Shown here in pieces: positions 1 to 64,000 of a DNA stretch of 64,000 bases (positions within the stretch are counted from its first letter, which is position 1; each line of letters starts with the position of its first letter). Source of the DNA: a virus; IMG/VR virus record IMGVR_UViG_3300033571_018680, positions 1-64,000 of that record. One strand, given 5' to 3'. The position numbers and the translations under genes are program-made. The notes under the pieces were generated by a model. The model did not search any database, was not told the origin of the DNA, and worked only from the letters and a program-made list of their open reading frames with translations.

Positions 1-1029
1 GATATCCATACCTGTGTTAGCTTTGATATCTTCGATTTCAGTTCTTCTTAAAGCTGAAGATACTTCAATAGTACCAACTGCGATAGTCTTAGAAGAAATC
101 TTAGGACCAATTACACCAGCATAGTTATCATCATCAGCTTGTCTTCCCATTGGGTAAGAACCAGCAGCTTGACCGCTAGAAGCAGATGTCCAGTTTGCAG
201 AGAAACCTGGGATATGATCTTCTAAAGCTGAAATTAATTCAATAGATAAAGTACCAAATGAAGAAGCTGTAACACCAGCGATGTTAGTAATAACTGCTGT
301 CATTGCACCTGTAGCAGGGAATGTGTTATCTGCTGCAACAAAAGTGTTAGGAACTACATTGCTACCAGAAGTGTTAGCTTGTCTGTAAGCTCTGAACATT
401 GGGTGACCATCGATACGAGAGAAACCTAAGAATTCAACTTGGTTAGTTTTTGTACCTGGCTCAGAGTAAGCTAAAACACCAGTTGAAATGTTATTCCACA
501 TTCTACCGTTAGATAAACCACCTGAGTTTTGAACAATACTAGATGCTGTTAAACCTGCTGTTAAAGCCGCGTTAACTGCTGTTAAGCTAGTAGCACTAAG
601 TTTGAACACCATTGGTCTATCATTGTAGTTCTGGTTGATATCATCATATTGAAAATCAATATAAAGTAAGTCGATTTTTGGACCAGGAGTTGGCTTTACA
701 GCTACTAAGTCTAAACCGATTGTTTGAGCAGCAATTTTCATAGCTACTGGAAGTAAGTTTTGACCTACATCTCCATTACCTGCTTGAGCACCTACACCAG
801 CACCGTAAGCACCACCTAAAGTGTTACCTGCTAATGAACCTACTACTGGGTTTAATACAGCTCCCATACCTGCTACGTTTGTAGCGTTAACGTAAGCGTT
901 TTCATTGATTGAGTGAAATTCAGCATATTCAGCCATCCATTCAGCTCTTTCTCCAGTTACACCCATGTTCTCTAATACTGGAGACCACTTCTTAACTGCT
1001 TTTTGTTTGTCTATTCTAATGTGTGACAT
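1..1029 (-). CDS. gp23: Major capsid protein, T4 gp23-like (3' end outside window)
   Basis: The frame is open from the ATG at 1029 to the window edge, 343 codons, so the C-terminus is missing. It forms the hexamers of the T4-type head shell. Recognisable parts are the N-terminal 'KWSPVLENMGV' segment, a Gly/Ala/Asn stretch ('NATNVAGMGAVLNPVVGS', about residues 48-65) that matches the start of processed T4 gp23, and 'GLDLVAVKPTPGP' further on, the counterpart of a conserved gp23 strand. An I41-N42-E43 tripeptide just before the Asn/Ala stretch fits a prohead protease site. It lies directly downstream of the protease-scaffold gene on the same strand, the usual T4 order. Family assignment is firm; the cleavage site is inferred. 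Confidence 0.88.
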   Translation of the reverse strand, partial: MSHIRIDKQKAVKKWSPVLENMGVTGERAEWMAEYAEFHSINENAYVNATNVAGMGAVLNPVVGSLAGNTLGGAYGAGVGAQAGNGDVGQNLLPVAMKIAAQTIGLDLVAVKPTPGPKIDLLYIDFQYDDINQNYNDRPMVFKLSATSLTAVNAALTAGLTASSIVQNSGGLSNGRMWNNISTGVLAYSEPGTKTNQVEFLGFSRIDGHPMFRAYRQANTSGSNVVPNTFVAADNTFPATGAMTAVITNIAGVTASSFGTLSIELISALEDHIPGFSANWTSASSGQAAGSYPMGRQADDDNYAGVIGPKISSKTIAVGTIEVSSALRRTEIEDIKANTGMDI

Positions 1030-1056
1030 ATTATTTTATTATTTTTTTTTATGATC

Positions 1057-1064
1057 TATATATT
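1057..1064 (-). promoter_or_regulatory. AATATATA element upstream of the capsid gene
   Basis: On the minus strand AATATATA is followed by an A-rich leader and the ATG at 1029. It matches the TTAATATATA(C/A/G) element repeated before most genes in this window and is a candidate late promoter. No transcript evidence is available. Confidence 0.4.
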
Positions 1065-1072
1065 CTCCTGTT

Positions 1073-1103
1073 AAAACTCTTATTTTTCAAGAGTGGATTT
1101 TTT
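1073..1103. terminator. Hairpin between protease-scaffold and capsid genes
   Basis: The stem ACTCTT/AAGAGT (1076-1081 with 1089-1094) has a 7-base loop and is flanked by an A run on the left and a T run on the right. For minus-strand transcription it ends in TTTT after the 712-residue gene, so it may attenuate read-through into the capsid gene. Confidence 0.45.
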
Positions 1104-1108
1104 ATAGA

Positions 1109-3247
1109 TTAAATGTTTTTGAATCTTTCCATAATTGCAGTAACTTCATTATCTGAAAGTTTATCTTCTTGTATTAAACTTTCATGAGCTACTAACTTTT
1201 TAGTTATAGATTCATTTTTCTTGAAATTTCTAGTTAACCAGAAATGTTCAATTTGACTTTCAGTTTTTAATACATCTTCTGGGTATAATCTAGCTTGTGA
1301 AAGCGCAGACTTTTTAGAAGATTCATTTAACTGTTCCCAGATTGGCTTAATGTTTTCAGGCATCAATCTGATTACTCTTTCTTCAAGAGATTCATTCTTT
1401 GTAGATAGGGCTTCTGCGATCAGAGTAAGTACTTCTTTCTGTGTGAAATAACTTCTTTCGTTTATGTGAAATTTAACAGTTTCCTGTTCTTCATCTGATA
1501 GTGCATAAAAGCTATCAACTTGAGACTTGTTTAAGAATTTTAAGAAATTCAAGTCTGTTGTTTCAGAAACTTTACGTTTTTTAGCTTCTTCAATTAGTTT
1601 ATTAATAGATTCAGATAACTCAGATTCGCTGTTCATATTCATATGAACTTCTTCTTCGTGAGCTTCTTCTTCTTTCTCTTCTTCTTTAGCATAAGCTTCT
1701 TCTTCATGAGCTGGTGCGATACCATTCTCTTCATAAGATTCTTCTTCATGAGCTTCTTCTTCTTTAGCAAAAGCTTCTTCTTCATGAGCTGGTGCGATAC
1801 CATTCTCTTCTTGATCCATTGGACCACACTCTTCTTCTTTCTCTTCTTCTTTATTCCAATTTTCTACAGATTCAAAACCTGCAGCATCAAGACTAGGGAA
1901 ATTTTCTTCTTCACCAGCTGATTCATTTAATTTAGAGCTGTTTAATCTTTCTACAATCATTCCTTGGTAAGAAATTGATTTGTCTAAGTTTTCAGCGATA
2001 TATTCAGAATAAGCAATATTATCATCTAAGTGTTCAGCGATGTATTCAGAGTAAGCGATGTTACCTTCAACATGTTCAGCTAAATATTCAGAATAAGCAA
2101 TTGAGTTATCAACATGCTCAGCTAAGTATTCAGAATAAGAAATGTTCTTATCTAAATTTTCAGCGATATATTCAGAGTAAGCAATGTTCTTATCTAAATT
2201 TTCAGCGATATATTCAGAGTAAGCAATATTTTTGTCTAAATTTTCAGCGATATATTCAGAATAAGAAATGTTCTTATCTAAGTTCTCAGCTAAGTATTCA
2301 GCGTAAGCAATATTCTTATCTAAGTTCTCACCTAAATATTCAGAATAGTTAATTGATTTTTCTAGATTTTCAGCTAAATAATCATTGTGTTTAATTAGTT
2401 TATCAGCAGTTTCTTTTAATGATTTATTTTCATTAACCATAACTTGGAATTTCTCAGCTAGATAATCTAAATATTTAATTACTTGAGAATTAGTTGTATT
2501 TAATTCTTCATAGTATTCTAATAGTTGCTCTAATTTCTTAGGATTCATATTACCCTTAGAAATTGCACCTTTAACTTCTTTCTTAGTAGAAGCTAGTTCA
2601 TTAACTAAGTACTTAGAGTAGTCAGTTAATTGTTGCTTTGTAACATAATCACTTTTGTTCATGTTAAATAATTCGTTAATTTTTGACTCATCGGACATTT
2701 CATATATCCTGAAGTTAGATTTTGGGTTTGTGAATCCTAAAGACTCATTAAGAACTTTTACACTCATTTTAGCTGATGCGAAACCTGGGTCAGCAACAAT
2801 ATCATAAGTGAATAATTTCTTTAGTGCAACTGAACCGTCAGCTTCTGTGATACCTGCCGCTCTTGAAGAAACGAATACAGGACATCCATCATCTACTAAT
2901 GATTTAGCCTCTTTACCCCAGTAAGTACTTAGTAATCTAATCTCACCTGTAACCAGGTTAGATTCTTTTACATAATCAGCTTTGGTGATTATGTGAGAAG
3001 CTCTTGAAAGTGATGTATCAAATACATCTGGATGATCAAACTCACCATAAACAGCACCAAGTGTGTTCATTCTTTCATTAAGTTCTTCTAAAGCAGGAAG
3101 AAATTTATCAGCTGTATATACTCTCTCATTACGGTTTTTTACTCCGAATTCTGTGAATGTACCACCTAATATATAATCCTTCTTACCAGTGCTACTCTCT
3201 CTAATAAGAGATGTAGTTGAATTTTCTACAATTAAAACTGGTTTCAT
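1109..3247 (-). CDS. Prohead protease fused to a repeat-rich scaffold (gp21/gp22-like)
   Basis: 712 residues. Residues 1-170 look like the T4 gp21 (S80) prohead protease: 'YGEFDHPD' with H72, 'VFVSSRAAG' with S127/S128 and 'DIVADPGF' with D149/D153 are the likely catalytic elements. The rest resembles a scaffold core: helical sequence, then about eleven 14-residue repeats of the type 'YSEYIAENLDKNIA' (residues 285-430), a Glu-rich low-complexity block with two copies of 'ENGIAPAHEEEA', and a helical C-terminus. T4 encodes protease and scaffold separately, so this is a fusion or a polyprotein. Each repeat carries an (I/L)-x-E site of the kind gp21 cuts, which suggests the core is shredded during maturation. 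It lies just upstream of the capsid gene. Confidence 0.82.
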   Translation of the reverse strand: MKPVLIVENSTTSLIRESSTGKKDYILGGTFTEFGVKNRNERVYTADKFLPALEELNERMNTLGAVYGEFDHPDVFDTSLSRASHIITKADYVKESNLVTGEIRLLSTYWGKEAKSLVDDGCPVFVSSRAAGITEADGSVALKKLFTYDIVADPGFASAKMSVKVLNESLGFTNPKSNFRIYEMSDESKINELFNMNKSDYVTKQQLTDYSKYLVNELASTKKEVKGAISKGNMNPKKLEQLLEYYEELNTTNSQVIKYLDYLAEKFQVMVNENKSLKETADKLIKHNDYLAENLEKSINYSEYLGENLDKNIAYAEYLAENLDKNISYSEYIAENLDKNIAYSEYIAENLDKNIAYSEYIAENLDKNISYSEYLAEHVDNSIAYSEYLAEHVEGNIAYSEYIAEHLDDNIAYSEYIAENLDKSISYQGMIVERLNSSKLNESAGEEENFPSLDAAGFESVENWNKEEEKEEECGPMDQEENGIAPAHEEEAFAKEEEAHEEESYEENGIAPAHEEEAYAKEEEKEEEAHEEEVHMNMNSESELSESINKLIEEAKKRKVSETTDLNFLKFLNKSQVDSFYALSDEEQETVKFHINERSYFTQKEVLTLIAEALSTKNESLEERVIRLMPENIKPIWEQLNESSKKSALSQARLYPEDVLKTESQIEHFWLTRNFKKNESITKKLVAHESLIQEDKLSDNEVTAIMERFKNI
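1960..2391 (-). repeat. Tandem 42-bp coding repeats in the scaffold region
   Basis: About eleven in-frame 42-bp units encode variants of a 14-residue peptide, with (Y/D)-(L/I)-(A/G)-E at the same place in each and N-L-D-K or H-(V/L)-(D/E) after it. The units differ mainly at third positions, so the protein pattern is kept while the DNA drifts. Confidence 0.85.
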
Positions 3248-3273
3248 TTAAAATAATTATTTTTTGTCGTGTA

Positions 3274-3283
3274 GTATATATTA
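3274..3283 (-). promoter_or_regulatory. TAATATATAC element upstream of the protease-scaffold gene
   Basis: The minus strand reads TAATATATAC about 26 bases before the ATG at 3247. It matches the shared candidate late-promoter element. Confidence 0.45.
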
Positions 3284-3415
3284 CCTATAAAAAATCCTAT
3301 TTTAATAAAGGTGGATTTTTTATAGTTTTTCGAGACATCTGATAAATAAAATGTTTAGATGACATGGGAGGAAGAGTACTATTTTTAATAAATAAAAGAA
3401 ATTGAGTGGTTTTTT

Positions 3416-3811
3416 ATGATCCTAACTAGAGAGATAAATATTAAAATAAATGAATCAAATTATCAATACTATGATGATTTGGGATATGATGTCACTATAG
3501 GTGAGGAGATAATAATTCCAATTGAGTTAATGTCTAAAGGTTCACACTATAAAATAAAGTGTCAGTGTGATGGGTGTGGTATTGAAAAGCAGGTCATATT
3601 CAAAAACTATGTTAAGTATGATAACAAATGGGGTGAATACTATTGTAGAAAATGCTCAGAAGTTAAAAGAAAAAAAACATTAAGAGAAAACTTCGGAGTA
3701 GATTATCCAATTCAGAATAAGAAAGTTCTTTCAAAAATGCAAAATACTCTTATGGAAAAATATGGAGTAGATAATATATCTAAGAAAGATAAAATAATAA
3801 ATGATAACTAA
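3416..3811 (+). CDS. Zinc-ribbon protein, probable truncated homing-endonuclease relative
   Basis: 131 residues. Two Cys pairs ('CQCDGCG' near residues 49-55 and 'YYCRKC' near 75-80) look like a zinc ribbon. The C-terminal third has two repeats of the type 'ENFGVDYPIQNKKV' and 'EKYGVDNISKK'. The combination of zinc ribbon and Y/F-G-V-D-(N/Y) repeats is common in phage endonuclease-like proteins that are much longer. No nuclease motif is visible, so this may be an N-terminal remnant. It is on the plus strand inside a minus-strand head cluster, which fits an inserted mobile gene. Its end overlaps the next ORF by 11 bases. Confidence 0.45.
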   Translation: MILTREINIKINESNYQYYDDLGYDVTIGEEIIIPIELMSKGSHYKIKCQCDGCGIEKQVIFKNYVKYDNKWGEYYCRKCSEVKRKKTLRENFGVDYPIQNKKVLSKMQNTLMEKYGVDNISKKDKIINDN

Positions 3812-4235
3812 AAGAATAAAGGTTAATATATCAGAAGGTACTAAAATATCTGACTTTGAACCTATTTTAAATCCATTTTCAAACTGGATACAATTCAAAA
3901 GAGAAATTAAACTGTCATCTATATTAGAAGGAAAGAAAATAGAATATCTTATTGAAGATATAAACTCTATACAAAATCCCATCTATGGTTTATTGGAACA
4001 ATCAGGTCATATTGTTGAAATAAAGAAAATATCATTTCTTATAAAGGAGATTTTATTTAACATAAAGGATCAAGATGTTCTTAATTTAGAAGTTAGAATA
4101 GAATCTCTAAATACTGAATATGGTAAAACTATACAATCATTAATAGATGCTGATATTGATTTCACTTTAGATTATTACAAAGCATCTGACTCAATGATAT
4201 ATTTTTATATAAATTTTCCAAAACAAGCCGCATAA
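3801..4235 (+). CDS. Protein resembling a catalytically dead prohead-protease domain
   Basis: 144 residues, not identified by any single motif. By eye, 'IYGLLEQSG' (about residues 60-68) aligns with 'VYGEFDHPD' of the neighbouring protease. The following 'KKISFLIKEI...LEVRIESLNTEYGKTIQSLID' pattern aligns with its 'SHIITKA...GEIRLLSTYWGKEAKSLVD'. In this alignment the catalytic His is Gln and the S-S-R site is absent. It could be a protease inhibitor, a core protein or a structural paralogue. It runs opposite to the head genes and ends at a hairpin shared with the portal gene. Confidence 0.5.
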   Translation: MITKRIKVNISEGTKISDFEPILNPFSNWIQFKREIKLSSILEGKKIEYLIEDINSIQNPIYGLLEQSGHIVEIKKISFLIKEILFNIKDQDVLNLEVRIESLNTEYGKTIQSLIDADIDFTLDYYKASDSMIYFYINFPKQAA

Positions 4236-4236
4236 A

Positions 4237-4262
4237 AAAACCTCTCATATGAGAGGTTTTAT
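4237..4262. terminator. Bidirectional terminator between 3801-4235 and the portal gene
   Basis: AAAACCTCTCAT/ATGAGAGGTTTT is a perfect palindrome with A and T runs on either side. It can end both the plus-strand gene (stop at 4235) and the minus-strand portal gene (stop at 4277). Confidence 0.8.
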
Positions 4263-4276
4263 TTTTTAATATCTTT

Positions 4277-5980
4277 TTAGAATTCGAATTCACCACCTGC
4301 TTCTCCTCCACCCTCAGCTGGTGCTTCTGGTGCTGCTTGAGCTTCTGGTGCTGCTTGAGCCCCACCACCTTCTGGTGCTGCTTGAGCCCCACCACCTTCT
4401 GGTGCTGCTTGAGCTCCACCTTCTGCTCCTGGTTCTCCAGTTGCTCCGGCTCCGGCTCCTGTATCTTTTGCCCAATATTTTTGATTTTCGGCTTTTTCTT
4501 CTGGTGTCAATTTGAATATTCTATCCATAATCCACTCAATATGGAAGTAAGGTTTTTCACCATTCATAACACCTAATAATGTTCCAACTATTTCAGATTT
4601 CTTAGCTAGATTATTTATTTTCTTCCACTCTTCAAATACTTGATTTGAATTGAACTTAATATCTACTTCATTTATAAATCTTTCATCATCTTTTAGTTCT
4701 GGAAACTCAATTAACATTTGTAGTTTAATAGGTTTAACTATTAATTCTTTGAAGTTTGCTCTTATTCTATTGATAAAGTTGTAGAATTTAATTTCATCTC
4801 TTGTCATCTCAGCAGCATCTGTTACTAAATTACCACCACCATTCTCTGCCTCAAATCTATTCATTGGTATTCTAGAAGCTCTTTTTAATGCTTTATAGAA
4901 CCAAGATAACATAGTTTCATCATTTAAGTCATGTCCAGTTGGTGACATTAATTCCATATTTGGTGTACCTGCGTCTCCTTCTGGAAACCATATTTGTTTA
5001 TTATATGGTAAATGTTTAGAACCATTTATTGTTAAAGTTCCTAATGAGTCATCCCATTCAACTTCTTCTGAGTAATCATGTATTAATTGACCAATTTGTT
5101 CTTCTGCTCTTTGACGAGACATACCTTTAATAGGAATAGTAAACTTTTGATAAATTGTTGCGTTGATTATATTAAACATAATTCTTGTTTGCTCAAGAAT
5201 CTTTAATTGATTATAAGGTTTGATTAAACCTTCTACATAAGATGTTTCTGAATAATCATTTTGCGTAGAATATGAAATATAAACTATTTGAGAATCTAAA
5301 AATATTCTTCTTAGTTGAGGATCTTCTGGAAATTGAATCCAAAGATGTCCAATACTAGGTTCAAAAGCCGGAACTAATGTTTCGGGTCTTAGTCTATTGA
5401 ATCCAATAATATTTTTCTTTTTGTCATCATAAATAATTTCAACAGCTACATATCCATCTATTAAAAAATCTTTTATCATCATCCAAGCTGTGATACTATC
5501 AGAGAATCCAAACTTATTATAAACCTTTTCAAAATACTCTTGATACTTATCTTGAACTTCTTGTGGGTAGTCATTGGGAAGTGCTTTAGGTGAACAGAAA
5601 TCATTATCATCACTATAAACAATACATTCATCGGCTACCGAACTTATAAAATCTCTTAATTCATCTTTAATTGAATACTCTCTAAGAATTCTTCTTTTGT
5701 CAGCATAAGCTTTATCTAAATAAGGAATAGATTTTCTATTTAAAACTGAGGCAACTGCTCTCTGTGAGAAGAAATCATACATTGAGTTTCCTCTAGCTGA
5801 ATAGGGGTCTTCATTAATACCAACACCTACTTGGTTTCTAACAATCATGTCATCATATTTCATACCATATGATGATAGTCCTCTTAGTATTCTACTGAAT
5901 AGACCTTTGTTTTCAACTGCAGAATTTGCGCTAAAATTACTATTACTATTGTTTTGTCCAAATGAATTATATGTTGCCAT
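4277..5980 (-). CDS. gp20: Portal protein, T4 gp20-like
   Basis: 567 residues. The portal ring nucleates head assembly and is the DNA channel and the terminase dock. Typical gp20 segments include 'DNDFCSPKALPNDY', the 'NRLRPETLVPAFEPS' strand, 'RIPMNRFEAENGGGN' and 'AAEMTRDEIKFYNFINRIR' followed by 'LIVKPIKLQMLI'. The C-terminal 60 residues are low complexity: copies of 'EGGGAQAAP' ending in 'GGEFEF', not part of the core family. The ATG at 5980 follows an A/T-rich leader and a TTTAATATATA element. It is on the same strand as the capsid and protease genes. Confidence 0.92.
   Translation of the reverse strand: MATYNSFGQNNSNSNFSANSAVENKGLFSRILRGLSSYGMKYDDMIVRNQVGVGINEDPYSARGNSMYDFFSQRAVASVLNRKSIPYLDKAYADKRRILREYSIKDELRDFISSVADECIVYSDDNDFCSPKALPNDYPQEVQDKYQEYFEKVYNKFGFSDSITAWMMIKDFLIDGYVAVEIIYDDKKKNIIGFNRLRPETLVPAFEPSIGHLWIQFPEDPQLRRIFLDSQIVYISYSTQNDYSETSYVEGLIKPYNQLKILEQTRIMFNIINATIYQKFTIPIKGMSRQRAEEQIGQLIHDYSEEVEWDDSLGTLTINGSKHLPYNKQIWFPEGDAGTPNMELMSPTGHDLNDETMLSWFYKALKRASRIPMNRFEAENGGGNLVTDAAEMTRDEIKFYNFINRIRANFKELIVKPIKLQMLIEFPELKDDERFINEVDIKFNSNQVFEEWKKINNLAKKSEIVGTLLGVMNGEKPYFHIEWIMDRIFKLTPEEKAENQKYWAKDTGAGAGATGEPGAEGGAQAAPEGGGAQAAPEGGGAQAAPEAQAAPEAPAEGGGEAGGEFEF
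4323..4425 (-). repeat. 27-bp coding repeats in the portal C-terminal tail
   Basis: Near-identical units encode 'GGGAQAAPE' two to three times, plus degenerate 'AQAAPEAP' copies. The repeat is Gly/Ala/Pro-rich and probably an unstructured tail. Confidence 0.75.
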
Positions 5981-6001
5981 TAAAAATTATAAAATTTATA
6001 T

Positions 6002-6010
6002 TATATATTA
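6002..6010 (-). promoter_or_regulatory. TAATATATA element upstream of the portal gene
   Basis: The minus strand reads TTTAATATATAATATAAA about 20 bases before the portal ATG. It matches the shared candidate late-promoter element. Confidence 0.4.
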
Positions 6011-6053
6011 AATTTGATAAGTCCCTTCAAAGTCAATAGCAGTAAGCATTTTA

Positions 6054-6422
6054 TTACTTATCTGTGATTTTACTGATAACTTCTTGTTGTCTTTTATTTG
6101 TTTCTTCAACATTTGAAGGGTCATATAATTGGCTTCCGTATCTTCCTTGTCTAGGTCTAAATGACACATTTAATTCTTTAAGAGCTTTAATATATTCTTC
6201 AGAATCTGGTCCGTATAATCTATCAGATATTTCTTGCATAAAATCAGAATCAACCTTAGGTCCAACTTTTACTGATAACTTATCCAAGTCTTTTTGAATT
6301 CTTTCAGTTTCTTCAGGTGTTGGTCTACCAGTAGATGATTTTAATCCTTTTGGAGTTAAGTCATTCTCCTCTTTCTTTTTACTAAACCAACCTTCATTAA
6401 ATTTATCCCAATTCTTAATCAT
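6054..6422 (-). CDS. Small protein with capsid-targeting-like N-terminus
   Basis: 122 residues of unknown function, hydrophilic and charged. It starts 'MIKNWDKFNEGW', one of a set of similar short N-termini in this window that resemble the T4 capsid-targeting peptide 'MKTYQEFIAE'. F-N-E at residues 8-10 would be a near match to the prohead protease site. It sits directly upstream of the portal gene on the same strand, so a virion role is plausible. A TTAATATATAG element precedes it. Confidence 0.6.
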   Translation of the reverse strand: MIKNWDKFNEGWFSKKKEENDLTPKGLKSSTGRPTPEETERIQKDLDKLSVKVGPKVDSDFMQEISDRLYGPDSEEYIKALKELNVSFRPRQGRYGSQLYDPSNVEETNKRQQEVISKITDK

Positions 6423-6454
6423 ATCTAATATTAATTTTATATACTATATATTAA

Positions 6455-7180
6455 TTATTTTCTACCATATTTTCTAAAACTAGCTTGTAGTCTTTTAATA
6501 TGGTCTTTTAATATAACATACTTATCTGATATCTCTTTTTCTATGTCATACATCTCATTAACAACTAATTGAGACATTTCTTTATCTCTTGAATTACTAT
6601 CTTTGGCTTTCTTATTCCATATTTGTATTAGTTTCTTAGGGTCATATCTATTCTTAGGATGTTGAGAGTATAAAAATTTAGGTAATTCTGATAGGTGAAT
6701 TTTATGAGCTATTTTTATTTGAGCTACATTATACTCCATAACAGAATATTGTAGTTTGTATTTAACTAGTTCCGTATAAATTGCCTCAAAGTTAAATTTT
6801 CTAGAATAAACATCTTTTTTCCAAGGATCTCCAGGTGATGATCCTTGAAAATCTTTATCACTAAATAATTTATCAAATATTTTAACTCTTATCTCAATTG
6901 GAATAAAGTTTAGATTAATTGCATAAAGTATAATTAAATTATCAAATCTTTTCACACTGACTGCGAATATAGGAGACCATTTTATCCAATTTGAATCGTC
7001 TAAATAGTGTAGAAAATAAAATCCACCAGTTCTTATTTTAGCAACTGGTATTCTTTCAACAAACTTATCACTTTTTCTATATTTATTGAAAAAGTATAAA
7101 GAGTTTATTTTGAAATTAGAAGCTTTATCACCTCCTTCAACCTTTACTTGATAATTAACAAATTCATTTAACATTCCCAT
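6455..7180 (-). CDS. Conserved-type structural-cluster protein, function unknown
   Basis: 241 residues. The segment 'IRTGGFYFLHYLDD' followed by 'AVSVKRFDNLIILYAINLNF' and 'IEIRVKIFDKL' resembles a pattern I associate with proteins in T4-like structural clusters whose role I cannot name with certainty. The C-terminus is basic and helical. It lies between the small tagged gene and the divergent gp4-like gene, in line with a virion or assembly role. Confidence 0.5.
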   Translation of the reverse strand: MGMLNEFVNYQVKVEGGDKASNFKINSLYFFNKYRKSDKFVERIPVAKIRTGGFYFLHYLDDSNWIKWSPIFAVSVKRFDNLIILYAINLNFIPIEIRVKIFDKLFSDKDFQGSSPGDPWKKDVYSRKFNFEAIYTELVKYKLQYSVMEYNVAQIKIAHKIHLSELPKFLYSQHPKNRYDPKKLIQIWNKKAKDSNSRDKEMSQLVVNEMYDIEKEISDKYVILKDHIKRLQASFRKYGRK

Positions 7181-7212
7181 ATTAGAGATTACTTTTTATT
7201 ATATATAAATAT

Positions 7213-7737
7213 ATGTTAAACTCGAAACCTAGTAATAAGAATTATAATCAAGGTAATTATATTCCTAAGAATAAAGACAAAGTTCTTAAATTAAATACCC
7301 AAGGTGGTGTCTATTATAGAAGCTCTTGGGAAAAGAAAATAATGACATGGTTAGACCATAACAATAATATTATAAAATGGGGAGCTGAGTGTATGAGAAT
7401 ACCTTATCAAATGACACATTTTGATAATGGTGATTCTAAAGTAAAAGAACACTGTTATTATCCAGACTTTTATTATGAAATGAGAATAAATGGTGTCTTA
7501 AAACAAGTAGTTGTTGAAGTTAAACCAATGAAAGAATATAAAATGGTTCAAGATTTAAGTGAGGGTAGACTAAATGTTCCTGATAAAGGAATGAAGAAGT
7601 TGAAAAATTTTGAATATGACTTAAAAATGGCTTACAAAAATAAAAACAAGTGGGAAACTATGATATCTTGGTGTAATAAAAAGGGTTATGAATTCATTAT
7701 CATAACAGAAGACCACTTGAAAAAGTTTAACTTGTAA
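7213..7737 (+). CDS. gp4: Head completion protein, T4 gp4-like
   Basis: 174 residues. T4 gp4 (also called gp50/65) is added to the filled head before tail joining and has a nuclease-like fold. Matching segments are 'YRSSWEKKIMTWLDHNNNI', 'IKWGAECMRIPYQ', 'YYPDFYYEMRINGVLKQ', 'VVVEVKPMKEY' (the D..E-x-K pattern of a PD-(D/E)xK fold) and the C-terminal 'KKGYEFIIITEDHL', parallel to T4 'KRGIKFRILTEDGL'. It is transcribed divergently from the 241-residue gene. Its 3' end overlaps the convergent membrane-protein gene by 11 bases. Confidence 0.82.
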   Translation: MLNSKPSNKNYNQGNYIPKNKDKVLKLNTQGGVYYRSSWEKKIMTWLDHNNNIIKWGAECMRIPYQMTHFDNGDSKVKEHCYYPDFYYEMRINGVLKQVVVEVKPMKEYKMVQDLSEGRLNVPDKGMKKLKNFEYDLKMAYKNKNKWETMISWCNKKGYEFIIITEDHLKKFNL

Positions 7738-8074
7738 ACTTAATTAAAAGTATAATTCCTAAAATTAGAACAGATACTACAGGAATAATATTATCAAATA
7801 AAACATAAAGATATTTTCTTTTTGATTTAAATGTTATAAATTTTATAAATCTTATTGAGAATAGAGCTATAAAATATGGTGATAAAGATGAAAACATCCC
7901 AGATATTAACCATATCCAATATAATACCTTTGTAAAATAATAAATAACATCAAGTATTGTGGTTGATTCAATATCTTTATTTTTAAAATTAAGACTTAAT
8001 CTATGTTTATTTAGTATATAATAGATTTCATTCCAGATGAATACTATTAGAAATGTGTAAAAAAATGTTATCAT
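7727..8074 (-). CDS. Small membrane protein
   Basis: 115 residues with hydrophobic stretches near residues 2-18, about 45-75 and 95-112, so probably three or so membrane segments, with basic loops between. No family recognised. It lies two bases beyond the 96-residue gene on the same strand, so the two are probably co-transcribed. A holin-like role is possible but nothing in the sequence decides it. Confidence 0.5.
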   Translation of the reverse strand: MITFFYTFLIVFIWNEIYYILNKHRLSLNFKNKDIESTTILDVIYYFTKVLYWIWLISGMFSSLSPYFIALFSIRFIKFITFKSKRKYLYVLFDNIIPVVSVLILGIILLIKFTS

Positions 8075-8075
8075 T

Positions 8076-8366
8076 TTATTTTATAATTAATTCTTCAAAT
8101 TTAATTAAATTATTTAATTCTGGCTCAATTAATCTTATAGATTTTTCTACATTTAATTTTTTAAATAGCTCATCATCTATAAAAGCTTCTAATTCAGATC
8201 CTATAATCTTATCATATGTTTCGGGTACTACATCTCCTCTTGAATCATAGATAGATTTAATATAATTATTTCTATTATTTAAGTCAATATGTATTGAACA
8301 TCCATCTGGTCTAGTGCCAAATCCCTTTTCGGATTCCTCCCAAAGTTGCAAAACTACTTTATTCAT
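8076..8366 (-). CDS. Hypothetical protein
   Basis: 96 residues, soluble, with 'VVLQLWEESEKGFGTRPDG' at the N-terminus and a Leu/Ile-rich helical C-terminus. I do not recognise a function. It is transcribed divergently from the glutamine synthetase gene, with an 83-base A/T-rich spacer and no clear regulatory element. Confidence 0.5.
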   Translation of the reverse strand: MNKVVLQLWEESEKGFGTRPDGCSIHIDLNNRNNYIKSIYDSRGDVVPETYDKIIGSELEAFIDDELFKKLNVEKSIRLIEPELNNLIKFEELIIK

Positions 8367-8449
8367 ATTTTAAATATTGTTACTTAATTTTTATATAATA
8401 TTCTAAACAAAGTTTAAAAAAAATAATAAAATTAAAAAAAACAACACTT

Positions 8450-9541
8450 ATGAATATTAAATTAGAGTATATTTGGCTTGATGGTTCTAACCCTCAGCAA
8501 ATTAGGAGTAAGACAAAGATTGTAAATAAGATGGATACAATGATTCCTATGGACTATCCTGTTTGGTCTTTTGATGGTAGTTCTACTGGACAAGCTCAGT
8601 CTGGTAAAGGTAAAAACACAGATTGTCTATTAAAGCCGGTATTTGTTACTATGGATCCATTTAGAGGTAATCCACATAGATTAGTTTTATGTGAAGTTCT
8701 TAACCCAGATGGTACACCACATGAATCAAATAACAGAAGAAAATTAGCTAAAAAAGTATCTGAATTAAATATTGATTCAAATGAGAAATCTGATCTTCCT
8801 TGGTTTGGTTGGGAACAAGAATATACACTAACACATAAACCTATGGTTCCATTTGGTGTAGGTGAAGGTATTCCTTTAGGATTTAGTTTAGATCCAAATA
8901 GAGTACCAAGACCACAAGGTGATTATTATTGTGGTATCGGTTCTGATAATGTAGTAGGTAGAGAAATTGTTGAAGAACATATGGACTTATGTATGGAAAT
9001 TGGATTAGATATTTCAGGTATTAATGCTGAAGTTTTACTAGGTCAGTGGGAATATCAAATTGGTCCAGTTACTGCTCTAAACGGTTCAGACCAGTTATGG
9101 ATATCAAGATATCTATTACAAAGAGTTGCTGAAAAACATAATGTTAAAGTTTCTTTACATCCAAAACCATTAAAAGGAGATTGGAATGGAACTGGTTGTC
9201 ACGTTAACTTTTCTACTAAAGAAATGAGAGAAGAAGGTGGAATAGAAATCATTAAGGAAAGTATGGTGAAGCTAGAAAGATATCAAAAAGAACATATTGC
9301 TGTTTATGGTTTACATAATAATGAGAGATTAACTGGAGCACATGAAACTTCAAGTATTAATGAGTTTAGTTATGGATTCTCTACAAGAGATACTTCTATT
9401 AGAATCCCAGCTCAAGCAATTGTTGAAGGTAAAGGTTATTTTGAAGATAGAAGACCAGCTTCTAACTGTGACCCTTATTTAGTTTCTGAGAGAATGTTAC
9501 AAACAGTTTATTCTGAAGTTGAAGTTTCAGCAGAAGCATAA
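8450..9541 (+). CDS. glnII: Glutamine synthetase, type II (eukaryotic-like) family
   Basis: 363 residues, close to full length for GSII (about 350-370). It makes glutamine from glutamate, ammonia and ATP. Family motifs are all present: 'YIWLDG' at the start, 'FDGSSTGQA' (41-49), 'WFGWEQEYTL' with E122 and E124, 'GINAEVLLGQWEYQIGP' (190-206), 'GDWNGTGCHVNFST' with H251, 'NNERLTGAHET', 'STRDTSIRIP' and 'GYFEDRRPASNCDPY'. The metal and substrate ligands appear intact, so it is probably active. It stands alone between phage genes with its own downstream terminator. It is an auxiliary metabolic gene, probably acquired from a cellular source. Confidence 0.95.
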   Translation: MNIKLEYIWLDGSNPQQIRSKTKIVNKMDTMIPMDYPVWSFDGSSTGQAQSGKGKNTDCLLKPVFVTMDPFRGNPHRLVLCEVLNPDGTPHESNNRRKLAKKVSELNIDSNEKSDLPWFGWEQEYTLTHKPMVPFGVGEGIPLGFSLDPNRVPRPQGDYYCGIGSDNVVGREIVEEHMDLCMEIGLDISGINAEVLLGQWEYQIGPVTALNGSDQLWISRYLLQRVAEKHNVKVSLHPKPLKGDWNGTGCHVNFSTKEMREEGGIEIIKESMVKLERYQKEHIAVYGLHNNERLTGAHETSSINEFSYGFSTRDTSIRIPAQAIVEGKGYFEDRRPASNCDPYLVSERMLQTVYSEVEVSAEA

Positions 9542-9561
9542 CATAAATGATTATAAAGTAA

Positions 9562-9590
9562 AAATCCACTCAATTGAGTGGATTTTTTAT
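9562..9590. terminator. Terminator downstream of glutamine synthetase
   Basis: AATCCACTCAATTGAGTGGATT is a perfect palindrome with five to six A on the left and six T on the right. It ends plus-strand transcription and can also act on the minus strand. Confidence 0.8.
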
Positions 9591-9734
9591 TTTAAAGATA
9601 TTTTGAATTTTTTCTTTTCTCCTTTTCTGTCTAGATGGAAATATAGTCATAGATGCCATTCCAAATCCTGGATCTAAAACAATATCAAATGTTTTTATAT
9701 TAATATTAGAGTGAGTGGAGTCCCATTCCGTCAT
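9570..9734 (-). pseudogene. Relic of a prohead-protease C-terminal motif
   Basis: A 54-codon minus-strand frame (ATG at 9734, TGA at 9570-9572) encodes 'TFDIVLDPGFGMASM' at 9648-9692. This closely matches 'TYDIVADPGFASAKM' of the prohead protease at 1109-3247. No protease His or Ser region lies upstream: the frame starts inside the end of the sigma-factor gene and its own end runs through the terminator hairpin. I read it as a fragment left by rearrangement, perhaps linked to insertion of glutamine synthetase. A small functional protein is less likely. Confidence 0.5.
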
Positions 9735-10032
9735 TTGATCCTTCAATTGAAATTAATTTAATTAAGTGTTCATTATCGCCTTTCTTTTTATAGAGTTCAT
9801 TATAACCTTTAGCGATTCCTCTTTTGAATACTTCTGTAAAATATGCGAAAGCATTTACAGATTTTTCTTCATTGAAATTATACCAGTTTTGAAACATATC
9901 AAGTAGTCCTGACTGATAACAATCTAATTTGTCATCATTTGACCAGTATCTCATTTTCTTGATTGTTTTTTTCGCTAATAATTCTAACATTTTTTCAGCG
10001 TTTCTTGTTAATTTTCCTTGTGCTTTTGACAC
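9706..10032 (-). CDS. gp55: Late transcription sigma factor, T4 gp55-like
   Basis: 108 residues from a GTG start. It directs host RNA polymerase to late promoters. The sigma region 2-like part is clear: 'YQSGLLDMFQNWYNFNEEKS' then 'NAFAYFTEVFKRGIAKGYNE', matching the T4 gp55 pattern '...[26 protein letters not shown]'. The frame is open upstream of the GTG and encodes plausible protein ('NPTLIYLNNKDLYIEVIV') without an ATG. An ATG at 10108 would join this frame if one T of a seven-T run were absent. The true start is therefore probably upstream, behind a frameshift or sequence error. Confidence 0.72.
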   Translation of the reverse strand: MSKAQGKLTRNAEKMLELLAKKTIKKMRYWSNDDKLDCYQSGLLDMFQNWYNFNEEKSVNAFAYFTEVFKRGIAKGYNELYKKKGDNEHLIKLISIEGSNDGMGLHSL

Positions 10033-10114
10033 TATGACCTCAATATAGAGATCTTTATTATTTAAATAGATAAGCGTTGGATTATTTTTTGAGTAAAAAA
10101 ATTTTCATTTTTTG

Positions 10115-10146
10115 CTTTCATGTTATATAAACATGTAACATGAAAG
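10115..10146. repeat. Perfect 11-bp inverted repeat upstream of the sigma gene
   Basis: CTTTCATGTTA (10115-10125) and TAACATGAAAG (10136-10146) are exact inverted copies around a 10-base spacer. It lies just upstream of the probable 5' end of the gp55-like gene. It may be an operator or an RNA hairpin; no T run follows, so it is not a typical terminator. Confidence 0.6.
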
Positions 10147-10162
10147 TTTAATTTTAAAATAA

Positions 10163-10192
10163 AAAATCCTCAAATTTCTTTGAGGATTTTTA
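10163..10192. terminator. Terminator downstream of 10207-11490
   Basis: AAAATCCTCAAA/TTTGAGGATTTT with a 4-base loop, A and T runs on either side. It lies just past the stop of the minus-strand 427-residue gene. Confidence 0.75.
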
Positions 10193-10206
10193 TTATATTA
10201 TAATAA

Positions 10207-11490
10207 TTAAAGTTTAATTCTTTCTTTGTATTGTAATTCTTTAGTAGCTTGTAGTTCAACATCTAAGTTTTCTCTTCTCTTTTCTAAGTTTTTAAGAGCT
10301 GTTGTTAGAACTTCTGACTCACCAATCATTTGAATAGAACCTTTTACTTTTTCAATGTTAAAATTAACATCTTCAAGTTTTAAAGTGATTTCTCTTTCTT
10401 TATCTTCTAATTTTCTTTTAACTATTAATTCTTTGTCTAATTTATTTTCAAAGAAATAAGTTAAGTCATAGTTTAATTCATTTCTAACTTCATTTACTAA
10501 TTCTAAAGCTGATTCATATTTAAAGAATGAATTACCATATCTTTCATCACATCTGTAAACAAAAGTATTATTTTTGTAGTTGAATGCAAATACTTCTAAG
10601 TAAGGATTGATTAGATTGTTAACTTTTTTAACAACATCTAATTCAATGAATTTATCTAAACTTTTAGACACTTCAAGTAAAACAGGGTAGAAGTTTTTAT
10701 TAACAATTGGAACAATTGGTGAAGAGAATAAACTTTCTAAAGTTGTTTCTTCATTCATCTCATCATCATTGATATAGATAGAACCTTTTTTACTAACTGG
10801 TAATCCAATAGTTAAATATTCAGAAATTCTGAAATTAACTCTATCTTCAGTAACAGTAGCATATTTCATAGCTGTTTCTAACATTCTTAAAGATTTTAAA
10901 TCTTCTTCATTTTTAACATGATTTTCTAAAAGAGTTTTCTCAATATTAGACTCAGTTAAAATAAACCAAGAATCTTTTACTAAAGCAATATGACCTTCTT
11001 CAACTTGTTCAACAACTGTGAAAATAGATTCACCTTTACCACCACTTAAAAGATTTGTTTTCTTCTCAGGTGATTTAGTTAAGTTATGTACGAATAATTT
11101 AACTTCAGGTACCCAATCATAGATAGCTAATTCGTTAAGAATCTTAGACATTCTATCTTGATCACTTTCAAGATTAATAGTCTGTAAAACAACATTAATT
11201 GGTTGTCTATAAAGTTCTCCTTGATTTTTAGTATTCAAAACATTATATAAATTTTTTAATTCATATAATAATTCGTAATTTTTCATATCATCATTAAGAT
11301 TTTCTAATAATGATTTAACACTTTTATCGTAAGTATAAGGCTTTAATCTTTCGTTAAGTGAGTTTATAATTACTTTTTCTGATAACTCATTACAAGCATT
11401 CATGTGTCCTTCAATTACAAATGAAATCTCTTCTTGATCAAGAGAAAGTTCCTTTTTGAAGTTATACAGTTCAAGTTTAAGATTCTTCAT
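10207..11490 (-). CDS. Large hypothetical, probably structural protein
   Basis: 427 residues, acidic to neutral, no signal peptide or membrane segment. The last 80 residues are strongly helical and charged, likely a coiled coil ('KLEDVNFNIEKVKGSIQM', 'LEKRRENLDVELQATKEL'). The N-terminal half has no motif I recognise. It has its own terminator and an AATATATAG-type element upstream. The position next to a gp15-like gene suggests a virion or assembly role, which is inference only. Confidence 0.55.
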   Translation of the reverse strand: MKNLKLELYNFKKELSLDQEEISFVIEGHMNACNELSEKVIINSLNERLKPYTYDKSVKSLLENLNDDMKNYELLYELKNLYNVLNTKNQGELYRQPINVVLQTINLESDQDRMSKILNELAIYDWVPEVKLFVHNLTKSPEKKTNLLSGGKGESIFTVVEQVEEGHIALVKDSWFILTESNIEKTLLENHVKNEEDLKSLRMLETAMKYATVTEDRVNFRISEYLTIGLPVSKKGSIYINDDEMNEETTLESLFSSPIVPIVNKNFYPVLLEVSKSLDKFIELDVVKKVNNLINPYLEVFAFNYKNNTFVYRCDERYGNSFFKYESALELVNEVRNELNYDLTYFFENKLDKELIVKRKLEDKEREITLKLEDVNFNIEKVKGSIQMIGESEVLTTALKNLEKRRENLDVELQATKELQYKERIKL

Positions 11491-11553
11491 ATTTTAAAAT
11501 ATTTTTTTTTATATACTCTATATATTAAGGTCAAAAAGTCATTTTTTACCATT

Positions 11554-12378
11554 TTAGTTATTTTTATTTGGATCTGACGAATTTGGGTTATTTGTTCCTG
11601 GATTTGTCTTTTCTCTTGTCTTTAATAGGTTATTATACCATCTTGTCCTCTTTGGTGCTACTATATAATTTGGATCATAAACTCCACCTATTTCAGTTAG
11701 AGGTCCATTTTCAGATCCATTTACCGATGTTTTATTAGATCCAACTCTATCTCTTCTTAATGCTGGATAATATGTCTGAACCTCAAATGAAATAGATAAT
11801 TTAATAGTATTATCACCAGTCATATTCTTTTCTCTATTTATCTCAACAGTATTTTGATCAGGTAGTAACATCACCGCATCAATATTCATAAAGTTGTGTT
11901 CAAACCACATAAATCTATATAACCAAAGAGTATCTAATATAGCTTGACTACATTTGAATATATCAATCTCACTAGATAAAATAATAGATAGATCATAACT
12001 AACTGTAATTGGAACAGCTCTTACTTTAGATAAAACTTTTCTTATTTCAGTATCATCTTCTAATACCATTTTTAACCAAACATTTGGATTGGCAAACTCA
12101 TCAGACCTAATAGTAAAATTAGTCATTGTTAAATGACCTCTTGGAATTTGATCAGTATTTAATTCAATAAATCTGTTTTCTGAAACTATATCATCTGCGA
12201 ATGAGTCTAATAAAAATCTTTCATCCCCTGTTAATGAGTAGTAGAAAGGAACTTTAACATAGACATCACCTGAGCTAAATCTATTAACCCAGTTAATTTG
12301 ACCCTCCATTGTATCTAAAACACAAACAGTTAGATCTCTAAAAAATACGTCTTCGAAATTAAACTTTTTACCCACCAT
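11554..12378 (-). CDS. gp15: Probable tail sheath stabiliser / completion protein, gp15-like
   Basis: 274 residues. T4 gp15 caps the finished sheath and tube and joins the tail to the head. Similar elements occur in order: 'GDVYVKVPFYYSLTG' near residue 37, an 'IPRGHLTMTNFTI' strand like the T4 'LPRINLHLVDFSY', 'AVPITVSYDLSIILSSEIDI' like T4 'PSPIKMIYELSIFTRYEDD', and 'IKLSISFEVQTYYPA' like 'IEWSLTFEVNGWMYPP'. The Pro/Asn-rich C-terminus is disordered, also as in T4. The match is by pattern and order only, so another neck protein cannot be ruled out. Confidence 0.6.
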   Translation of the reverse strand: MVGKKFNFEDVFFRDLTVCVLDTMEGQINWVNRFSSGDVYVKVPFYYSLTGDERFLLDSFADDIVSENRFIELNTDQIPRGHLTMTNFTIRSDEFANPNVWLKMVLEDDTEIRKVLSKVRAVPITVSYDLSIILSSEIDIFKCSQAILDTLWLYRFMWFEHNFMNIDAVMLLPDQNTVEINREKNMTGDNTIKLSISFEVQTYYPALRRDRVGSNKTSVNGSENGPLTEIGGVYDPNYIVAPKRTRWYNNLLKTREKTNPGTNNPNSSDPNKNN

Positions 12379-12442
12379 GAAGTTATATATTAAATAAACT
12401 TTGTCTCTAATTTGTAATATATTAATTACTAAAAACTAAAAT

Positions 12443-13411
12443 ATGTCTACTATAAAATCACTTTTATTATGGGAAAAATGGCGACCAAAAAATTTGGAAG
12501 AAGTTGTCTTACTACCAAGAATAAGAAAACAATTTGAAAAAGGAGTTACTCAAAATTATATATTCCACGGACACTATGGCAGTGGAAAAACCAGTCTAGC
12601 TAGAATTTTAATTGGTAAATACACAAAAGATAAAGCTTTCTTAGAGTTAAATAGTTCCTTATATACATCTATTGATGTTTTAAGATCAGAGATTGAGAAT
12701 TTCTGTAAGACCACGCCTATGATGGATGTTGAATCTGATATTAAATATGTATTTCTTGATGAGTTTGAAAGAGTTTCTGTTCAGTTTCAAGATGCTTTTA
12801 AGGCATTTATTGAGAAGTATAATAAAAATGTAAGATTTATTATTACCACAAATCACTTGAATAAAGTATCTGATGGTATTAAGTCTAGAATACCTCAAAT
12901 AAATTTTGACTGTCAATCAGTTGAAGAAGAAAAATATCTTAAAATGGAAATTTTTAAGAGAATAAATAATATTATTCTACCAAAAGAAGGAAAAGAAATT
13001 CCTAAGGAAGATTTAATTACAATAGTTAGTAAAAAGTTTCCAGACTTTAGGTCTATAATGGTTGAAGTTCAAAACTATTTAGAAACCGGTAGTCTTAGTG
13101 GTGGTTCATCTAATGTATCTAATAAATTAAAATTAGACCTTTATAGTTGTATCTATGATAAATCAATGGATTATGAAAAGATATATCATTTTTTAATGTC
13201 TACATTCGGTCCAGATAAAATAGATGTTATGATAGGTCTTCTGGGTAGACCATTCATTGATTGGTCCTTAAATGAAAAGACCGAGAATGTTGATAAATTA
13301 TTTAAATGTAATTATATTGTATCTGATTATACTTCAAAATTAGAAACAAATACCGATCCAATAGTGTTGGGTATGACCATATTAGGAAAGTTTAGGGATA
13401 TTCTAAATTAA
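12443..13411 (+). CDS. gp44: Sliding clamp loader subunit, T4 gp44-like AAA+ ATPase
   Basis: 322 residues, typical of gp44. It loads the sliding clamp for replication and, in T4, for late transcription together with gp55. Motifs: 'LWEKWRPKNLEEV' N-terminus of RFC-type loaders, Walker A 'GHYGSGKTS' (43-51), Walker B 'YVFLDEFER' (102-110), sensor 1 'FIITTNHLNK' and the S-R finger 'IKSRIPQ' (S148, R149). The gp62-like partner was not seen here. It is followed by gp25 with an 10-base gap. Confidence 0.88.
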   Translation: MSTIKSLLLWEKWRPKNLEEVVLLPRIRKQFEKGVTQNYIFHGHYGSGKTSLARILIGKYTKDKAFLELNSSLYTSIDVLRSEIENFCKTTPMMDVESDIKYVFLDEFERVSVQFQDAFKAFIEKYNKNVRFIITTNHLNKVSDGIKSRIPQINFDCQSVEEEKYLKMEIFKRINNIILPKEGKEIPKEDLITIVSKKFPDFRSIMVEVQNYLETGSLSGGSSNVSNKLKLDLYSCIYDKSMDYEKIYHFLMSTFGPDKIDVMIGLLGRPFIDWSLNEKTENVDKLFKCNYIVSDYTSKLETNTDPIVLGMTILGKFRDILN

Positions 13412-13420
13412 TATATACTA
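13410..13420 (+). promoter_or_regulatory. AATATATACTA element directly before gp25
   Basis: The element ends one base before the gp25 ATG at 13422. If it is a late promoter, the transcript would be leaderless or almost so. Confidence 0.4.
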
Positions 13421-13421
13421 C

Positions 13422-13799
13422 ATGGCATCATTTAATTTTTCAGACTTTTATATTGGTTACCCTGGTCACCCAAGATTTGTGGATAAAGAACTTATCACTG
13501 ATGAGTTGGTTAGAGTTATTGTTCAGAAATATGAAATGATAGTATTTACTAATAAAGGTGAAGTTTTTGGTGATCCTGAGTTTGGTGCTGATTTACCTAA
13601 ATTATTATTTGAAACTAAAGTATCAGCTACAAATGTTGAGAATGATATAAGAGATCAAATAGCTATTTATATTCCTGAGATTAAAAGTATACCTTATGAA
13701 CTTTCTGTTTCATTTTATCAAGATCCTGAGAATTACCAAGATGTAATGGAAGTATTCTTTAAGATAAAAGAATATGATGTTTATTTAACTATAAGTTAA
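13422..13799 (+). CDS. gp25: Baseplate wedge protein, gp25-like
   Basis: 125 residues, the usual size. gp25 joins the wedge core and starts sheath assembly; the family (GPW/gp25, lysozyme-like name) is found in all contractile systems. The diagnostic segment is 'VFGDPEFGADLPKLLFE' (residues 46-62), with the conserved D-P-x-F-G...L-L-F-E. The end is a beta-rich 'YDVYLTIS'. The last 11 bases overlap the convergent gene at 13789. Confidence 0.85.
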   Translation: MASFNFSDFYIGYPGHPRFVDKELITDELVRVIVQKYEMIVFTNKGEVFGDPEFGADLPKLLFETKVSATNVENDIRDQIAIYIPEIKSIPYELSVSFYQDPENYQDVMEVFFKIKEYDVYLTIS

Positions 13800-13998
13800 T
13801 TTTAATTCTTTCGCTGAATTCTTCAAATCTCATAATGCTTTCATTTTCAGCATATTTAGGTAAAGATTTCATTTTTATTCCTTCTGTCCACTCCTTATCA
13901 AATACCCATTTCATATTCTTAGGGGCTTTCTTCTTAGAACCATATTTGTTTCTCATTGCCCAAATATATTTGGCTTGTTGTTGACTTCTCGCTGGCAT
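13789..13998 (-). CDS. Small basic protein of a common phage type
   Basis: 69 residues. 'MPARSQQQAKYIWAMRNKYG' followed by a Lys-rich stretch and 'MKWVFDKEWTEG' is a layout I associate with small basic phage proteins of unknown role. The C-terminus contains 'MRFEEFSERI', which resembles the N-terminal tag of other proteins here. It starts 9 bases after the stop of the next gene upstream on its strand. Confidence 0.6.
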   Translation of the reverse strand: MPARSQQQAKYIWAMRNKYGSKKKAPKNMKWVFDKEWTEGIKMKSLPKYAENESIMRFEEFSERIKINL

Positions 13999-14007
13999 TG
14001 TTTATAT

Positions 14008-14388
14008 TTATTTTTTTACCCAGTTATATTCTGGATGCTTTTTTATTACTTTATCCCAAAATCCTCCACTAACATCTTGGTCTATAATAATTGTAAAATC
14101 TTTATCTATTGAACTTAATATTACTCTCATGACTTCTTGTGATAAACCTTTTTCTCCGGTTGAATTTACAATAGATTTTATTTCAATTGAATCTTTCCCA
14201 AATTTTAACATAAGAGCTTTGAGTGGTAGTTTAGAATCTATTCTAACATTTGGTTTTCCTGACTTATCAAGAATAGATGATGCTAATATTGTATTATTAG
14301 TAATTTGAACATTTGTAAATATTTCTGATAACTTATTAGATATCTTATCCATTAATGTATATTCTTTATATTCTCTAATTAATCTCAT
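14008..14388 (-). CDS. Hypothetical protein, acetyltransferase-like C-terminus
   Basis: 126 residues with the ATG at 14388, which follows the stop of the upstream gene (14390-14392) at once. A longer frame to 14451 would overlap that gene by 62 bases and adds an unlikely hydrophobic lead. 'GEKGLSQEVMRVILSSI' and 'VSGGFWDKVIKKHP' recall the glycine turn and last strand of GNAT-like proteins, but the central part is not clear. It starts 'MRLIREYKEYTL', loosely like the shared N-terminal tag. Confidence 0.5.
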   Translation of the reverse strand: MRLIREYKEYTLMDKISNKLSEIFTNVQITNNTILASSILDKSGKPNVRIDSKLPLKALMLKFGKDSIEIKSIVNSTGEKGLSQEVMRVILSSIDKDFTIIIDQDVSGGFWDKVIKKHPEYNWVKK

Positions 14389-14389
14389 A

Positions 14390-15004
14390 TTATTTAATTG
14401 GACAACTATTAGCAGTATAAATATACTTATAGTCTCTTTTAATTTTAACACCTAAACTCTCAGCTGTGGTAACAACATCTTCTAGACATTCTGAATCAGC
14501 TCCTCCAACAATAGTAACTTCTTTCCCATTTAAGGATTTTAATAACTCATATAGTTTTTTAGGGCATTGAAACCAAACATGTTTGTTTCCTATATAAGTA
14601 ATAATAGTTCCTTCTTTAGTATTGAATATATCACCTTTCTTCAGTGATTTAGATTCTTCCATCTCACTTATTTTATCATAAACTTCTTTATCTAATATCT
14701 TTTTATAGAAATCAGCATCTACATCATAATTATATCTCTTTTCAATTAAATCTTTTTGATTTGGGAAATGATATAAGTCATCATGTATAGGAACTTCAGG
14801 TTCATCTTCATATAGATAATCTTTATCTACATTCTTACCGTCTATATGGTTGTCCCAAAGTTGGTAGACATTTTGAAAGTTACTACAATACTTATTCAAT
14901 TCATTTAGGTACATTTCTGAAAAGAATTTCTTAAATGATTTCTGAACATCAACTATAATTAATGTACCATTACTATAACTTTCAAATGTTTTAAGATATC
15001 TCAT
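14390..15004 (-). CDS. Isochorismatase-fold hydrolase with an N-terminal tag
   Basis: 204 residues. After 'MRYLKTFESYSNG', a tag shared with unrelated proteins here, the cysteine-hydrolase fold starts: 'LIIVDVQKSF' with D19, and later 'VTIVGGADSECLEDVVTTAE' with C173, the expected nucleophile position. This family includes nicotinamidases and isochorismatases; the substrate cannot be told. The middle part is longer and less typical, so activity is not certain. A TTTAATATATAG element ends about 3 bases before the ATG. Confidence 0.65.
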   Translation of the reverse strand: MRYLKTFESYSNGTLIIVDVQKSFKKFFSEMYLNELNKYCSNFQNVYQLWDNHIDGKNVDKDYLYEDEPEVPIHDDLYHFPNQKDLIEKRYNYDVDADFYKKILDKEVYDKISEMEESKSLKKGDIFNTKEGTIITYIGNKHVWFQCPKKLYELLKSLNGKEVTIVGGADSECLEDVVTTAESLGVKIKRDYKYIYTANSCPIK

Positions 15005-15007
15005 TAA

Positions 15008-15019
15008 CTATATATTAAA
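15008..15019 (-). promoter_or_regulatory. TTTAATATATAG element before 14390-15004
   Basis: The minus strand reads TTTAATATATAG, then TTA, then the ATG at 15004. A nearly leaderless transcript would result if this is a -10-type element. Confidence 0.4.
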
Positions 15020-15021
15020 TA

Positions 15022-15050
15022 AAAAACCCATCAAAAATTTGATGGGTTTC
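15022..15050. terminator. Terminator downstream of 15070-15594
   Basis: AACCCATCAAA/TTTGATGGGTT with an A-rich left flank and T-rich right flank. It lies 20 bases past the stop at 15070 on the minus strand. Confidence 0.75.
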
Positions 15051-15069
15051 AATTTTTATAATTTTAATA

Positions 15070-15594
15070 TTATGCTGGTAATTCTTCACCACCTTCTGGT
15101 GCTTCTTCCTCTTTAGTTTCTTCTTCAGCTTCTTGAGTTTGAGCTTGAGGCTCTTCAAATTCTTCACCTTGTGATTGAGCTTGTGGCTGAGCTTCGGTTT
15201 GAACTTGTGGTTGAGCTTCAGCTTGTGGCTGAGCTTCAACTTGAGGTTGAGCCTGTGGCTGAGCTTCAGTTTGAGCTTGAGGTTGAGCCTGAGTTGATTG
15301 AGCTTGTGCTTGGCCACCCATTAATGCTCCACCAGGAATTTTTTCAACATCTAAGTTGTTCATATTTATATACTTAACAATTTCTTCAGCGATGTCAACA
15401 TCACCAAAAAACTGACGTAAATTTTTACCAGTAGTATCTTTTACTTTCTTTACATAAGCATTAATTAATGATTGGGGAATATCAATCATAGTTTTTACTT
15501 TGTAGATATCGTTTACTTGGAAAACAGATTCTTTAATAATCTCTTCTCTCTTACTCTTAGTACGATAATTTTCAAATGTTCTAATATGCTTCAT
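15070..15594 (-). CDS. Tagged protein with a Gln/Ala repeat tail
   Basis: 174 residues. It starts 'MKHIRTFENYRTKSKREE', one of the shared tag-like N-termini. Residues 25-90 form a small helical domain of unknown function. From about residue 93 the protein is low complexity: copies of 'AQPQAQ', 'EAQPQ' and 'VQTEAQPQ', then a Glu-rich end closing in 'PEGGEELPA'. The tail resembles that of the portal in composition. I infer a virion or core protein; no enzyme signature is present. Confidence 0.6.
   Translation of the reverse strand: MKHIRTFENYRTKSKREEIIKESVFQVNDIYKVKTMIDIPQSLINAYVKKVKDTTGKNLRQFFGDVDIAEEIVKYINMNNLDVEKIPGGALMGGQAQAQSTQAQPQAQTEAQPQAQPQVEAQPQAEAQPQVQTEAQPQAQSQGEEFEEPQAQTQEAEEETKEEEAPEGGEELPA
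15150..15312 (-). repeat. Gln/Ala/Pro/Glu coding repeats
   Basis: Irregular 15- to 24-base units with 'ttgagcttgtgg' and 'ctgagcttc' variants encode repeated A-Q-P-Q and E-A-Q-P-Q. Likely to vary in copy number between relatives. Confidence 0.7.
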
Positions 15595-15617
15595 TTTACA
15601 ATTTATTTTTTATAGTT

Positions 15618-15626
15618 TATATATTA
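15618..15626 (-). promoter_or_regulatory. TAATATATA element before 15070-15594
   Basis: The minus strand reads CTTAATATATAAACTA about 24 bases before the ATG at 15594. Confidence 0.4.
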
Positions 15627-15651
15627 AGATTAAAAACTCATTTTTTTCACT

Positions 15652-16149
15652 TTATGGTACTAATAAAATTATGAATAAAAGGCCGCCTATTATAGCTGCT
15701 CCGGCTCCTCCACCTAAAATCATTTTTAATCTCATTTTATTAATTTTTTTATCCTTTTCATCAATAACTTGTTGTCTATTATCAATTTGTTCTTGTAGAA
15801 CTTTTTCTTTCTTTTCATGCTCTTTAATTTCATTTTGTAAAGCAGATATCTTTTTATCTTTTGTATTCAAAGATTCCTTCAAATTAGAAATTTGCAACTT
15901 CTGATCAGAGATAACAACATCTTTATCACTTATTACTTTTATACAAATTGAATCATAACTACCTATTTGGCTATTTAATTTTTCAAACAATGATAGCATT
16001 TCAGAATTGTTATCTAAAGATTGAGCTTGTTCTATTGTCATTACTACAACCTTCTGCCCAAGTGAATCTACTTCATATCTTGGGTAGTCTATTTGTGAAT
16101 AAACATTAATACTTATTAATGTCAATAAGAATATTAAAAATACTTTCAT
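15652..16149 (-). CDS. Secreted coiled-coil protein with C-terminal membrane segment
   Basis: 165 residues. The first 19 residues are a signal peptide ('MKVFLIFLLTLISINVYSQ') ending in S-Q, the cleavage style common in Bacteroidota. Residues 75-135 are a charged coiled coil, and 'MILGGGAGAAIIGGLLFIIL' at the end is a membrane segment. It starts just beyond the stop of the N-anchored coiled-coil gene upstream. The pair resembles a two-component spanin in layout, but the lipoprotein Cys expected of an outer spanin is missing, so the role is open. Confidence 0.55.
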   Translation of the reverse strand: MKVFLIFLLTLISINVYSQIDYPRYEVDSLGQKVVVMTIEQAQSLDNNSEMLSLFEKLNSQIGSYDSICIKVISDKDVVISDQKLQISNLKESLNTKDKKISALQNEIKEHEKKEKVLQEQIDNRQQVIDEKDKKINKMRLKMILGGGAGAAIIGGLLFIILLVP

Positions 16150-16150
16150 A

Positions 16151-16564
16151 TTATTTGGTTTTATTTTTTAAAGATTGTAAAAGATCATCCCCGGTTCTTT
16201 TTACTGGATTCTTTTCTAGTTGTTCAATCTTATGTCTAGTTTCTTCCATTTCATGTCTTAACTTATCTAAATTAGATTTAGACTTATTAGCCTCGGCTTC
16301 AGCTCTTTTTGTTTCAGCTTCTAATTTAATATTTTCTTGTCTAAGTCTATCATCTTCTTTTTGAAGAGAATCGAATTTAGACTTCCATTTATTTATTTCT
16401 AAATCAATTGACTTTTTCTCATTCTCTAATTCAACAAATTCTTTTTCTAGTTGCTTAACTCTTTCTTTATATGAGATATCTCCTCCAATAAACCATTTAT
16501 ATCCGAAGAATATCGCAACAATTAGTAATACTAATATTATTATGTTTTTAATGTTAAACTTCAT
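16151..16564 (-). CDS. Membrane-anchored coiled-coil protein
   Basis: 137 residues. N-terminal membrane segment (residues 8-24, 'IIILVLLIVAIFFGYKWFI'), then a continuous charged coiled coil to the end, probably in the periplasm. The topology is that of an inner-membrane spanin (Rz-like). The next gene follows within two bases and encodes a second exported coiled-coil protein, so they probably act together. A TTTTTATATATACCTA element lies upstream. Confidence 0.55.
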   Translation of the reverse strand: MKFNIKNIIILVLLIVAIFFGYKWFIGGDISYKERVKQLEKEFVELENEKKSIDLEINKWKSKFDSLQKEDDRLRQENIKLEAETKRAEAEANKSKSNLDKLRHEMEETRHKIEQLEKNPVKRTGDDLLQSLKNKTK

Positions 16565-16655
16565 AAATTTTGATAATTTTTAGGTATATATAAAAAATAA
16601 TACCTGACTTCCGAATATTTTATATATATTTGTAATCTTAAAATAATAAAACATC

Positions 16656-17180
16656 ATGTATAAAAAACTAATTTGCTTTGACTTTGACGGTACCTTATGT
16701 CATACACCAGAACCTTCTCAAGGAGAAAAAATATGGTTAGAAAAAACAGGAACTGTTTGGCCTCATAGAGGTTGGTGGGGTAAGGAAGAAAGTTTAGATA
16801 CTGATATATTTGAAATACCTGTTAATAGTTGGGTCTATAAGAAGTACTTAGAAGCAATCGCTGATGATGATGCTTATGTTATATTGGCTACTGGTAGATT
16901 AGAAAAGGCCACTAATATGAGAAATAGAGTAGAATCTATTTTAATTAAAAATAATCTTTCATTTGATGAAGTTTATTTAAATACAGGTGGTGATACATTT
17001 AGATTCAAAACAAAATTATTTGAGAGCTTGACTAAAGAAATCGGAGCTACTGAAATGATTATGTATGATGATAGACATGAACATCTTGTTAAATTTGAAC
17101 AGTGGGCAACTGAACAGCCATTTGATGTTACTATTGTAGATGTGGTTAATAAAGAGACTAAAACATTTGAAAATAAATAA
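16656..17180 (+). CDS. HAD-superfamily phosphatase, RNA-repair-like
   Basis: 174 residues. HAD motif I 'CFDFDGTL' (D9, D11), motif II in 'VILATGRLEKAT' and motif IV 'IMYDDRHEHL' are present. The long 'EKIWLEKTGTVWPHRGWWGK' insert after motif I resembles the HAD domain of the 'Swiss army knife' RNA-repair group. It may remove phosphates from nucleic-acid ends, which is inference. It lies 32 bases before clpS on the same strand. Confidence 0.7.
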   Translation: MYKKLICFDFDGTLCHTPEPSQGEKIWLEKTGTVWPHRGWWGKEESLDTDIFEIPVNSWVYKKYLEAIADDDAYVILATGRLEKATNMRNRVESILIKNNLSFDEVYLNTGGDTFRFKTKLFESLTKEIGATEMIMYDDRHEHLVKFEQWATEQPFDVTIVDVVNKETKTFENK

Positions 17181-17184
17181 ATAT

Positions 17185-17195
17185 AATATATACTA
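17185..17195 (+). promoter_or_regulatory. AATATATACTA element before clpS
   Basis: It lies 18 bases before the ATG at 17213, followed by an A-rich leader. It matches the shared element exactly. Confidence 0.45.
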
Positions 17196-17212
17196 AAAAT
17201 TCATAAAAAAAT

Positions 17213-17497
17213 ATGGCAACAATTACAAAAAAACAAACAAAGACAAAAGTAGATCAGATACTTTCTAAGCCTTACCGTTTGACTTTACACAATGATGATT
17301 ATAATTCATTTGATTGGGTTATTACTTGTTTAATTAAAGTATGTAAACATGACCATGAGCAAGCTTCACAATGCGCTCACATAGTACATTTTAATGGTAA
17401 GTGTGATGTTAAATATGGCGATCTTGAAACTATTTCTGAAATGAAAAGCAAACTACAAAGTGCTGGATTATCAGTTACTATGGAAGTAAATAATTAA
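17213..17497 (+). CDS. clpS: ClpS-like adaptor of the Clp protease
   Basis: 94 residues. ClpS binds N-degron proteins and hands them to ClpAP or ClpCP. The key parts are present: 'LTLHNDDYNSFDWVI' with N27-D28-D29 of the binding pocket, and 'HIVHFNGKC' with H59 at the place of the second pocket residue. The helix between ('VCKHDHEQASQ') and the C-terminal beta strand also fit. No Clp ATPase is encoded in the window, so it would act on the host machine, either steering or blocking it. Confidence 0.88.
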   Translation: MATITKKQTKTKVDQILSKPYRLTLHNDDYNSFDWVITCLIKVCKHDHEQASQCAHIVHFNGKCDVKYGDLETISEMKSKLQSAGLSVTMEVNN

Positions 17498-17524
17498 AAA
17501 AACCCTCAAATTGAGGGTTTTTTC
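17496..17524. terminator. Bidirectional terminator between clpS and terminase
   Basis: AAACCCTCAA/TTGAGGGTTT with long A and T flanks, between convergent genes ending at 17497 and 17524. It can serve both. Confidence 0.8.
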
Positions 17525-19665
17525 TAATTTTTATTAGCTCCAAACCAATTTATTCCACTATCTGTATTGTTTTTATACCTATTCATGTTTTGTTTTCTTA
17601 TTCTTAAAACTTGACTATAATCCACCGCTTGAACAAAGTCTAAATTCTTTAGGCATTGATTCACATAGTTCATAAATTCTTTATCTGAAAAATTATTACC
17701 CCACTCTTCAACCATTTCTTTAAATTCATTCTTGGTAAATATTGAAGTTGAGTTCACAATTGTCATAACCGTATCATCATGTCCAACATCTGCTGCGTAT
17801 CTTGTATTACCCGCTGATGTTGTGTGTTTAACAAATGTTGTTATCTCTCTTATATTGTCCTCATTTGATATTACAAATCCTCTACTTTGCATAAGATCTT
17901 GATAATCTTTAACCATAATATTCTTATTCTCACCAACTTTTAATCCAACTTTTTCCTCTGTTGAGTCAGCTCTGTGTTTGTACCTTACAAATACTGATGA
18001 ACCATAGTCATTATTCCCATCAAATACATGTGGCAGTTCGGCAAAAAGAGTATTACCATAATTATTTAACTCTACTACAACTTTAATATTCTCTGGGTTG
18101 AGATATTCAAAAACTAACATATAAAGTAATTCAGCTAACTGTTTTACTGATATTAAATTACTTCTAAATAATCCAATTTGTTCTAGTCTGAAAAAATCTG
18201 TTATTGACTTATATGATGGTTTTTGAACTTCTATTAATTCAATGGGTTTTTCGGATATTCTAAATATATTTATAATAGAATAATCCTGACCCAATCCTTC
18301 TGATATATCCACAGACATAACAATTTTATATTCCTTTCTCCTAAGTGGTAAAAATACACTATCATCATCTATCCATTTAAGTCCTTCATAGCTAAATTTC
18401 AACTTTTGATCAAACTCAGGTATTGGTTCAAATACATAATTCTTCTTACCCTTTAATAATTCTTCTATTATACTCTCATTTAATAATGATTTACTTGAGT
18501 TAATGAATCTTAATCCATATTCTTGATTAAAAGCATCTTCACCACCAATATCCTTTACAGCTTCTTCTTTCCAAGTTGTCATTTCAGATATTGCTCTTAT
18601 TGGAACTTCATGTCCTTTTTTATCAATGAATGTCATGGATTTAACATCATCATCAGAACATTTATCATTATTATAGACATAGATAACATCTTTCATATTA
18701 TCTAAGATGTACTTCATTTCTACCTTTGTAACATCTCCCCAGGTATCTGACATTAATTTGAATATATCCTCTTTTGTAACACCGTGCTCATGTAATTTAT
18801 GAGCATTCAGTCTAATATATGTTACGAATCTACCTGGTACTTGATACCAGTAAACCCTCATTGGTTTATAGTTATTCTTTTGTGGATCCCCTTCAGGTCT
18901 CTCAGCATCAGTTAGTAACCTATGAAATAGATTCATACCATTTGGAGTTGATGTAATAATAATCTTTGAGTTCTGAACGGCTGATACGGTTGGAAAAGCA
19001 GCTGTATAGTATGGTTCAATAATATTTGATGGGATATGAGCAAACTCATCTAAATAAAGCACATCAATAGTAAAACCAATAGCTGGAGTTTTAGTTCTTG
19101 CTGATGTTTTGATTCTACAACCATTGTCAAATGTTAGTGATTTTTGATTCCAAGTTTTAATTCCTGGTTTTAAGAAGAACGGTAGTAAAGAGTAGATTGA
19201 TTTAATCTTATCTACAATCTCAACTGCTGTATCACCTTTATTCGCAACAATCATTATATTCTTATCATTGTTAAATAGAATAGTATGTAACATGAAAATA
19301 GAAGATGAGATTGTTTTACCAACCTGACGAGAAGCCATTAGAATATTAAATCTACTATTAACAAAATTGTCAAGTATTTCTTTTTGATACTCTCTTAATT
19401 TTATATTATTGATTGATCCATCTTCTGTCTTAACTTTACAATATTTCTCAGTGAAATAATGAACATCTAAAGCACATTTAATATACTCAGATTGTTCATC
19501 TTGAGTCATTTTAAATGATACGCCCGATCTTCTTAAACCAACTTCGGATTTTAACCAAGGGTTTTGGTATCTTTTTATAACAATACCATCATTTATCTTA
19601 TCTGTAGATTCATCAACTAACTTAGTTGTGAATACCATTTGTCTTTCTTTTTGCTCAACAGCCAT
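17524..19665 (-). CDS. gp17: Terminase large subunit, T4 gp17-like
   Basis: 713 residues. It packages DNA with an N-terminal ATPase and cuts concatemers with a C-terminal RNase H-like nuclease. Walker A is 'ASRQVGKT' (111-118), Walker B 'VLYLDEFAHI' with D206-E207, followed by the coupling motif 'IIITSTPNG'. The nuclease starts with 'IVMSVDISEGLGQDYS' near residue 450 and has a second acidic site in 'IKVVVELNNYG' and a third in 'DVGHDDTVM'. It is slightly longer than T4 gp17 (610). It is divergent from the possible small-terminase gene at 19716. Confidence 0.95.
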   Translation of the reverse strand: MAVEQKERQMVFTTKLVDESTDKINDGIVIKRYQNPWLKSEVGLRRSGVSFKMTQDEQSEYIKCALDVHYFTEKYCKVKTEDGSINNIKLREYQKEILDNFVNSRFNILMASRQVGKTISSSIFMLHTILFNNDKNIMIVANKGDTAVEIVDKIKSIYSLLPFFLKPGIKTWNQKSLTFDNGCRIKTSARTKTPAIGFTIDVLYLDEFAHIPSNIIEPYYTAAFPTVSAVQNSKIIITSTPNGMNLFHRLLTDAERPEGDPQKNNYKPMRVYWYQVPGRFVTYIRLNAHKLHEHGVTKEDIFKLMSDTWGDVTKVEMKYILDNMKDVIYVYNNDKCSDDDVKSMTFIDKKGHEVPIRAISEMTTWKEEAVKDIGGEDAFNQEYGLRFINSSKSLLNESIIEELLKGKKNYVFEPIPEFDQKLKFSYEGLKWIDDDSVFLPLRRKEYKIVMSVDISEGLGQDYSIINIFRISEKPIELIEVQKPSYKSITDFFRLEQIGLFRSNLISVKQLAELLYMLVFEYLNPENIKVVVELNNYGNTLFAELPHVFDGNNDYGSSVFVRYKHRADSTEEKVGLKVGENKNIMVKDYQDLMQSRGFVISNEDNIREITTFVKHTTSAGNTRYAADVGHDDTVMTIVNSTSIFTKNEFKEMVEEWGNNFSDKEFMNYVNQCLKNLDFVQAVDYSQVLRIRKQNMNRYKNNTDSGINWFGANKN

Positions 19666-19686
19666 TTTAAAGGAACTATTTCTTTT

Positions 19687-19697
19687 TAATATATATT
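19687..19697. promoter_or_regulatory. Near-symmetric TAATATATATT element between divergent genes
   Basis: The 50-base gap between the terminase and the 210-residue gene holds one TTTAATATATATTGT element that can be read on both strands. It may drive both genes. Confidence 0.4.
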
Positions 19698-19715
19698 GTA
19701 AAAAACCGCGGTTCT

Positions 19716-20348
19716 ATGTCAAAAACAGAAAATGAAAGAAATAGACTACAGGATGAGTTTGATCAGATTCAGTCCGAAAATGGTGAGTTCGATATATCTA
19801 AACACCTTGCTAAACCTGAGGATTTACCAGATTTAGGTGAGATAGAAATATATGATTATGATTCAGATATGACAGTTGCTGCTCAGCAATCTATGCAAGT
19901 ATTAGAATCATTGGTAGATTTATATTTAAGTGATGTTCCTCAATTAAAAGAACATTCATATATTAAAACAAAAATGAGAGAAGATGCTTTAGTTTATGCT
20001 GAGTCTATATTTTTATCAAAGATGACTCGTAAGAACTTTCTTTCTCAATTAAGACAAATTGATAATGGTGATAATTCAGCTAGAATGCATGAAGTTGTCA
20101 ATCAGACAATTGGTCAAATTAGAGAAAACTCTAAATTCTCATCAACTCAAAGAACTGAACTCGAAAAGTTCTATAAAGGATTAAGAAAAGATTTAGGTCT
20201 TAATGATATTGAAAGTCCGGATGTTCAAAGAGCTCAAACAGAAAATAAAGAAAATGATTCAACTAATGATGACTTAGGTGAAGTTATGGATAATAGAAAA
20301 CTTAATGATTTAATTAAGGCAGCTATGAATAAAGACAAAAAAGATTAA
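19716..20348 (+). CDS. Hypothetical protein, candidate small terminase subunit
   Basis: 210 residues, acidic, all helical by composition. 'AQQSMQVLESLVDLYLSD' and 'MREDALVYAESIFLSKMTR' would make a helical core, with disordered ends. Size and position next to gp17 would fit a gp16-like small subunit that recognises DNA, but no direct motif match is visible. It ends at a strong terminator. Confidence 0.4.
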   Translation: MSKTENERNRLQDEFDQIQSENGEFDISKHLAKPEDLPDLGEIEIYDYDSDMTVAAQQSMQVLESLVDLYLSDVPQLKEHSYIKTKMREDALVYAESIFLSKMTRKNFLSQLRQIDNGDNSARMHEVVNQTIGQIRENSKFSSTQRTELEKFYKGLRKDLGLNDIESPDVQRAQTENKENDSTNDDLGEVMDNRKLNDLIKAAMNKDKKD

Positions 20349-20350
20349 TT

Positions 20351-20382
20351 AAAAAACCCATCATTTTGTGATGGGTTTTTTA
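20351..20382. terminator. Bidirectional terminator
   Basis: AAAAAACCCATCA..TGATGGGTTTTTT with a short loop, between convergent genes ending at 20348 and 20385. Confidence 0.8.
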
Positions 20383-20384
20383 AT

Positions 20385-20846
20385 TTATTTTCTTATCATA
20401 TCTCTACTTACTGCAAAGTTATACAGAGTTGGTAGATTCAAGTATTTGTTAAAATTATCTCTTATATCTTTAAATTTTTTAGCCTTCTTAATTATATTAA
20501 CTATCAACATTCCAAATTCTTCTTGAAAATCTAAATAGCAATCACACCAAGGTTTGTTATAATGTTCTAATGTTCTCCATTCGGTATACCCACCAGTTAA
20601 CCAAAATAGACATTTCTCAGGTGTTATTAAATCTGTGTTTATGTCTTTTAGGTCTTTTTCCCATATCGGATCATTCCAATCAATTTTTCTCATCAAGATT
20701 GATATAGCTTCCGCAATATCTTCTGTGATTTCTGTACCAATTTCAAAAAAATACTCATTATTAGTAGATTTATTGATTCTGACGATTTCATTTATATAAT
20801 CATCATTTGATCTTTTTGACTCTAGAACAATTTTTTTCTTTTTCAT
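20385..20846 (-). CDS. Hypothetical protein
   Basis: 153 residues, soluble, rich in aromatic residues in the middle ('CLFWLTGGYTEWRTLEHY' and 'KPWCDCYLDFQEEFG'). Function not recognised. It starts 'MKKKKIVLESKRSND'. It ends at a shared terminator. Confidence 0.45.
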   Translation of the reverse strand: MKKKKIVLESKRSNDDYINEIVRINKSTNNEYFFEIGTEITEDIAEAISILMRKIDWNDPIWEKDLKDINTDLITPEKCLFWLTGGYTEWRTLEHYNKPWCDCYLDFQEEFGMLIVNIIKKAKKFKDIRDNFNKYLNLPTLYNFAVSRDMIRK

Positions 20847-20877
20847 TACATTACTTTATTTTTTATATCATTAAAGA

Positions 20878-21162
20878 TTACAATTTAATTCCGTCTATCC
20901 ATTTACCTTTAAAATTGCCATTTTCAAATATTCCATTTTCCCATATGCCGTAAAAATTACCATTTTTAAAAATACCATAATACCAATCACCTGTTAGGTA
21001 ATCACCATCATGCCATATTAATGTATTATGATTTATTTCAATGTTAGCGTTCTCAATTTCAGAGTCGATTAACCAAAAGAATTTTTCTTTTTCTAGGATT
21101 TCATTTATTTGAGAACTGTTTGTGTAAACCTTTCCGTTGAATTTTAACTCGGAGTATCTCAT
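20878..21162 (-). CDS. Small protein with MORN-like W/G/F repeats
   Basis: 94 residues. From residue 48 there is a run of short beta-hairpin-type repeats with the pattern G-x-W-x-x-G-x-F-x-N-G-x-F ('GDWYYGIFKNGNFYGIWENG'). Such repeats form flat beta sheets and are often used for binding. The N-terminus is unlike it. A TATATAC element precedes the gene. Function unknown. Confidence 0.55.
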   Translation of the reverse strand: MRYSELKFNGKVYTNSSQINEILEKEKFFWLIDSEIENANIEINHNTLIWHDGDYLTGDWYYGIFKNGNFYGIWENGIFENGNFKGKWIDGIKL

Positions 21163-21184
21163 ATTATTTCAATTTGTTATTAAA

Positions 21185-21193
21185 GTATATATT
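21185..21193 (-). promoter_or_regulatory. AATATATAC element before 20878-21162
   Basis: The minus strand reads TTCAATATATACTTTAATAAC about 23 bases before the ATG. Confidence 0.4.
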
Positions 21194-21272
21194 GAATTTT
21201 TAAACGCATAAAAACTTGACCTTGAAAATTATCAAAAAAATCAATATTGAAAAATAAAAATTTATTTAAAAT

Positions 21273-21302
21273 AAAAAAACCGAGAATTTTCTCGGTTTTT
21301 TA
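21273..21302. terminator. Terminator downstream of 21323-21685
   Basis: AAAACCGAGAA/TTTTCTCGGTTTTTT with long A and T flanks. Confidence 0.75.
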
Positions 21303-21322
21303 TAAAATTGGAAAAAGTTATA

Positions 21323-21685
21323 TTATTTTGAGTTTTCATCAAGGAAATTTCTTTCATTTATAGAAAGAGATTCAATTCCATATTTAGATATTTTATCTAA
21401 AATATTATCAATTGTCATCTCAAATTTAGGTTGTTTCTTTTTAGCAGTTACAGATGGAATTGATTTAAGAGAATTAGTGAAAGTATCGGCAATTACTATC
21501 TCATCTTTATTACTCTTATATGTAAATGCGATTAATACACCATCAGTAATATTTATGTAAAGTTTAGCAAAACCATTTTTTTTATTACTTAAAAGACTTT
21601 TTTCTTCTAAATTGTATAATTTAGATACTTCTACTAATTTCTCATTATTAAACATTGTCAAATCTATACAAATTATATTTTTCAT
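21323..21685 (-). CDS. Hypothetical protein with C-terminal ILDKI motif
   Basis: 120 residues from the ATG at 21685; a longer start at 21721 adds 12 poor residues. The N-terminal beta-rich part is unknown. The end 'NILDKISKYGIESLSINERN' followed by 'FLDENSK' is a small helical motif also seen in 44433-44891 and, from memory, at the C-terminus of some Bacteroidota membrane proteins. This fits a host exchange origin but says little about function. Confidence 0.5.
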   Translation of the reverse strand: MKNIICIDLTMFNNEKLVEVSKLYNLEEKSLLSNKKNGFAKLYINITDGVLIAFTYKSNKDEIVIADTFTNSLKSIPSVTAKKKQPKFEMTIDNILDKISKYGIESLSINERNFLDENSK

Positions 21686-21740
21686 AGTTTTATCTTTTAG
21701 TAGTTTATTATTTATATACAAATATAAGGATATATATTCA

Positions 21741-21816
21741 ATTAACCAAGTTTATTTTAACTTATTTGAACTTATTTAATTAACCAAGTTTATTTTAACT
21801 TATTTGAACTTATTTA
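21741..21816. repeat. Two perfect 38-bp tandem repeats in a divergent intergenic region
   Basis: ATTAACCAAGTTTATTTTAA followed by CTTATTTGAACTTATTTA occurs twice without mismatch, 21741-21778 and 21779-21816. Each unit contains AACTTATTT/GAACTTATTT as a smaller direct repeat. It fills the gap between divergent genes, so it may bind a regulator. Confidence 0.85.
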
Positions 21817-21897
21817 TCCTATAAATAAAGATACATATTTTTTATTATTTATACAAATTTATTTTAATATATACAGTTGAAAAAAATATAATTTTCT

Positions 21898-24540
21898 ATG
21901 AAATATTTAAAGGGTAGAGATAATTACTTAAATGAACTAAAGGTAAATAGTGGACTTGTACCATATGCAAAAAACGATTCTATTGCTTCTATAAATGAAG
22001 AAGTAATGACTAATACAATTACCTGGGGTGATTCATTATTAGGTAGACTAATAAACTCTGCTATTAGAAAAGCAAAGGTTGGTGTTAATTTAGTTAGAAT
22101 AAGTAGTGTTATTAAATCTCTTTATAAGTTATTTGATGAGATGGTGGCAGATGGTGTTATTAAAGAGATGCCAGTTGTTAGTAGAATAAAGATTTACAAA
22201 TTCGCTTTAATTAAGTTTATTGAAGAAATTGAAAAGGTTGCTGCTGATCCATCAGATTATGTATTAAATGAACCAGGTGTTGAAGTTGAAGTTGAAGATA
22301 TAGATGAGATTAAGAATATGACTGATGGTGTAATAACTGAGATAGAGAAGTATATGAGTGATATCATATCAACTGGTCAATCTAGTGGTGAGATTCCAAA
22401 GAATGAAATAGATGAGTTAGAATTAGATAAAAAGGACTTAATAGACGCACTTACTAAGTTTAGAGAATCTTTAGATGAAATAAAAGCTCCTGAAGGTGAT
22501 AAAGAAGAAACATCCGTAGTTTCAGAGCCTAAAAAGGAAACGGGTCTGGTATATTCTGAAAATATGGCGAATAACTTAAAGTCCGTTTATATGATATTAT
22601 TTTATTATCACCAAACTATATTATCTAAAAAGCCAGCATCTGGAGTTAATAAAGCCGAAGTGGTAAAAAAACCACAACCAGAAAATATTGTTAAAAGCTC
22701 TGTAGTTGATAAAAGTAAAGTTGCTGAGTCCGTACTATTAAATGAGTCGGTGCTAAATCCTAACCTATCAAATGCTATTAAGCCATTATATACTTACTTT
22801 AAGAATGAAGGTCAATTTACCTTTCCTAGTGAATCAAAGGGTAGAGAAAATGAATTTCATAAATTTCTTAGTGGGAATAAAGATGGTATATTAAAAGTAT
22901 ATAAATCAATTAGTTTAATTAAAGAAGATTTAAAAACTCTACTAACAAAACCAGAAAAGGTTGGTGGTCATATATTTAATTTATATAAAACTACCAGAAC
23001 TAAACCAAATGGTGATTTTCAAGGAGTTGATGGTGATTTTCAGAGTCAGATTAAGATATTTAATACTACAATGAAGTCAATTTTAGACTCTATAAAGGTT
23101 GAAACAAAAGTAGAGACTAGTGAAGATGGTGTTGAGGTTGGTAAGAAGTATAAATATACTAATAAAGAAGGAGAGACTAAAGATGTGTTGGTTGTTGATA
23201 AAGATAAAGTTGTTCAACCAGGTCCTGATAAAAAATTCCTAACCGGTGATGATAAAAAGGGAAAAGAATTGGAAAGTGGTCTTGTTTCAGTAGCTTCTGA
23301 TAAATCAAAGGTTACATTCCCTGTGAGCCCAGAATCTCTAAAGAAAGAATCTAAATTAATATCTAGCTATCTTGATTTTATAAAAGAAGCTGATGAGAAT
23401 AAAGATACCTGGTTAGTAAAAGTTCATGAGTCGTGGAGAAATAATTTTTTAGGTAATTTTAAAAATCTAAAGAAGTATAAATTAACACAAGAGGAAGTTG
23501 ATAAATTAACACAAGAAGTTGAAAAGGCTAGTAAGAATACTAAATCTCTTAAAATAGTTGGTAAAGATCCGGTTATAGAGGTTGTTAGACTATTCAATAG
23601 AGCTTATAGATTACACACTACTCAAGTTATACCAACAGGTAGAAGTGGTGGAAAAGTTTCTAATAAAACCTTTATGGAATATACATGTTTTGGAAGTGGT
23701 AGTCCGGATACTGCTGGTCAATCAGGTGGTCCATATAGAAATAACGCTGTATTTTCAAAATGGGAAAATGCTGTTTTAGATATAGTATCATCATCTAAAT
23801 ATAGAATCATTTTTAATGAAGAAGCTACTATACAAGTAGGTGAGGGTAATCCTGTTAAAGATTTTGGTAGAAAATTATTAAATTTTATGAATGAGTTATT
23901 AGATGATACTCAATTATATAAAGAAGGTGAGCAAAAGAAATTCATAAATAAATATTTTAATGTTGATATTCAAACTAAAGAACTAAATTCTCCTGGTAAA
24001 AATGATACTGGGTCTAATGATAAACTATCTAAACAACAGAAACAAAAAAATGTCGACTTTACTGAACAAGATGAGATTAAATTTGAAGAAGGTCAGATTT
24101 TTAAATTTAATTATAAAGAAGGTACTTTATATGGATATGTTTATAGTATAAAGAATAATAAGACATATATTAAATTTAGTAAGAATCACTTATTTGTTAA
24201 GAAATATCTACCAGGTGATATTAAATTTAAAACAAATCCTAAATCTGTTGATGGTCCGGTTTATTTTGCTGAGATTAAAGGAACTAAACTTACTAAGAAT
24301 ACATATAAACTTGATAGTTGTTTAGATGTCTCTAAAAAAGTCGAAAAAAATGAAGTAGATAAATCATTTAATATAGAATTTAGACCATCTAAGATGTATT
24401 TACTTAAAGAAGATGGGTCCACTGAATCTTATACTGTTAATACACAGGCTGATGACTTTGACTCAAATAGATTTTTGGTGAAAAGAGATTCAAAGAAACC
24501 AAAAGGATTTGATGGTTGGTATAAACTATTCATTTCATAA
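21898..24540 (+). CDS. Large tagged protein, probably a virion or core protein
   Basis: 880 residues. It starts 'MKYLKGRDNYLNELKVNSG', with an L-N-E site at residues 11-13, which fits the shared capsid-targeting-like N-termini. The segment 'NTITWGDSLLGRLINSAIRK' follows near residue 40. The rest is a lysine-rich, mostly helical protein with a possible beta domain near 405-450 ('VEVGKKYKYTNKEGETKDV') and another near 740-790. No catalytic motif found. It ends at a terminator. A role as an internal head protein is inference. Confidence 0.55.
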   Translation: MKYLKGRDNYLNELKVNSGLVPYAKNDSIASINEEVMTNTITWGDSLLGRLINSAIRKAKVGVNLVRISSVIKSLYKLFDEMVADGVIKEMPVVSRIKIYKFALIKFIEEIEKVAADPSDYVLNEPGVEVEVEDIDEIKNMTDGVITEIEKYMSDIISTGQSSGEIPKNEIDELELDKKDLIDALTKFRESLDEIKAPEGDKEETSVVSEPKKETGLVYSENMANNLKSVYMILFYYHQTILSKKPASGVNKAEVVKKPQPENIVKSSVVDKSKVAESVLLNESVLNPNLSNAIKPLYTYFKNEGQFTFPSESKGRENEFHKFLSGNKDGILKVYKSISLIKEDLKTLLTKPEKVGGHIFNLYKTTRTKPNGDFQGVDGDFQSQIKIFNTTMKSILDSIKVETKVETSEDGVEVGKKYKYTNKEGETKDVLVVDKDKVVQPGPDKKFLTGDDKKGKELESGLVSVASDKSKVTFPVSPESLKKESKLISSYLDFIKEADENKDTWLVKVHESWRNNFLGNFKNLKKYKLTQEEVDKLTQEVEKASKNTKSLKIVGKDPVIEVVRLFNRAYRLHTTQVIPTGRSGGKVSNKTFMEYTCFGSGSPDTAGQSGGPYRNNAVFSKWENAVLDIVSSSKYRIIFNEEATIQVGEGNPVKDFGRKLLNFMNELLDDTQLYKEGEQKKFINKYFNVDIQTKELNSPGKNDTGSNDKLSKQQKQKNVDFTEQDEIKFEEGQIFKFNYKEGTLYGYVYSIKNNKTYIKFSKNHLFVKKYLPGDIKFKTNPKSVDGPVYFAEIKGTKLTKNTYKLDSCLDVSKKVEKNEVDKSFNIEFRPSKMYLLKEDGSTESYTVNTQADDFDSNRFLVKRDSKKPKGFDGWYKLFIS

Positions 24541-24543
24541 ATT

Positions 24544-24575
24544 AAAAACCCATCACAAAATGATGGGTTTTCTTT
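24544..24575. terminator. Terminator downstream of the 880-residue gene
   Basis: AAAACCCATCA..TGATGGGTTTT with T-rich right flank. Confidence 0.75.
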
Positions 24576-24576
24576 T

Positions 24577-24586
24577 TAATATATAC
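24577..24586 (+). promoter_or_regulatory. TAATATATAC element before 24591
   Basis: Only four bases separate the element from the ATG at 24591; a promoter here would give a leaderless message. Confidence 0.4.
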
Positions 24587-24590
24587 ATTA

Positions 24591-25439
24591 ATGAGAGCTT
24601 ACTTTTTTGATATAGATAGTATATTAACATTTGATAATAAGGTTTGGATTGTAGATAAGTCTAATCCTAATATACCTTTATTAAGAATAAATCAATCTGA
24701 TTTTAATTTGATTAAATCTGGTGTTTACAAGAACCAAGGTAATAAAATAAACTTTGCTGGTAATTTTTACTGGGTTCCAACTGACTTAATGAATAAGATT
24801 AAGATTAAATGTAAAAACTCTAAATCTGACATTTCTAAGTTAGCCTTTTCAATGCAAGAATTTATGAATAAAGAATTAATTGAAAATATTAATTATGATA
24901 TTAATATTGAAAATATAATGCATGTTAAGAATACAGATGATCACATCTATTTAATTTGTTCTAAGAATACTAAAAGAAATTATGAGTCTATAATAAAGAA
25001 GATTGAGGATAAATTAAAAGACAATGGAATGGTCATTAAAAACTATTATTTCATCTCTGAGACATTTTATAATAGAAATGAAGATAATATTTCACATAAG
25101 AAAGTTAGACTCTTATTACAACATCTAATAGGGTTAAAAACGGATGATAATAAGTTTACATCTGAAGAAATAGAGGAATATAATGAGGTTTGTTTTTATG
25201 ATGATGAGATAGGTGCTATAAATTTAGCAAAAAAATCAAATGATGTTTTACAGATACTATTATCAAATACTGATCCTGATATCAAAACTAAAATAAAAGA
25301 AAAGCTTAAGTCTAAAGAACATATTTTATATGTTAATCTAGTAACTCATAATAAAGTTAATAAATTTATTATGGATAAAGTAATAATAGGTTGGAGTAAC
25401 CTTATAAAAGCATTTGAGAGCTTTAATTGGAAGTCATAA
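24591..25439 (+). CDS. HAD-like hydrolase
   Basis: 282 residues. The start 'AYFFDIDSILTFD' has the D-x-D of HAD motif I (D7, D9), and 'EVCFYDDEIGAINLA' near residue 205 is a good motif IV. 'HIYLICSKNTKRNYESI' may hold motif II. The insert between is long and variable. The substrate is unknown; it may be a phosphatase or a degenerate HAD protein. Confidence 0.55.
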   Translation: MRAYFFDIDSILTFDNKVWIVDKSNPNIPLLRINQSDFNLIKSGVYKNQGNKINFAGNFYWVPTDLMNKIKIKCKNSKSDISKLAFSMQEFMNKELIENINYDINIENIMHVKNTDDHIYLICSKNTKRNYESIIKKIEDKLKDNGMVIKNYYFISETFYNRNEDNISHKKVRLLLQHLIGLKTDDNKFTSEEIEEYNEVCFYDDEIGAINLAKKSNDVLQILLSNTDPDIKTKIKEKLKSKEHILYVNLVTHNKVNKFIMDKVIIGWSNLIKAFESFNWKS

Positions 25440-25476
25440 TGTCCTTTTTTACAAAAAAATTATTAATATATATAAT

Positions 25477-26031
25477 ATGATACATTTAAAATCATATTTA
25501 CCATTTTTGGAAGAAATTGATATCAGTGCAAATGATTCTCCAAATCTAAAAATTGCTAAAACAAGTTTAAATTCTGAAAATGATGAGATACAAGAGTTTA
25601 AAACTAAACTAAAGCCAGGTTTGGATAGGCTTTACAAGGATATTAAAGATCCTGTAGAGAGAGATAAAAAGGTTACTCAGTTATTAGGAGATGAAAATGT
25701 AAATAAGTATGCTAATGATTATAAGATTATTCTAAATGATATAGAAAGCCTGGAGAAAAAGCAAAATTCAATATTATCTGATGTAGCTGATATAAATGCT
25801 GATAAGAGTTTATTAGCATCATCATCAAGTACTGCAGATAATAAGGATATAAAAGCTAGAATAAATCAACAAATAGCTGAAAGAAATATGAAAAAGTCTA
25901 AAACTATATCTGAGATTAATAAATTAAAAACAGATATTGATAAAAGACAGTCAGATTTTAAACAAAAAATGACAAAAAATATTCAAGATGTTGAAAATGA
26001 TATAAAAACTTTATCTAAAGGTCAAAAATAG
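25477..26031 (+). CDS. Coiled-coil protein with tag-like N-terminus
   Basis: 184 residues from the ATG at 25477. An alternative start at 25414 lies inside the previous gene and is less likely. It begins 'MIHLKSYLPFLEEIDIS' with L-E-E at residues 11-13, similar to the other tagged proteins. The rest is Lys/Asp-rich with heptad-like segments at 85-105 and 140-184. It lies directly upstream of the sheath gene. Confidence 0.6.
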   Translation: MIHLKSYLPFLEEIDISANDSPNLKIAKTSLNSENDEIQEFKTKLKPGLDRLYKDIKDPVERDKKVTQLLGDENVNKYANDYKIILNDIESLEKKQNSILSDVADINADKSLLASSSSTADNKDIKARINQQIAERNMKKSKTISEINKLKTDIDKRQSDFKQKMTKNIQDVENDIKTLSKGQK

Positions 26032-26053
26032 AAAAAATATGATTTTTGATATT

Positions 26054-26065
26054 TTATATATACTA
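26054..26065 (+). promoter_or_regulatory. TTATATATACTA element before the sheath gene
   Basis: It lies 26 bases before the ATG at 26092, with an A-rich leader between. Confidence 0.5.
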
Positions 26066-26091
26066 AACAAAACAAAAATAAAAGAATAAAT

Positions 26092-29000
26092 ATGGCAATT
26101 CAAATTGGAAAATACAAAAGACCTGGTATCTTTATTGAGGAGTTCGACAATTCTATCATAAGCTCACCTACTGTAGAAGGAATAACTAACATGGTTATTG
26201 GAGTATCTAAGAAAGGTCCCGTTAATACACCTATATTATTGAAAAATGTTAATGATTTAGAATCAATCTTCGGTCAGTTAGACAGAAATTTAGAAAGAAA
26301 AGGATCTTTCTTTCACAGAACTGTTGCCAAGATGTTAGAATCTACTTCTGTTTATGCAGTTAACCTGTTATTAACAGATGATACATTAGATCAAATAGAG
26401 TATCAATCTTTATCAGCAGCTTCTAACTATATGAATGATGTAGAGAGATTAGGTGCTTACAGAAGATTTTTTGATACTACAGGTTTCTGGAAAAGAGACA
26501 CTGAATCATTTATTAACCTAACTAAAGGTAATGTTGGTTATAATGATAGAGTAATGAGTATTACTAACTTATCTGATAGATATACTACTGTATTTATTGT
26601 TAAATCTAAACTTACAGGTTTTGATAGAACTTTAATTGAGTGGTATGGTTCTCAAGAGAAATTACCTCCTTATGTTAATCCTACAGATTATGCTTCTGAT
26701 TATTTAGTTGATGTTGTTATTGTTGGTGGTGATTGGTCAAACTATCAAGATTTGGCTATAGATACTAGATGGGGTGCTTACTTTAACTCAGAAGGTCTAA
26801 GAAAAGAACAACTTAGTAATTTTGCCAATGATAGAAATGTTACTCTTTTAGCTTATTATGAGGGACTTTCTTTAATTCCATATTTTAGAGATTCTAATGG
26901 TAGAAATATATTTATTGAAACTACAATCAATAGAGACACAGACAAAACTGGTATCTTCTGTGCATTCAATTCAGAATTACTTGAAGGTGATTATCCAAAT
27001 GGATTAGTTGACCTTATTGGTAACGGTATTGTTGGACAAGATGCAGTTGAAATTGATTATCTTTCTTATAAAGAAACAATCAGTCAATCTGTTGAATATT
27101 CTAATGTTATTTTAGATAGACCAGGTAATACATTAGCATTAAGTGGTGCTTACGGTGGAGCTAGAGCTAATAATCACTCAAGAAGTGATGCTTCTACAAA
27201 CAATACACCTACTATTGATGGTCCAGTTGTTTCTGGTGATAGAACAGGTTGGTTTGCTGAAGATTTTATTTTCAACTTAATATCTAATACACCTATTTCA
27301 AGTACATCTTCTATTTCTATTACATTTGATTCTGATCTTGTTACATATACAGACGCTTATGCTGTTATTGGTGGTGAATATATTCAACTTGCTGCAGCAG
27401 CAGGAGCTACAACATCATCTATTGTATCAACATCATTTAATGTATTGGGAACTAGTTACCCCAATTCTGGTACTACTGCTTCTTATACAGTTGCTTTCGT
27501 CGTTGATGCTACTGGTAATATAGTAATGGTAGATAATGTTTTAACATCTGACAATCCAGTTGTTGCAACAAGTGATGTTGTATTAGGTTATATAGATTTT
27601 GATATTACTAATCAAGTTATCGCTACAAGCAGTGTTGTGTATAATCCAGTATCAATTGATAACTCTGGGTATATTGATTTAGATTTTGGTGTAGATTATA
27701 CTGTTACTGAAACTTCTACAGGTGTTATTGAGGTTGAATTTTTAAATACTGCTTCTACACCAAGTACTAAAAACTATGAACAATATAGAAAGATTAAAAT
27801 GTTCAGTAAATTAACAGATGCTTTAGATGGATCATCTAAAGATAAAATGACAATGGTTATAGATTCTACTACAATGACTAAGAAGCCATTATCTAATATG
27901 ACTGTTAGTGGTGTTATTACAAGTGCATCATCTAATAAATCATTTGTTATTACTACAGGATTAGACAGTGCTGACATTGCTGATGTTGTTAATAATGGAT
28001 ACTTATTATTCTTTAATGTTGATGATGAATTTGTGTTAAATGAATATGAAATTGAAACTAAGGATGAAGTTGCTTCTGTTTCAGGAACATCATCTACTGG
28101 TGTTGTTGCTAAATTCTCTACTTTCTATACTGATTATTATTCTGGTAAAGTTAACTCAGAAGATTATTTCTGGAGTAACTTAGTTGAAAATAAAATAGAC
28201 CAAAATGGAAATACTCCAGGATATGGTTTACCAGATATTATCTTTATTGCTGGTGAAGATTCACCTTCTATGACAGCTTCTGTAATTGGAAATGACTATA
28301 TTGTCTTCTCTTGCACAGCTTCTGGATTTGGTAGCTCATTATTAGCAAATTTAGATGTTAATGATATTATATCAGTTCCTTCATCTACAAGTAATAAAGG
28401 AACATTTACAATTAAATCTGGTGGTGGTTCTACAGCAATTGCTTTAGCTACAACTTTAGGATATGGTTCAGGTTATTGGGCTTTTAGAGTTAATGAAAAT
28501 GTTGTACTTGAAAGCTTAGTTGATGTTCCTGTTGTTTATGACTATATTACTAAACATTACTTAAAAATGTACTTAGATGGTCTTAATAACTTAGATGTTA
28601 AGTTTACAGATTCTTTATTATCAAGTTTTGAGCCAATTAATGTTAACACTAATCAAACAATTTATATTCAATCTTTAATTAACAATTACAAACAATCCAT
28701 TGAGATTGAAATACCTACAGGTTATACTCAAGTTCCAAACAAGATTCTTGTTAATGGATCTAGATATACTGAGGTTAAAGTTGGTGACTTCTTAGAAGCT
28801 TATTATGATTCTACTTTATTACAAGTTGGTCAAGTTCCTAAGAAATTAACAAGAATCTTAACAAAGAGACAATATGCGGCTGATACATCATTAGTTGAAA
28901 TTACTTGTGATTCTAGAATTGCTACTTATAACTTTAGTGGTGATTACCAAACATTTAGATATACTTCAATGGAAGATTATGTATCTACTTATAAGGCTTT

Positions 29001-30036
29001 ATCACTTAAAGGATTTAGAGTTAGACAAGACTCTTTACCGGATGGTACTGAATCTAGACAAAATGCTATATTAAACCTTTTAGCTAAAGGAACTCCATTG
29101 TTCAAAGCAGCTACAAACAAAGAAGCAATTGACTTTAGATATTTAGTTGATTCATTTGGATTAGGTTTAACTGAAAGATCTAAACAACAATTAGTTGATA
29201 TTTGTGGTGATAGATTAGATGCATTTGGTTTCATCAATATGCCTTCAATGAGATCATTCAAAAACTCAAGTTCTCCGTCATTTGTTAACACAGAAGGTGT
29301 TCTTCAGTTAGAATATGTTTCTAAAGGTGGTGATCCTGAATCAAGTCCAGCTTTCCTTTACTCATTTGGTGATGGTGCTGGTACAACTTGTGTAGGTTAC
29401 TTCTTACCTTATATGACTGTTAGTGACAATGGTAGACCAGTTGAAGTTCCACCAGCTATGTTTGCGGCTACAACTTATATGAGAAAACACTTATCTAATA
29501 TCTCAGCAATAACTCCTTGGACTATCGCTGCTGGTGTTACTAATGGTAGAATCACTAATATTGCTGGTCTAGAGATGGATTTCACACCATCTGATATTGA
29601 ATGGTTAAATCAAGCTCAAATGAACCCAATTGTGTTCAAGAGAAATAGAGGTTATGTTATTGAGACTGAAAATACAGCTCAAACACTTTATAAGTCAGCT
29701 CTTTCTTACATTCATGTTAGAGAGGTGTTAATTGAACTTGAAAGAGAATTATCAAGAATGTTATTAGATTACCAATGGAAGTTTAATACAGCTGATGTTA
29801 GAGCAGAAATTAAACTTAGAGCAGATGTTATCTGTGAAACTTATGTAAGTAGAAATGGTTTATATAACTACTTCAATAAAATTGATGAAGAAAACAACAC
29901 TCCTGATGTTATTGATAATCAAATTGGTGTTCTTGACACTTATGTTGAACCAATTAAAGGTATGGGTATCATTGTAAATAACATTACAATACTTAGAACC
30001 GGAGCAATCAGTGCAGGTGGATTCATCAACGGATAA
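26092..30036 (+). CDS. gp18: Contractile tail sheath protein, T4 gp18-like, very long
   Basis: 1314 residues, about twice T4 gp18 (659). The N-terminus 'GKYKRPGIFIEEFDNS' and 'VIGVSKKGPVNTPILL' is typical of sheath proteins. The C-terminal part holds the family core: 'FAATTYMRKHLSNISAITPW', 'GLEMDFTPSDIEWLNQAQMN', 'VREVLIELERELSRMLLDYQ' and the closing beta strand with 'INNITIL'-like pattern. Residues of about 370-900 are Ser/Thr/Val-rich and look like several beta-sandwich inserts; these would stand out from the sheath surface. The gene ends at a strong terminator. Confidence 0.93.
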   Translation: MAIQIGKYKRPGIFIEEFDNSIISSPTVEGITNMVIGVSKKGPVNTPILLKNVNDLESIFGQLDRNLERKGSFFHRTVAKMLESTSVYAVNLLLTDDTLDQIEYQSLSAASNYMNDVERLGAYRRFFDTTGFWKRDTESFINLTKGNVGYNDRVMSITNLSDRYTTVFIVKSKLTGFDRTLIEWYGSQEKLPPYVNPTDYASDYLVDVVIVGGDWSNYQDLAIDTRWGAYFNSEGLRKEQLSNFANDRNVTLLAYYEGLSLIPYFRDSNGRNIFIETTINRDTDKTGIFCAFNSELLEGDYPNGLVDLIGNGIVGQDAVEIDYLSYKETISQSVEYSNVILDRPGNTLALSGAYGGARANNHSRSDASTNNTPTIDGPVVSGDRTGWFAEDFIFNLISNTPISSTSSISITFDSDLVTYTDAYAVIGGEYIQLAAAAGATTSSIVSTSFNVLGTSYPNSGTTASYTVAFVVDATGNIVMVDNVLTSDNPVVATSDVVLGYIDFDITNQVIATSSVVYNPVSIDNSGYIDLDFGVDYTVTETSTGVIEVEFLNTASTPSTKNYEQYRKIKMFSKLTDALDGSSKDKMTMVIDSTTMTKKPLSNMTVSGVITSASSNKSFVITTGLDSADIADVVNNGYLLFFNVDDEFVLNEYEIETKDEVASVSGTSSTGVVAKFSTFYTDYYSGKVNSEDYFWSNLVENKIDQNGNTPGYGLPDIIFIAGEDSPSMTASVIGNDYIVFSCTASGFGSSLLANLDVNDIISVPSSTSNKGTFTIKSGGGSTAIALATTLGYGSGYWAFRVNENVVLESLVDVPVVYDYITKHYLKMYLDGLNNLDVKFTDSLLSSFEPINVNTNQTIYIQSLINNYKQSIEIEIPTGYTQVPNKILVNGSRYTEVKVGDFLEAYYDSTLLQVGQVPKKLTRILTKRQYAADTSLVEITCDSRIATYNFSGDYQTFRYTSMEDYVSTYKALSLKGFRVRQDSLPDGTESRQNAILNLLAKGTPLFKAATNKEAIDFRYLVDSFGLGLTERSKQQLVDICGDRLDAFGFINMPSMRSFKNSSSPSFVNTEGVLQLEYVSKGGDPESSPAFLYSFGDGAGTTCVGYFLPYMTVSDNGRPVEVPPAMFAATTYMRKHLSNISAITPWTIAAGVTNGRITNIAGLEMDFTPSDIEWLNQAQMNPIVFKRNRGYVIETENTAQTLYKSALSYIHVREVLIELERELSRMLLDYQWKFNTADVRAEIKLRADVICETYVSRNGLYNYFNKIDEENNTPDVIDNQIGVLDTYVEPIKGMGIIVNNITILRTGAISAGGFING

Positions 30037-30049
30037 TAATTAAATACTT

Positions 30050-30082
30050 AAAAAACCCAGATAGAAATATCTGGGTTTTTTG
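30050..30082. terminator. Terminator downstream of the sheath gene
   Basis: AAAAAACCCAGATA/TATCTGGGTTTTTT with a 5-base loop. Confidence 0.8.
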
Positions 30083-30158
30083 TTTTAAACTTTTACTGAT
30101 AATATACTATAATGGAGAGAGCAAACCGCTTAATATATAAAAAAAATATAATAATCCT

Positions 30159-31094
30159 ATGAGTGATAATAATAAAAAAGATATGTCAGAAGAAGAATAT
30201 CTAAGAAAACATTTAGAAAGTGTTGATAATCAGCAATCTAATTCCGATATACCATTCGTCAAACCTGTAGTTGAATCTGTTAAATCTAGTGATTTACATT
30301 ATTTTAACTTTGATGTAAAAGAAATGCCTTGTGGTAAATATTATCCTACCGGTACTGTTGTTATGGTTAGACCGGCACAAGTAAAAGAAATTCAATCATA
30401 TTCTATGGTAGATGATAATAACTTCTATGATATTGTAGAAAAAATGAATGATATGTTGCAATCTTGTGTTAGATTAAAATATCCCGATGGTAAGATTACC
30501 TCATTTTTAGAAATTAAAGATCAAGACCGTTTATTCTTAATCTTTATGATTAGAGAATTAACATTCCAGCAAGGTAATTCACTAGCAGTTAATGCTAGAT
30601 GTTCTTGTGGTAATGATATGCAAATTGAAATGAAGAGAGATAATTTTGTATTTCACGAGTTTGATGAGAAATTGGAAAGATTTTTTGACCTATCAACAAA
30701 ATCATTTAAATTCAAAGTTCAAAATGGTAAAGATTATGAACTTTCTCCACCTTGTATTGGTATTCAAAAATCATTTACTGATTATATTATTAAAGAAAAT
30801 AATGAAAAAAGAACTCCTAATTTGGCTTTCTTAAAAATCATTCCTTTTATGTTGAATGGAAGATCTTCTATTACAATTGATGGTATCAAAGCTAAACTTC
30901 AAGAATTTGAAAAGATAGATGATATCTCATTTCAATTCCTTAATGCAGCTGTTGGTAAAATGACATTTGGATTGAAGGAGTTAAAGAAAACTTGTAGCTG
31001 CGGGTTGGAGGTGCGCAGCGAAATGACATTTCCCAACGGAGCGTCAGGTATTTTCGTTATTCATGATGCCTTTGAAGCATATATTAAAGAATAA
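30159..31094 (+). CDS. Baseplate hub protein, T4 gp26/gp51-type family
   Basis: 311 residues. The order 'MPCGKYYPTGTVVMVRPAQV', 'KEIQSYSMVDDNNF', 'EIKDQDRLFLIFMIRELTFQ' and a 'CSCGNDMQIEM' pair fits the T4-type baseplate hub family. A second Cys-x-Cys-Gly pair ('KTCSCGLEVRS') near residue 280 suggests a zinc site made by four Cys. T4 gp26 is shorter (208). The end overlaps the next ORF by 32 bases in another frame. Exact hub role is inferred. Confidence 0.6.
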   Translation: MSDNNKKDMSEEEYLRKHLESVDNQQSNSDIPFVKPVVESVKSSDLHYFNFDVKEMPCGKYYPTGTVVMVRPAQVKEIQSYSMVDDNNFYDIVEKMNDMLQSCVRLKYPDGKITSFLEIKDQDRLFLIFMIRELTFQQGNSLAVNARCSCGNDMQIEMKRDNFVFHEFDEKLERFFDLSTKSFKFKVQNGKDYELSPPCIGIQKSFTDYIIKENNEKRTPNLAFLKIIPFMLNGRSSITIDGIKAKLQEFEKIDDISFQFLNAAVGKMTFGLKELKKTCSCGLEVRSEMTFPNGASGIFVIHDAFEAYIKE

Positions 31095-31314
31095 GTTACT
31101 TTTACAGAAACACTTTAATACACAAGAAATTTCAATGGATGAATGGCCTTATTGGTTATTAGAAGAGAATATTAAAATAGTTAATGAAATCATAGAAGAA
31201 GAGGAAAAACAAAAGAAAAAGGATGAAGAAAAACAACAAGCAGGAATGCCTAACTTTAATCCTGGATCAATGATGAAAAATGCTTCAAGTATGATGGGTA
31301 ATATTAAGAGATAA
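31063..31314 (+). CDS. Small helical protein overlapping the hub gene
   Basis: 83 residues if started at the ATGATG at 31063; an in-frame ATG at 31135 gives 59. 'ISMDEWPYWLLEENIKIVNE' is followed by a Glu/Lys coiled coil and a Met/Asn-rich end. It overlaps the hub gene in the +1 frame. The arrangement recalls the overlapping tail-assembly chaperone pairs of other phages, where a share of ribosomes shifts frame, but no canonical slippery heptamer is obvious. Confidence 0.55.
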   Translation: MMPLKHILKNKLLLQKHFNTQEISMDEWPYWLLEENIKIVNEIIEEEEKQKKKDEEKQQAGMPNFNPGSMMKNASSMMGNIKR

Positions 31315-31344
31315 AAAAAGAGAGACAAATGTCTCTCTTTTTTG
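31313..31344. terminator. Bidirectional terminator before the tube gene
   Basis: AAAAAAAGAGAGACA/TGTCTCTCTTTTTT between convergent genes ending at 31314 and 31361. Confidence 0.8.
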
Positions 31345-31360
31345 TTTAGTATTTTTACTA

Positions 31361-31978
31361 TTAGTATCCAGAAATAAGTGGAGGGTTAATAGAGAAGTTA
31401 TTATCAATATATTCATCAATCCAGTAATCTGCTATGAAGTCTGCATCACAAGACCAGATATCACTTCCTTCCCATTTAAGAGAAATACCACTTACTGATT
31501 TAATTTGACAGTTTTGGAAAGTTACCCTTCTAAGAACAAATCCTTTTTTATCATGTTGATTTACAATAATAGTTCCAATAATGTCACTCTTATAATGTAA
31601 GTAACCTGTTTGAGAATTCCAAACTAAATCATACCATGATTTTAATGTATTCCAGTTTTCCATTGAACCTCCTTGATTAACATTAACTTGGAAGTTAATT
31701 TTGAAGTCAATAGTTGTTTTAGCTGGACCAGCTGCCATAAAAGCTCTAGTTGAATACTTGAACCTTTGTTCTTTAGTTTCAATTGCTTCTGTTAAGTTTA
31801 CATCAATTGATGTTGCGTTTTCTAATAGCAATAGGGTATTTCTACCTTGTGCTTGTAATAAAGTCGGTAATACAAATGTTATTTCAAACAAATTAGTATA
31901 TACTGGTTCTTCTGGTGACGTACCTGGTCCACCTGGTGAACCTACGTTTGAGATATTTGTAAAATGTGGTAATGGCAT
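31361..31978 (-). CDS. gp19: Tail tube protein, gp19-like
   Basis: 205 residues; T4 gp19 has 163. It forms the inner tube rings. The beta-barrel pattern is clear: 'YTNLFEITFVLPTLL', 'EAIETKEQRFKYSTRAF', 'TTIDFKINFQVNV', 'NWNTLKSWYDLVWNSQTGYL', 'GTIIVNQHDKKGFVLRRVTF' and the closing 'CDADFIADYW'. A Pro/Gly-rich N-terminus adds about 25 residues. It lies apart from and opposite to the sheath gene, unlike T4, but only 1.3 kb away. An AATATATAATT element precedes it. Confidence 0.8.
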   Translation of the reverse strand: MPLPHFTNISNVGSPGGPGTSPEEPVYTNLFEITFVLPTLLQAQGRNTLLLLENATSIDVNLTEAIETKEQRFKYSTRAFMAAGPAKTTIDFKINFQVNVNQGGSMENWNTLKSWYDLVWNSQTGYLHYKSDIIGTIIVNQHDKKGFVLRRVTFQNCQIKSVSGISLKWEGSDIWSCDADFIADYWIDEYIDNNFSINPPLISGY

Positions 31979-32091
31979 ATCTTTTTTAATTATTTTTTAT
32001 AAATTATATATTATTACTCACATTCTCTTTATCTCCATTTATTATAATTATGTTGTTAAAAATGCCATTTCCACTTTTTAATAGATAGATT

Positions 32092-32439
32092 ATGAACTGT
32101 AACTATAGATTTTGCAATAAAGAGATTAAATGGGGTAGACCAGACAGAAAGTTTTGTAATAAAAATTGCAAGTCAAAGGAAAATGCTATAATAAAAGAAC
32201 TAAAGTCACTCAGTAGAAGAAATAAAAGAAACAAAGAATTTGTTGAAAAATCAAATATTAAACATAACTATAAATATAATTATGATTTAACGCTTTATGA
32301 AAATTGCAGAAGTAAAGTTAAAATAATATGTCCAATACACGGAGAATTTGAACAAACACCAAACGCTCATTTATACTCTGGTAGTGGTTGTGAAAAATGC
32401 GCTAGAGAAGCTAGAAGAAAAGAAACAATATCGCAATAA
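32092..32439 (+). CDS. Zinc-finger protein, likely remnant of a homing endonuclease
   Basis: 115 residues. An N-terminal zinc ribbon ('CNYRFCNKEI' and 'KFCNKNCKSKE', four Cys) is followed by 'HNYKYNYDLTLYENCRSKVK' and 'IICPIHGEFEQTPNAHLYSG' then 'GCEKC'. The last part matches the DUF723-type motif that phage endonucleases often carry in front of a catalytic domain. The catalytic domain is absent: the frame stops soon after. So it is a fragment or a stand-alone DNA-binding protein. It lies just upstream of gp47. Confidence 0.55.
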   Translation: MNCNYRFCNKEIKWGRPDRKFCNKNCKSKENAIIKELKSLSRRNKRNKEFVEKSNIKHNYKYNYDLTLYENCRSKVKIICPIHGEFEQTPNAHLYSGSGCEKCAREARRKETISQ

Positions 32440-32467
32440 TTTCATATAAAAAGAAAAACTAGTTTTA

Positions 32468-33586
32468 ATGAAAGTTTTTATAACAACTGATTGGCATTTT
32501 GGTGTTTATCTTAATAATTTAGACAAATGGTTGAATATGATGGAAGATTATTTCTATAATTCATTTATACCATATATAAAAGCAAATGCCGAACCAGGTG
32601 ATATTCTTATTCACTGTGGTGACCTTTATGATAATAGAACATCTATTCCTATTATAGCTTCTTACAAGGCGGAAAAGATACTTATAGAGATATCTAAGAT
32701 ACTCCCACTTCACATTATAGTTGGTAATCATGATCTTTATAACAAAGGAACTAATGATATTAACTCGGTTAGATTATTCAACCATGTTCCTAATATATCT
32801 GTTTATACCGACACTACATCTATTGAAATAGGTGGTCAAAAATTAGTACTTATGCCCTGGGTTGAAAAAAGATTAGATATGATTAAAGAGATTGATAATA
32901 ATCCAGGTGATTATCTTTTCTGTCACTCTGATTTAAATGGATGTTTAATGCACTTAAACTCTGTAGCCCACAGAAATGCTGATAAAATTGATGTTGATAA
33001 CTTTGGAAAGTATAAACATGTATTCAGTGGACACATACACATTAGACAAACCAATAAAAACTTCTCATTTATTGGATCTCCCTATCAAATGGATAGAAAT
33101 GATATGGGTGATCAAAAAGGAATAACTATACTTGATCTATCAAATGATAAAATTAACTTTGAACCAAATAAATACTCTCCAGTATTTAGAAGATTTAGTG
33201 TTTCTAATGAAGATGATATTGATAGACTAGATGAATTAAAAGATACTAAAGATTACATAGATTTGTCTATATCAAACAATCTCCTAATTAGTAATAGAAA
33301 GCTTCGCCGAAAACTAGAAGTGATGTTAGAGAAAGGTAATTTTGCTTCTGTTGACTATATTGATGATATTACAAAAGAGTTAGTTGAAGGTGAAGAAGTG
33401 AATGAATCTGTTGAATTGGATGAGAACGGAATGGAGATATCTGTTCAATTAGAATATGAAGATTATATTAAAGAATATATCTTAAAACAAAAATATGATA
33501 ATGATAAATTCAAATCTGGAGTTATTTCTGAATTTGATGAAGTTATTAAAATCTATAATGAAAATTATAAAGTAAAAAGTGAATAA
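32468..33586 (+). CDS. gp47: Recombination endonuclease subunit, T4 gp47 / SbcD-Mre11-like
   Basis: 372 residues. With gp46 it processes DNA ends for recombination-driven replication. Metallophosphoesterase motifs are in place: 'TTDWHFG' (D8, H10), 'IHCGDLYDNR' (D52), 'IVGNHDLYN' (N87, H88), 'LFCHSDLNG' and 'VFSGHIHIRQT'. 'IGSPYQMDRND' is also typical of gp47. The ATPase partner gp46 is not in the window. The gene ends in a bidirectional terminator. Confidence 0.9.
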   Translation: MKVFITTDWHFGVYLNNLDKWLNMMEDYFYNSFIPYIKANAEPGDILIHCGDLYDNRTSIPIIASYKAEKILIEISKILPLHIIVGNHDLYNKGTNDINSVRLFNHVPNISVYTDTTSIEIGGQKLVLMPWVEKRLDMIKEIDNNPGDYLFCHSDLNGCLMHLNSVAHRNADKIDVDNFGKYKHVFSGHIHIRQTNKNFSFIGSPYQMDRNDMGDQKGITILDLSNDKINFEPNKYSPVFRRFSVSNEDDIDRLDELKDTKDYIDLSISNNLLISNRKLRRKLEVMLEKGNFASVDYIDDITKELVEGEEVNESVELDENGMEISVQLEYEDYIKEYILKQKYDNDKFKSGVISEFDEVIKIYNENYKVKSE

Positions 33587-33588
33587 AA

Positions 33589-33618
33589 CAAAAACCCATC
33601 TTTAAGATGGGTTTTTTA
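33589..33618. terminator. Bidirectional terminator between gp47 and the cupin-like gene
   Basis: AAAACCCATCTTAAAGATGGGTTTT-type palindrome with A and T flanks. The minus-strand gene stops inside its right arm at 33602. Confidence 0.8.
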
Positions 33619-33877
33619 TTAACTTTATTTTCAAATCACCAGTTCCTTTTATTAGTCTATGATAAATACCCATTGGTATAAATACTTCTCCTTTTATTTC
33701 TTTGGGTAATTCATTATCTATTTGAATCATCCAATCTGTTTTACCAATAGATTCGATTATTCTATCTTCTCTATCACGATGCCACATAAATTCACCAGAA
33801 TCAGTATCATTATGGAACTCTCTGATAAAGATATTATCACTTAATTTATTTTCTTGAAATGGTAACATATGAATCAA
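33602..33877 (-). CDS. Small cupin-like protein
   Basis: 91 residues. 'FMWHRDREDRIIES' then 'DWMIQIDNELPKEIKGEVFI' then 'PMGIYHRLIKGTGDLKIKL' reads like a small double-stranded beta-helix with possible metal-binding His residues. No enzyme role can be named. It overlaps the end of the upstream tagged gene by 4 bases, so the two are translationally coupled. Confidence 0.6.
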   Translation of the reverse strand: MIHMLPFQENKLSDNIFIREFHNDTDSGEFMWHRDREDRIIESIGKTDWMIQIDNELPKEIKGEVFIPMGIYHRLIKGTGDLKIKLIKNPS

Positions 33878-34293
33878 TTATGCTTTGTAAATGAAATTTG
33901 TAAATGGTGAAAATTATCAACTTCCTTACCAAAGAAATACAATCTATGATTTTTATACTTTACAAGATTATGACTAGCTGGATCTTCCGTTGTAGAATAA
34001 AACATATTTAAAATATAAAAATCTTCGCTTTCCATGTAATCAATCATCCTTTCAAAAACTTCCTTTACATCATCATAGGTAAAAGACTTAGAACGTTCTT
34101 CATAATAGCCTGAATTTTGTACAACTCCAACAAATACTCTTATAGAGTCAGGACTAAGAACTCCACCAGTTCCTTTCATCTCACGAACATCTACAAAATA
34201 ACCTAAATCTGTTAGTTCTAATAAAATATCATTTAACTCATTAGTATTTTTATTAAAAGATTCAAATATTTTATATTTTTTTAAGTGTTTCAT
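33874..34293 (-). CDS. Tagged hypothetical protein
   Basis: 139 residues. N-terminus 'MKHLKKYKIFESFNKN' is tag-like, with I-F-E at 9-11 as a possible cut site. It continues with 'LNDILLELTDLGYFVDVREM' and 'YDDVKEVFERMIDYMESEDF', an alpha/beta layout common in small phage proteins. Function unknown. A TTTTTATATATAG element lies before the ATG. Confidence 0.6.
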   Translation of the reverse strand: MKHLKKYKIFESFNKNTNELNDILLELTDLGYFVDVREMKGTGGVLSPDSIRVFVGVVQNSGYYEERSKSFTYDDVKEVFERMIDYMESEDFYILNMFYSTTEDPASHNLVKYKNHRLYFFGKEVDNFHHLQISFTKHN

Positions 34294-34296
34294 ATA

Positions 34297-35634
34297 CTAT
34301 ATATAAAAATAATCAGTATAATTATTTGACTTTAATCGGTATCTCATAATTTGTCTATCTATTCCCGATCCATCAACTGCTTTTGATATAGATTCATAAA
34401 TAATTCCATTTATAGAGACCGATTTTAGTTTTGGTATGCCTGTTTCTTTTAACTCGACCACTTTATCCAAATAAAACCAACTTGGATATGATTTTGAGTT
34501 AAGTCTCCAATTTATATAATCATGTGTTTTTTTTAATTCTTTTACAGCTTCTGTTATTGACCCATATTCTTTTCCTTCTATTGATATTCTTTCTTTTTTT
34601 GACAGATGTGGATCAACTTCAATAAATTTATTATACTTTATGTTTAGATCATTATCTTTGAATAGATAGTTTTTGAAGTGAGATGACTTTAATCTTGAAC
34701 GTATTAAAGACCTATCAATACTAAGTCTTTCAACAGATTCGGAAATAGATTTATATTCTATATTATCAATGATTATTTCTTTTTTAGTCTCCTGGTCAAA
34801 CTTTTTTCTTTTTTCTTGAAGTCTAATCTTTATTTTTAATTTTAAATCTTCGCCAATATATTCATAAAATTTATATCTTCTTTTAAAAAATCTATTCGGT
34901 ACACAATCAATATATAAAATTAAACCATCTATATCTTTTTCAATAATTAGTCTATCGATCTTATCAAATTCCTCATTTTCTCTAATTTTTAATTTTCCAA
35001 AAATATACCTTAAATCCTCCCCAAAGAACTCGTAAAAACCATAAGCATTTTTAAGAAAATTATGGTCTACTCTTTTTTTAATTAATGATAGTTCGTTTAG
35101 ATAATCATCAATATTTCCAAATTTTATCTCGTTTCTAATAAATTCACATCTTTCTTTAAATTCATCATTATATTTCTTCCACTTTTTTTCATTTTTTAAT
35201 TTAGATTCTGTAGATAAAATACTCTTATGTATATTTTTTTTAAGATTTTCTTTGTATATCTTAGCTTTTTCCAAACCAAATGCTTCTTCATAGGTTTTAC
35301 CCTTTTTGGGACTATTTTTAGATATCTTCTCTCTTATTAATTCTAAATCAGGATGATTAGATAGAGTATCTCCTCCATCACCACCAGGAGCGATATTATA
35401 TCCTATTTTTCTATCAGTTGATTTATAATATGATATCCAATAAATCTCCTTCTTTGAAAGTACATTATAGTCATCAGTTTCATCAATAATTTCTTTGATG
35501 AAATTTTCCATTCCATATTTTTTTAAAGACCTACTAATTATCAATCCTGATCCAAAATAGTTGGGATCTGATGTGGTGTCTTTGCCTATATAAATTTTAT
35601 TATTTACAAGATTGGTTATTTTATATATTTGCAT
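34297..35634 (-). CDS. GIY-YIG homing endonuclease with NUMOD DNA-binding repeats
   Basis: 445 residues. The GIY-YIG nuclease is at the start: 'MQIYKITNLVNNKIYIGKDT' has K-I-T...I-Y-I-G, followed by 'LKKYGMENFIKEII' and a catalytic Glu in 'LSKKEIYWISYYKS' and 'IGYNIAPGGDGG'. Next comes a NUMOD3-type stretch ('KKGKTYEEAFG'). Three NUMOD1-like modules end the protein, each with Y-x-S-I-(S/T)-E/K-A/S-V. Such genes are mobile and target sites in related phages. It is a complete gene with no visible damage. Confidence 0.9.
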   Translation of the reverse strand: MQIYKITNLVNNKIYIGKDTTSDPNYFGSGLIISRSLKKYGMENFIKEIIDETDDYNVLSKKEIYWISYYKSTDRKIGYNIAPGGDGGDTLSNHPDLELIREKISKNSPKKGKTYEEAFGLEKAKIYKENLKKNIHKSILSTESKLKNEKKWKKYNDEFKERCEFIRNEIKFGNIDDYLNELSLIKKRVDHNFLKNAYGFYEFFGEDLRYIFGKLKIRENEEFDKIDRLIIEKDIDGLILYIDCVPNRFFKRRYKFYEYIGEDLKLKIKIRLQEKRKKFDQETKKEIIIDNIEYKSISESVERLSIDRSLIRSRLKSSHFKNYLFKDNDLNIKYNKFIEVDPHLSKKERISIEGKEYGSITEAVKELKKTHDYINWRLNSKSYPSWFYLDKVVELKETGIPKLKSVSINGIIYESISKAVDGSGIDRQIMRYRLKSNNYTDYFYI

Positions 35635-35687
35635 AATGATAATTTTTTATTTACCATTATATATTAAATGTCTTCTCCTCCCTTAAA

Positions 35688-36266
35688 TTACCAAAATCCC
35701 GGGTAGGATTTATTGTTCCACAAGTGACCAAATTTATTAATTCTACACGCCCAGTAACCAGCAGTAGTTTTGTCTTTTTTTGCGGGGCAATTCATGCGAC
35801 TGGAAAATGCTTTTCTTGCTTTAGGATTACTAACTTTAGCAGTCAATCCACCTTTTATATCACCAAATGAAATCTTTTTAACCCTGCCAGTTTTAGGATT
35901 TTTAACATAAACATAATATTTTTTACCCGATCCGGTGTTTCTCATTGGGTAATTTAATTTAACTTCTTTTCCGTGATATTCAGCCTCATTTAGTTCTTCA
36001 ATGTTTTCCATTGGTATATCTAAAGGAACTAACTCACCGTTGTACATTCCAAACTTACCAATATCAGTTGATTCATATAATTCTTTATCAACATCACATA
36101 GATTAACTCTACCTAAGTCAAATAGTTCTCTAGCTTCTTTGATAACCTCATAAAAAGCTTCTGAGCCTGGTCTGAATATATTTTCAGTAATAGGTTTATT
36201 ATTCTCTAAATGATATTTAAGAGATTCTGATACATTTATAGATTCTGTGAATTTTCTAATTTGCAT
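35688..36266 (-). CDS. Tagged protein with DUF5872-like C-terminus
   Basis: 192 residues. It starts 'MQIRKFTESINVSES' (tag-like, F-T-E at 6-8). The middle is acidic. The last 60 residues, 'VKKISFGDIKGGL', 'NPKARKAFSSRMNCPAKKDK' and 'TAGYWACRINKFG', match by memory a DUF5872-type module common in marine T4-like phages (ARKxFxxRxxC...DKxxxxYWxCR). The Cys residues may bind metal. Function unknown. Confidence 0.6.
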   Translation of the reverse strand: MQIRKFTESINVSESLKYHLENNKPITENIFRPGSEAFYEVIKEARELFDLGRVNLCDVDKELYESTDIGKFGMYNGELVPLDIPMENIEELNEAEYHGKEVKLNYPMRNTGSGKKYYVYVKNPKTGRVKKISFGDIKGGLTAKVSNPKARKAFSSRMNCPAKKDKTTAGYWACRINKFGHLWNNKSYPGFW

Positions 36267-36275
36267 AGTTAGTTA

Positions 36276-36470
36276 TTATTTTAGTTCATTGAACTTTTCA
36301 ATTTTGTTCTTTTTAACTTTTTCGAGTTCTTTTTCATCATGTTCAACTGGTTCAGTTTTGATATCAGGATTTAAATCCTTTTCCATTTCTAAAGAATCAG
36401 CATTAAATTCCATTTCTTGGTCTTTAGCTTTTTCTTCTTTAGTTTCGTTAAATCTTTTGATGTGTGTCAT
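36276..36470 (-). CDS. Short tagged acidic protein
   Basis: 64 residues, very rich in Glu and Lys, starting 'MTHIKRFNETKEEKA' with F-N-E at 7-9. No fold expected beyond helix. The next gene upstream on its strand ends two bases away, so it is co-transcribed with the 107-residue tagged gene. T4 internal proteins are also small and charged, which supports a packaged role. Confidence 0.55.
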   Translation of the reverse strand: MTHIKRFNETKEEKAKDQEMEFNADSLEMEKDLNPDIKTEPVEHDEKELEKVKKNKIEKFNELK

Positions 36471-36472
36471 TT

Positions 36473-36796
36473 TTATTTACTAATTTTTTTAAGAACTTTA
36501 GCGCATTTTTCATACTCTTCATTTTCTTCCAGTTCTTTAAGATATTCTCTTAATTGTTCTTTATTAGATAATTCTAATTTTAGATTAAATCTAACTTCAC
36601 CTAATTCTTTCATATCTTTTACTTGTTTATCTATTATTTTATTAATAACATCTCTTTTGAATTGTGACATTTTTGCAAATTCATTCCAATCATTTACACC
36701 ATTATCTTTTAGAAAGTGTAAAATACCATCGGTACAAGAAGTTATTCTATCTATTGTAGATTCAAGTAAAAATTGATTATAATTATTTATTTTCAT
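36473..36796 (-). CDS. Tagged helical protein
   Basis: 107 residues. N-terminus 'MKINNYNQFLLESTID' is one of the best matches to the T4 capsid-targeting peptide 'MKTYQEFIAE', with L-L-E at 10-12. The remainder is helical and charged. First gene of a minus-strand run of tagged proteins (36796 to 35688), preceded by AATATATACTT. Confidence 0.6.
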   Translation of the reverse strand: MKINNYNQFLLESTIDRITSCTDGILHFLKDNGVNDWNEFAKMSQFKRDVINKIIDKQVKDMKELGEVRFNLKLELSNKEQLREYLKELEENEEYEKCAKVLKKISK

Positions 36797-36801
36797 TAAA
36801 A

Positions 36802-36810
36802 GTATATATT
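36802..36810 (-). promoter_or_regulatory. AATATATAC element before 36473-36796
   Basis: The minus strand reads AATAATATATACTTTTAATG; the element ends six bases before the ATG. Confidence 0.4.
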
Positions 36811-36838
36811 ATTTTTCCTTATCAAGAAATGTAAAATT

Positions 36839-36849
36839 AATATATACTT
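36839..36849 (+). promoter_or_regulatory. AATATATACTT element before the 1947-residue gene
   Basis: Plus-strand TTAATATATACTT lies 20 bases before the ATG at 36870, back to back with the minus-strand element at 36802-36810. Confidence 0.45.
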
Positions 36850-36869
36850 AAAACTATTAATAAGCATAG

Positions 36870-39800
36870 ATGTCAAATCATAAAAATTTAATCTGGTACA
36901 ATAAAGAAGGTGATTATTTAAATTTCCGATACAGTGATACAACTGACAGATTTGAGGGTAATATTCTTTTTCACGAAAATTCAACAGATACATTTAAAAC
37001 ATATGGTTTGTATATGTTCGAAAGGATACCTGCCTTTGAATATGAGGTTCCTGGTATTTTAACATTAGCTAAATTTCAATTATTTAATGAATATGGTATG
37101 GATATTCATGGTGCTAAGTATGCTACTCAATCTGTTACATTAATAGAACCAGTTAATAATGATCCTGATTTCTTTTCAAAGTGGATATATGGTGTTAATT
37201 TTGAATCTAAGTTTCCTATTGGAACTCATATAGTTTTTGATACTCCTTTTTTAGAGTTTACCAATTCTCAACAAACTTATATAGTTGTTGCTTCTAAGAA
37301 AAATGCTATTATGGTTATAAGTTTGATGGATAATCAAACATTTGAAACAACATTTTACACAACATATAGTGATCCAACTCAATATGGTAATATTTATATT
37401 TCTGGTTTAAATTTAATAGGTGTTTATAATTATATTGATAATTTTTATAATAATAATTTATCTAATTGGAATGAGCCTAATTTTTATGATAAGTATACTA
37501 AAGGTAGAAGATTGAATATAGTAAATTCTACTAAGAATAAAAATGCTGATAATAGATTTACACAAAAAGTTGTAACTGTTGTTGATGATAATTTAACTGA
37601 TACTATTTATTTTGAGTATGATTTACCTAGTGTATCTTTACCAACTAATACTGATTTAATTATAGAGCTTGTTACTAAAACTGATTTACCACTAATTTAT
37701 ACTGGTCCATTATCAATATCAACAAATTCTATTTCATTTGGAACATCTACGGTTCCTATAATATTAAAACCAGGTATAGTTTTTAAGATTAATGGATCTG
37801 TTAATAATACATCATTTTATACAGTAGATTCAATACTTAATTTTACATCTAACAATCAGTCTATATACTATGCTACGCAATCTTTAGTTACCTACGATAA
37901 TAGAATATATGAATGTATTCAGGCATATACTCAGAGTGGTGTATCTCCTGATATTAGTGAGTATTTTACAAATAAAGTAGGACTATCAACAGGATATGAA
38001 ATAACTCCTGATAATACGGTATATTGGAAATTAGCAACATATATACCGGTATCAGAAACATTAGTTTCTGAGAATTTATTGTCTTCTCAAATTTATCTTG
38101 ATAGTAATAAATTATATTTCACACAAGGATTTACTCAAAGTCAAGCAATAACATTAGCATCAGTAGCTGAGAACTATGCTGATCAATTTAAATTATTTAA
38201 TGTTGATTTATATTATTCAGTTAATAAATTAAAAGCTGATTTAATGTATCCAACTAGATATGTAGATGTTAATTATTATCATACACAAGTTGGTGCTACT
38301 TATAGTATAGGTAGTGGTTTTGTTATAAACTATGAAAGAGTTGTTAGAGTTGAGCAAGAGTTAGTCACTGAATTAAACTATGACATTTCTGAAAATTTTG
38401 ATTATAATATAGTTTTCACTGATTTAGATGAGTATGGATTAATTATTAAGATTAATAAAATGGTTTATCAAGAAGAGATAGACTGGGTTTATTCTGGTAT
38501 AGCTGTTGATATGGTTAGAACAATAGATAGAACACTTAGAAATTGGTTAACTAGAAATCATCCAAGATTAGTCACATTAGGTATATTTGCTACTTTACAA
38601 TATATTGGATCTGGTTATTCAATCTTTTTTAATTCTATTAAATTAACTACTGAATATCCAAATGTTCCTATTGATTTCACTGTCCAAGTTGGTACAACTG
38701 CTGATTTTTATATAGAACACTCTAGAGTTTTATTTAATGAAATGGGTAGTTATTTAGGTGTTAAGATAAACAATAGAGATTATAGTATAGGTGTTACTTA
38801 TTCTACTTATCCAACTACTGTTGATATTCCAGGAACACTTCAATTATGGAGTGATGAATATTCTGATACATTACAAGATTTTGGAATTTATACAACTATT
38901 ATCAATAATATGATAAAGTTTGATGTTAAAGAACAGGATCAAAGATTAGAGTATGAATTTTCTATAGGTAAGAGTACTTTACCTGGTCTTCCTGGCTATT
39001 CTATAATCAGAAAGATGAAAGGTAATGTAGGATTAATAATAACATCTAATCAAATACAACTTCCAGGTCCTACATATTCTTTAGAAGAAGCTGGATTTGC
39101 AACTGGTATGGTTGTTGCTATTAATAATACAATTCATCCATATAATAATCAAGAGTTTGTTGTTTTAGGATTAGATCCAGATAGAATAGATTTGAGTTAT
39201 GAGGGTCCTTTCTGGGGATTGACAAATGATATTTGTAGTGTTTCCCCTTTTGTTAATATTGCGTTTAATCTTGGTTTTGGTGCTACTGGTTGTCCTACAC
39301 CTGTTGGTCCTACTGGTGCTGGGGGCGGTCCATTTAATCAGTATCAATTTAGTAATTTAATGTTTAGTATCTCTTATAATCCTAATAGTTATATAATTAA
39401 CACTTATAATCTAAGTTCATATCAGGGAACTTCTAATATGGTTGATATTACTTATGTTCAGTTATCTAATTCCATTTATGCGTTGGGTGATGATATTACA
39501 GTAATGGATTCTTATTTTGCTGATTATTTAACTACTATTTCTCTACCGGGTAACACTCAAAGTTTACATTTAAAGTTTAATAGTATTAATAATTATCTTT
39601 ATTCATTATCTAAGAATATACTATATGTCATAGACCCATTATTGAATACCGTTATATCTACTATTACTTTAGCAAATGATGCTTTTGGTATTGAGATAAA
39701 CACATTTAATGGTGATATCTATATCTCATATCAAAATACAAATAGAATTGATATTTATAATTATTTAAATGTTCTTGTAACAACATTAACATCTGGTTTA

Positions 39801-42713
39801 TCTTGGTCAACCGGTAAAACATATAATATGGCTTTTAATGAGTTTGAAAAAGACATGTATGTTATTACTGATGATTTAAATGATATTGTTCTTAGAATAG
39901 ATGGTACTACTAGAACACTTCAGACCACTTATGGTATTCCTGGATTGTCCAGTATGTTATCATCCGCTTACAATATCTATTATGAGCCGGTAAATGAATC
40001 TGTTTATGTTTGGGGTAGTGCTAGTCTATATAAAATAGATAATAGTTCTCCCATTTCTATTCCTAATGTGATTACTCAGAATTTTAATGAAATACTATTT
40101 AATAATTTGACAGGTCAAATGTATATTTCTGACTCATCATTGTCATTTCAATCATTAGATCTTAATACGAATGCTACTTTATTTAACACTGGTCCTTCTA
40201 CATATGGTTACTTAGCTCTTAATCAATATGATAGTGATATTTATTTATCATCTCTTACTACAAATACTATTAAAGTGATGAGTTCTATTAATGGTAGTGT
40301 TTTATATACGGCTGCTTTAACTGACCAAACTACAAAAATTATTTATGATCCCGACAGAAAGAGTGTTTGGGCTATTCAACCTAATACAAACTCCATAATA
40401 GAGATAGTTGTTAATTTGACAAGTTTTATTTCTACTTATGTTATTCCTACATCAAATATATCCGAAAATCAATATGGTACTTTAGATCCTAATTATGTTC
40501 AGAAAAATGATCTTTGGTTGAAGACAAGAGACTATATTAGAGCTCCTAGAGAGAACTTCTTAGGTGAACCAAGAGTAACATATTATTACAGATGGATGAC
40601 TGATAATGTTCCTGAGATTTTCTTATATGATTTCTCTGGTGATCAACTACCAATAACTGGATCATACGCATATATTGGTGTTAAGCCACTTACTGAAGTT
40701 AATCTTAATAAAGTCCCTAATAGAAATTTAAATAATATTTCTTTGCCTCAAGCTCAACAAACAATATTTGATAGAGTTTATTATAGCTTAGACCATATTG
40801 ATGAAGAAACTACTAATATTTATTTAGATCCAACTCCAATAGAGACATTTATTGGATTTAATTCACCACAAGAAGGTGCTATAAGATCTATACTACAATT
40901 ATTTAAAAGAGAGAATGTTAGTTTTGAAATTAACACAAACTCTACTAATAATGATATTATAACATTTAAAACATTTGTTGACATTGATGGCGTTAGTAGA
41001 GGTGAAATTAAGTTGAATATCGCATCAAGTAAATACTTTGTTTATGATAGTAATGGAAATAAAAGAGGTCTTAAGTCCGGTCAGTTATTAAGAATTGATG
41101 TTAAAGATAAAACAAATACAAAGAAGCAGTATATTTCTGGAAATAGTGGTAGAATATTTAGAATAAAAAATGTTTATAATAGAACTATAGTTGTTGATTT
41201 TCTAAGAACTTCAGATTCAATGCTATTTGAAACTACCATCATCAGTAACTATCCGAAGATTGGTAAAACAACATACTTAGGTGTGACGTTTACAGCCTTA
41301 GATAGAGAGATTGGTAGATTTAATGTACTTGGCCAAACAGAAGAAGAAGATGTTAGATTTAGGGTAGAGTTGGGTAATGTTGGTAAGAACATAGGTTCTG
41401 ATGAGACATTTATTTTCAAAGAATATGATATTTATGAAGGTGGTATTGATTGGACCTACTTAAATAAAAAGAGAAAAGAGATGTTAATGCAAAAGCACCT
41501 GATATATCCATATATTGGTTCTTATAAATCAATTATAAATGCTATTAACTTCTTTGGATATAATGACTTAGAACTAAATGAATATTATAGAAATATAAAT
41601 GAGGCATCTGATAATTTTAATAAATTATTTAAGGTGGAAATTCCAGATATTTTTGATAATACTGTTGAGGGTTGGACAGAAAATGACTTTATTAAACATA
41701 CTTTTCCAAATCCTAATTATGAGACTACTAATTTATTTAATCTAACTTTTAGAATAACAGATAAAGAAGGTAATAATGTTTTACTCTATAGTTTAGCTGA
41801 AGTTCAGATTAAATTACAAGGTCTAAAGTATTGGTTACAAAGAAATATAATTCCATTAACTCATAAGATATTAGATATAACAGGAAGAGCTGACTTTGTT
41901 GGTGTGAAAACCATAGAACACCGTTCTTTTGATATACATCAATTTAATGTAAAACAGAATATGTCTCCAGTTTCATTTAAATTAAATGAAGCTTACTTGA
42001 TGCCGGTTAATAGTGGATCAACTCAATATACTTGTGTACTAGATTTTAACTTATTATCATCTTCTACATATTCAAGTAGTTTATCAACATATCCAAGTGC
42101 TTCTACCGCTTCTATTCCTGACTTTTATAATATTTCTATAAGAACTTATAAGACATATCCAGAATGGAATCCATTTGTTACTTATCAAACTGGTGATAAT
42201 ATTATCTATTATAATAAATTATATCAATCTGTTATTGATAACAATAGAGTTAAGAATCCTAGAAAATATGATTCTTCTATTGAATGGTCTTATCCATCTG
42301 GTACATATAGTTTTACAGTTGGTCAAGTTTATAAATATGATAGAGATTATTATGTTTATAGCGGAATAGGAGTTTCATCTGCTACTTCATCAACATATTC
42401 AACAATTACACCTAATAAAGACAGTAGTAATTGGTTAAATGTTACAGAATGGAGAGAAATGGATTTTATGCCTGTTCAAAGTTTCTCAGAGTTTAGGGGA
42501 ATTGATAATTTATATCCTTATAACTTTACAATAGATTCAAATATAGATCCTTTCTTAGTTATTGAAATAACATCTGATAATGGTTATGGTCAGACTTATA
42601 GAGATAGAAAGAACTATGAGATAAGAGGATTACTTGATATAAGAAATGGAATAGTTACCTATGACCCAATTGGTCCATTTGTTCCAATTAATCAAATAAC
42701 AACTTTACCTTAA
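36870..42713 (+). CDS. Giant tail/baseplate protein with beta-propeller and sugar-binding-like modules
   Basis: 1947 residues, the largest gene here. The N-terminal 800 residues are beta-rich. A short collagen-like linker ('GATGCPTPVGPTGAGGG', near 805-825) leads into seven to eight repeats of about 45 residues (860-1190) with the pattern [hydrophobic]-N-x-x-x-x-x-(I/M/L)-Y-(V/I)...I-x-x-I-D, a YncE/NHL-type propeller. Residues 1200-1680 include 'IGSYKSIINAINFFGYNDLE', typical of assembly parts. Near 1770-1830 two W/Y...Y-x-x-G-(D/Q)-x-(I/V)-Y...Y modules resemble chitin-binding domains. It is probably a baseplate or fibre protein; the exact T4 counterpart is not clear. Confidence 0.65.
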   Translation: MSNHKNLIWYNKEGDYLNFRYSDTTDRFEGNILFHENSTDTFKTYGLYMFERIPAFEYEVPGILTLAKFQLFNEYGMDIHGAKYATQSVTLIEPVNNDPDFFSKWIYGVNFESKFPIGTHIVFDTPFLEFTNSQQTYIVVASKKNAIMVISLMDNQTFETTFYTTYSDPTQYGNIYISGLNLIGVYNYIDNFYNNNLSNWNEPNFYDKYTKGRRLNIVNSTKNKNADNRFTQKVVTVVDDNLTDTIYFEYDLPSVSLPTNTDLIIELVTKTDLPLIYTGPLSISTNSISFGTSTVPIILKPGIVFKINGSVNNTSFYTVDSILNFTSNNQSIYYATQSLVTYDNRIYECIQAYTQSGVSPDISEYFTNKVGLSTGYEITPDNTVYWKLATYIPVSETLVSENLLSSQIYLDSNKLYFTQGFTQSQAITLASVAENYADQFKLFNVDLYYSVNKLKADLMYPTRYVDVNYYHTQVGATYSIGSGFVINYERVVRVEQELVTELNYDISENFDYNIVFTDLDEYGLIIKINKMVYQEEIDWVYSGIAVDMVRTIDRTLRNWLTRNHPRLVTLGIFATLQYIGSGYSIFFNSIKLTTEYPNVPIDFTVQVGTTADFYIEHSRVLFNEMGSYLGVKINNRDYSIGVTYSTYPTTVDIPGTLQLWSDEYSDTLQDFGIYTTIINNMIKFDVKEQDQRLEYEFSIGKSTLPGLPGYSIIRKMKGNVGLIITSNQIQLPGPTYSLEEAGFATGMVVAINNTIHPYNNQEFVVLGLDPDRIDLSYEGPFWGLTNDICSVSPFVNIAFNLGFGATGCPTPVGPTGAGGGPFNQYQFSNLMFSISYNPNSYIINTYNLSSYQGTSNMVDITYVQLSNSIYALGDDITVMDSYFADYLTTISLPGNTQSLHLKFNSINNYLYSLSKNILYVIDPLLNTVISTITLANDAFGIEINTFNGDIYISYQNTNRIDIYNYLNVLVTTLTSGLSWSTGKTYNMAFNEFEKDMYVITDDLNDIVLRIDGTTRTLQTTYGIPGLSSMLSSAYNIYYEPVNESVYVWGSASLYKIDNSSPISIPNVITQNFNEILFNNLTGQMYISDSSLSFQSLDLNTNATLFNTGPSTYGYLALNQYDSDIYLSSLTTNTIKVMSSINGSVLYTAALTDQTTKIIYDPDRKSVWAIQPNTNSIIEIVVNLTSFISTYVIPTSNISENQYGTLDPNYVQKNDLWLKTRDYIRAPRENFLGEPRVTYYYRWMTDNVPEIFLYDFSGDQLPITGSYAYIGVKPLTEVNLNKVPNRNLNNISLPQAQQTIFDRVYYSLDHIDEETTNIYLDPTPIETFIGFNSPQEGAIRSILQLFKRENVSFEINTNSTNNDIITFKTFVDIDGVSRGEIKLNIASSKYFVYDSNGNKRGLKSGQLLRIDVKDKTNTKKQYISGNSGRIFRIKNVYNRTIVVDFLRTSDSMLFETTIISNYPKIGKTTYLGVTFTALDREIGRFNVLGQTEEEDVRFRVELGNVGKNIGSDETFIFKEYDIYEGGIDWTYLNKKRKEMLMQKHLIYPYIGSYKSIINAINFFGYNDLELNEYYRNINEASDNFNKLFKVEIPDIFDNTVEGWTENDFIKHTFPNPNYETTNLFNLTFRITDKEGNNVLLYSLAEVQIKLQGLKYWLQRNIIPLTHKILDITGRADFVGVKTIEHRSFDIHQFNVKQNMSPVSFKLNEAYLMPVNSGSTQYTCVLDFNLLSSSTYSSSLSTYPSASTASIPDFYNISIRTYKTYPEWNPFVTYQTGDNIIYYNKLYQSVIDNNRVKNPRKYDSSIEWSYPSGTYSFTVGQVYKYDRDYYVYSGIGVSSATSSTYSTITPNKDSSNWLNVTEWREMDFMPVQSFSEFRGIDNLYPYNFTIDSNIDPFLVIEITSDNGYGQTYRDRKNYEIRGLLDIRNGIVTYDPIGPFVPINQITTLP

Positions 42714-42746
42714 TAAAAAACCTCTTATAATTAAGAGGTTTTTTAT
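42714..42746. terminator. Bidirectional terminator
   Basis: AAAAAACCTCTTA..TAAGAGGTTTTTT between convergent genes ending at 42713 and 42746. Confidence 0.8.
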
Positions 42747-44074
42747 TATTTATTAGGTGTTTCGCTTGGGAGTGGCTTTTTTCCACCACCTTTACCACCT
42801 TTTTTATTCTTTTCTTCAGGTACTCCCTTTTCAAATTCAGAGTAAACATCAGGATAAACATCACCTTCAGCATCTTGGTCATATTTTATCTCAAAAAAAT
42901 CACCAAAGTCAAGAAGACCAGCTCTTGTTAATTCAACCTCTTGTGCTTTGTTTAGATATTTTTCAATATAAACATTTATATCATCAACAAATTTATTAAA
43001 TAAAATAACTGTATTATCTGTGAATAAACCAATAGGCTTTTTTCTCTTCTTATTAAAAGAACCAAGTACAACTTTAAAAATGTATTCTAGTTTAGAATCT
43101 TCTTTAATATAATCTTTAGTTAGTTTATTATTAATAAGTTCTGTGTTAATTTTAAATTTATCTTTATCAAAGAATTGAGGAACTACAAAATCAAATTCAA
43201 TAAGATCTTGTTTAACTTCAGAAACATAAATATTAAATAATTTGGAAATCAAATAGATATAAATCTCATCTTTTTTCTCACCTTTTAGTTTAATATCTTC
43301 AATGTTTACTGATTGACAAAAATTTAAGAAGTTAATTAATATAAGAGTGTATATTTCAACAAAGTCAGTTGAATTATTATCACTAATTCTCTTATAAAGT
43401 GGATTTAATAACTCAAATGAAATATCTTTATCATCACTTCTGATAATTAACTTTTCTAAGTTTTTCTGGAAGTCTTCTTCCATTAAAAATGAATTAGTGG
43501 AAGTAGGATTTAATATTTTATAGAAGAAGAAAGCAAATGATTTTTCACCAAAAATATATTCTAAGTCATCATCACTAGTATTAATAAAATACTTAATAGC
43601 TTCTTTCATTCTCTCAGTTAATTTACCTTGAAATAAAATAGGAATCATATCAACATCAAATAACCTAGCATATTCATCTAACTCATCTATTGAAAATTCA
43701 TACTTACCACTTTTATTAATAGCAGTAATAACTAAGTTGTTTTTAGGGACTTTAGAATATTCTATATTAGCTGGTTGATTATCAGGAAAGTATTCAAAAC
43801 AAAACCACCATTTTTTATTTAGTAGAGATTTAACTCTTTGATCCAATGAATTAAAATAATTAATAGCAGGGTTGTAATAGTTTTGCATAGCTAAGTCAAT
43901 TAGATTTATTGACTCATTTCCAATTGATTTTGGTTTGATAGTAAATTCATTACCATCCCAACTTACCCAAATTTTACTACCTTGTATATCTTCAAATACT
44001 GTTATTTCAGAATCAAATAGATTGTTTATTAAAGTCTCATCATTTAACCCATTCAGTGTTACTAGTTTACTCAT
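42746..44074 (-). CDS. Protein with a degenerate RNA-ligase-like N-terminal domain
   Basis: 442 residues. 'GSKIWVSWDGNEFTIKPKSI' (residues 32-51) resembles ligase motif I and the following strand (K-x-D-G-x-x-x-x-I), and 'WWFCFEYFPDNQPANIEYSK' resembles the motif III region of Rnl2-type ligases (E94). The nucleotide-binding Lys is replaced: S38-W39-D40-G41. Motifs IV and V are not seen. The C-terminal half is helical, and the end is Lys/Gly/Pro-rich. It may be a binding pseudoenzyme or an unrelated structural protein that looks similar by chance. Confidence 0.4.
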   Translation of the reverse strand: MSKLVTLNGLNDETLINNLFDSEITVFEDIQGSKIWVSWDGNEFTIKPKSIGNESINLIDLAMQNYYNPAINYFNSLDQRVKSLLNKKWWFCFEYFPDNQPANIEYSKVPKNNLVITAINKSGKYEFSIDELDEYARLFDVDMIPILFQGKLTERMKEAIKYFINTSDDDLEYIFGEKSFAFFFYKILNPTSTNSFLMEEDFQKNLEKLIIRSDDKDISFELLNPLYKRISDNNSTDFVEIYTLILINFLNFCQSVNIEDIKLKGEKKDEIYIYLISKLFNIYVSEVKQDLIEFDFVVPQFFDKDKFKINTELINNKLTKDYIKEDSKLEYIFKVVLGSFNKKRKKPIGLFTDNTVILFNKFVDDINVYIEKYLNKAQEVELTRAGLLDFGDFFEIKYDQDAEGDVYPDVYSEFEKGVPEEKNKKGGKGGGKKPLPSETPNK

Positions 44075-44128
44075 AATTTTTATACTTTGTTTTTGATTTT
44101 TGTTTTATATCAAATTATATATTAATAA

Positions 44129-44443
44129 TTACTTATTACTTAAAAAATTGGTAATTATAATCAAATCTTCTTCATAATTACCTGTTAGATTACTCTCTAA
44201 TCCACCCGCTTTTAGATATTCATTATGTAATCTTATATAATCATCTTCAAAGAATAAGTCTTTTGTTAGATCATTTTTAGAACTACTATTTTCAACATCT
44301 TTAACATTAACTAATGATGTATCTGTTTGAGTAATTGTTTTATTTTGAAGTCTTGTTTCACCGTAAGCTGGCCCAATCGGACCTACCAATTCTGTTCCCG
44401 ATACTTCTTCATTTATAAAATCATTAAATTTTTTAATCTTCAT
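44129..44443 (-). CDS. Tagged hypothetical protein
   Basis: 104 residues from the ATG at 44443, which lies inside the last codons of the upstream gene. The longer start at 44497 would overlap that gene by 65 bases. It begins 'MKIKKFNDFINEEVSGTELV'; F-I-N-E at 9-12 is an excellent match to T4 'EFIAE'. The rest is polar with a helical end. Likely a packaged or core protein by this criterion. Confidence 0.6.
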   Translation of the reverse strand: MKIKKFNDFINEEVSGTELVGPIGPAYGETRLQNKTITQTDTSLVNVKDVENSSSKNDLTKDLFFEDDYIRLHNEYLKAGGLESNLTGNYEEDLIIITNFLSNK

Positions 44444-44891
44444 CTTTAGTTGGTATTTTTTCAAAATATTCATCTTGTTCTTGTAATGAATATTCATCTT
44501 TTTTGGTGTTATAGATTATATTGTAAAGGAATTTATCTTCTAATTTATGTTTATTGTCTCCTTTCATGATAACTATACAAGATTCATCTTCAAATGAGTT
44601 AGTTATTCCAATTATTGGCAAACCTATTTTACCATTTCTATCATGTAAGTCACATATTACCTTTTTACCTTTCTCTAAAAGAGAAGATATTTTACTAAAA
44701 GTAGTATTTTTTGAAAGATATAAGAAGTCTTTCATATCATCATCTTTGGTGTTTTGATATAAATCTAAAAACCTTTTCTCTCTTTCTGATAATTTAGATT
44801 TACCAGAAACTTTATCCAATATTCTATTCATTTCTATTTCTTTAACAGATTCACCAAATAAATAATATTTAAGTATTTTTTTAATTTTCAT
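44433..44891 (-). CDS. Hypothetical protein with ILDKV motif
   Basis: 152 residues. It starts 'MKIKKILKYYLFGESVKE', then 'RILDKVSGKSKLSEREKRFL', a short helical motif shared with 21323-21685. The C-terminal half is beta-rich ('KKVICDLHDRNGKIGLPIIG', 'ESCIVIMKGDNKHKLEDKFL'). The gene overlaps the following tagged gene by 11 bases. Function unknown. Confidence 0.5.
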   Translation of the reverse strand: MKIKKILKYYLFGESVKEIEMNRILDKVSGKSKLSEREKRFLDLYQNTKDDDMKDFLYLSKNTTFSKISSLLEKGKKVICDLHDRNGKIGLPIIGITNSFEDESCIVIMKGDNKHKLEDKFLYNIIYNTKKDEYSLQEQDEYFEKIPTKDED

Positions 44892-44945
44892 ATTATAAAA
44901 ATTCTTTTACTTTAAGTTATATATTAATTAAGGATATATGTTTTT

Positions 44946-44957
44946 TTATATATACTA
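44946..44957 (+). promoter_or_regulatory. TTATATATACTA element before 44976
   Basis: It lies 18 bases before the ATG at 44976, identical to the element before the sheath gene. Confidence 0.5.
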
Positions 44958-44975
44958 TGTAAAATTAATTTTTAA

Positions 44976-47900
44976 ATGGATAAGCAACTACTACAAGCTC
45001 TCGATAATCTATCTATCGCATTAGAGAAGATATCCGATACTCTAAATAAGAAGGATTCAAAATCATCTACTGGGAAGGCTATGGAGAGTGGTAATTTTGG
45101 AGGTCAGCTAAAAGAGATAAGTAATGGTATTAAAAAATTGATATCTGATAATCAAAAAATTCTTAAGAATCAGGATACTATTATAGCTCTATCAAAGAAA
45201 AAAGAGTCTGATAAAAAGACTGGTGTTTTAGAAGAAGCGGGTGGTGATAAGAAGAAGGAAAGCAATATTAAAAAAGGTGTTGGTACTATACTTTTAATTG
45301 CGGTTGCTGTTTTAGCAATTGGTATGGCATTTAAATTAGTTGGTAATGTAGACTTCTTATCGGTTGTTGGTCTGGCCTTAGCCATGACTCTTGTATCAAT
45401 AGCTTTTGAAAAAATATCTAAGTTAAAAATATCTACAAAAGATGCACTTAACACTTCTTATGTTTTACTAATTATAGCTGGTGTTATAACAATATCATCT
45501 TGGATATTAGCCTTAGTTATACCTCTTAGTTTTGGTAAAGCACTAACCGCGATATTAATTGCTGGAGTGTTTACTATTTTATCATACGGATTAAAGAATA
45601 TAATAACTGCTTTAAAGGGTGTTAATATATTTGCCTTAATGACAACTATGGAGTATTTACCATTTATATTCTTTGCTTTATCAACCGCAATCGCTTTATC
45701 ATCATATGTATTGGCATTGGTTTTACCACTTAGTTTTAGCAAGGCTATAACCGCTATTTTAATTGCGGCTGTATTTGCGGTAATATCTTATGGGTTGAAA
45801 AATATAATGACAGCTTTTAAAGGTGTTAAAATACTTGATATATTCGCAGCTGCTGAGTTTATACCTATGATATTTTTATCACTATCAACCGCTATAGCTT
45901 TGTCTTCATATGTATTAGCATTAGTTATGCCTATTGGACTTGGTCAGGCAATAACTGCTATTTTAATTGCGGCTGTATTTGCGGTAATATCATATGGATT
46001 AAAAAATATAATGAAATCATTTGAAGGTATTTCGGTTGACTCAATAGCTGAAGCTATTGTTGCAATACCATTTATATTTATAGGTCTTTCTTTTGCTATT
46101 GCTGCTTCATCTTGGTTATTAGCGATGGTTGTTCCTATAACATTTGCACAAGCTTTGACATCTATAGCTATATCTGTTGTTTTTGTTGTCTTATCATTTG
46201 CAGCGTCTCTTATATTAAAGGCAATTAGTGGAATAAGCAATTCTAAGTTGATAGCAGCATCTATAATAATGCCAATTTTATTCACTGCTATGTCACTTGC
46301 AATAATGGTTTCTTCATATTTACTTGCTCAGACACAGGAGATACCATTCATGAAATTACTTAGTATTCTTGGACTAGCAGTGACCGTTGCTGTCGCTGCC
46401 GTGGTTCTTGGATTAGCAGCCATAATACTAAATAAATTAGGAGGGATAACAGATTATATAAAGGGTGGAATAGCAATACTTATAATATCTGCTACTATTA
46501 TGGCAGCATCTTTAATTTTAAGTTATGGTACATATGATGAGGGTAAATATCCTAGCTGGGAATGGGCTCTTGGTGTTGGAATGAGTTTAGCCGCTTTTGG
46601 AATTGGTGCTGTTTTATTAGGAACACAAGTACTTAATCCTTTCTTCTATGCTGGGTTAGGTGTAATTTTACTTGTATCTGCTACTATTCTTGCAACATCA
46701 CTAATATTAGCTGAGGGTGAATATAATGAAAGTAAATTTCCATCAATGTCTTGGATGTTAGGTGCTACCGGAACTATATTAGCAATGTCTCTGGTGGCCG
46801 TTGCTATAGCATTCCTTTCACCTCTAATTGTACTTGGTTCTATTGCAATAATGACTGTTGCTCTAACTATTATGTTAGTAGATAAAGCATTATCGGAAGG
46901 TAAATTCAAATCATATCCATCAGATAAATGGATGTTAGGTGCTGTTAAAACGATACTTGAAATGTCTATGGTGGCTGTAGCATTGGCTATCTTCACGCCT
47001 TTAATTATTTTAGGATCTATTGCTATAATGACATCAGCTTTAACTATAATGTTGATTGATAAAGTATTTTCAGAGGGAAAATTTAAATCATATCCATCAG
47101 ATAAATGGATGAGTGGATCTACTAAATCAATATTGAAGATTGCTATGATATCTGTTGGGTTGGCTTTCTTCCTTCCTTTAATTATTTTAGGAGCTATTTC
47201 AATATTATTAACAGCCGCAAGTATAAAAGAAGTTGATGATATACTTAGAGAAGGTGAGTATAAAAAATATCCATCAAAAGAATGGATTGATGGTGTCTCG
47301 GAAACACTAACAAAGTGGACGGGTCTAATGGATAATATTTCATTTGGAGATGTTGTCGGTGGTGCGATAGCTGACTTTTTTGGTGGTGGATTAGGTGACA
47401 TAGCTGAGTCAATAGTATCAGTTGATAATATTCTAAAAACAGGAGATTATAAAACATATCCATCTAAACAATGGATAGACGGTGTGGGTCTTTCTTTAAT
47501 GTCAATGAGTAGTATAATGGCCGGTGATTTAGAGGTTGATGACGATATACTTGGTGTTGCTGATATGTTAGTTTTAATAGCAGCTAAGATAAAGGCTAAT
47601 ATTGCGGTATTCAATTCTAGTATTAATCCTGGTTTTATGAAATCAATAGCATCAAATATAACATCATATGTTGAATTAGCTAAATATGTAGCTGGTAACT
47701 ATCCAGGTCAAAAAGGTGGATTGGTTGGTGCTGTTCAGGGTATGTTATTTGGAGCAGATTCGACTCAAGATCCAATGGATAGAGTAGTTAATGGAATGGT
47801 TAAATTAGGAAATGCTTATGCTAAATTAAGTCAGTCTATACAGAATTTTGGTAATGCGATTAATGCTATTGATGCTGAGAAATTATCAGCTATTAAATCA

Positions 47901-48218
47901 TTCACATCAAATGTAATTTTAATGTCTTTAATGGATCCTGATATGTTTGAGGACATGTTAGATAGATTAGAGGATAAAGCAGGTGTATTTGTTGATGCTA
48001 TAAATGAAATAGACTCGGATAAAGAGGATGTTAAAAAACCAGCAAGTGTTAATGCTGGCAAGGGAGCAAAAACACCACCAGATCCAAATCAACAAAAAAT
48101 GATTCAGTTATTAACCGCTATGGATGCTAAGTTAGGTACAATTGCTAAAAACTCTGGAACATTAGCAGACTACACAAATGAGTTAAGAACATCTTCTGGT
48201 GTTAAAGTAAAAAAATAA
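44976..48218 (+). CDS. Membrane-segment-rich repeat protein, candidate tape measure
   Basis: 1080 residues. The first 100 are a coiled coil. Residues 105-760 hold many hydrophobic segments in internal repeats: 'AILIAAVFAVISYGLKNIM' recurs about every 69 residues, and 'GKFKSYPSDKWM' with a following hydrophobic pair recurs every 59. The last 250 are soluble and helical. A long protein with repeated hydrophobic helices between soluble ends, within tail genes, fits a tape measure. A second view is a membrane-inserting ejection protein. No lysozyme-like domain was seen. Confidence 0.55.
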   Translation: MDKQLLQALDNLSIALEKISDTLNKKDSKSSTGKAMESGNFGGQLKEISNGIKKLISDNQKILKNQDTIIALSKKKESDKKTGVLEEAGGDKKKESNIKKGVGTILLIAVAVLAIGMAFKLVGNVDFLSVVGLALAMTLVSIAFEKISKLKISTKDALNTSYVLLIIAGVITISSWILALVIPLSFGKALTAILIAGVFTILSYGLKNIITALKGVNIFALMTTMEYLPFIFFALSTAIALSSYVLALVLPLSFSKAITAILIAAVFAVISYGLKNIMTAFKGVKILDIFAAAEFIPMIFLSLSTAIALSSYVLALVMPIGLGQAITAILIAAVFAVISYGLKNIMKSFEGISVDSIAEAIVAIPFIFIGLSFAIAASSWLLAMVVPITFAQALTSIAISVVFVVLSFAASLILKAISGISNSKLIAASIIMPILFTAMSLAIMVSSYLLAQTQEIPFMKLLSILGLAVTVAVAAVVLGLAAIILNKLGGITDYIKGGIAILIISATIMAASLILSYGTYDEGKYPSWEWALGVGMSLAAFGIGAVLLGTQVLNPFFYAGLGVILLVSATILATSLILAEGEYNESKFPSMSWMLGATGTILAMSLVAVAIAFLSPLIVLGSIAIMTVALTIMLVDKALSEGKFKSYPSDKWMLGAVKTILEMSMVAVALAIFTPLIILGSIAIMTSALTIMLIDKVFSEGKFKSYPSDKWMSGSTKSILKIAMISVGLAFFLPLIILGAISILLTAASIKEVDDILREGEYKKYPSKEWIDGVSETLTKWTGLMDNISFGDVVGGAIADFFGGGLGDIAESIVSVDNILKTGDYKTYPSKQWIDGVGLSLMSMSSIMAGDLEVDDDILGVADMLVLIAAKIKANIAVFNSSINPGFMKSIASNITSYVELAKYVAGNYPGQKGGLVGAVQGMLFGADSTQDPMDRVVNGMVKLGNAYAKLSQSIQNFGNAINAIDAEKLSAIKSFTSNVILMSLMDPDMFEDMLDRLEDKAGVFVDAINEIDSDKEDVKKPASVNAGKGAKTPPDPNQQKMIQLLTAMDAKLGTIAKNSGTLADYTNELRTSSGVKVKK

Positions 48219-48250
48219 TAAACAAATAATACTTATTTCATATAATTGAT

Positions 48251-48682
48251 ATGAAGAACATTTCTTTATTCAAGAAAATTAAACTTTTTAGAGAGTTTAA
48301 AAAGCAGATTAAAAACAGTAAAGAAGATTTAGAAAGAACTCTAAATATAAGAGTTGATAAGTCTTATAGACTATACACTGTTTTAAACATACCTGAAGAC
48401 TTGGTAGGTGAGGCTTATAGTCTTAAAAAATCCGATATTGATAGAATATCTGAAAATTTTACAAGAGAATATACACTTGGTGTGTCTAGATTTTTAGATA
48501 CAAAGGGATTAAAAGAACTTTATGAGATATATGAGATTAGAAAAGTTGATAAATATTCTTATCTAATTGTTATAGGATATTCTTTATTTAAAAGTAATAA
48601 GTATTATGATACTTTATATTATAGAGTTATACCTGGTGGTATTATACTTTCTATTATTTTATCTCTTATTTTACTACTATAA
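48251..48682 (+). CDS. Hypothetical tail-anchored protein
   Basis: 143 residues, basic helical N-terminal part, with a C-terminal membrane segment ('GGIILSIILSLILLL'). No family recognised. It lies 32 bases after the tape-measure candidate on the same strand. Confidence 0.5.
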   Translation: MKNISLFKKIKLFREFKKQIKNSKEDLERTLNIRVDKSYRLYTVLNIPEDLVGEAYSLKKSDIDRISENFTREYTLGVSRFLDTKGLKELYEIYEIRKVDKYSYLIVIGYSLFKSNKYYDTLYYRVIPGGIILSIILSLILLL

Positions 48683-48734
48683 CTAAACTTTTTAATCATT
48701 TTCAATTATAAAAAAAAACAAAAACAAAATAAAT

Positions 48735-49166
48735 ATGGATAATTTCTATGAATTGTCGGAAGACACAATATCTAAATTTTTAGAGGTTTTTAATAAAAAA
48801 ACTTTCCCAGTTTCTATCAAATTTCAATTTGAAGGAGATGAAAAACAAAAAGAACTTATTAAAATATCAGTAATCCCACCAAAGTACCAATTTATAATTG
48901 GTAAGGATTTATTAGTATCAATTAATGAAGATATTCTAAATGTATTTGATGACGAATCAGTAACTATTTTACTTGAACAAGAAATTGACAAAATCAATAT
49001 GAATATTGAGACTGGTAAAATTAAACTTGTTAAAACAGATTTAAATACATTCTCATCACTTGTAAATAAGTATGGTGTTGAAAAAGTAGCTAGAGCTAAT
49101 AAGGTTGAAGAACTTTATAAAGAACAACAAAAAGATGCTGCTCAAGACGAAGAATTTATTGTATAA
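48735..49166 (+). CDS. Hypothetical protein, weakly like phage metallopeptidase-type proteins
   Basis: 143 residues. 'ISVIPPKYQFIIGKDLLVSI' and 'DDESVTILLEQEIDKINMNI' followed by 'TGKIKLVKTDLNTFSSLVNK' recalls a phage family in which the middle helix carries a His-Glu zinc site. That site is not present here, so any peptidase activity is unlikely. First gene of a tight run of three. Confidence 0.45.
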   Translation: MDNFYELSEDTISKFLEVFNKKTFPVSIKFQFEGDEKQKELIKISVIPPKYQFIIGKDLLVSINEDILNVFDDESVTILLEQEIDKINMNIETGKIKLVKTDLNTFSSLVNKYGVEKVARANKVEELYKEQQKDAAQDEEFIV

Positions 49167-49180
49167 AAATATAAATCAAA

Positions 49181-49432
49181 ATGAGTATTACACACGGACA
49201 ACATCACGGTCAAAACTATGTTTCGGCTTTGAAGAAGAAATATGAGTTTCAAATGGAAGAAGCAAAGGCAAATTTAGCACTTTACTTTTCAAATACAAAT
49301 CTTGCAGCAATTGGAGAACACTCTGATCTATTAACAGAACATGATAAGTGGATTGAACAATATGCAAATGCTAAAGATAAATTAGAGACACTGATGTCTT
49401 TGTATGACACAGTAACCAATATTAACGGATAA
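49181..49432 (+). CDS. Small helical protein
   Basis: 83 residues with 'MSITHGQHHGQNYVSALKKK' at the start, then a long helix. It starts 14 bases after the previous gene. Function not recognised. Confidence 0.5.
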   Translation: MSITHGQHHGQNYVSALKKKYEFQMEEAKANLALYFSNTNLAAIGEHSDLLTEHDKWIEQYANAKDKLETLMSLYDTVTNING

Positions 49433-49450
49433 AAATAAAAAATAAATAAT

Positions 49451-50089
49451 ATGAAAATAGAAACTAATGTAATTAAACCAGAAATTAAATTTCTTGAGAA
49501 TGATGTTGAAAATATCATCATTACTCCTGAATATGAATCACCGCTTGATTCTAAACTTCAAGGAGTTGAAGAATTTATGAAGGCTAATGGTGGTAAAGGA
49601 AAGTCAGAATCTGAAAAAGATGAACTTTATAAACAATCACAACAATTGTGGCAAGATTTAGCTCTTTGTTTAAGAGATACAAAATATAATTTCCATCTTA
49701 ACAGACCACAGTGGAAATTTTTAACTGATTTAGTTCTGGTTAAACTAGAATATGATGTGAATACTGTTTTCTTTGCAATAGAACTAACAGATCTTTTGGG
49801 CTCTATGAAAGATGTTAAATATTCAAATGATAAAGACCTAATTGCTTTTCCAGTTAATGCAACTGAAATCACTTATATCTATCATTTAATATCAAAACAC
49901 AATGTAAAGGGTTTATCAAAAGATTCTTATACATTCGCACAGATTCTTAAAAGAATTGGTGCTATCAGTAAGGTATTTAATTACTATGATACAACAATTA
50001 AAAATCTTTCAACTGAAATCCAAGATTGGATTACTTCACTTGAAGATGGTGTTACCATAGAAGGTAAAGCAGAATCAGAAACTGTTTAA
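49451..50089 (+). CDS. Hypothetical protein
   Basis: 212 residues, mostly helical, no membrane segment. 'LYKQSQQLWQDLALCLRDTK' and 'WKFLTDLVLVKLEYDVNTVF' are the most distinctive parts. Last gene of a three-gene run; the short spacing (14 and 18 bases) suggests co-transcription and linked function. Not recognised. Confidence 0.5.
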   Translation: MKIETNVIKPEIKFLENDVENIIITPEYESPLDSKLQGVEEFMKANGGKGKSESEKDELYKQSQQLWQDLALCLRDTKYNFHLNRPQWKFLTDLVLVKLEYDVNTVFFAIELTDLLGSMKDVKYSNDKDLIAFPVNATEITYIYHLISKHNVKGLSKDSYTFAQILKRIGAISKVFNYYDTTIKNLSTEIQDWITSLEDGVTIEGKAESETV

Positions 50090-50110
50090 TATAAATAAAA
50101 TAGAAATTAA

Positions 50111-50144
50111 TAAAAGTGGTACTTATTAGTACCACTTTTATTAT
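50111..50144. terminator. Terminator after the 48735-50089 run
   Basis: ATAAAAGTGGTACT/AGTACCACTTTTAT hairpin followed by TTAT. It merges with the AT-rich element that precedes 50156. Confidence 0.75.
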
Positions 50145-50152
50145 ATATACTA
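50141..50152 (+). promoter_or_regulatory. TTATATATACTA element before 50156
   Basis: It lies only three bases before the ATG at 50156, directly after the terminator stem. Confidence 0.4.
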
Positions 50153-50155
50153 ATA

Positions 50156-50359
50156 ATGAATTCAATACATGTTACATCTAAAACAAGTTCTATTAGAGCT
50201 ACTTGGACTCGTGAATTATCAGAGGATTTGAATATGTATCATGGGTTGGATTTTGAAGATGAGCTATCTCAAATTCTAAAGAAAGAACTACTAAAAGAAA
50301 GATGTAGTGATAGAAAAAAATCTATTAATAAAATTTTCAAACTACAAAAAACATCATAG
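50156..50359 (+). CDS. Small hypothetical protein
   Basis: 67 residues, starting 'MNSIHVTSKTSSIRATWTRE' and continuing 'LNMYHGLDFEDELSQILKKE'. The pattern R-A-T-W-T-R-E with an acidic helix is one I have seen in small phage proteins without known function. It lies 20 bases before the polymerase-like gene. Confidence 0.5.
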   Translation: MNSIHVTSKTSSIRATWTRELSEDLNMYHGLDFEDELSQILKKELLKERCSDRKKSINKIFKLQKTS

Positions 50360-50379
50360 TAAATTTTGATATAAATACT

Positions 50380-51618
50380 ATGAATGTACTCAGTGTTGTT
50401 AATTACTCTAAAATAAATCCCAATATATCAGTTATTAAATCTAAACTAGAAAACAAAAACAATAGTTTACAATTTCTTCCTCAAATTTTAGATAATTTAT
50501 CAAAAGATAAAAACTTTAATTATAAAAATCAAAAATTAAAATCAGCTTATGCAATAGATATTGTTCATAATTTGATTTTAAAATATTATTTCAAAAAAGA
50601 AAATAAATTTCATTTACTAGCAACTATTCTTAAAGAGAAGTATGGTTATCTTTATAACTACTACATTGATTACTTAATTGAGAGAAATATTATATTACTT
50701 CTTTCAAATCACCAGAAAGGTAAAAGTTCAAGAGTGTATTCGATAAATGAATCAGTTCTTAGAGGCAAAATCACAAGATATAATAATAAAGACAAAGTAC
50801 TCCTAAAGAAGTATAAATCTAAAGTATCTCAAATAGAAGAAAATGATATTGAAAGTTCTTTAATAGATGTTGATATTAAAAGAAAACTAGTTAGTGATTT
50901 ATTTGGTATTCAAATAGAATTTGATAGGTCAATTTTCTATTTAGATAGTCTTAAAAATGAAGATATGGATATTTATAATAGAAATAAATATTCAGTAGAA
51001 TGTGTTAAAGAAGGTCATATATTTTATCACTTTGATAATTATGGCAGAATGCACACTAACTTTACTATACTTAAGGCTTTTATTAGAAAGAATTGTTTAT
51101 TAATTGATGGTGAAGAAACTTGTGAAATGGATATTAAAAATAGTCAGCCTCTTTTCTTATCAAAATTAATACAAGATAGTAATACAAAGTGGGTTGATAA
51201 AGATGAATTTGAGTTATTCAAGAGTCTAACTATTAACGGTAACTTCTATCAATATATTATGGATAACATTAAAACAAAAGATAGAGGTATGGTTAAAGAA
51301 TTAACATATAAAGTTCTCTTTGGTAGAAATGGTGCTACTAGCAAAGCTGATAAGATATTTATTAGTTTATTTCCCACAATACATAACTTTATTAAGTTAT
51401 ATAAAAAAGATCATAATGATTATAAAATATTAGCCTATGATTTACAAAAAGCTGAATCTAGTTTAATATTCAATAAGATAATTAGACAAGTTATGAACTT
51501 ATATCCAGATATTAAGATTGTTACAGTTCATGATAGTATAATTGTACCTAAAAAAAATAAAGAAGAGGTTTTGGCTATTTTTCAAACTAAACTTTATGAA
51601 GAATTCGGATTAATATAG
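50380..51618 (+). CDS. PolA-superfamily palm-domain protein, polymerase-like
   Basis: 412 residues. Three motifs in the right order fit the A-family/single-subunit polymerase palm: motif A 'CEMDIKNSQPLFL' (D251), motif B 'DRGMVKELTYKVLFGRNG' (K306, F314-G315) and motif C 'IVTVHDSIIVP' (H384, D385). 'YGRMHTNFTILKAFIRKN' before motif A parallels the G-R strand of T7-like enzymes. The N-terminal 200 residues are basic and helical and have no 3'-5' exonuclease motifs. It is half the length of T7 or E. coli PolI. It may be a primase, a repair polymerase or a template-independent enzyme; which one is unknown. Confidence 0.55.
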   Translation: MNVLSVVNYSKINPNISVIKSKLENKNNSLQFLPQILDNLSKDKNFNYKNQKLKSAYAIDIVHNLILKYYFKKENKFHLLATILKEKYGYLYNYYIDYLIERNIILLLSNHQKGKSSRVYSINESVLRGKITRYNNKDKVLLKKYKSKVSQIEENDIESSLIDVDIKRKLVSDLFGIQIEFDRSIFYLDSLKNEDMDIYNRNKYSVECVKEGHIFYHFDNYGRMHTNFTILKAFIRKNCLLIDGEETCEMDIKNSQPLFLSKLIQDSNTKWVDKDEFELFKSLTINGNFYQYIMDNIKTKDRGMVKELTYKVLFGRNGATSKADKIFISLFPTIHNFIKLYKKDHNDYKILAYDLQKAESSLIFNKIIRQVMNLYPDIKIVTVHDSIIVPKKNKEEVLAIFQTKLYEEFGLI

Positions 51619-51619
51619 T

Positions 51620-52576
51620 ATGAAAAAGATTTTATTTCTATGTGCTCAACCAGATGTACCTTATTTTCATTGGCAGGTTGAGGTTATGATTCATAACTTT
51701 ATGAAAGTTGGAATAAATCCAAATCATATTGAGATTTTATTTTCATATGATTCATCTCCATCTAATCAAGGCAGAGAACTAGCCAGTAGATATCCTTATG
51801 TTAGATTCTTCTTTTACAAAAGAACAATTTTAGATAATGGTGGTTATATACCTATACTTAGACCAGATATCATAGAACAACATTTTATGAGTTATCCAGA
51901 GTTATCTAATGAAACTATTTTTTATCATGATTCGGATATTGTATTCAGAGAACTTCCAGATTTTAATTCTATGAATAATGATGATATATGGTACCTAAGT
52001 GATACTATATCTTATATATGTGCTGATTATATAAAATCTAAATCAACTGAATTATTTATTGAGATGTGTAGAATATCCGATATTGATCCTCAATTAGTAG
52101 AATCAAATAATTCTAATTCAGGTGGTGCTCAGTATCTAATGAAAGGTGTTGATTCTGAATATTGGAGAGAAGTTAAAGAAAAGGCTTTAGCTTTATATAA
52201 ATATATGTCTAATAGAGAAAACATTGAAAGAAGGTCATTAACACCTGAAAAACTAGTTAATTATAATCCTATACAAAAATGGTGTGCTGATATGTGGGCT
52301 GTCCTATGGATGTCTCTAAAAAGAGGAAATAAAGTTCAAATATCCAAAGAGTTAAATTTTAGTTGGGGAACATCACCAATTTCCGATTATAATTCATGTA
52401 AGATATTTCATAATGCTGGTGTTACAACATCTAGTGGTGGTTTATTTTATAAAGGCGAGTTTATTAATAAGAATCCATTTGAAGAGGATCTTTCCTTTGT
52501 TAAAAAAGACACCGCATCTTTTAAATATGTAGAGGCAATTTTATATGCTAAAGATATGAGAAATAAGCCTTTATAG
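51620..52576 (+). CDS. Glycosyltransferase-like protein
   Basis: 318 residues. 'IFYHDSDIVFRELPDF' near residue 105 holds the D-x-D metal site of a GT-A fold; 'LFLCAQPDVPYFHWQVEVMI' at the start is a Rossmann-like strand. A later 'FHNAGVTTSSGGLFYKGEF' may contain the acceptor region. It starts two bases after the polymerase-like gene, so they are co-transcribed. First member of the glycan cassette. Donor and acceptor unknown. Confidence 0.65.
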   Translation: MKKILFLCAQPDVPYFHWQVEVMIHNFMKVGINPNHIEILFSYDSSPSNQGRELASRYPYVRFFFYKRTILDNGGYIPILRPDIIEQHFMSYPELSNETIFYHDSDIVFRELPDFNSMNNDDIWYLSDTISYICADYIKSKSTELFIEMCRISDIDPQLVESNNSNSGGAQYLMKGVDSEYWREVKEKALALYKYMSNRENIERRSLTPEKLVNYNPIQKWCADMWAVLWMSLKRGNKVQISKELNFSWGTSPISDYNSCKIFHNAGVTTSSGGLFYKGEFINKNPFEEDLSFVKKDTASFKYVEAILYAKDMRNKPL

Positions 52577-52600
52577 TTTTTTAAATAAATATATACCTTT

Positions 52601-52750
52601 GTGAAAAGGTTTTATCTAAAATATAAACATGAGACTATAAATGTAGTTGATTTGAATACTTTAGAAGAAGCTATTTCCTATTTCAGTAAGATAAAAAAAT
52701 TATCTGTAAGTAATTTGTTGAAAATCTATATTGTCACAGACCAACATTAG
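52601..52750 (+). CDS. Short GTG-start ORF
   Basis: 49 residues starting at GTG (52601) and ending at TAG (52748-52750). The product begins 'VKRFYLKYKHETINVVDLNT' and continues 'LEEAISYFSKIKKLS', a beta-alpha layout with good amino acid make-up and third-position A/T bias. It fills the gap between the glycosyltransferase and the 178-residue gene. Function unknown. Confidence 0.5.
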   Translation: MKRFYLKYKHETINVVDLNTLEEAISYFSKIKKLSVSNLLKIYIVTDQH

Positions 52751-52755
52751 ACTTT

Positions 52756-52765
52756 TAATATATAC
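52756..52765 (+). promoter_or_regulatory. TAATATATAC element before 52769
   Basis: Three bases separate it from the ATG at 52769. Confidence 0.4.
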
Positions 52766-52768
52766 ATA

Positions 52769-53305
52769 ATGAATCTTCAAGGTCAAAATATATCTTATGT
52801 TATTTTATCATCCGATAGATTAGATGATATGATTTCTATTCTTTATGCTAAAGAATATCAAGTAATTCCGATTAAAGGATATTATAGGGGTCAATATGAG
52901 GATTCGGTTATGGCTTTTGGTATGGTTGATAATGATAATTTAAGAAAAGATGTTTTATTTTTATTAAATCATTTTCATCAGGATTGTGCGATTATAAAAT
53001 ACTTAGGTGAACCATCAGCTAGAAAGATTTTTAAAGATGGATCCGAAAAACCACTTGGTATAGTAATGTATAATACCGATGCTGAGAATGTTTCTTACTT
53101 ATACAATGGTCATTCATTCTCATTTATAGAACAAGTTAGATATTGGAAACCTACTAAGAAAGAAGATTTCAGAGTGGGTATGATTGTTGAGTATTTTAAT
53201 AAAGATAAATGGTATGAGAGATTAGTTGAGAATCCTCATGATGAGTATGAAAAACTTTATAAATTACTTATAAAGTATGATAAAGTTAGAGTAGCCTCTA
53301 AATAA
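52769..53305 (+). CDS. Hypothetical protein
   Basis: 178 residues, alpha/beta, soluble. 'ISYVILSSDRLDDMISILYA' and 'YRGQYEDSVMAFGMV' are distinctive; 'FRVGMIVEYFNKDKWYERLV' near the end could be a small beta barrel. No named family. It converges with 53298-54086 and overlaps it by 8 bases. Confidence 0.5.
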   Translation: MNLQGQNISYVILSSDRLDDMISILYAKEYQVIPIKGYYRGQYEDSVMAFGMVDNDNLRKDVLFLLNHFHQDCAIIKYLGEPSARKIFKDGSEKPLGIVMYNTDAENVSYLYNGHSFSFIEQVRYWKPTKKEDFRVGMIVEYFNKDKWYERLVENPHDEYEKLYKLLIKYDKVRVASK

Positions 53306-54086
53306 TCTCAAACCACTTTATACACCTTTCCCAAGACCCTGGAGTTTCTGACATAAAATAAGTAGAATCACTTATATTATTAATAACATTTAAACCTATT
53401 TCTGGTTTATTTATATTTCTCATCAATATAACCTTTTTAGGATTAATCAAATGAGATGGTATGATATCAATTCCTGATATATTACCAGTTACTGTTGTTC
53501 CATTATTTTGAATAGTAAATGTATTACTTTTCAATAAATACATATAAACATCTAAACCAACCAACATTGAATTAGCTGGTCCTATTCTGCTATCCATAGC
53601 AATCATACTATTCAACATCATTATCTTAGATACTATTTTTCTAAAATTAGAATTATCATTATCATAACTTGATAAAGTAGGATCATTCTTAATAGTGACA
53701 TTCATACTTTGATTATTAGATGAAGTCATTGGATTTAAAGTCAATGATTCTAGCTTTTTTACTATATCATAATAAAGTGATTGATTATCTATCAGTTTTT
53801 GAGATTTAACAGTCAAACTTTTCATTTGAGTTGATACAGACATTATATAACTTTCTTCTTCTAATCCCCATTCATTTGACTCTTTTTCATTATTCCATTC
53901 ATCAACTTTATTCTCAAGAATTGCGTCAATTGTTAAATCTCTTCTTTTACTTTTCAGAATATTTTTATAATCTTCTGTGTCAGAATAAACATATTCTAAA
54001 TAGTAAATAATCCCGCTAGGTAAAGATGGTTTTGAATTTTCTGAGTAATTACAGACTTTTTCTAAATCATATCGAGTAACTGTCAT
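53298..54086 (-). CDS. Hypothetical protein with a weak capsid-like segment
   Basis: 262 residues. It starts 'MTVTRYDLEKVCNYSENSKP'. 'KIMMLNSMIAMDSRIGPANS' followed by 'MLVGLDVYMYLLKSN' looks like the helix-turn-strand of gp23-type proteins (I-x-x-x-(S/T)-R-x-G-x-x-N-x-(M/I)-(V/L)). The rest is not clearly capsid-like. It may be a decoration or tail protein; this is a weak guess. It overlaps the glycosyltransferase upstream by 20 bases. Confidence 0.4.
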   Translation of the reverse strand: MTVTRYDLEKVCNYSENSKPSLPSGIIYYLEYVYSDTEDYKNILKSKRRDLTIDAILENKVDEWNNEKESNEWGLEEESYIMSVSTQMKSLTVKSQKLIDNQSLYYDIVKKLESLTLNPMTSSNNQSMNVTIKNDPTLSSYDNDNSNFRKIVSKIMMLNSMIAMDSRIGPANSMLVGLDVYMYLLKSNTFTIQNNGTTVTGNISGIDIIPSHLINPKKVILMRNINKPEIGLNVINNISDSTYFMSETPGSWERCIKWFEII

Positions 54087-54834
54087 ACTTATTCTTCATT
54101 CCATTTTTCTGAGCTTGTGCGTTAGACATCTTCATTATTTCATCTTTACTCATTGCTGATGTTTTTTGCAATAATTCTAGGTTTCTCTGATAGTATTTCA
54201 TATCAGGTGCTGTTCTTGAATGATATAAGTGATAACATTTATTAGGAAGTTCAATCCAATTTAAGAAGTGTTTAACTTTTAGAGATACAAAATCATCTTC
54301 AGCTCCCCATCCAACGAATGATTCGTTCCATCCACCAATTCTCATGATGGCATCTTTTCTAAACACACAGATACCACCACAAAGAGGAACCTTTTGATGG
54401 TCTAATTCGCCTCTACCAGGTCTATTAATTTGTAGTATTTGTTCAAATCTTAATCCAGATTCATTTTGGTCTAAATCAATAACTGATTTATATGGATTCA
54501 CCATTTCATATTGTTCTATTGCTTTAAGAGATTCTATAAATTGATTAGGATCCATTATTAAATCAGAATCTGCAAAAACTATGATATTTGAGTTTGAGTT
54601 TTTAATTGCTACATTAAATCCCCAAGATTTATTATAAGGTAATGTTGATTTTAAGAAAATATGTTTAGCTTTAAGATTTAAGTGTGATATTTTTGAATGT
54701 TTATCTTGTTCAACTATAATAACTTCAGACCCGACAAATCCATTTACCCAGTCTAATGTTTTTCTTAGATTTTGTAATCTATCTGGTGAGTGTCTGTAAC
54801 CTATTACATAAGTAAAAGCATGTGTATAATTCAT
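54067..54834 (-). CDS. Glycosyltransferase, GT2/GT7-like
   Basis: 255 residues. GT-A fold: 'HAFTYVIGYRHSPDRLQNLR' at the start, 'IIVFADSDLIMDPNQF' (D-x-D), and 'GGWNESFVGWGAEDDFVSLK', the typical acceptor motif of galactosyltransferase-like C-terminal domains. 'PLCGGICVFRKDAIMRIG' fits too. It transfers a sugar, with acceptor unknown. Overlap with the 262-residue gene suggests they are translated together. Confidence 0.82.
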   Translation of the reverse strand: MNYTHAFTYVIGYRHSPDRLQNLRKTLDWVNGFVGSEVIIVEQDKHSKISHLNLKAKHIFLKSTLPYNKSWGFNVAIKNSNSNIIVFADSDLIMDPNQFIESLKAIEQYEMVNPYKSVIDLDQNESGLRFEQILQINRPGRGELDHQKVPLCGGICVFRKDAIMRIGGWNESFVGWGAEDDFVSLKVKHFLNWIELPNKCYHLYHSRTAPDMKYYQRNLELLQKTSAMSKDEIMKMSNAQAQKNGMKNKYDSYSI

Positions 54835-54853
54835 TAATGATATTATTTTTTAA

Positions 54854-55582
54854 TTATACTATAGATATGTTGATTTGTTTTGATTCTATAAACTTTTTCA
54901 CATCTAACTTTCCACTTTTTTCAGAACTATAGAAATTAGACAATGGTAGTGTTTTATCATATCCAAGTAAATCCACAATTATATCATTATATAGCGATTC
55001 ACCAAATTTAAGCCAAATGTTATAATCATAATTTGTCTCATGTGTTGTGTGATATATCAGTTCATCTTTTATATGATATAGATTTAGACCATTTTTAACA
55101 CAAGATATTGGAACCCAGTAGTCCCACCAAGGCATTCCAATTACATACTTGTCATTTTTAAAAATGTTTGTATATTTAGAATCAAATATAAAGATATCAT
55201 ATCCATATATAAATGGATATTTTTTATCACCATCTAATTCATATCTAGTTCCTATAAAAACTCCATTCTTTAGGTATCTTTTATTTATGTTAATTTCACT
55301 ATCCTCTTTTAATTTAATATCTGAATTTATTATAGCAACTATACCTGATGATTTTTCTTCTATAGCTTCTAATATAGCGTCCAGCTTAATAAGTCTTTTA
55401 TTTTTATAATTAAATGTATTATTCGTTTCTATAAATATTACATTAGGATATATATCTTTTATTTTTTCAATTTCTTCTTTTAGGTTAACTGAATAAACTT
55501 GATAATACTTAGACCAAGTATTAATTGAATGACTTTGAACTTCAAAGTTTCCATATGGATTTATTGTTGTAAATATTTTCAC
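54854..55582 (-). CDS. Probable glycosyltransferase
   Basis: 242 residues. 'IVAIINSDIKLKEDSEI' near residue 80-97 fits a GT-A D-x-D-like site, followed by 'FIYGYDIFIFDSKYTNIF' and 'YVIGMPWWDYWVPISCVKNG', a pattern seen in small glycan-synthesis transferases. The N-terminus 'MKIFTTINPYGNFEVQ' is part of the fold and does not look like the tag. It belongs to the minus-strand pair with the GT2-like gene. Confidence 0.6.
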   Translation of the reverse strand: MKIFTTINPYGNFEVQSHSINTWSKYYQVYSVNLKEEIEKIKDIYPNVIFIETNNTFNYKNKRLIKLDAILEAIEEKSSGIVAIINSDIKLKEDSEININKRYLKNGVFIGTRYELDGDKKYPFIYGYDIFIFDSKYTNIFKNDKYVIGMPWWDYWVPISCVKNGLNLYHIKDELIYHTTHETNYDYNIWLKFGESLYNDIIVDLLGYDKTLPLSNFYSSEKSGKLDVKKFIESKQINISIV

Positions 55583-55625
55583 ATATTATATATTCAAAGA
55601 CTTCTTGTTTGTAATATATAAATAC

Positions 55626-56234
55626 ATGAATATTATTTCCTTTCCTAGAAGTGGACAACATTTGATAGAGAGTGTATTAAGACACTTATGTTTACAACAT
55701 AACATTGATTTTACTTACTGTGAATATTATGGTTGTTGTAATACAATTCCATGTTCAAAAGGATATTTAGTTAGTAAAAACCATGATTTTTCCTTGAACT
55801 TAGAGATAAAAAAGGATGTTAAATACATTTTACTTTATAGATCTGATATGATATTACAACTAGAATCTTATTATAGATTTGCGATTAGAAATAAAGATGT
55901 GGAATACAACTATAATGACCTATTAAACTTCATAAAATCTAATACTAACTATTATAATAAATTTTTAAAAAAATGGGTAGAAAACAGTTATGATAATATA
56001 GTTAAAGTAGAGTATTATGATTTTGTTAATTATCCTGTTAAATATTCTAAAATAATTTTTAATCACTTTTTTCCAAATTGTGAAATAAAGGAAGATGTAT
56101 TTAATGATTTACCTAATTTGTACCTATCTATACATAGAGGATTTAAATCAACTAATTTGAATAGCAAAATTCAAATTTTGAATAAAATGAATGATGATTT
56201 GTATAATAGAATAAAATTAGACTTAATCGACTAA
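55626..56234 (+). CDS. Sulfotransferase-like protein
   Basis: 202 residues from the ATG at 55626; the start at 55605 adds seven unlikely residues. 'IISFPRSGQHLIESVLRHL' is a good 5'-phosphosulfate-binding loop (P-R-S-G-x-(H/T)), and 'YILLYRSDMILQLESYYRF' matches the 3'-phosphate-binding R...S of PAPS sulfotransferases. A catalytic His is not certain. It would move sulfate from PAPS to a glycan or peptide. On the plus strand between glycan genes of the opposite strand; its end overlaps the methyltransferase gene by 12 bases. Confidence 0.65.
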   Translation: MNIISFPRSGQHLIESVLRHLCLQHNIDFTYCEYYGCCNTIPCSKGYLVSKNHDFSLNLEIKKDVKYILLYRSDMILQLESYYRFAIRNKDVEYNYNDLLNFIKSNTNYYNKFLKKWVENSYDNIVKVEYYDFVNYPVKYSKIIFNHFFPNCEIKEDVFNDLPNLYLSIHRGFKSTNLNSKIQILNKMNDDLYNRIKLDLID

Positions 56235-56795
56235 TTTTTGAAAAATACATTTTTTATATTCTATATTAGTTTTCATATTTTCTTTTGTGAATTTATGAAC
56301 AAATCCAGACTCTGAAAATTCACTAACCGGTTTATATTTTTTTGAAACTTCAGTATCTTCAAACATAAAGTTTGAGTTGTATATCACAATAAACCCATCT
56401 TTATTTAATTTCTCATCTAACCGAATGATAATATCATTAAATTGATTAAAGTTATAAATATCAGTTGAGTTATTAATTGATGATGTATCTGGCCATCTAC
56501 AAAGTACACTCATACAGAATATGATATCAAATTTTTCATCTGGTATAATATTTGATATTTTAATTCTATCTACATTTTTAGTATATTTTTTACTAGTTTT
56601 TATTGATTTTTCATCTACTTCAACTCCAAATATCTCAGAATTGCCAAAAAACATAGCTAGTGTTACTAATTCTTCACCACTTGAGCTACCAAAGCTTAGA
56701 ATCTTACAGTTATATTTCTTTCTATTATCATAACAAAATTTAAATATATCAGGGTATCTATTTATACCGGTAGTTGTCATTTTTTGATGTAACAT
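56223..56795 (-). CDS. SAM-dependent methyltransferase
   Basis: 190 residues, class I fold. 'KILSFGSSSGEELVTLAMFF' is motif I (G-x-S-x-G-E-E, like CheR-type enzymes), 'IFGVEVDEKSIKTSKKY' motif II with the acidic residue, and 'FDIIFCMSVLCRWPD' motif IV. The C-terminus ends with a beta hairpin. Target unknown; the setting suggests a sugar. Confidence 0.75.
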   Translation of the reverse strand: MLHQKMTTTGINRYPDIFKFCYDNRKKYNCKILSFGSSSGEELVTLAMFFGNSEIFGVEVDEKSIKTSKKYTKNVDRIKISNIIPDEKFDIIFCMSVLCRWPDTSSINNSTDIYNFNQFNDIIIRLDEKLNKDGFIVIYNSNFMFEDTEVSKKYKPVSEFSESGFVHKFTKENMKTNIEYKKCIFQKLVD

Positions 56796-56796
56796 A

Positions 56797-57417
56797 CTAT
56801 TTATCTTTTAATATTTTTCTCATAGCTTCTGATTTAGTCATTGAATTATCTGAACAATGTTTAAATGAGCAATGTATTAAACTTGATTCAATTGGAAAAT
56901 CTTCTACTAAATTATATGATTTTATAAATTCATTTTTTTCGCTAATTAGATTCATCATAATAATCATATCAGATGTATGTTTTTTTCCATTATAATCTAT
57001 AAAATAATCTTGACCTCTTTCACAAAATATATTAAAGATATTACCATAATGTTCACTATTTCCATAGACTAAACAAGGAACATGTCCTTGTAATATAGAA
57101 AGTGACTCATACTTAATAGCATCATTTGGAGTAAAACCATTGTTTACTACGTCATAATCCGACATCCAACCTCCACCTATCTGACTCATAGCTTTCCACC
57201 TTATATAACAAGTTATTTCATAATCTATGTTATTTACAGTTGGTATTTTATAGATTAAGTTATACTCTTCATCTGTTATCAACACATCTTTTTTTGTGAG
57301 AACAATTGGCTCCCATCCAAATTTAATCCAGGAACATTTCCATAAGTCTATTAACTCTTCTTGATTTGATCCATTATTAATAAAATCAATATTTTCATAA
57401 AATGTATATACTTTCAT
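56797..57417 (-). CDS. Glycosyltransferase-like protein (GT32-type)
   Basis: 206 residues. 'YIRWKAMSQIGGGWMSDYDV' has the (R/K)-x-x-x-x-x-x-x-G-G-x-(Y/W)-x-D-x-D layout of GT32-type enzymes, D-x-D at the end. 'SWIKFGWEPIVLTKKDV' is an N-terminal Rossmann part. Its start overlaps the pyruvyl-transferase stop by 4 bases, so they are co-translated. Confidence 0.65.
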   Translation of the reverse strand: MKVYTFYENIDFINNGSNQEELIDLWKCSWIKFGWEPIVLTKKDVLITDEEYNLIYKIPTVNNIDYEITCYIRWKAMSQIGGGWMSDYDVVNNGFTPNDAIKYESLSILQGHVPCLVYGNSEHYGNIFNIFCERGQDYFIDYNGKKHTSDMIIMMNLISEKNEFIKSYNLVEDFPIESSLIHCSFKHCSDNSMTKSEAMRKILKDK

Positions 57418-58400
57418 AATTTATCAATTATTTTTTCATAAGAGTTATATTCAAAGTTTAAATTAGATTTTAACATGAACTTCTCTATTTTATCTAACAT
57501 TGATGCTTTTAAATGATTGAATTTATCAATATCTTTATTCTCAAATACCTCATAATTTATTTGATTATTTGAATATTTTGATATATCATAAAAGTTTTTA
57601 AATAAATTGGACAATCCTTTTAGTCTCCAGTCTCCTTCCCACCAAATAAATATAACAGGTGTATCAAGAGCTAAACAAGGAAGAGCCGTGTGTAGTCTTG
57701 ATGTTATTACTAAATCCGCACTATTATATTCATCTAGCAATTTTACACAAGTTTCCATAGAGTCTTTGTATGTTCCCTCTCTTAACTCATATATATCATG
57801 GTCTGTGAAGATTGCATTATCTAATATATTTTTAGGTATTCTTCCCTTCATATTATTGTAATATTGATCACTTGGTATTTCATAGATAAAGTCTTTTTTA
57901 AATTTATTTAAATTGTCTTTACCCATTTGACTAACTGGTCCGTCTCCATTCCACATTCTATCTAATTCATTTATAATTATCTTACCTGTTTTATTTTTTG
58001 GCTTATTAGATTTTAATAATAATGTTAAACAAGATGAAAAATATGAGTTTGTGTTGATTTCTTTTAACTTTTCATATGAATTAATATCTCTTAATCCAAC
58101 TTCATTTGTTTTAAAAAAATTAGGCATTTCATCAAAACATTTAGGTTGTAAGTTTACTGATATAGGTAATATGTTTCTCATATTTTCTAAATATGAGAAA
58201 TCACCAACAGCTGTATTTGTCCACCCATTGTATATCATGAAACTTTTCTCATCATATTTAAAAATATCATTAGTCCTATCTAACCTACCATTGTCTCTGT
58301 TTATTGTATGTGTCACTTCTGGATAGAACTGTAGTGTTGCTAATGATTGAATCCAATCACCCGCGTTTATTGAGCTGTAATCTAAAGAATAATAATTCAT
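57414..58400 (-). CDS. Polysaccharide pyruvyl transferase-like protein
   Basis: 328 residues. 'INAGDWIQSLATLQFYPE' at the start, 'NEVGLRDINSYEKLKEI', 'YFSSCLTLLL' and 'ADLVITSRLHTALPCLALDT' then 'PVIFIWWEGD' form the signature of the PS_pyruv_trans family (SRLHxxxPxLAxxTPVI). It adds a pyruvate ketal to sugars in surface glycans. It is joined by 4-base overlaps to both neighbours on its strand. Confidence 0.85.
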   Translation of the reverse strand: MNYYSLDYSSINAGDWIQSLATLQFYPEVTHTINRDNGRLDRTNDIFKYDEKSFMIYNGWTNTAVGDFSYLENMRNILPISVNLQPKCFDEMPNFFKTNEVGLRDINSYEKLKEINTNSYFSSCLTLLLKSNKPKNKTGKIIINELDRMWNGDGPVSQMGKDNLNKFKKDFIYEIPSDQYYNNMKGRIPKNILDNAIFTDHDIYELREGTYKDSMETCVKLLDEYNSADLVITSRLHTALPCLALDTPVIFIWWEGDWRLKGLSNLFKNFYDISKYSNNQINYEVFENKDIDKFNHLKASMLDKIEKFMLKSNLNFEYNSYEKIIDKL

Positions 58401-60490
58401 TTATCTAATAATATTTTTTTATCATATGTCTTTTCCATCCAGTCTTTTCCGGTAAATTTAAAATTAGGAGACTTTTCTGACATCCAATTATAAGCTATTT
58501 TTATATTTTTAATATTTGTTTCTGAAAACATATTTTCTTTTTTTTGCCAATATGATTCATGTTTTTCGTGATATGATACATTGGGTGTTTCACAGACTAA
58601 TCCTTGTTTTTCAAATTGTTGTTTGAAAACTATATCTCCTTCTATACTTTTACCCATTGTTATTCTAAAAATCCAATCCCAACTAGGTCTACCTATTATT
58701 TGACCATCTGGTATATAGTCTCTCCATTCCCTCCACCATGATTTAGTTACTGCGAACAAATCAGCACCTTTTGGATGATCACCACAATCTGACCATTTAG
58801 CTAACTCTACTTCCTCTTTACTCATTTCTCTTTCTAACTTAAATGGGAAGTCTTTTCTAAATGAAAATGTACACTTCCACCTATTACAAGATTCTACTAT
58901 TTTTTCATATAAATCATCTGTTAAACATATATCACAATTAGTGTACATGACTATATCATTATCATTTTGGCACATATTATATCCATAATCAAACAAATCT
59001 TTTATCATTGGTATCTCTAAATCATCTATCCTGTTATATCTTAAACAAGGAATAATTTTTTTATTTTCATATAATTTTTTCCAAGTTTTCTGTGCAAATT
59101 CTATTCTTTTATTGGTTTCAACATCATATGATTTGTACAAGGATGATACATGATATATAAATTGTTGACAATCTTCTATATCAGATTCCATATCCGTTTT
59201 TAATTTCTCTCCAAAAAACAAAATATCACTTAAAGATTCTAAAACATTCTTATGAGATTGACTATGAAATAACTCATAGAATTCAGAATCTGATAAAAAC
59301 CTATCTGTCTTTCTTCCTTTCCAGTTTTTATAAGCATCTCCTAAGTGTATAACTGACTTCTCAAACTTACCTCTTTTTGTAAATTTGTCTCTAAATTGTA
59401 AATCACTCCATGCAGCATCATCTGAAAACTCAGGAAATGGTAATTCCTTATTAATATTTGAATTGTTAATATTAAATAGTTGGAAAAATCCTAATCCTTT
59501 ATTTATTTCATATTTTCCTAATTTTTCTATTTCTATTTTACCTTCTTCCCAATCTCTATAAGTATTATAATCTTTACATATATACCTATCTGATGTGTAT
59601 AATAAATCAATATCAGTATCAATATTTATTTTTTGAGTTATTATGATATCAGCATCTAATAGTAAAATCCAATCTGGATTTTCAATTGATTTTATACCAT
59701 CATTTATAGCTTTTCCTTTATTAAAAGTAGCTCCATTTTCATACATTCTATCTGTGACCACACATTTAACTCCAAACTTATCACATATTTTTTGACACAT
59801 TAAATCATCAGCTGATGTTACTACTGTTATGTCCTCAAAATATTTAATATTATTACTTAAAGAGAGTAATAAGTAATCATTATAGTTAACTGAGACTATA
59901 ATAACAGATATTTTATTAATTTCATTTATTGGATTTACTACAATTGATTCTATACTATTTGATATAGTTCTTCTAGATACCGGCTTTGAAACCTTAACCA
60001 TTACTGATTCTTTATCTGGATTTATATTAGGTCTTTTATTTATAACATTAATATCTAATGTTATTTTATTAGAAATTATAGAATCTATTACATTAACATT
60101 ATCTTCTATTTTAGAACTTGAATTGAATATTAATGCGTCTAGTGAATTTTTATTTTCTTTTCCATTAAATTTTGAATTTACATAAATTAAATTTTCAATT
60201 AGGTTAATTTTATTAACTTTAAATAAACTATTATCAAATTTTGCAAACTTATTTGCCCATATTATAGTTTTATTTGGATATATTTTATGTACAGCCTTTA
60301 GTAGCTCTATATCAGTACCTTTGTTTTCAAAAACAACAACTTTATTTTTATTTAAATTAAAATATGGAAAATTAACAAAGATGATTATTCTAGATATCAA
60401 TGAATTGGATATATTATAATCCAGTGAGTTTATAAATTCTGGTCCAAAATCATCAAATTCTTTTTCTGTTAATTTAATTACAAGTATCAT
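58397..60490 (-). CDS. Large glycosyltransferase, two-domain
   Basis: 697 residues. The first 190 are a lysine- and asparagine-rich N-terminal region of unknown fold. A GT2 domain follows: 'KISVIIVSVNYNDYLLLSLS', 'NKGKAINDGIKSIENPDWIL' and 'LLLDADIIITQK' (D-x-D near 278-282). The second half, with 'DIVMYTNCDICLTDDLYEKI' and 'SDCGDHPKGADLFAVTKSWW', looks like another GT-A-type domain. Two transferase activities on one chain are possible. It is the first gene of the minus-strand glycan operon, with TTATATATAAC before the ATG. Confidence 0.75.
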   Translation of the reverse strand: MILVIKLTEKEFDDFGPEFINSLDYNISNSLISRIIIFVNFPYFNLNKNKVVVFENKGTDIELLKAVHKIYPNKTIIWANKFAKFDNSLFKVNKINLIENLIYVNSKFNGKENKNSLDALIFNSSSKIEDNVNVIDSIISNKITLDINVINKRPNINPDKESVMVKVSKPVSRRTISNSIESIVVNPINEINKISVIIVSVNYNDYLLLSLSNNIKYFEDITVVTSADDLMCQKICDKFGVKCVVTDRMYENGATFNKGKAINDGIKSIENPDWILLLDADIIITQKINIDTDIDLLYTSDRYICKDYNTYRDWEEGKIEIEKLGKYEINKGLGFFQLFNINNSNINKELPFPEFSDDAAWSDLQFRDKFTKRGKFEKSVIHLGDAYKNWKGRKTDRFLSDSEFYELFHSQSHKNVLESLSDILFFGEKLKTDMESDIEDCQQFIYHVSSLYKSYDVETNKRIEFAQKTWKKLYENKKIIPCLRYNRIDDLEIPMIKDLFDYGYNMCQNDNDIVMYTNCDICLTDDLYEKIVESCNRWKCTFSFRKDFPFKLEREMSKEEVELAKWSDCGDHPKGADLFAVTKSWWREWRDYIPDGQIIGRPSWDWIFRITMGKSIEGDIVFKQQFEKQGLVCETPNVSYHEKHESYWQKKENMFSETNIKNIKIAYNWMSEKSPNFKFTGKDWMEKTYDKKILLDK

Positions 60491-60520
60491 AAAGTTATAT
60501 ATAAAGAAAAATCATTTCCA

Positions 60521-60925
60521 ATGAAAAAAACTATAGGCAGATGTGAAAAAATTTCACTTGTGGATTTAGGATTAGATTCTAAGGCTAAAATAGACACAGG
60601 TGCTTATTCAACCGTTATTCATGTTGATGGTGTTAAAGTTATAGATAATAAATTGCAATTTTGGATTGGTGATAAATCAAACAAATTTACTTTTTATGAT
60701 TATAAAAAAATAACAGTAAGAAGTTCCTTTGGAAAAAAACAAAAAAGATACAGTATTTTAACTAGATTAAAAGTAGGTAATAAAGTTTATAAAATTTATG
60801 TATCTTTAACAGATAGAAAAAAAATGAAATATCCAATATTAATAGGTAGAAGATTTCTCCATAAGTTTGGATATATTGTTGATGTAACAAAGAAAAATAT
60901 TTATGATACCACTAAAAAGGTGTAA
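60521..60925 (+). CDS. Retropepsin-like aspartic protease, RimB/ATP-dependent zinc protease family
   Basis: 134 residues. 'KAKIDTGAYSTVIHVDG' has the D25-T-G-A active-site motif; 'MKYPILIGRRFLHKFGYIVD' is the conserved C-terminal strand and flap of the RimK-associated retropepsin-like family. The enzyme works as a dimer or with a glutamate-tail substrate. In bacteria such proteins sit beside rimK; none is here. The substrate is unknown. It overlaps the next gene by 23 bases. Confidence 0.75.
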   Translation: MKKTIGRCEKISLVDLGLDSKAKIDTGAYSTVIHVDGVKVIDNKLQFWIGDKSNKFTFYDYKKITVRSSFGKKQKRYSILTRLKVGNKVYKIYVSLTDRKKMKYPILIGRRFLHKFGYIVDVTKKNIYDTTKKV

Positions 60926-61421
60926 TTATATCACCGGTGATAGTTCCTCAGTATCTTATGGATTAGATAAGATAATTAATTTTCTAGAATTAGAAGGTAA
61001 AAATATTATTGTTTTTTTCCCTAAACCAAAATCATATTACAATTCTCTTACTTATTTCGTGAATAATAGAAAAGAGTATGATGGATTTGATAACCTAAAG
61101 TCATTCATAGAAACCGAAGGAACTCTTTTTAGAGTTAATTTAATAATTTTAGATATTTGGCATTTAAGAAATTTAAGTAAAGAATATATTGACTTAGTAA
61201 AATCAACAGGAATTGATTTTATATTAGTATCTAGAAATTATCATTATACTTCTTCAGAAGATGTTTGTGATTATCACATAAAAAGAGAATCTGTTTCACA
61301 TAGAAATTCAGACCAATTTTTCATAACAGATAAACTAAATGGTTGGACTACCGATTTAGATGCTCTTAGAATATCATATATTAGAGATATTAAAATAAAC
61401 AAATTATTTGACAAAGAATAG
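60903..61421 (+). CDS. Hypothetical protein
   Basis: 172 residues, alpha/beta. It reads like a Rossmann or nucleotide-binding layout ('GKNIIVFFPKPKSYYNSLTY', 'VNLIILDIWHLRNLSKEYID', 'GIDFILVSRNYHYTS'), without a P-loop. It overlaps the retropepsin-like gene in another frame and is likely co-translated. Not recognised. Confidence 0.5.
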   Translation: MIPLKRCNYITGDSSSVSYGLDKIINFLELEGKNIIVFFPKPKSYYNSLTYFVNNRKEYDGFDNLKSFIETEGTLFRVNLIILDIWHLRNLSKEYIDLVKSTGIDFILVSRNYHYTSSEDVCDYHIKRESVSHRNSDQFFITDKLNGWTTDLDALRISYIRDIKINKLFDKE

Positions 61422-61475
61422 TTAAATTTGTTAAATGTTAAATTTATCCGTATATTTATATTAAATATAAACTAA

Positions 61476-62567
61476 ATGAGAATTAGAAAAAAGTTTTTAA
61501 AACTTACAAACTACACCTATCCACATGGAACAGAAGGATTTTTGAAAGGATTCCTACCTCAAGGATATCAAGAAGATGGATATGGTAATTATTACTATCT
61601 AATCGGAGATAATCCATCTACAATGTTTACTTGTCACTTAGATACTGCTTGTAGAGAACAAGAAAGAGTAAAACATATTTTCAGTGGTAATATGATTATG
61701 ACTGATGGTAAAACAATATTAGGAGCCGATGATAAAGCGGGAATGGTTGTTATTCTTAATATGATTGAGAAAAAAGTACCAGGTCTCTATTTATTTTTTA
61801 TAGGAGAAGAAGTTGGATGTATTGGCTCTGGTTTATTAGCTGATAATTGGAGTAAATTTCCACATTCAAAATCTATAACTAAAGTAGTTTCATTTGACCG
61901 AAGAGGTACATCATCTGTTATTACTCATCAATTTTGGGGAAGATGTTGTTCAGATGAGTTTGGTAAGATATTAGCTGGTAGATTATCTTCAACAAGTGAT
62001 AGATTAATGTTAGATATTGATGATACTGGTGTTATGACTGATTCTGCTAAGTTTATGAGATTAGTTCAAGAATGTACCAATATATCAGTTGGTTATTATA
62101 ATGAACATACATTCAAAGAGTGTCAAAATATTGAGTATCTACAAATATTGTGTGATGCTGTTGTTCAAATTGATTGGGAAACCCTACCAATTGTTAGAAG
62201 TGTTGATGAAATTGATTTTGAAGAAGAAGATGAATATGATTATATTGACTCTGATGATTTTGAAATGAAAGATGAGTATGAAGAAGAATTCTTTTCACAC
62301 TTTAAGTATAAAGATGGTGTTAAGAAAATGTTTATTTCAAAAAGACATATTTCAAAAGAAAGATTAATTATTTGGAATTGGATTAATTCAAGATGTGAAT
62401 ATAGTGGTGTTAGTTCTTTTACTTGGAATGGAAACTCTCTTCATATTGATAATGAGTTTGTTGGTAATAGAATTGACCTAATAGATATGATTAGTCAATT
62501 ATCATCTGTTCCTACATCTGAATTATCTCCAGTTCCTACAAGGATATCAAAAAAAATCCTGATGTAA
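61476..62567 (+). CDS. M20/M28-like metallopeptidase
   Basis: 363 residues. Zinc ligands and catalytic acids line up: 'MFTCHLDTA' (H54, D56), 'ILGADDKAGM' (D85 or D86), 'FFIGEEVGCIGS' (E111, E112), 'VVSFDRRG' (D) and 'GYYNEHTFKECQN' (H). The usual dimerisation domain of M20 enzymes seems absent. An acidic stretch near 240-270 precedes a C-terminal domain of unknown fold. It could process peptides or amide-linked amino acids. The stop codon lies in a terminator stem. Confidence 0.78.
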   Translation: MRIRKKFLKLTNYTYPHGTEGFLKGFLPQGYQEDGYGNYYYLIGDNPSTMFTCHLDTACREQERVKHIFSGNMIMTDGKTILGADDKAGMVVILNMIEKKVPGLYLFFIGEEVGCIGSGLLADNWSKFPHSKSITKVVSFDRRGTSSVITHQFWGRCCSDEFGKILAGRLSSTSDRLMLDIDDTGVMTDSAKFMRLVQECTNISVGYYNEHTFKECQNIEYLQILCDAVVQIDWETLPIVRSVDEIDFEEEDEYDYIDSDDFEMKDEYEEEFFSHFKYKDGVKKMFISKRHISKERLIIWNWINSRCEYSGVSSFTWNGNSLHIDNEFVGNRIDLIDMISQLSSVPTSELSPVPTRISKKILM

Positions 62568-62580
62568 ATCAGGATTTTAA
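62553..62580. terminator. Terminator overlapping the end of the peptidase gene
   Basis: AATCCTGAT..ATCAGGATT hairpin with A-rich left and T-rich right flank, centred on the last codons of the peptidase gene. It may also serve the convergent gene ending at 62584. Confidence 0.7.
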
Positions 62581-62583
62581 TTT

Positions 62584-62772
62584 TTAACCTAGAATTAAAC
62601 CAGGTGTTTTGTATTCTTTTTGAGAAACTATTTCTAACATTTGACTAGTTGATAGTTCTTTAGGATTCCAACCTTTAGTTTTAGAGTATTCACTGATGAA
62701 TTTTTCTCTTAGAAGATCTATTTCTTCTTTCTTTAGTCCTTGGTTTCCCTTAATTAGTTCTTTATTTTTCAT
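62584..62772 (-). CDS. Small hypothetical protein
   Basis: 62 residues, helical and charged, ending 'SQMLEIVSQKEYKTPGLILG'. No family recognised. It lies 16 bases after the membrane protein gene on the same strand. Confidence 0.5.
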   Translation of the reverse strand: MKNKELIKGNQGLKKEEIDLLREKFISEYSKTKGWNPKELSTSQMLEIVSQKEYKTPGLILG

Positions 62773-62788
62773 AAAATTAATTTATTTT

Positions 62789-63223
62789 TTACTGTAGTAA
62801 GAATATATATACAAATATTTGAATTAGCAAACCTAACACCATTAAAACAGTTCTTTTATTATATCTCATCAATCCAGAATAGAATACTGGTAAAGTCTTA
62901 GACTCATCTTTCCACTTCATTGGATACATTTTATCATCTAATTTATTTCTTGTTAAGTAGTAAGTTCCGTTGTGGAAGTAACTAAATAACATAACCATAG
63001 AAACTGTTGATATTAATGAATACCATCCTAAAGTGTGTACTAAAAATCCAGCAATTAGTAATATAACAAGTGATCTTTGTAAAGAGAAAATTCTGTTAAT
63101 TTCAAATTCACAAGTTCTTCTGCTATTATTTCTATAGTGCCAATAGAATCCTTCTCTGAATCCATCCATCATTGAATAAGCTATCCAGATTAAATTTGCT
63201 AATAATAATGTAATTATAATCAT
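62789..63223 (-). CDS. Multi-pass membrane protein
   Basis: 144 residues with hydrophobic stretches near 1-18, 52-68, 70-85 and 123-143, so probably four membrane helices. 'WHYRNNSRRTCEFEINRIFS' lies in a cytoplasmic-type loop. It is preceded by a TTTTAATATATAC element. No known family. Confidence 0.55.
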   Translation of the reverse strand: MIIITLLLANLIWIAYSMMDGFREGFYWHYRNNSRRTCEFEINRIFSLQRSLVILLIAGFLVHTLGWYSLISTVSMVMLFSYFHNGTYYLTRNKLDDKMYPMKWKDESKTLPVFYSGLMRYNKRTVLMVLGLLIQIFVYIFLLQ

Positions 63224-63259
63224 ATTGTATATATTAAAATAATTTTGTATCTTTGTTCT

Positions 63260-63739
63260 ATGTTTGAGTTAATAGGAAAAATAGAATTTGACCCAGTAAA
63301 TGTTACTAAAAAACACAATAAACAAGCTTCTTGGAAGAAAACTGCTATGGTTAAATTTGACTGTGATATTTGGGAATATTACTCTTGGTTTCTACAAAAA
63401 AGATTTAACTTATACTTAAATAAGCCTTTAAGAGGAACTCACTTAACTATTATTAATGATAAATTTGACCCAGAGACTGAACATTTCTATGACCAAGGTC
63501 GTCAATTATTTCACGGTAAAGAAATAAGAATACAATATGATCCTACTTTAATTAGAGCTAATGATAAAGGACACTGGTGGATAAATGCTAAGTGTGATGA
63601 TGCTAGAAATATTAGAAGTGTTATGGGGTTAACTCCAGATCCTTATTTTGGGTTTCACATTACTATTGGTTTGGCTACTCACTTACAATTAGAACACTCT
63701 AAGTATATTTTAAAACAATGTCTAAAATACAATCTGTAG
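63260..63739 (+). CDS. 2H phosphoesterase-like protein
   Basis: 159 residues from the ATG at 63260; an in-frame ATG at 63245 adds five residues. Two His-x-Thr motifs, 'GTHLTIIND' (H61, T63) and 'GFHITIGLA' (H133, T135), about 70 residues apart are the signature of the 2H family, which includes tRNA-repair cyclic phosphodiesterases. It probably acts on RNA ends with 2',3'-cyclic phosphate. The HAD phosphatase at 16656 may belong to the same repair type. Confidence 0.75.
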   Translation: MFELIGKIEFDPVNVTKKHNKQASWKKTAMVKFDCDIWEYYSWFLQKRFNLYLNKPLRGTHLTIINDKFDPETEHFYDQGRQLFHGKEIRIQYDPTLIRANDKGHWWINAKCDDARNIRSVMGLTPDPYFGFHITIGLATHLQLEHSKYILKQCLKYNL

Positions 63740-63745
63740 TTAATA

Positions 63746-64000
63746 ATGGATGATTTTTTTGATAGTTTTAAGGGTAGACCTAAATATGACCATAAAGTCA
63801 GAGTAGTTCATTTTAAGAAAGAACCTTTTGATATTTATATCGGTAGACTACCAAATGGTAAGTTCAATAAGTGGGCCTACCCAAAAGAACTACGTGATAC
63901 TTTCCCAGAAGGAACTCCAAGAAAAACAATTGTAGATGCTTATGAACAGTATCTAATTTCTAATCAGGAATTAATGAATGACTTACATGAGTTAAAAGAT
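63746..64000 (+). CDS. DUF4326-type protein, cut by window edge
   Basis: 85 codons from the ATG at 63746 to the window end, no stop. 'KVRVVHFKKEPFDIYIGRLP' matches the DUF4326 start (V-V-x-h-x...DVYIGR). 'TPRKTIVDAYEQYLIS' also fits. Members are found in phages and plasmids and have unknown function. Six bases after the 2H gene, so co-transcribed. Confidence 0.7.
   Translation, partial: MDDFFDSFKGRPKYDHKVRVVHFKKEPFDIYIGRLPNGKFNKWAYPKELRDTFPEGTPRKTIVDAYEQYLISNQELMNDLHELKD

Follow-up and report, generated by a model that had tools for sequence, protein, structure and literature searches.

A putative T4-type capsid-targeting tag on unrelated accessory proteins of huge phages

A short N-terminal tag recurs on otherwise unrelated genes of a Mahaphage-like huge phage and its relatives, and we propose, with a probability of roughly 0.8, that it constitutes a T4-type capsid-targeting system, expanded more than tenfold, which would load an arsenal of injected accessory proteins. 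The window analysed here, 64,000 nucleotides long, is part of a 385-kb contig of this phage. At the sequence level this reading draws on the tag and its enrichment, its conservation as protein, the independence of the bodies behind it, the retrieval of T4 internal proteins, its resemblance to a scaffold and the functional bias of the tagged set.

Distribution and conservation of the tag

Ten genes of the window had been picked out in a sequence-only reading as sharing a capsid-targeting-like leader. All ten are present with the N-termini described there (Table 1); eight of them reach our cut-off, a score (LLR) of 5, and those at 6054 (3.6) and 35688 (3.5) are weak. In the window as a whole, 8 of 72 called genes score at least 5, by a model trained on four genomes, this one included. 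Relatives were traced from the terminase large subunit gene of the window, and for genome counts the model was trained on the other genomes and then applied to the genome scored. Under this leave-one-genome-out scheme, 70 of the 456 genes of the 385-kb contig appeared tagged, with 0.5 expected false, as did 87/616, 126/940 and 58/903 genes in three relatives (expected false 0.2, 0.6 and 0.6, respectively); residue-shuffled N-termini passed at a mean of 0.65 and a maximum of 3 over 20 shuffles. Across five huge phages (G1, G2, W01, W02 and W03) 477 of 3908 genes are tagged, and the observation made in the window holds far beyond it.

Table 1. Tagged genes and head-gene landmarks of the window
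Coordinates (strand)	Feature	LLR	Tag or basis
1109..3247 (-)	Candidate prohead protease (S77, T4 gp21-like) fused to scaffold-like region		Pfam, repeats
4277..5980 (-)	Portal-like protein, untagged		ORF; between protease and tagged gene 6054; head-gene context
6054..6422 (-)	Tagged gene, weak	3.6	MIKNWDKFNE (6393-6422); adjoins portal-like gene
14008..14388 (-)	Borderline tag	2.6	MRLIREYKEY
14390..15004 (-)	Tagged, isochorismatase/nicotinamidase fold, predicted hydrolase	8.3	MRYLKTFE (14981-15004)
15070..15594 (-)	Tagged gene	7.0	MKHIRTFENY
17524..19665 (-)	Terminase large subunit, untagged		tblastn to annotated terminase large subunits
21898..24540 (+)	Tagged 880-aa protein	5.2	MKYLKGRDNYLNE (21898-21936)
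25477..26031 (+)	Tagged gene	9.8	MIHLKSYLPFLE (25477-25512)
33874..34293 (-)	Tagged gene	11.7	MKHLKKYKIFE, then S (34261-34293)
35688..36266 (-)	Weakly tagged gene	3.5	MQIRKFTESINVSE, then S
36276..36470 (-)	Tagged gene	8.5	MTHIKRFNE (36444-36470)
36473..36796 (-)	Tagged gene	8.1	MKINNYNQFLLE, then S (36761-36796); exact T4 geometry YxxF[IL]xE
44129..44443 (-)	Tagged gene	10.6	MKIKKFNDFINE, then E (44408-44443); exact T4 geometry FxxFIxE
44433..44891 (-)	Borderline tag	3.9	MKIKKILKYYLFGES

The consensus first proposed for the tag fits only one of the 456 genes as written and is too strict: the tag actually comes in two registers, MKxLKx[FY].. and MK[IL]xx[FY]xx[FL]... The peptide itself lies far above chance: M[KR].[LI][KR].[FY] occurs at 37/456 N-termini of the contig versus 2/1956 internal methionines. 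The columns of the model are dominated by an aromatic anchor with F, L or Y at +3, as expected of a T4-type leader, 10-19 residues long, whose two targeting positions lie three apart.

Orthologues retain the tag to different extents. That of gene 25477 is kept at 25-37% identity, with F10 and E12 invariant in 15 sequences and a tag-column identity of 0.55 versus 0.36 for the body (position 7, mean 0.66). Among the matches listed, gene 36473 shows Y-x-x-F-[IL]-x-E in 13 of 14 distinct N-termini, e.g. MKINRYNQFINEE, the exception being a short read, and gene 36276 scores 4.6-9.2 over 13 distinct orthologue N-termini. The G2 relative of gene 44129 starts with MKIKSFKQFNEEVSGTELVGP, and the tag of gene 33874 is of a type shared with a tandem array at 310-317 kb of G001. 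In genes 14390 and 15070 single positions alone are better conserved than the body, whole-tag identity being 0.52 versus 0.67 and 0.65 versus 0.67, respectively; E8 of the former is identical across 31 distinct orthologues, and the latter (59 orthologues) has a second invariant site at residue 22, IIKE followed by S, whose E22 column reaches an identity of 1.00 in 46 distinct sequences. The form M[KR][YF]Lxx[RN]xxFL is kept in several of the 40 orthologues of gene 21898, the others, as read, being without it. Orthologues of the weakly tagged gene 35688 range from full tags (MKHIKQFVDFSES, MKYLKKFNEDEMF) to other starts (MVQQLLLELQG), and like starts occur for the borderline gene 14008 in its three distinct orthologue N-termini, the window's own counted in.

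The glutamate of the tag is invariant in two orthologue sets and might mark a cleavage site. An (I/L)xE had been noticed at residues 9-13 of five genes, and genes 33874, 44129, 36473, 21898 and 25477 indeed carry it, with E at residues 11-13; as a general cleavage rule it covers about half of the tags, others having F-x-E or T-F-E. When the glutamate was required at residues 7-14, strict [IL]xE was found in 43/75 tags of G1, 41/93 of G2, 73/163 of W01, 40/68 of W02 and 43/78 of W03, against 7-12% of the genes scoring below 0 across the five phages (23/263 in G1), a comparison that is partly circular because the tag model itself favours those residues. Within tags the motif peaks at residues 9-13, with its top at residue 11, where 24 cases were observed versus 6.1 expected in G1 and 55 versus 13.5 in W01, the signal being weak in W02. 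The residue that follows is Ser at a frequency of 0.23 versus 0.07 in G1 and 0.20 versus 0.07 in W01, less markedly in W02 and W03. [FY]xE accounts for 21/75 tags of G1, and tags without any hydrophobic-x-E by residue 15 number 6/75 in G1, 20/93 in G2, 21/163 in W01, 14/68 in W02 and 9/78 in W03. Further [IL]xE sites downstream of the tag showed no clear enrichment, the D/Q control also rising.

The position of the tag at the start codon would be compatible with a DNA or RNA signal, such as a translation or promoter element, which encodes the peptide incidentally. We regard this explanation as scarcely credible, given that one peptide pattern occurs in two registers and that codons for the same residue agree in tags at 0.677 (expected 0.621) in G1 and 0.590 (0.574) in W01. 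Since this agreement is near expectation, the conservation of the tag appears to lie almost wholly at the amino-acid level.

Likeness to T4 and a scaffold-fused protease

A likeness to the T4 capsid-targeting sequence had been suggested from the window, and it is borne out on several sides. With no T4 sequence in its training, the huge-phage model ranked T4 ipIII, ipII and ipI at positions 2, 4 and 5 of 256 genes. The leader of IPI, IPII and IPIII (MKTYQEFIAE) is likewise N-terminal and about 10 residues long, with an aromatic residue, a hydrophobic or aromatic one three positions on and a hydrophobic-x-E, stands before unrelated bodies and is served by a gp21-type protease; many huge-phage tags share its order, aromatic-x-x-hydrophobic and then hydrophobic-x-E. 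The mutational map in PMC9026906 assigns targeting to residues 4 and 7 and processing to residues 8 and 10, and the same paper places the three IPs and Alt among the internal cut proteins outside the core. The huge phages differ in having 58-126 tagged genes per genome rather than three IPs and Alt, in leaders that often start basic (MK[HY]LK) and in the many tags with F or T at P3, as well as in a protease whose fused scaffold repeats a tag-like unit every 14 residues.

This fusion, encoded in the window, matched Pfam Peptidase_S77 (PF03420) at an E-value of 5.6e-4 and 19.9 bits, under the curated cut-off of 27; the DUF1549 model gave a better E-value, likewise under its own cut-off. Its scaffold-like region is built from copies of a 14-residue unit, (I)xYSEY[IL]AEN, with Y[SAN]EY[ILV]AE present eight times at a spacing of exactly 14 residues, and this unit has the core of the tag. 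Among all 456 genes it holds the most internal motifs resembling the capsid-targeting sequence, 11, the runner-up having 2; in 5/5 huge phages an S77-like domain is fused to 14-residue [IL]AE repeats and the fusion is the protein richest in such motifs. Homologues are present in PTm1 and PAU, and a search of T4 with the fusion protein gave no match. The protease half of the comparison with T4 head genes is the weaker one, because the S77 match lies below cut-off and no T4 homologue was found. The capsid protein PF07068 is above cut-off in 7/7 phages, and all seven capsid proteins compared have a hydrophobic-x-E-N site close to the N-terminus (INEN, IHEN or MNEN in the five huge phages, INEN in PTm1, LMEN in PAU). 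The portal-like gene between the fusion and tagged gene 6054 owes its provisional name to its position. We propose that the fusion is both the docking partner and the processing enzyme of the tag. The genome-wide run of the tag and its resemblance to the repeats of this gene were both absent from the sequence-only reading.

In the cultured relative PAU, an own version of the tag occurs at 20/291 gene starts versus 0/1391 internal positions, and 15 of the 20 tagged genes lie inside the head cluster; PTm1 has tag-like N-termini at 4/307 genes only. The scaffold resemblance and this head-cluster position would equally suit proteins which dock on the prohead core and are cut but serve head assembly or genome condensation instead of being injected, and T4 gp22 and other core proteins are also cut by gp21, according to PMC9026906. 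We judge this unlikely, since tagged enzymes such as RNA ligase 1, tRNA nucleotidyltransferase, Nudix and 2H phosphoesterase have no obvious structural role and the tagged genes, mostly accessory and poorly conserved, are unlike assembly factors. Tagged genes are scattered along the genome, off the head-gene strand in W01, W02 and G2, which counts against the capsid-targeting reading.

A portable short N-terminal address on unrelated proteins might also direct them to another phage-made compartment, such as a nucleus-like shell, a vesicle or a membrane, and nucleus-forming jumbo phages do build such compartments, as described in PMC13282480. This appears quite improbable: replication and recombination proteins are untagged, the model retrieves the internal proteins of T4, which are addressed to the capsid, and the tag core is common to the scaffold-protease. 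Equal occurrence of the motif in replication proteins, which would speak against packaging, was not observed. Only 4/131 T4-homologous genes of the five huge phages are tagged, against the overall 477/3908, and these are RNA ligase 1 (three) and NudE (one); homologues of T4 genes 41, 43, 44, 46, 47, 61 and uvsX yielded none at 5 or above, the top score being 4.0 for a uvsX homologue.

Cleavage of head proteins after x-x-E at maturation is also described for several proteins of phiKZ and SPN3US (ejection proteins; proteases gp175 and gp245), and SPN3US cleavage prefers Ser at P1', according to PMC10052503; in those accounts the propeptides are mostly 111-254 residues long, on eight SPN3US proteins, with A at P3 (S/A in phiKZ). 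Huge phages differ in that their leaders are short and the tagged set is large and variable. Encapsulin cargo-loading peptides are short and portable too and load unrelated enzymes into an HK97-fold shell, but they are C-terminal and uncleaved and dock on the shell rather than on a scaffold.

Bodies and functions of the tagged proteins

The sequence-only reading saw nothing in common behind the tag, and this stands genome-wide, the bodies of the 75 tagged genes of G1 forming 69 homology clusters and the 163 of W01 forming 154. In G1 as many as 10 tagged genes follow one another in tandem, and adjacent tagged pairs number 28, versus 12.2 on average and at most 25 after shuffling; this could hint at a single paralogous family that diverges fast and has simply kept its N-terminus best. 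Such an origin is very improbable in view of the body clusters, of bodies as different as RNA ligase, Nudix, tRNA nucleotidyltransferase and an isochorismatase fold, and of the RNA ligase having acquired its leader as an extension: in RNA ligase 1 the leader is a clean extension in G1, G2 and W01, with none in W02, W03 or T4. Tagged genes are mostly accessory and poorly conserved, 5/75 of the G1 genes common to all five phages being tagged versus 70/381 of the others.

Among the recognisable tagged bodies are enzymes of the tRNA-repair type, RNA ligase 1, tRNA nucleotidyltransferase, Nudix, 2H phosphoesterase and an isochorismatase fold. A length-matched Pfam census gave 20 families for 71 tagged genes and 67 for 71 untagged ones; the functional bias has exceptions, a 2H phosphoesterase and methyltransferases being present in the untagged set as well.

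The product of gene 14390 was modelled without Met1, residues 2-10 having a pLDDT below 50 and the fold beginning at residue 11; in the AlphaFold model of gene 35688, poor overall, residues 1-9 are likewise below 50. VIA-align related the former to nicotinamidases with Z up to 10.5, the top 45 rows (Z 8.6-10.5) being nearly all isochorismatase- or nicotinamidase-titled and the next at 6.0; a Foldseek search by itself found nothing at E <=0.001. D19, K89 and C173 (protein numbering) are invariant in 26 sequences, and Asp-Lys-Cys is the catalytic triad of isochorismatase/nicotinamidase-like hydrolases. Fold and catalytic residues mark the product as isochorismatase/nicotinamidase-like and a predicted hydrolase, activity not being implied by fold. 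Another tagged gene, at 314643-315176 of G1, was considered as an Acb1 anti-CBASS protein and rejected: PF23474 (25.6 bits) stays under its cut-off of 27 and PF13563, 2'-5' RNA ligase (36.5 bits), exceeds 27, and the protein is therefore a 2H phosphoesterase, Acb1-like at most.

A proposed route of packaging and its meaning

For the tagged proteins we infer packaging, docking, cleavage and injection. Tens to more than 100 unrelated accessory proteins would be made with a leader of 9-14 residues, in which an aromatic residue is followed three positions on by a hydrophobic or again aromatic one, and which also has a glutamate. Resembling one scaffold repeat unit (Y-x-E-Y-[IL]-A-E), the leader might dock on the prohead scaffold core. 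The scaffold-fused S77-like protease would then cleave behind the tag glutamate and at the regular [IL]AE sites of the scaffold, clearing the core and releasing the cargo. DNA would be packed around the cargo, which would enter the host at infection, where its recognisable members may act in tRNA repair, nucleotide hydrolysis and other immediate-early accessory work. We think it rather probable that the largest phages have a standing injected proteome encoded by ~6-15% of their genes, which belong mainly to the variable accessory set. The leader would mimic one scaffold repeat and change from clade to clade in step with scaffold and protease, and a new gene would join the injected set once it had acquired ~13 leader residues, as happened with RNA ligase 1.

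A search of the capsid-targeting literature, mostly outside subscription journals and bioRxiv, gave titles or abstracts on T4, P1, SPN3US, P22 and T4-based technology, and none of the titles listed points to such a system in huge phages. The majority of huge-phage genes have no assigned function, and a readable address would place ~60-130 proteins per genome at once; with the destination known, the time and place of action of the tagged proteins would follow. With the tag, injected phage effectors could be screened for by sequence alone, and the question of why and when huge-phage accessory genes act would become a matter for virion proteomics. If the proposal is true, candidate counter-defence proteins, RNA ligase included, enter with the DNA, ahead of phage gene expression, and the large capsid delivers protein as well as DNA.

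Distribution of the leader among huge phages

A 104-kb virus record, of which the window is the opening 64 kb, lies inside the 385,333-bp contig G1 at 99.998% identity. The window's terminase shares 78-79% identity with the terminases of two uncultured phages (635 and 642 kb), 41% with those of phages of 636 and 735 kb, and 32-35% with those of the cultured phages PTm1 and PAU. According to an excerpt of PMC7162821, its five genomes that exceed 634 kb belong to the clade Mahaphage, whose hosts are predicted to be Bacteroidetes. We compared G1 with its relatives G2 (476 kb), W01 (LR745206, 635 kb), W02 (LR756504) and W03 (LR756501, 735 kb), as well as with T4, PTm1 and PAU, genes being predicted in all of them by a purpose-written caller blind to the motif. 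Because this caller misplaces some starts, counts of the tag, a short N-terminal peptide on unrelated proteins, are likelier too low than too high. At two loci (L070 and L072) the terminase matches begin only at residue 117, close to where the gene is split in G004 (table); an intron or a homing element inserted at a single site may account for the break.

Motif counts set called starts against internal methionines within the same proteins. Written exactly as in the sequence-only reading, the motif was too strict, matching 1 of 456 genes in G1. The pattern M[KR].[LI][KR].[FY], by contrast, occurred at 37/456 starts versus 2/1956 internal methionines in G1, 44/616 versus 1/2641 in G2, 76/940 versus 6/3380 in W01 and 39/903 versus 1/2931 in W02; W03 has a different tag register, with this pattern at 2/993 starts, and no N-terminus of T4, PTm1 or PAU carries it. 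A position-specific model that lets the register vary, applied each time to the one of the four genomes left out of its training (log-likelihood score of at least 5), recovered 70/456 genes in G1, 87/616 in G2, 126/940 in W01 and 58/903 in W02, some 6-15% of the genes; the tagged set first recognized in the window is the edge of a genome-wide system. False hits expected from internal methionines were 0.5, 0.2, 0.6 and 0.6, respectively, and residue-shuffled N-termini gave means of 0.65, 1.25, 1.35 and 2.75. When trained on all four genomes the model found 75, 93, 163 and 68 tagged genes, and 78 in W03, unseen in training. The controls for generic N-terminal composition reached the cut-off in 2/307 (PTm1), 1/291 (PAU) and 6/256 genes (T4).

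At least one tagged ORF of at least 100 aa was present at 64 of 80 terminase loci surveyed (internal-methionine hits 2/5276) and at 42 of 60 loci of gene 35688, the latter survey being less clean since its internal-methionine hits amounted to 13/1618. A bias of tagged genes to the head strand was present in G1 and W03 and absent in G2, W01 and W02, and was therefore dropped as evidence. The tandem array of G001 (table) looks like a set of candidate injected effectors.

Resemblance to the T4 leader and predicted processing

The model, never trained on T4, ranked the T4 genes 61.1, ipIII, mobB, ipII, ipI and e.6 first, with scores from 7.5 to 6.0, the next gene scoring 3.5. Genes ipI-III are annotated as encoding internal virion proteins, mobB is probably a false hit, and the tag model predicts 61.1 as a possible unrecognized internal protein of T4. 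Suppressor substitutions in the T4 leader, as described in part of PMC9026906, assign residues 4 and 7 to targeting and residues 8 and 10 to processing. The huge-phage tag has the same order as that of T4: an aromatic residue, a hydrophobic or aromatic one three positions on, and hydrophobic-x-Glu. Tags in this order are the largest class in G1 (25/75), W02 (18/68) and W03 (25/78) and a smaller class in G2 (17/93) and W01 (24/163), and the pattern was found in 1/263, 1/553, 6/604, 4/367 and 3/528 low-scoring genes of the five huge phages.

In G1, [IL]xE is at its maximum at residue 11 (24 versus 6.1) and Ser stands just after it at 0.23 versus 0.07, both signals being weaker in W02; the SPN3US protease likewise prefers Ser at P1', according to a portion of PMC10052503. 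From these sequence preferences we infer that the leader is cut after Glu. Many tags, however, read [FY]xE or TFE. In T4, the same portion of PMC9026906 reports, aspartate at position 10 stops cutting while targeting is kept, and targeting may go without cutting in some of the tagged proteins too. Second cleavage sites at residues 15-45 were not convincing. T4 IPI is injected and shields DNA from a restriction enzyme (PMC3012670, in part), and by analogy the tagged proteins would be injected too. The term 'mass spectrometry' was absent from the two papers searched for PAU and MA9V-1 virions.

VIA-align assigns the modelled protein of window gene 14390 to the isochorismatase/nicotinamidase fold (Z 10.5, with 127 residues superposed at an rmsd of 3.5), and D19, K89 and C173 are invariant; Foldseek by itself found nothing at E 0.001 or below, and alignment against sequences of solved structures gave one match, at chance level. 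In its AlphaFold model, built without Met1, residues 2-10 have pLDDT below 50 and the first strand starts from residue 11, shortly past the predicted cut at E8. The model of the 35688 product was of too poor quality for structure search.

Scaffold repeats and divergent leaders

The prohead-protease/scaffold fusion of the window matched S77 proteases at a Pfam E of 5.6e-4, below the cut-off; homologues are present in PTm1 and PAU, and no match to T4 was found at E 0.001. An S77-like domain is fused to 14-residue repeats Y[SAN]EY[IL]AE in all five huge phages, and in all five this protein ranks first for internal [FYW]xx[FYLIMW][IL]xE (11, 12, 11, 10 and 12 copies, versus 2, 3, 2, 2 and 7 in the runner-up), so that the tag resembles one scaffold repeat. 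As read from their sequence, the repeats carry putative sites of the type cut by T4 gp21, evenly spaced. Near the N-terminus the capsid proteins have INEN, IHEN or MNEN in the five huge phages, INEN in PTm1 and LMEN in PAU.

PAU, a phage of Sphingobacterium, has a leader MK[TS][LI]xxL[YF]E, usually with S or A as the next residue, at 20/291 starts versus 0/1391 internal positions, one of the 20 genes being doubtful; this pattern and that of PTm1 were drawn up once the N-termini of the two phages had been inspected, and a stricter PAU pattern retains 19 of the 20. Fifteen of the 20 lie among the 39 genes of one interval (hypergeometric P 5e-11, interval and pattern both having been picked after the list was seen), and several have a second LNE site five residues further. 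PTm1 has a leader of its own type at only 4/307 starts. The PAU leader suggests that the leader diverges along with each clade's head machinery.

Coordinates of features in the window and in the compared sequences
Sequence	Positions	Feature
Window	1109-3247	prohead-protease/scaffold fusion
Window	8450-9541	gene taken to be glutamine-synthetase-like
Window	36276-36470	protein beginning MTHIKRFNETKEE and ending KKNKIEKFNELK; tag-like stretch also at the C-terminus
Window	51620-60490	run of presumably glycosyltransferase-like genes
G001	278396-279478	tagged Nudix running on into a polynucleotide-kinase-like domain
G001 (L097)	310047-317325	tandem, single-strand array of roughly 12 short genes, nearly all tagged, e.g. 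MKYLKTYKLFES, MKHLKTYKLFES, MRYLKTYKIFES
G004 (L064)	31216-34970	terminase gene split near residue 117, with 1.6 kb between the two pieces
W01	460483-460635	separate short frame with the protease-scaffold's repeats
W03	619760-620383	separate short frame with the protease-scaffold's repeats
PAU	99-122 kb	interval surrounding protease, scaffold-like and capsid genes
PAU	9332-201592	span of tagged genes
T4 (NC_000866)	18966-19130	gene 61.1, 54 aa, begins MKTFKEFIKED; the model's top T4 match

Putative cargo and portability of the tag

In G1, 71 of the 75 tagged proteins, excluding four whose genes cross stretch borders, were compared with 71 of 75 length-matched untagged ones (score below 0), yielding 20 Pfam and 28 PHROG families versus 67 and 109. 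The untagged matches listed include DnaB helicase, DNA polymerase, DNA ligase, a sigma factor, NusG, methylases, homing endonucleases and also a 2H phosphoesterase, and the tagged ones RNA ligase 1, tRNA nucleotidyltransferase, Nudix, NFACT-R, a 2H phosphoesterase slightly under the Acb1 cut-off, ankyrin repeats, PQ-loop, methyltransferase and others. The best-scoring 100 of the 163 tagged proteins of W01, border-crossing ones excluded, matched 13 Pfam families, including NFACT-R, Nudix, glycosyl hydrolase 108 and, in fusion with an exonuclease, a 2H phosphoesterase. Genes with a T4 homologue are seldom tagged (4/131 versus 477/3908 overall in the five phages, P 2e-4), the four being three RNA ligases and one NudE; in G1, 5/75 genes common to all five phages are tagged versus 70/381 of the remainder. 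Polynucleotide kinase was rejected as tagged cargo, G1 having it only where a tagged Nudix gene is fused to it or runs on into it; the W01 kinase is a separate, untagged gene. None of the eight genes of the sequence-only reading scanned against Pfam (its ten without 36276 and 36473) reached the cut-off; of the nine compared with PHROGs (without 36276), 15070 matched SSB weakly and 35688 matched a family of unknown function.

The bodies of the tagged genes are unrelated to each other, 75 falling into 69 BLAST clusters in G1 and 163 into 154 in W01. Synonymous-codon agreement at the tag hardly exceeds the prediction from genome codon use (0.677 versus 0.621 in G1; 0.590 versus 0.574 in W01), and points to conservation as a protein signal. 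RNA ligase 1 provides what appears, from its sequences, to be the clearest leader-recruitment event: a MKLFRYKEFIKE-type leader precedes the body in G1, G2 and W01, while in W02, W03 and T4 gene 63 the protein starts with the body. All 15 orthologues of gene 25477 keep F10 and E12, and column identity averages 0.55 over the tag versus 0.36 over the body; the 31 distinct orthologues of 14390 all keep E8, but their tag as a whole is less conserved than the body (0.52 versus 0.67), and orthologues of 15070 give 0.65 and 0.67. A search for relatives of 33874 returned one locus, the window's own contig, and no other. Where orthologues seemed to have lost the tag, many of the cases were start-codon miscalls; with all in-frame starts re-read, 190 of 244 directed comparisons keep the tag, 38 are intermediate and 16 are without it, some of these 16 remaining artefacts (e.g. 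W01_724).

Taken together, the sequences of these phages are best read as carrying a capsid-targeting leader of the T4 type, which would differ from its T4 counterpart in having over ten times as many cargo proteins and a tag-like repeat inside the fused scaffold-protease.
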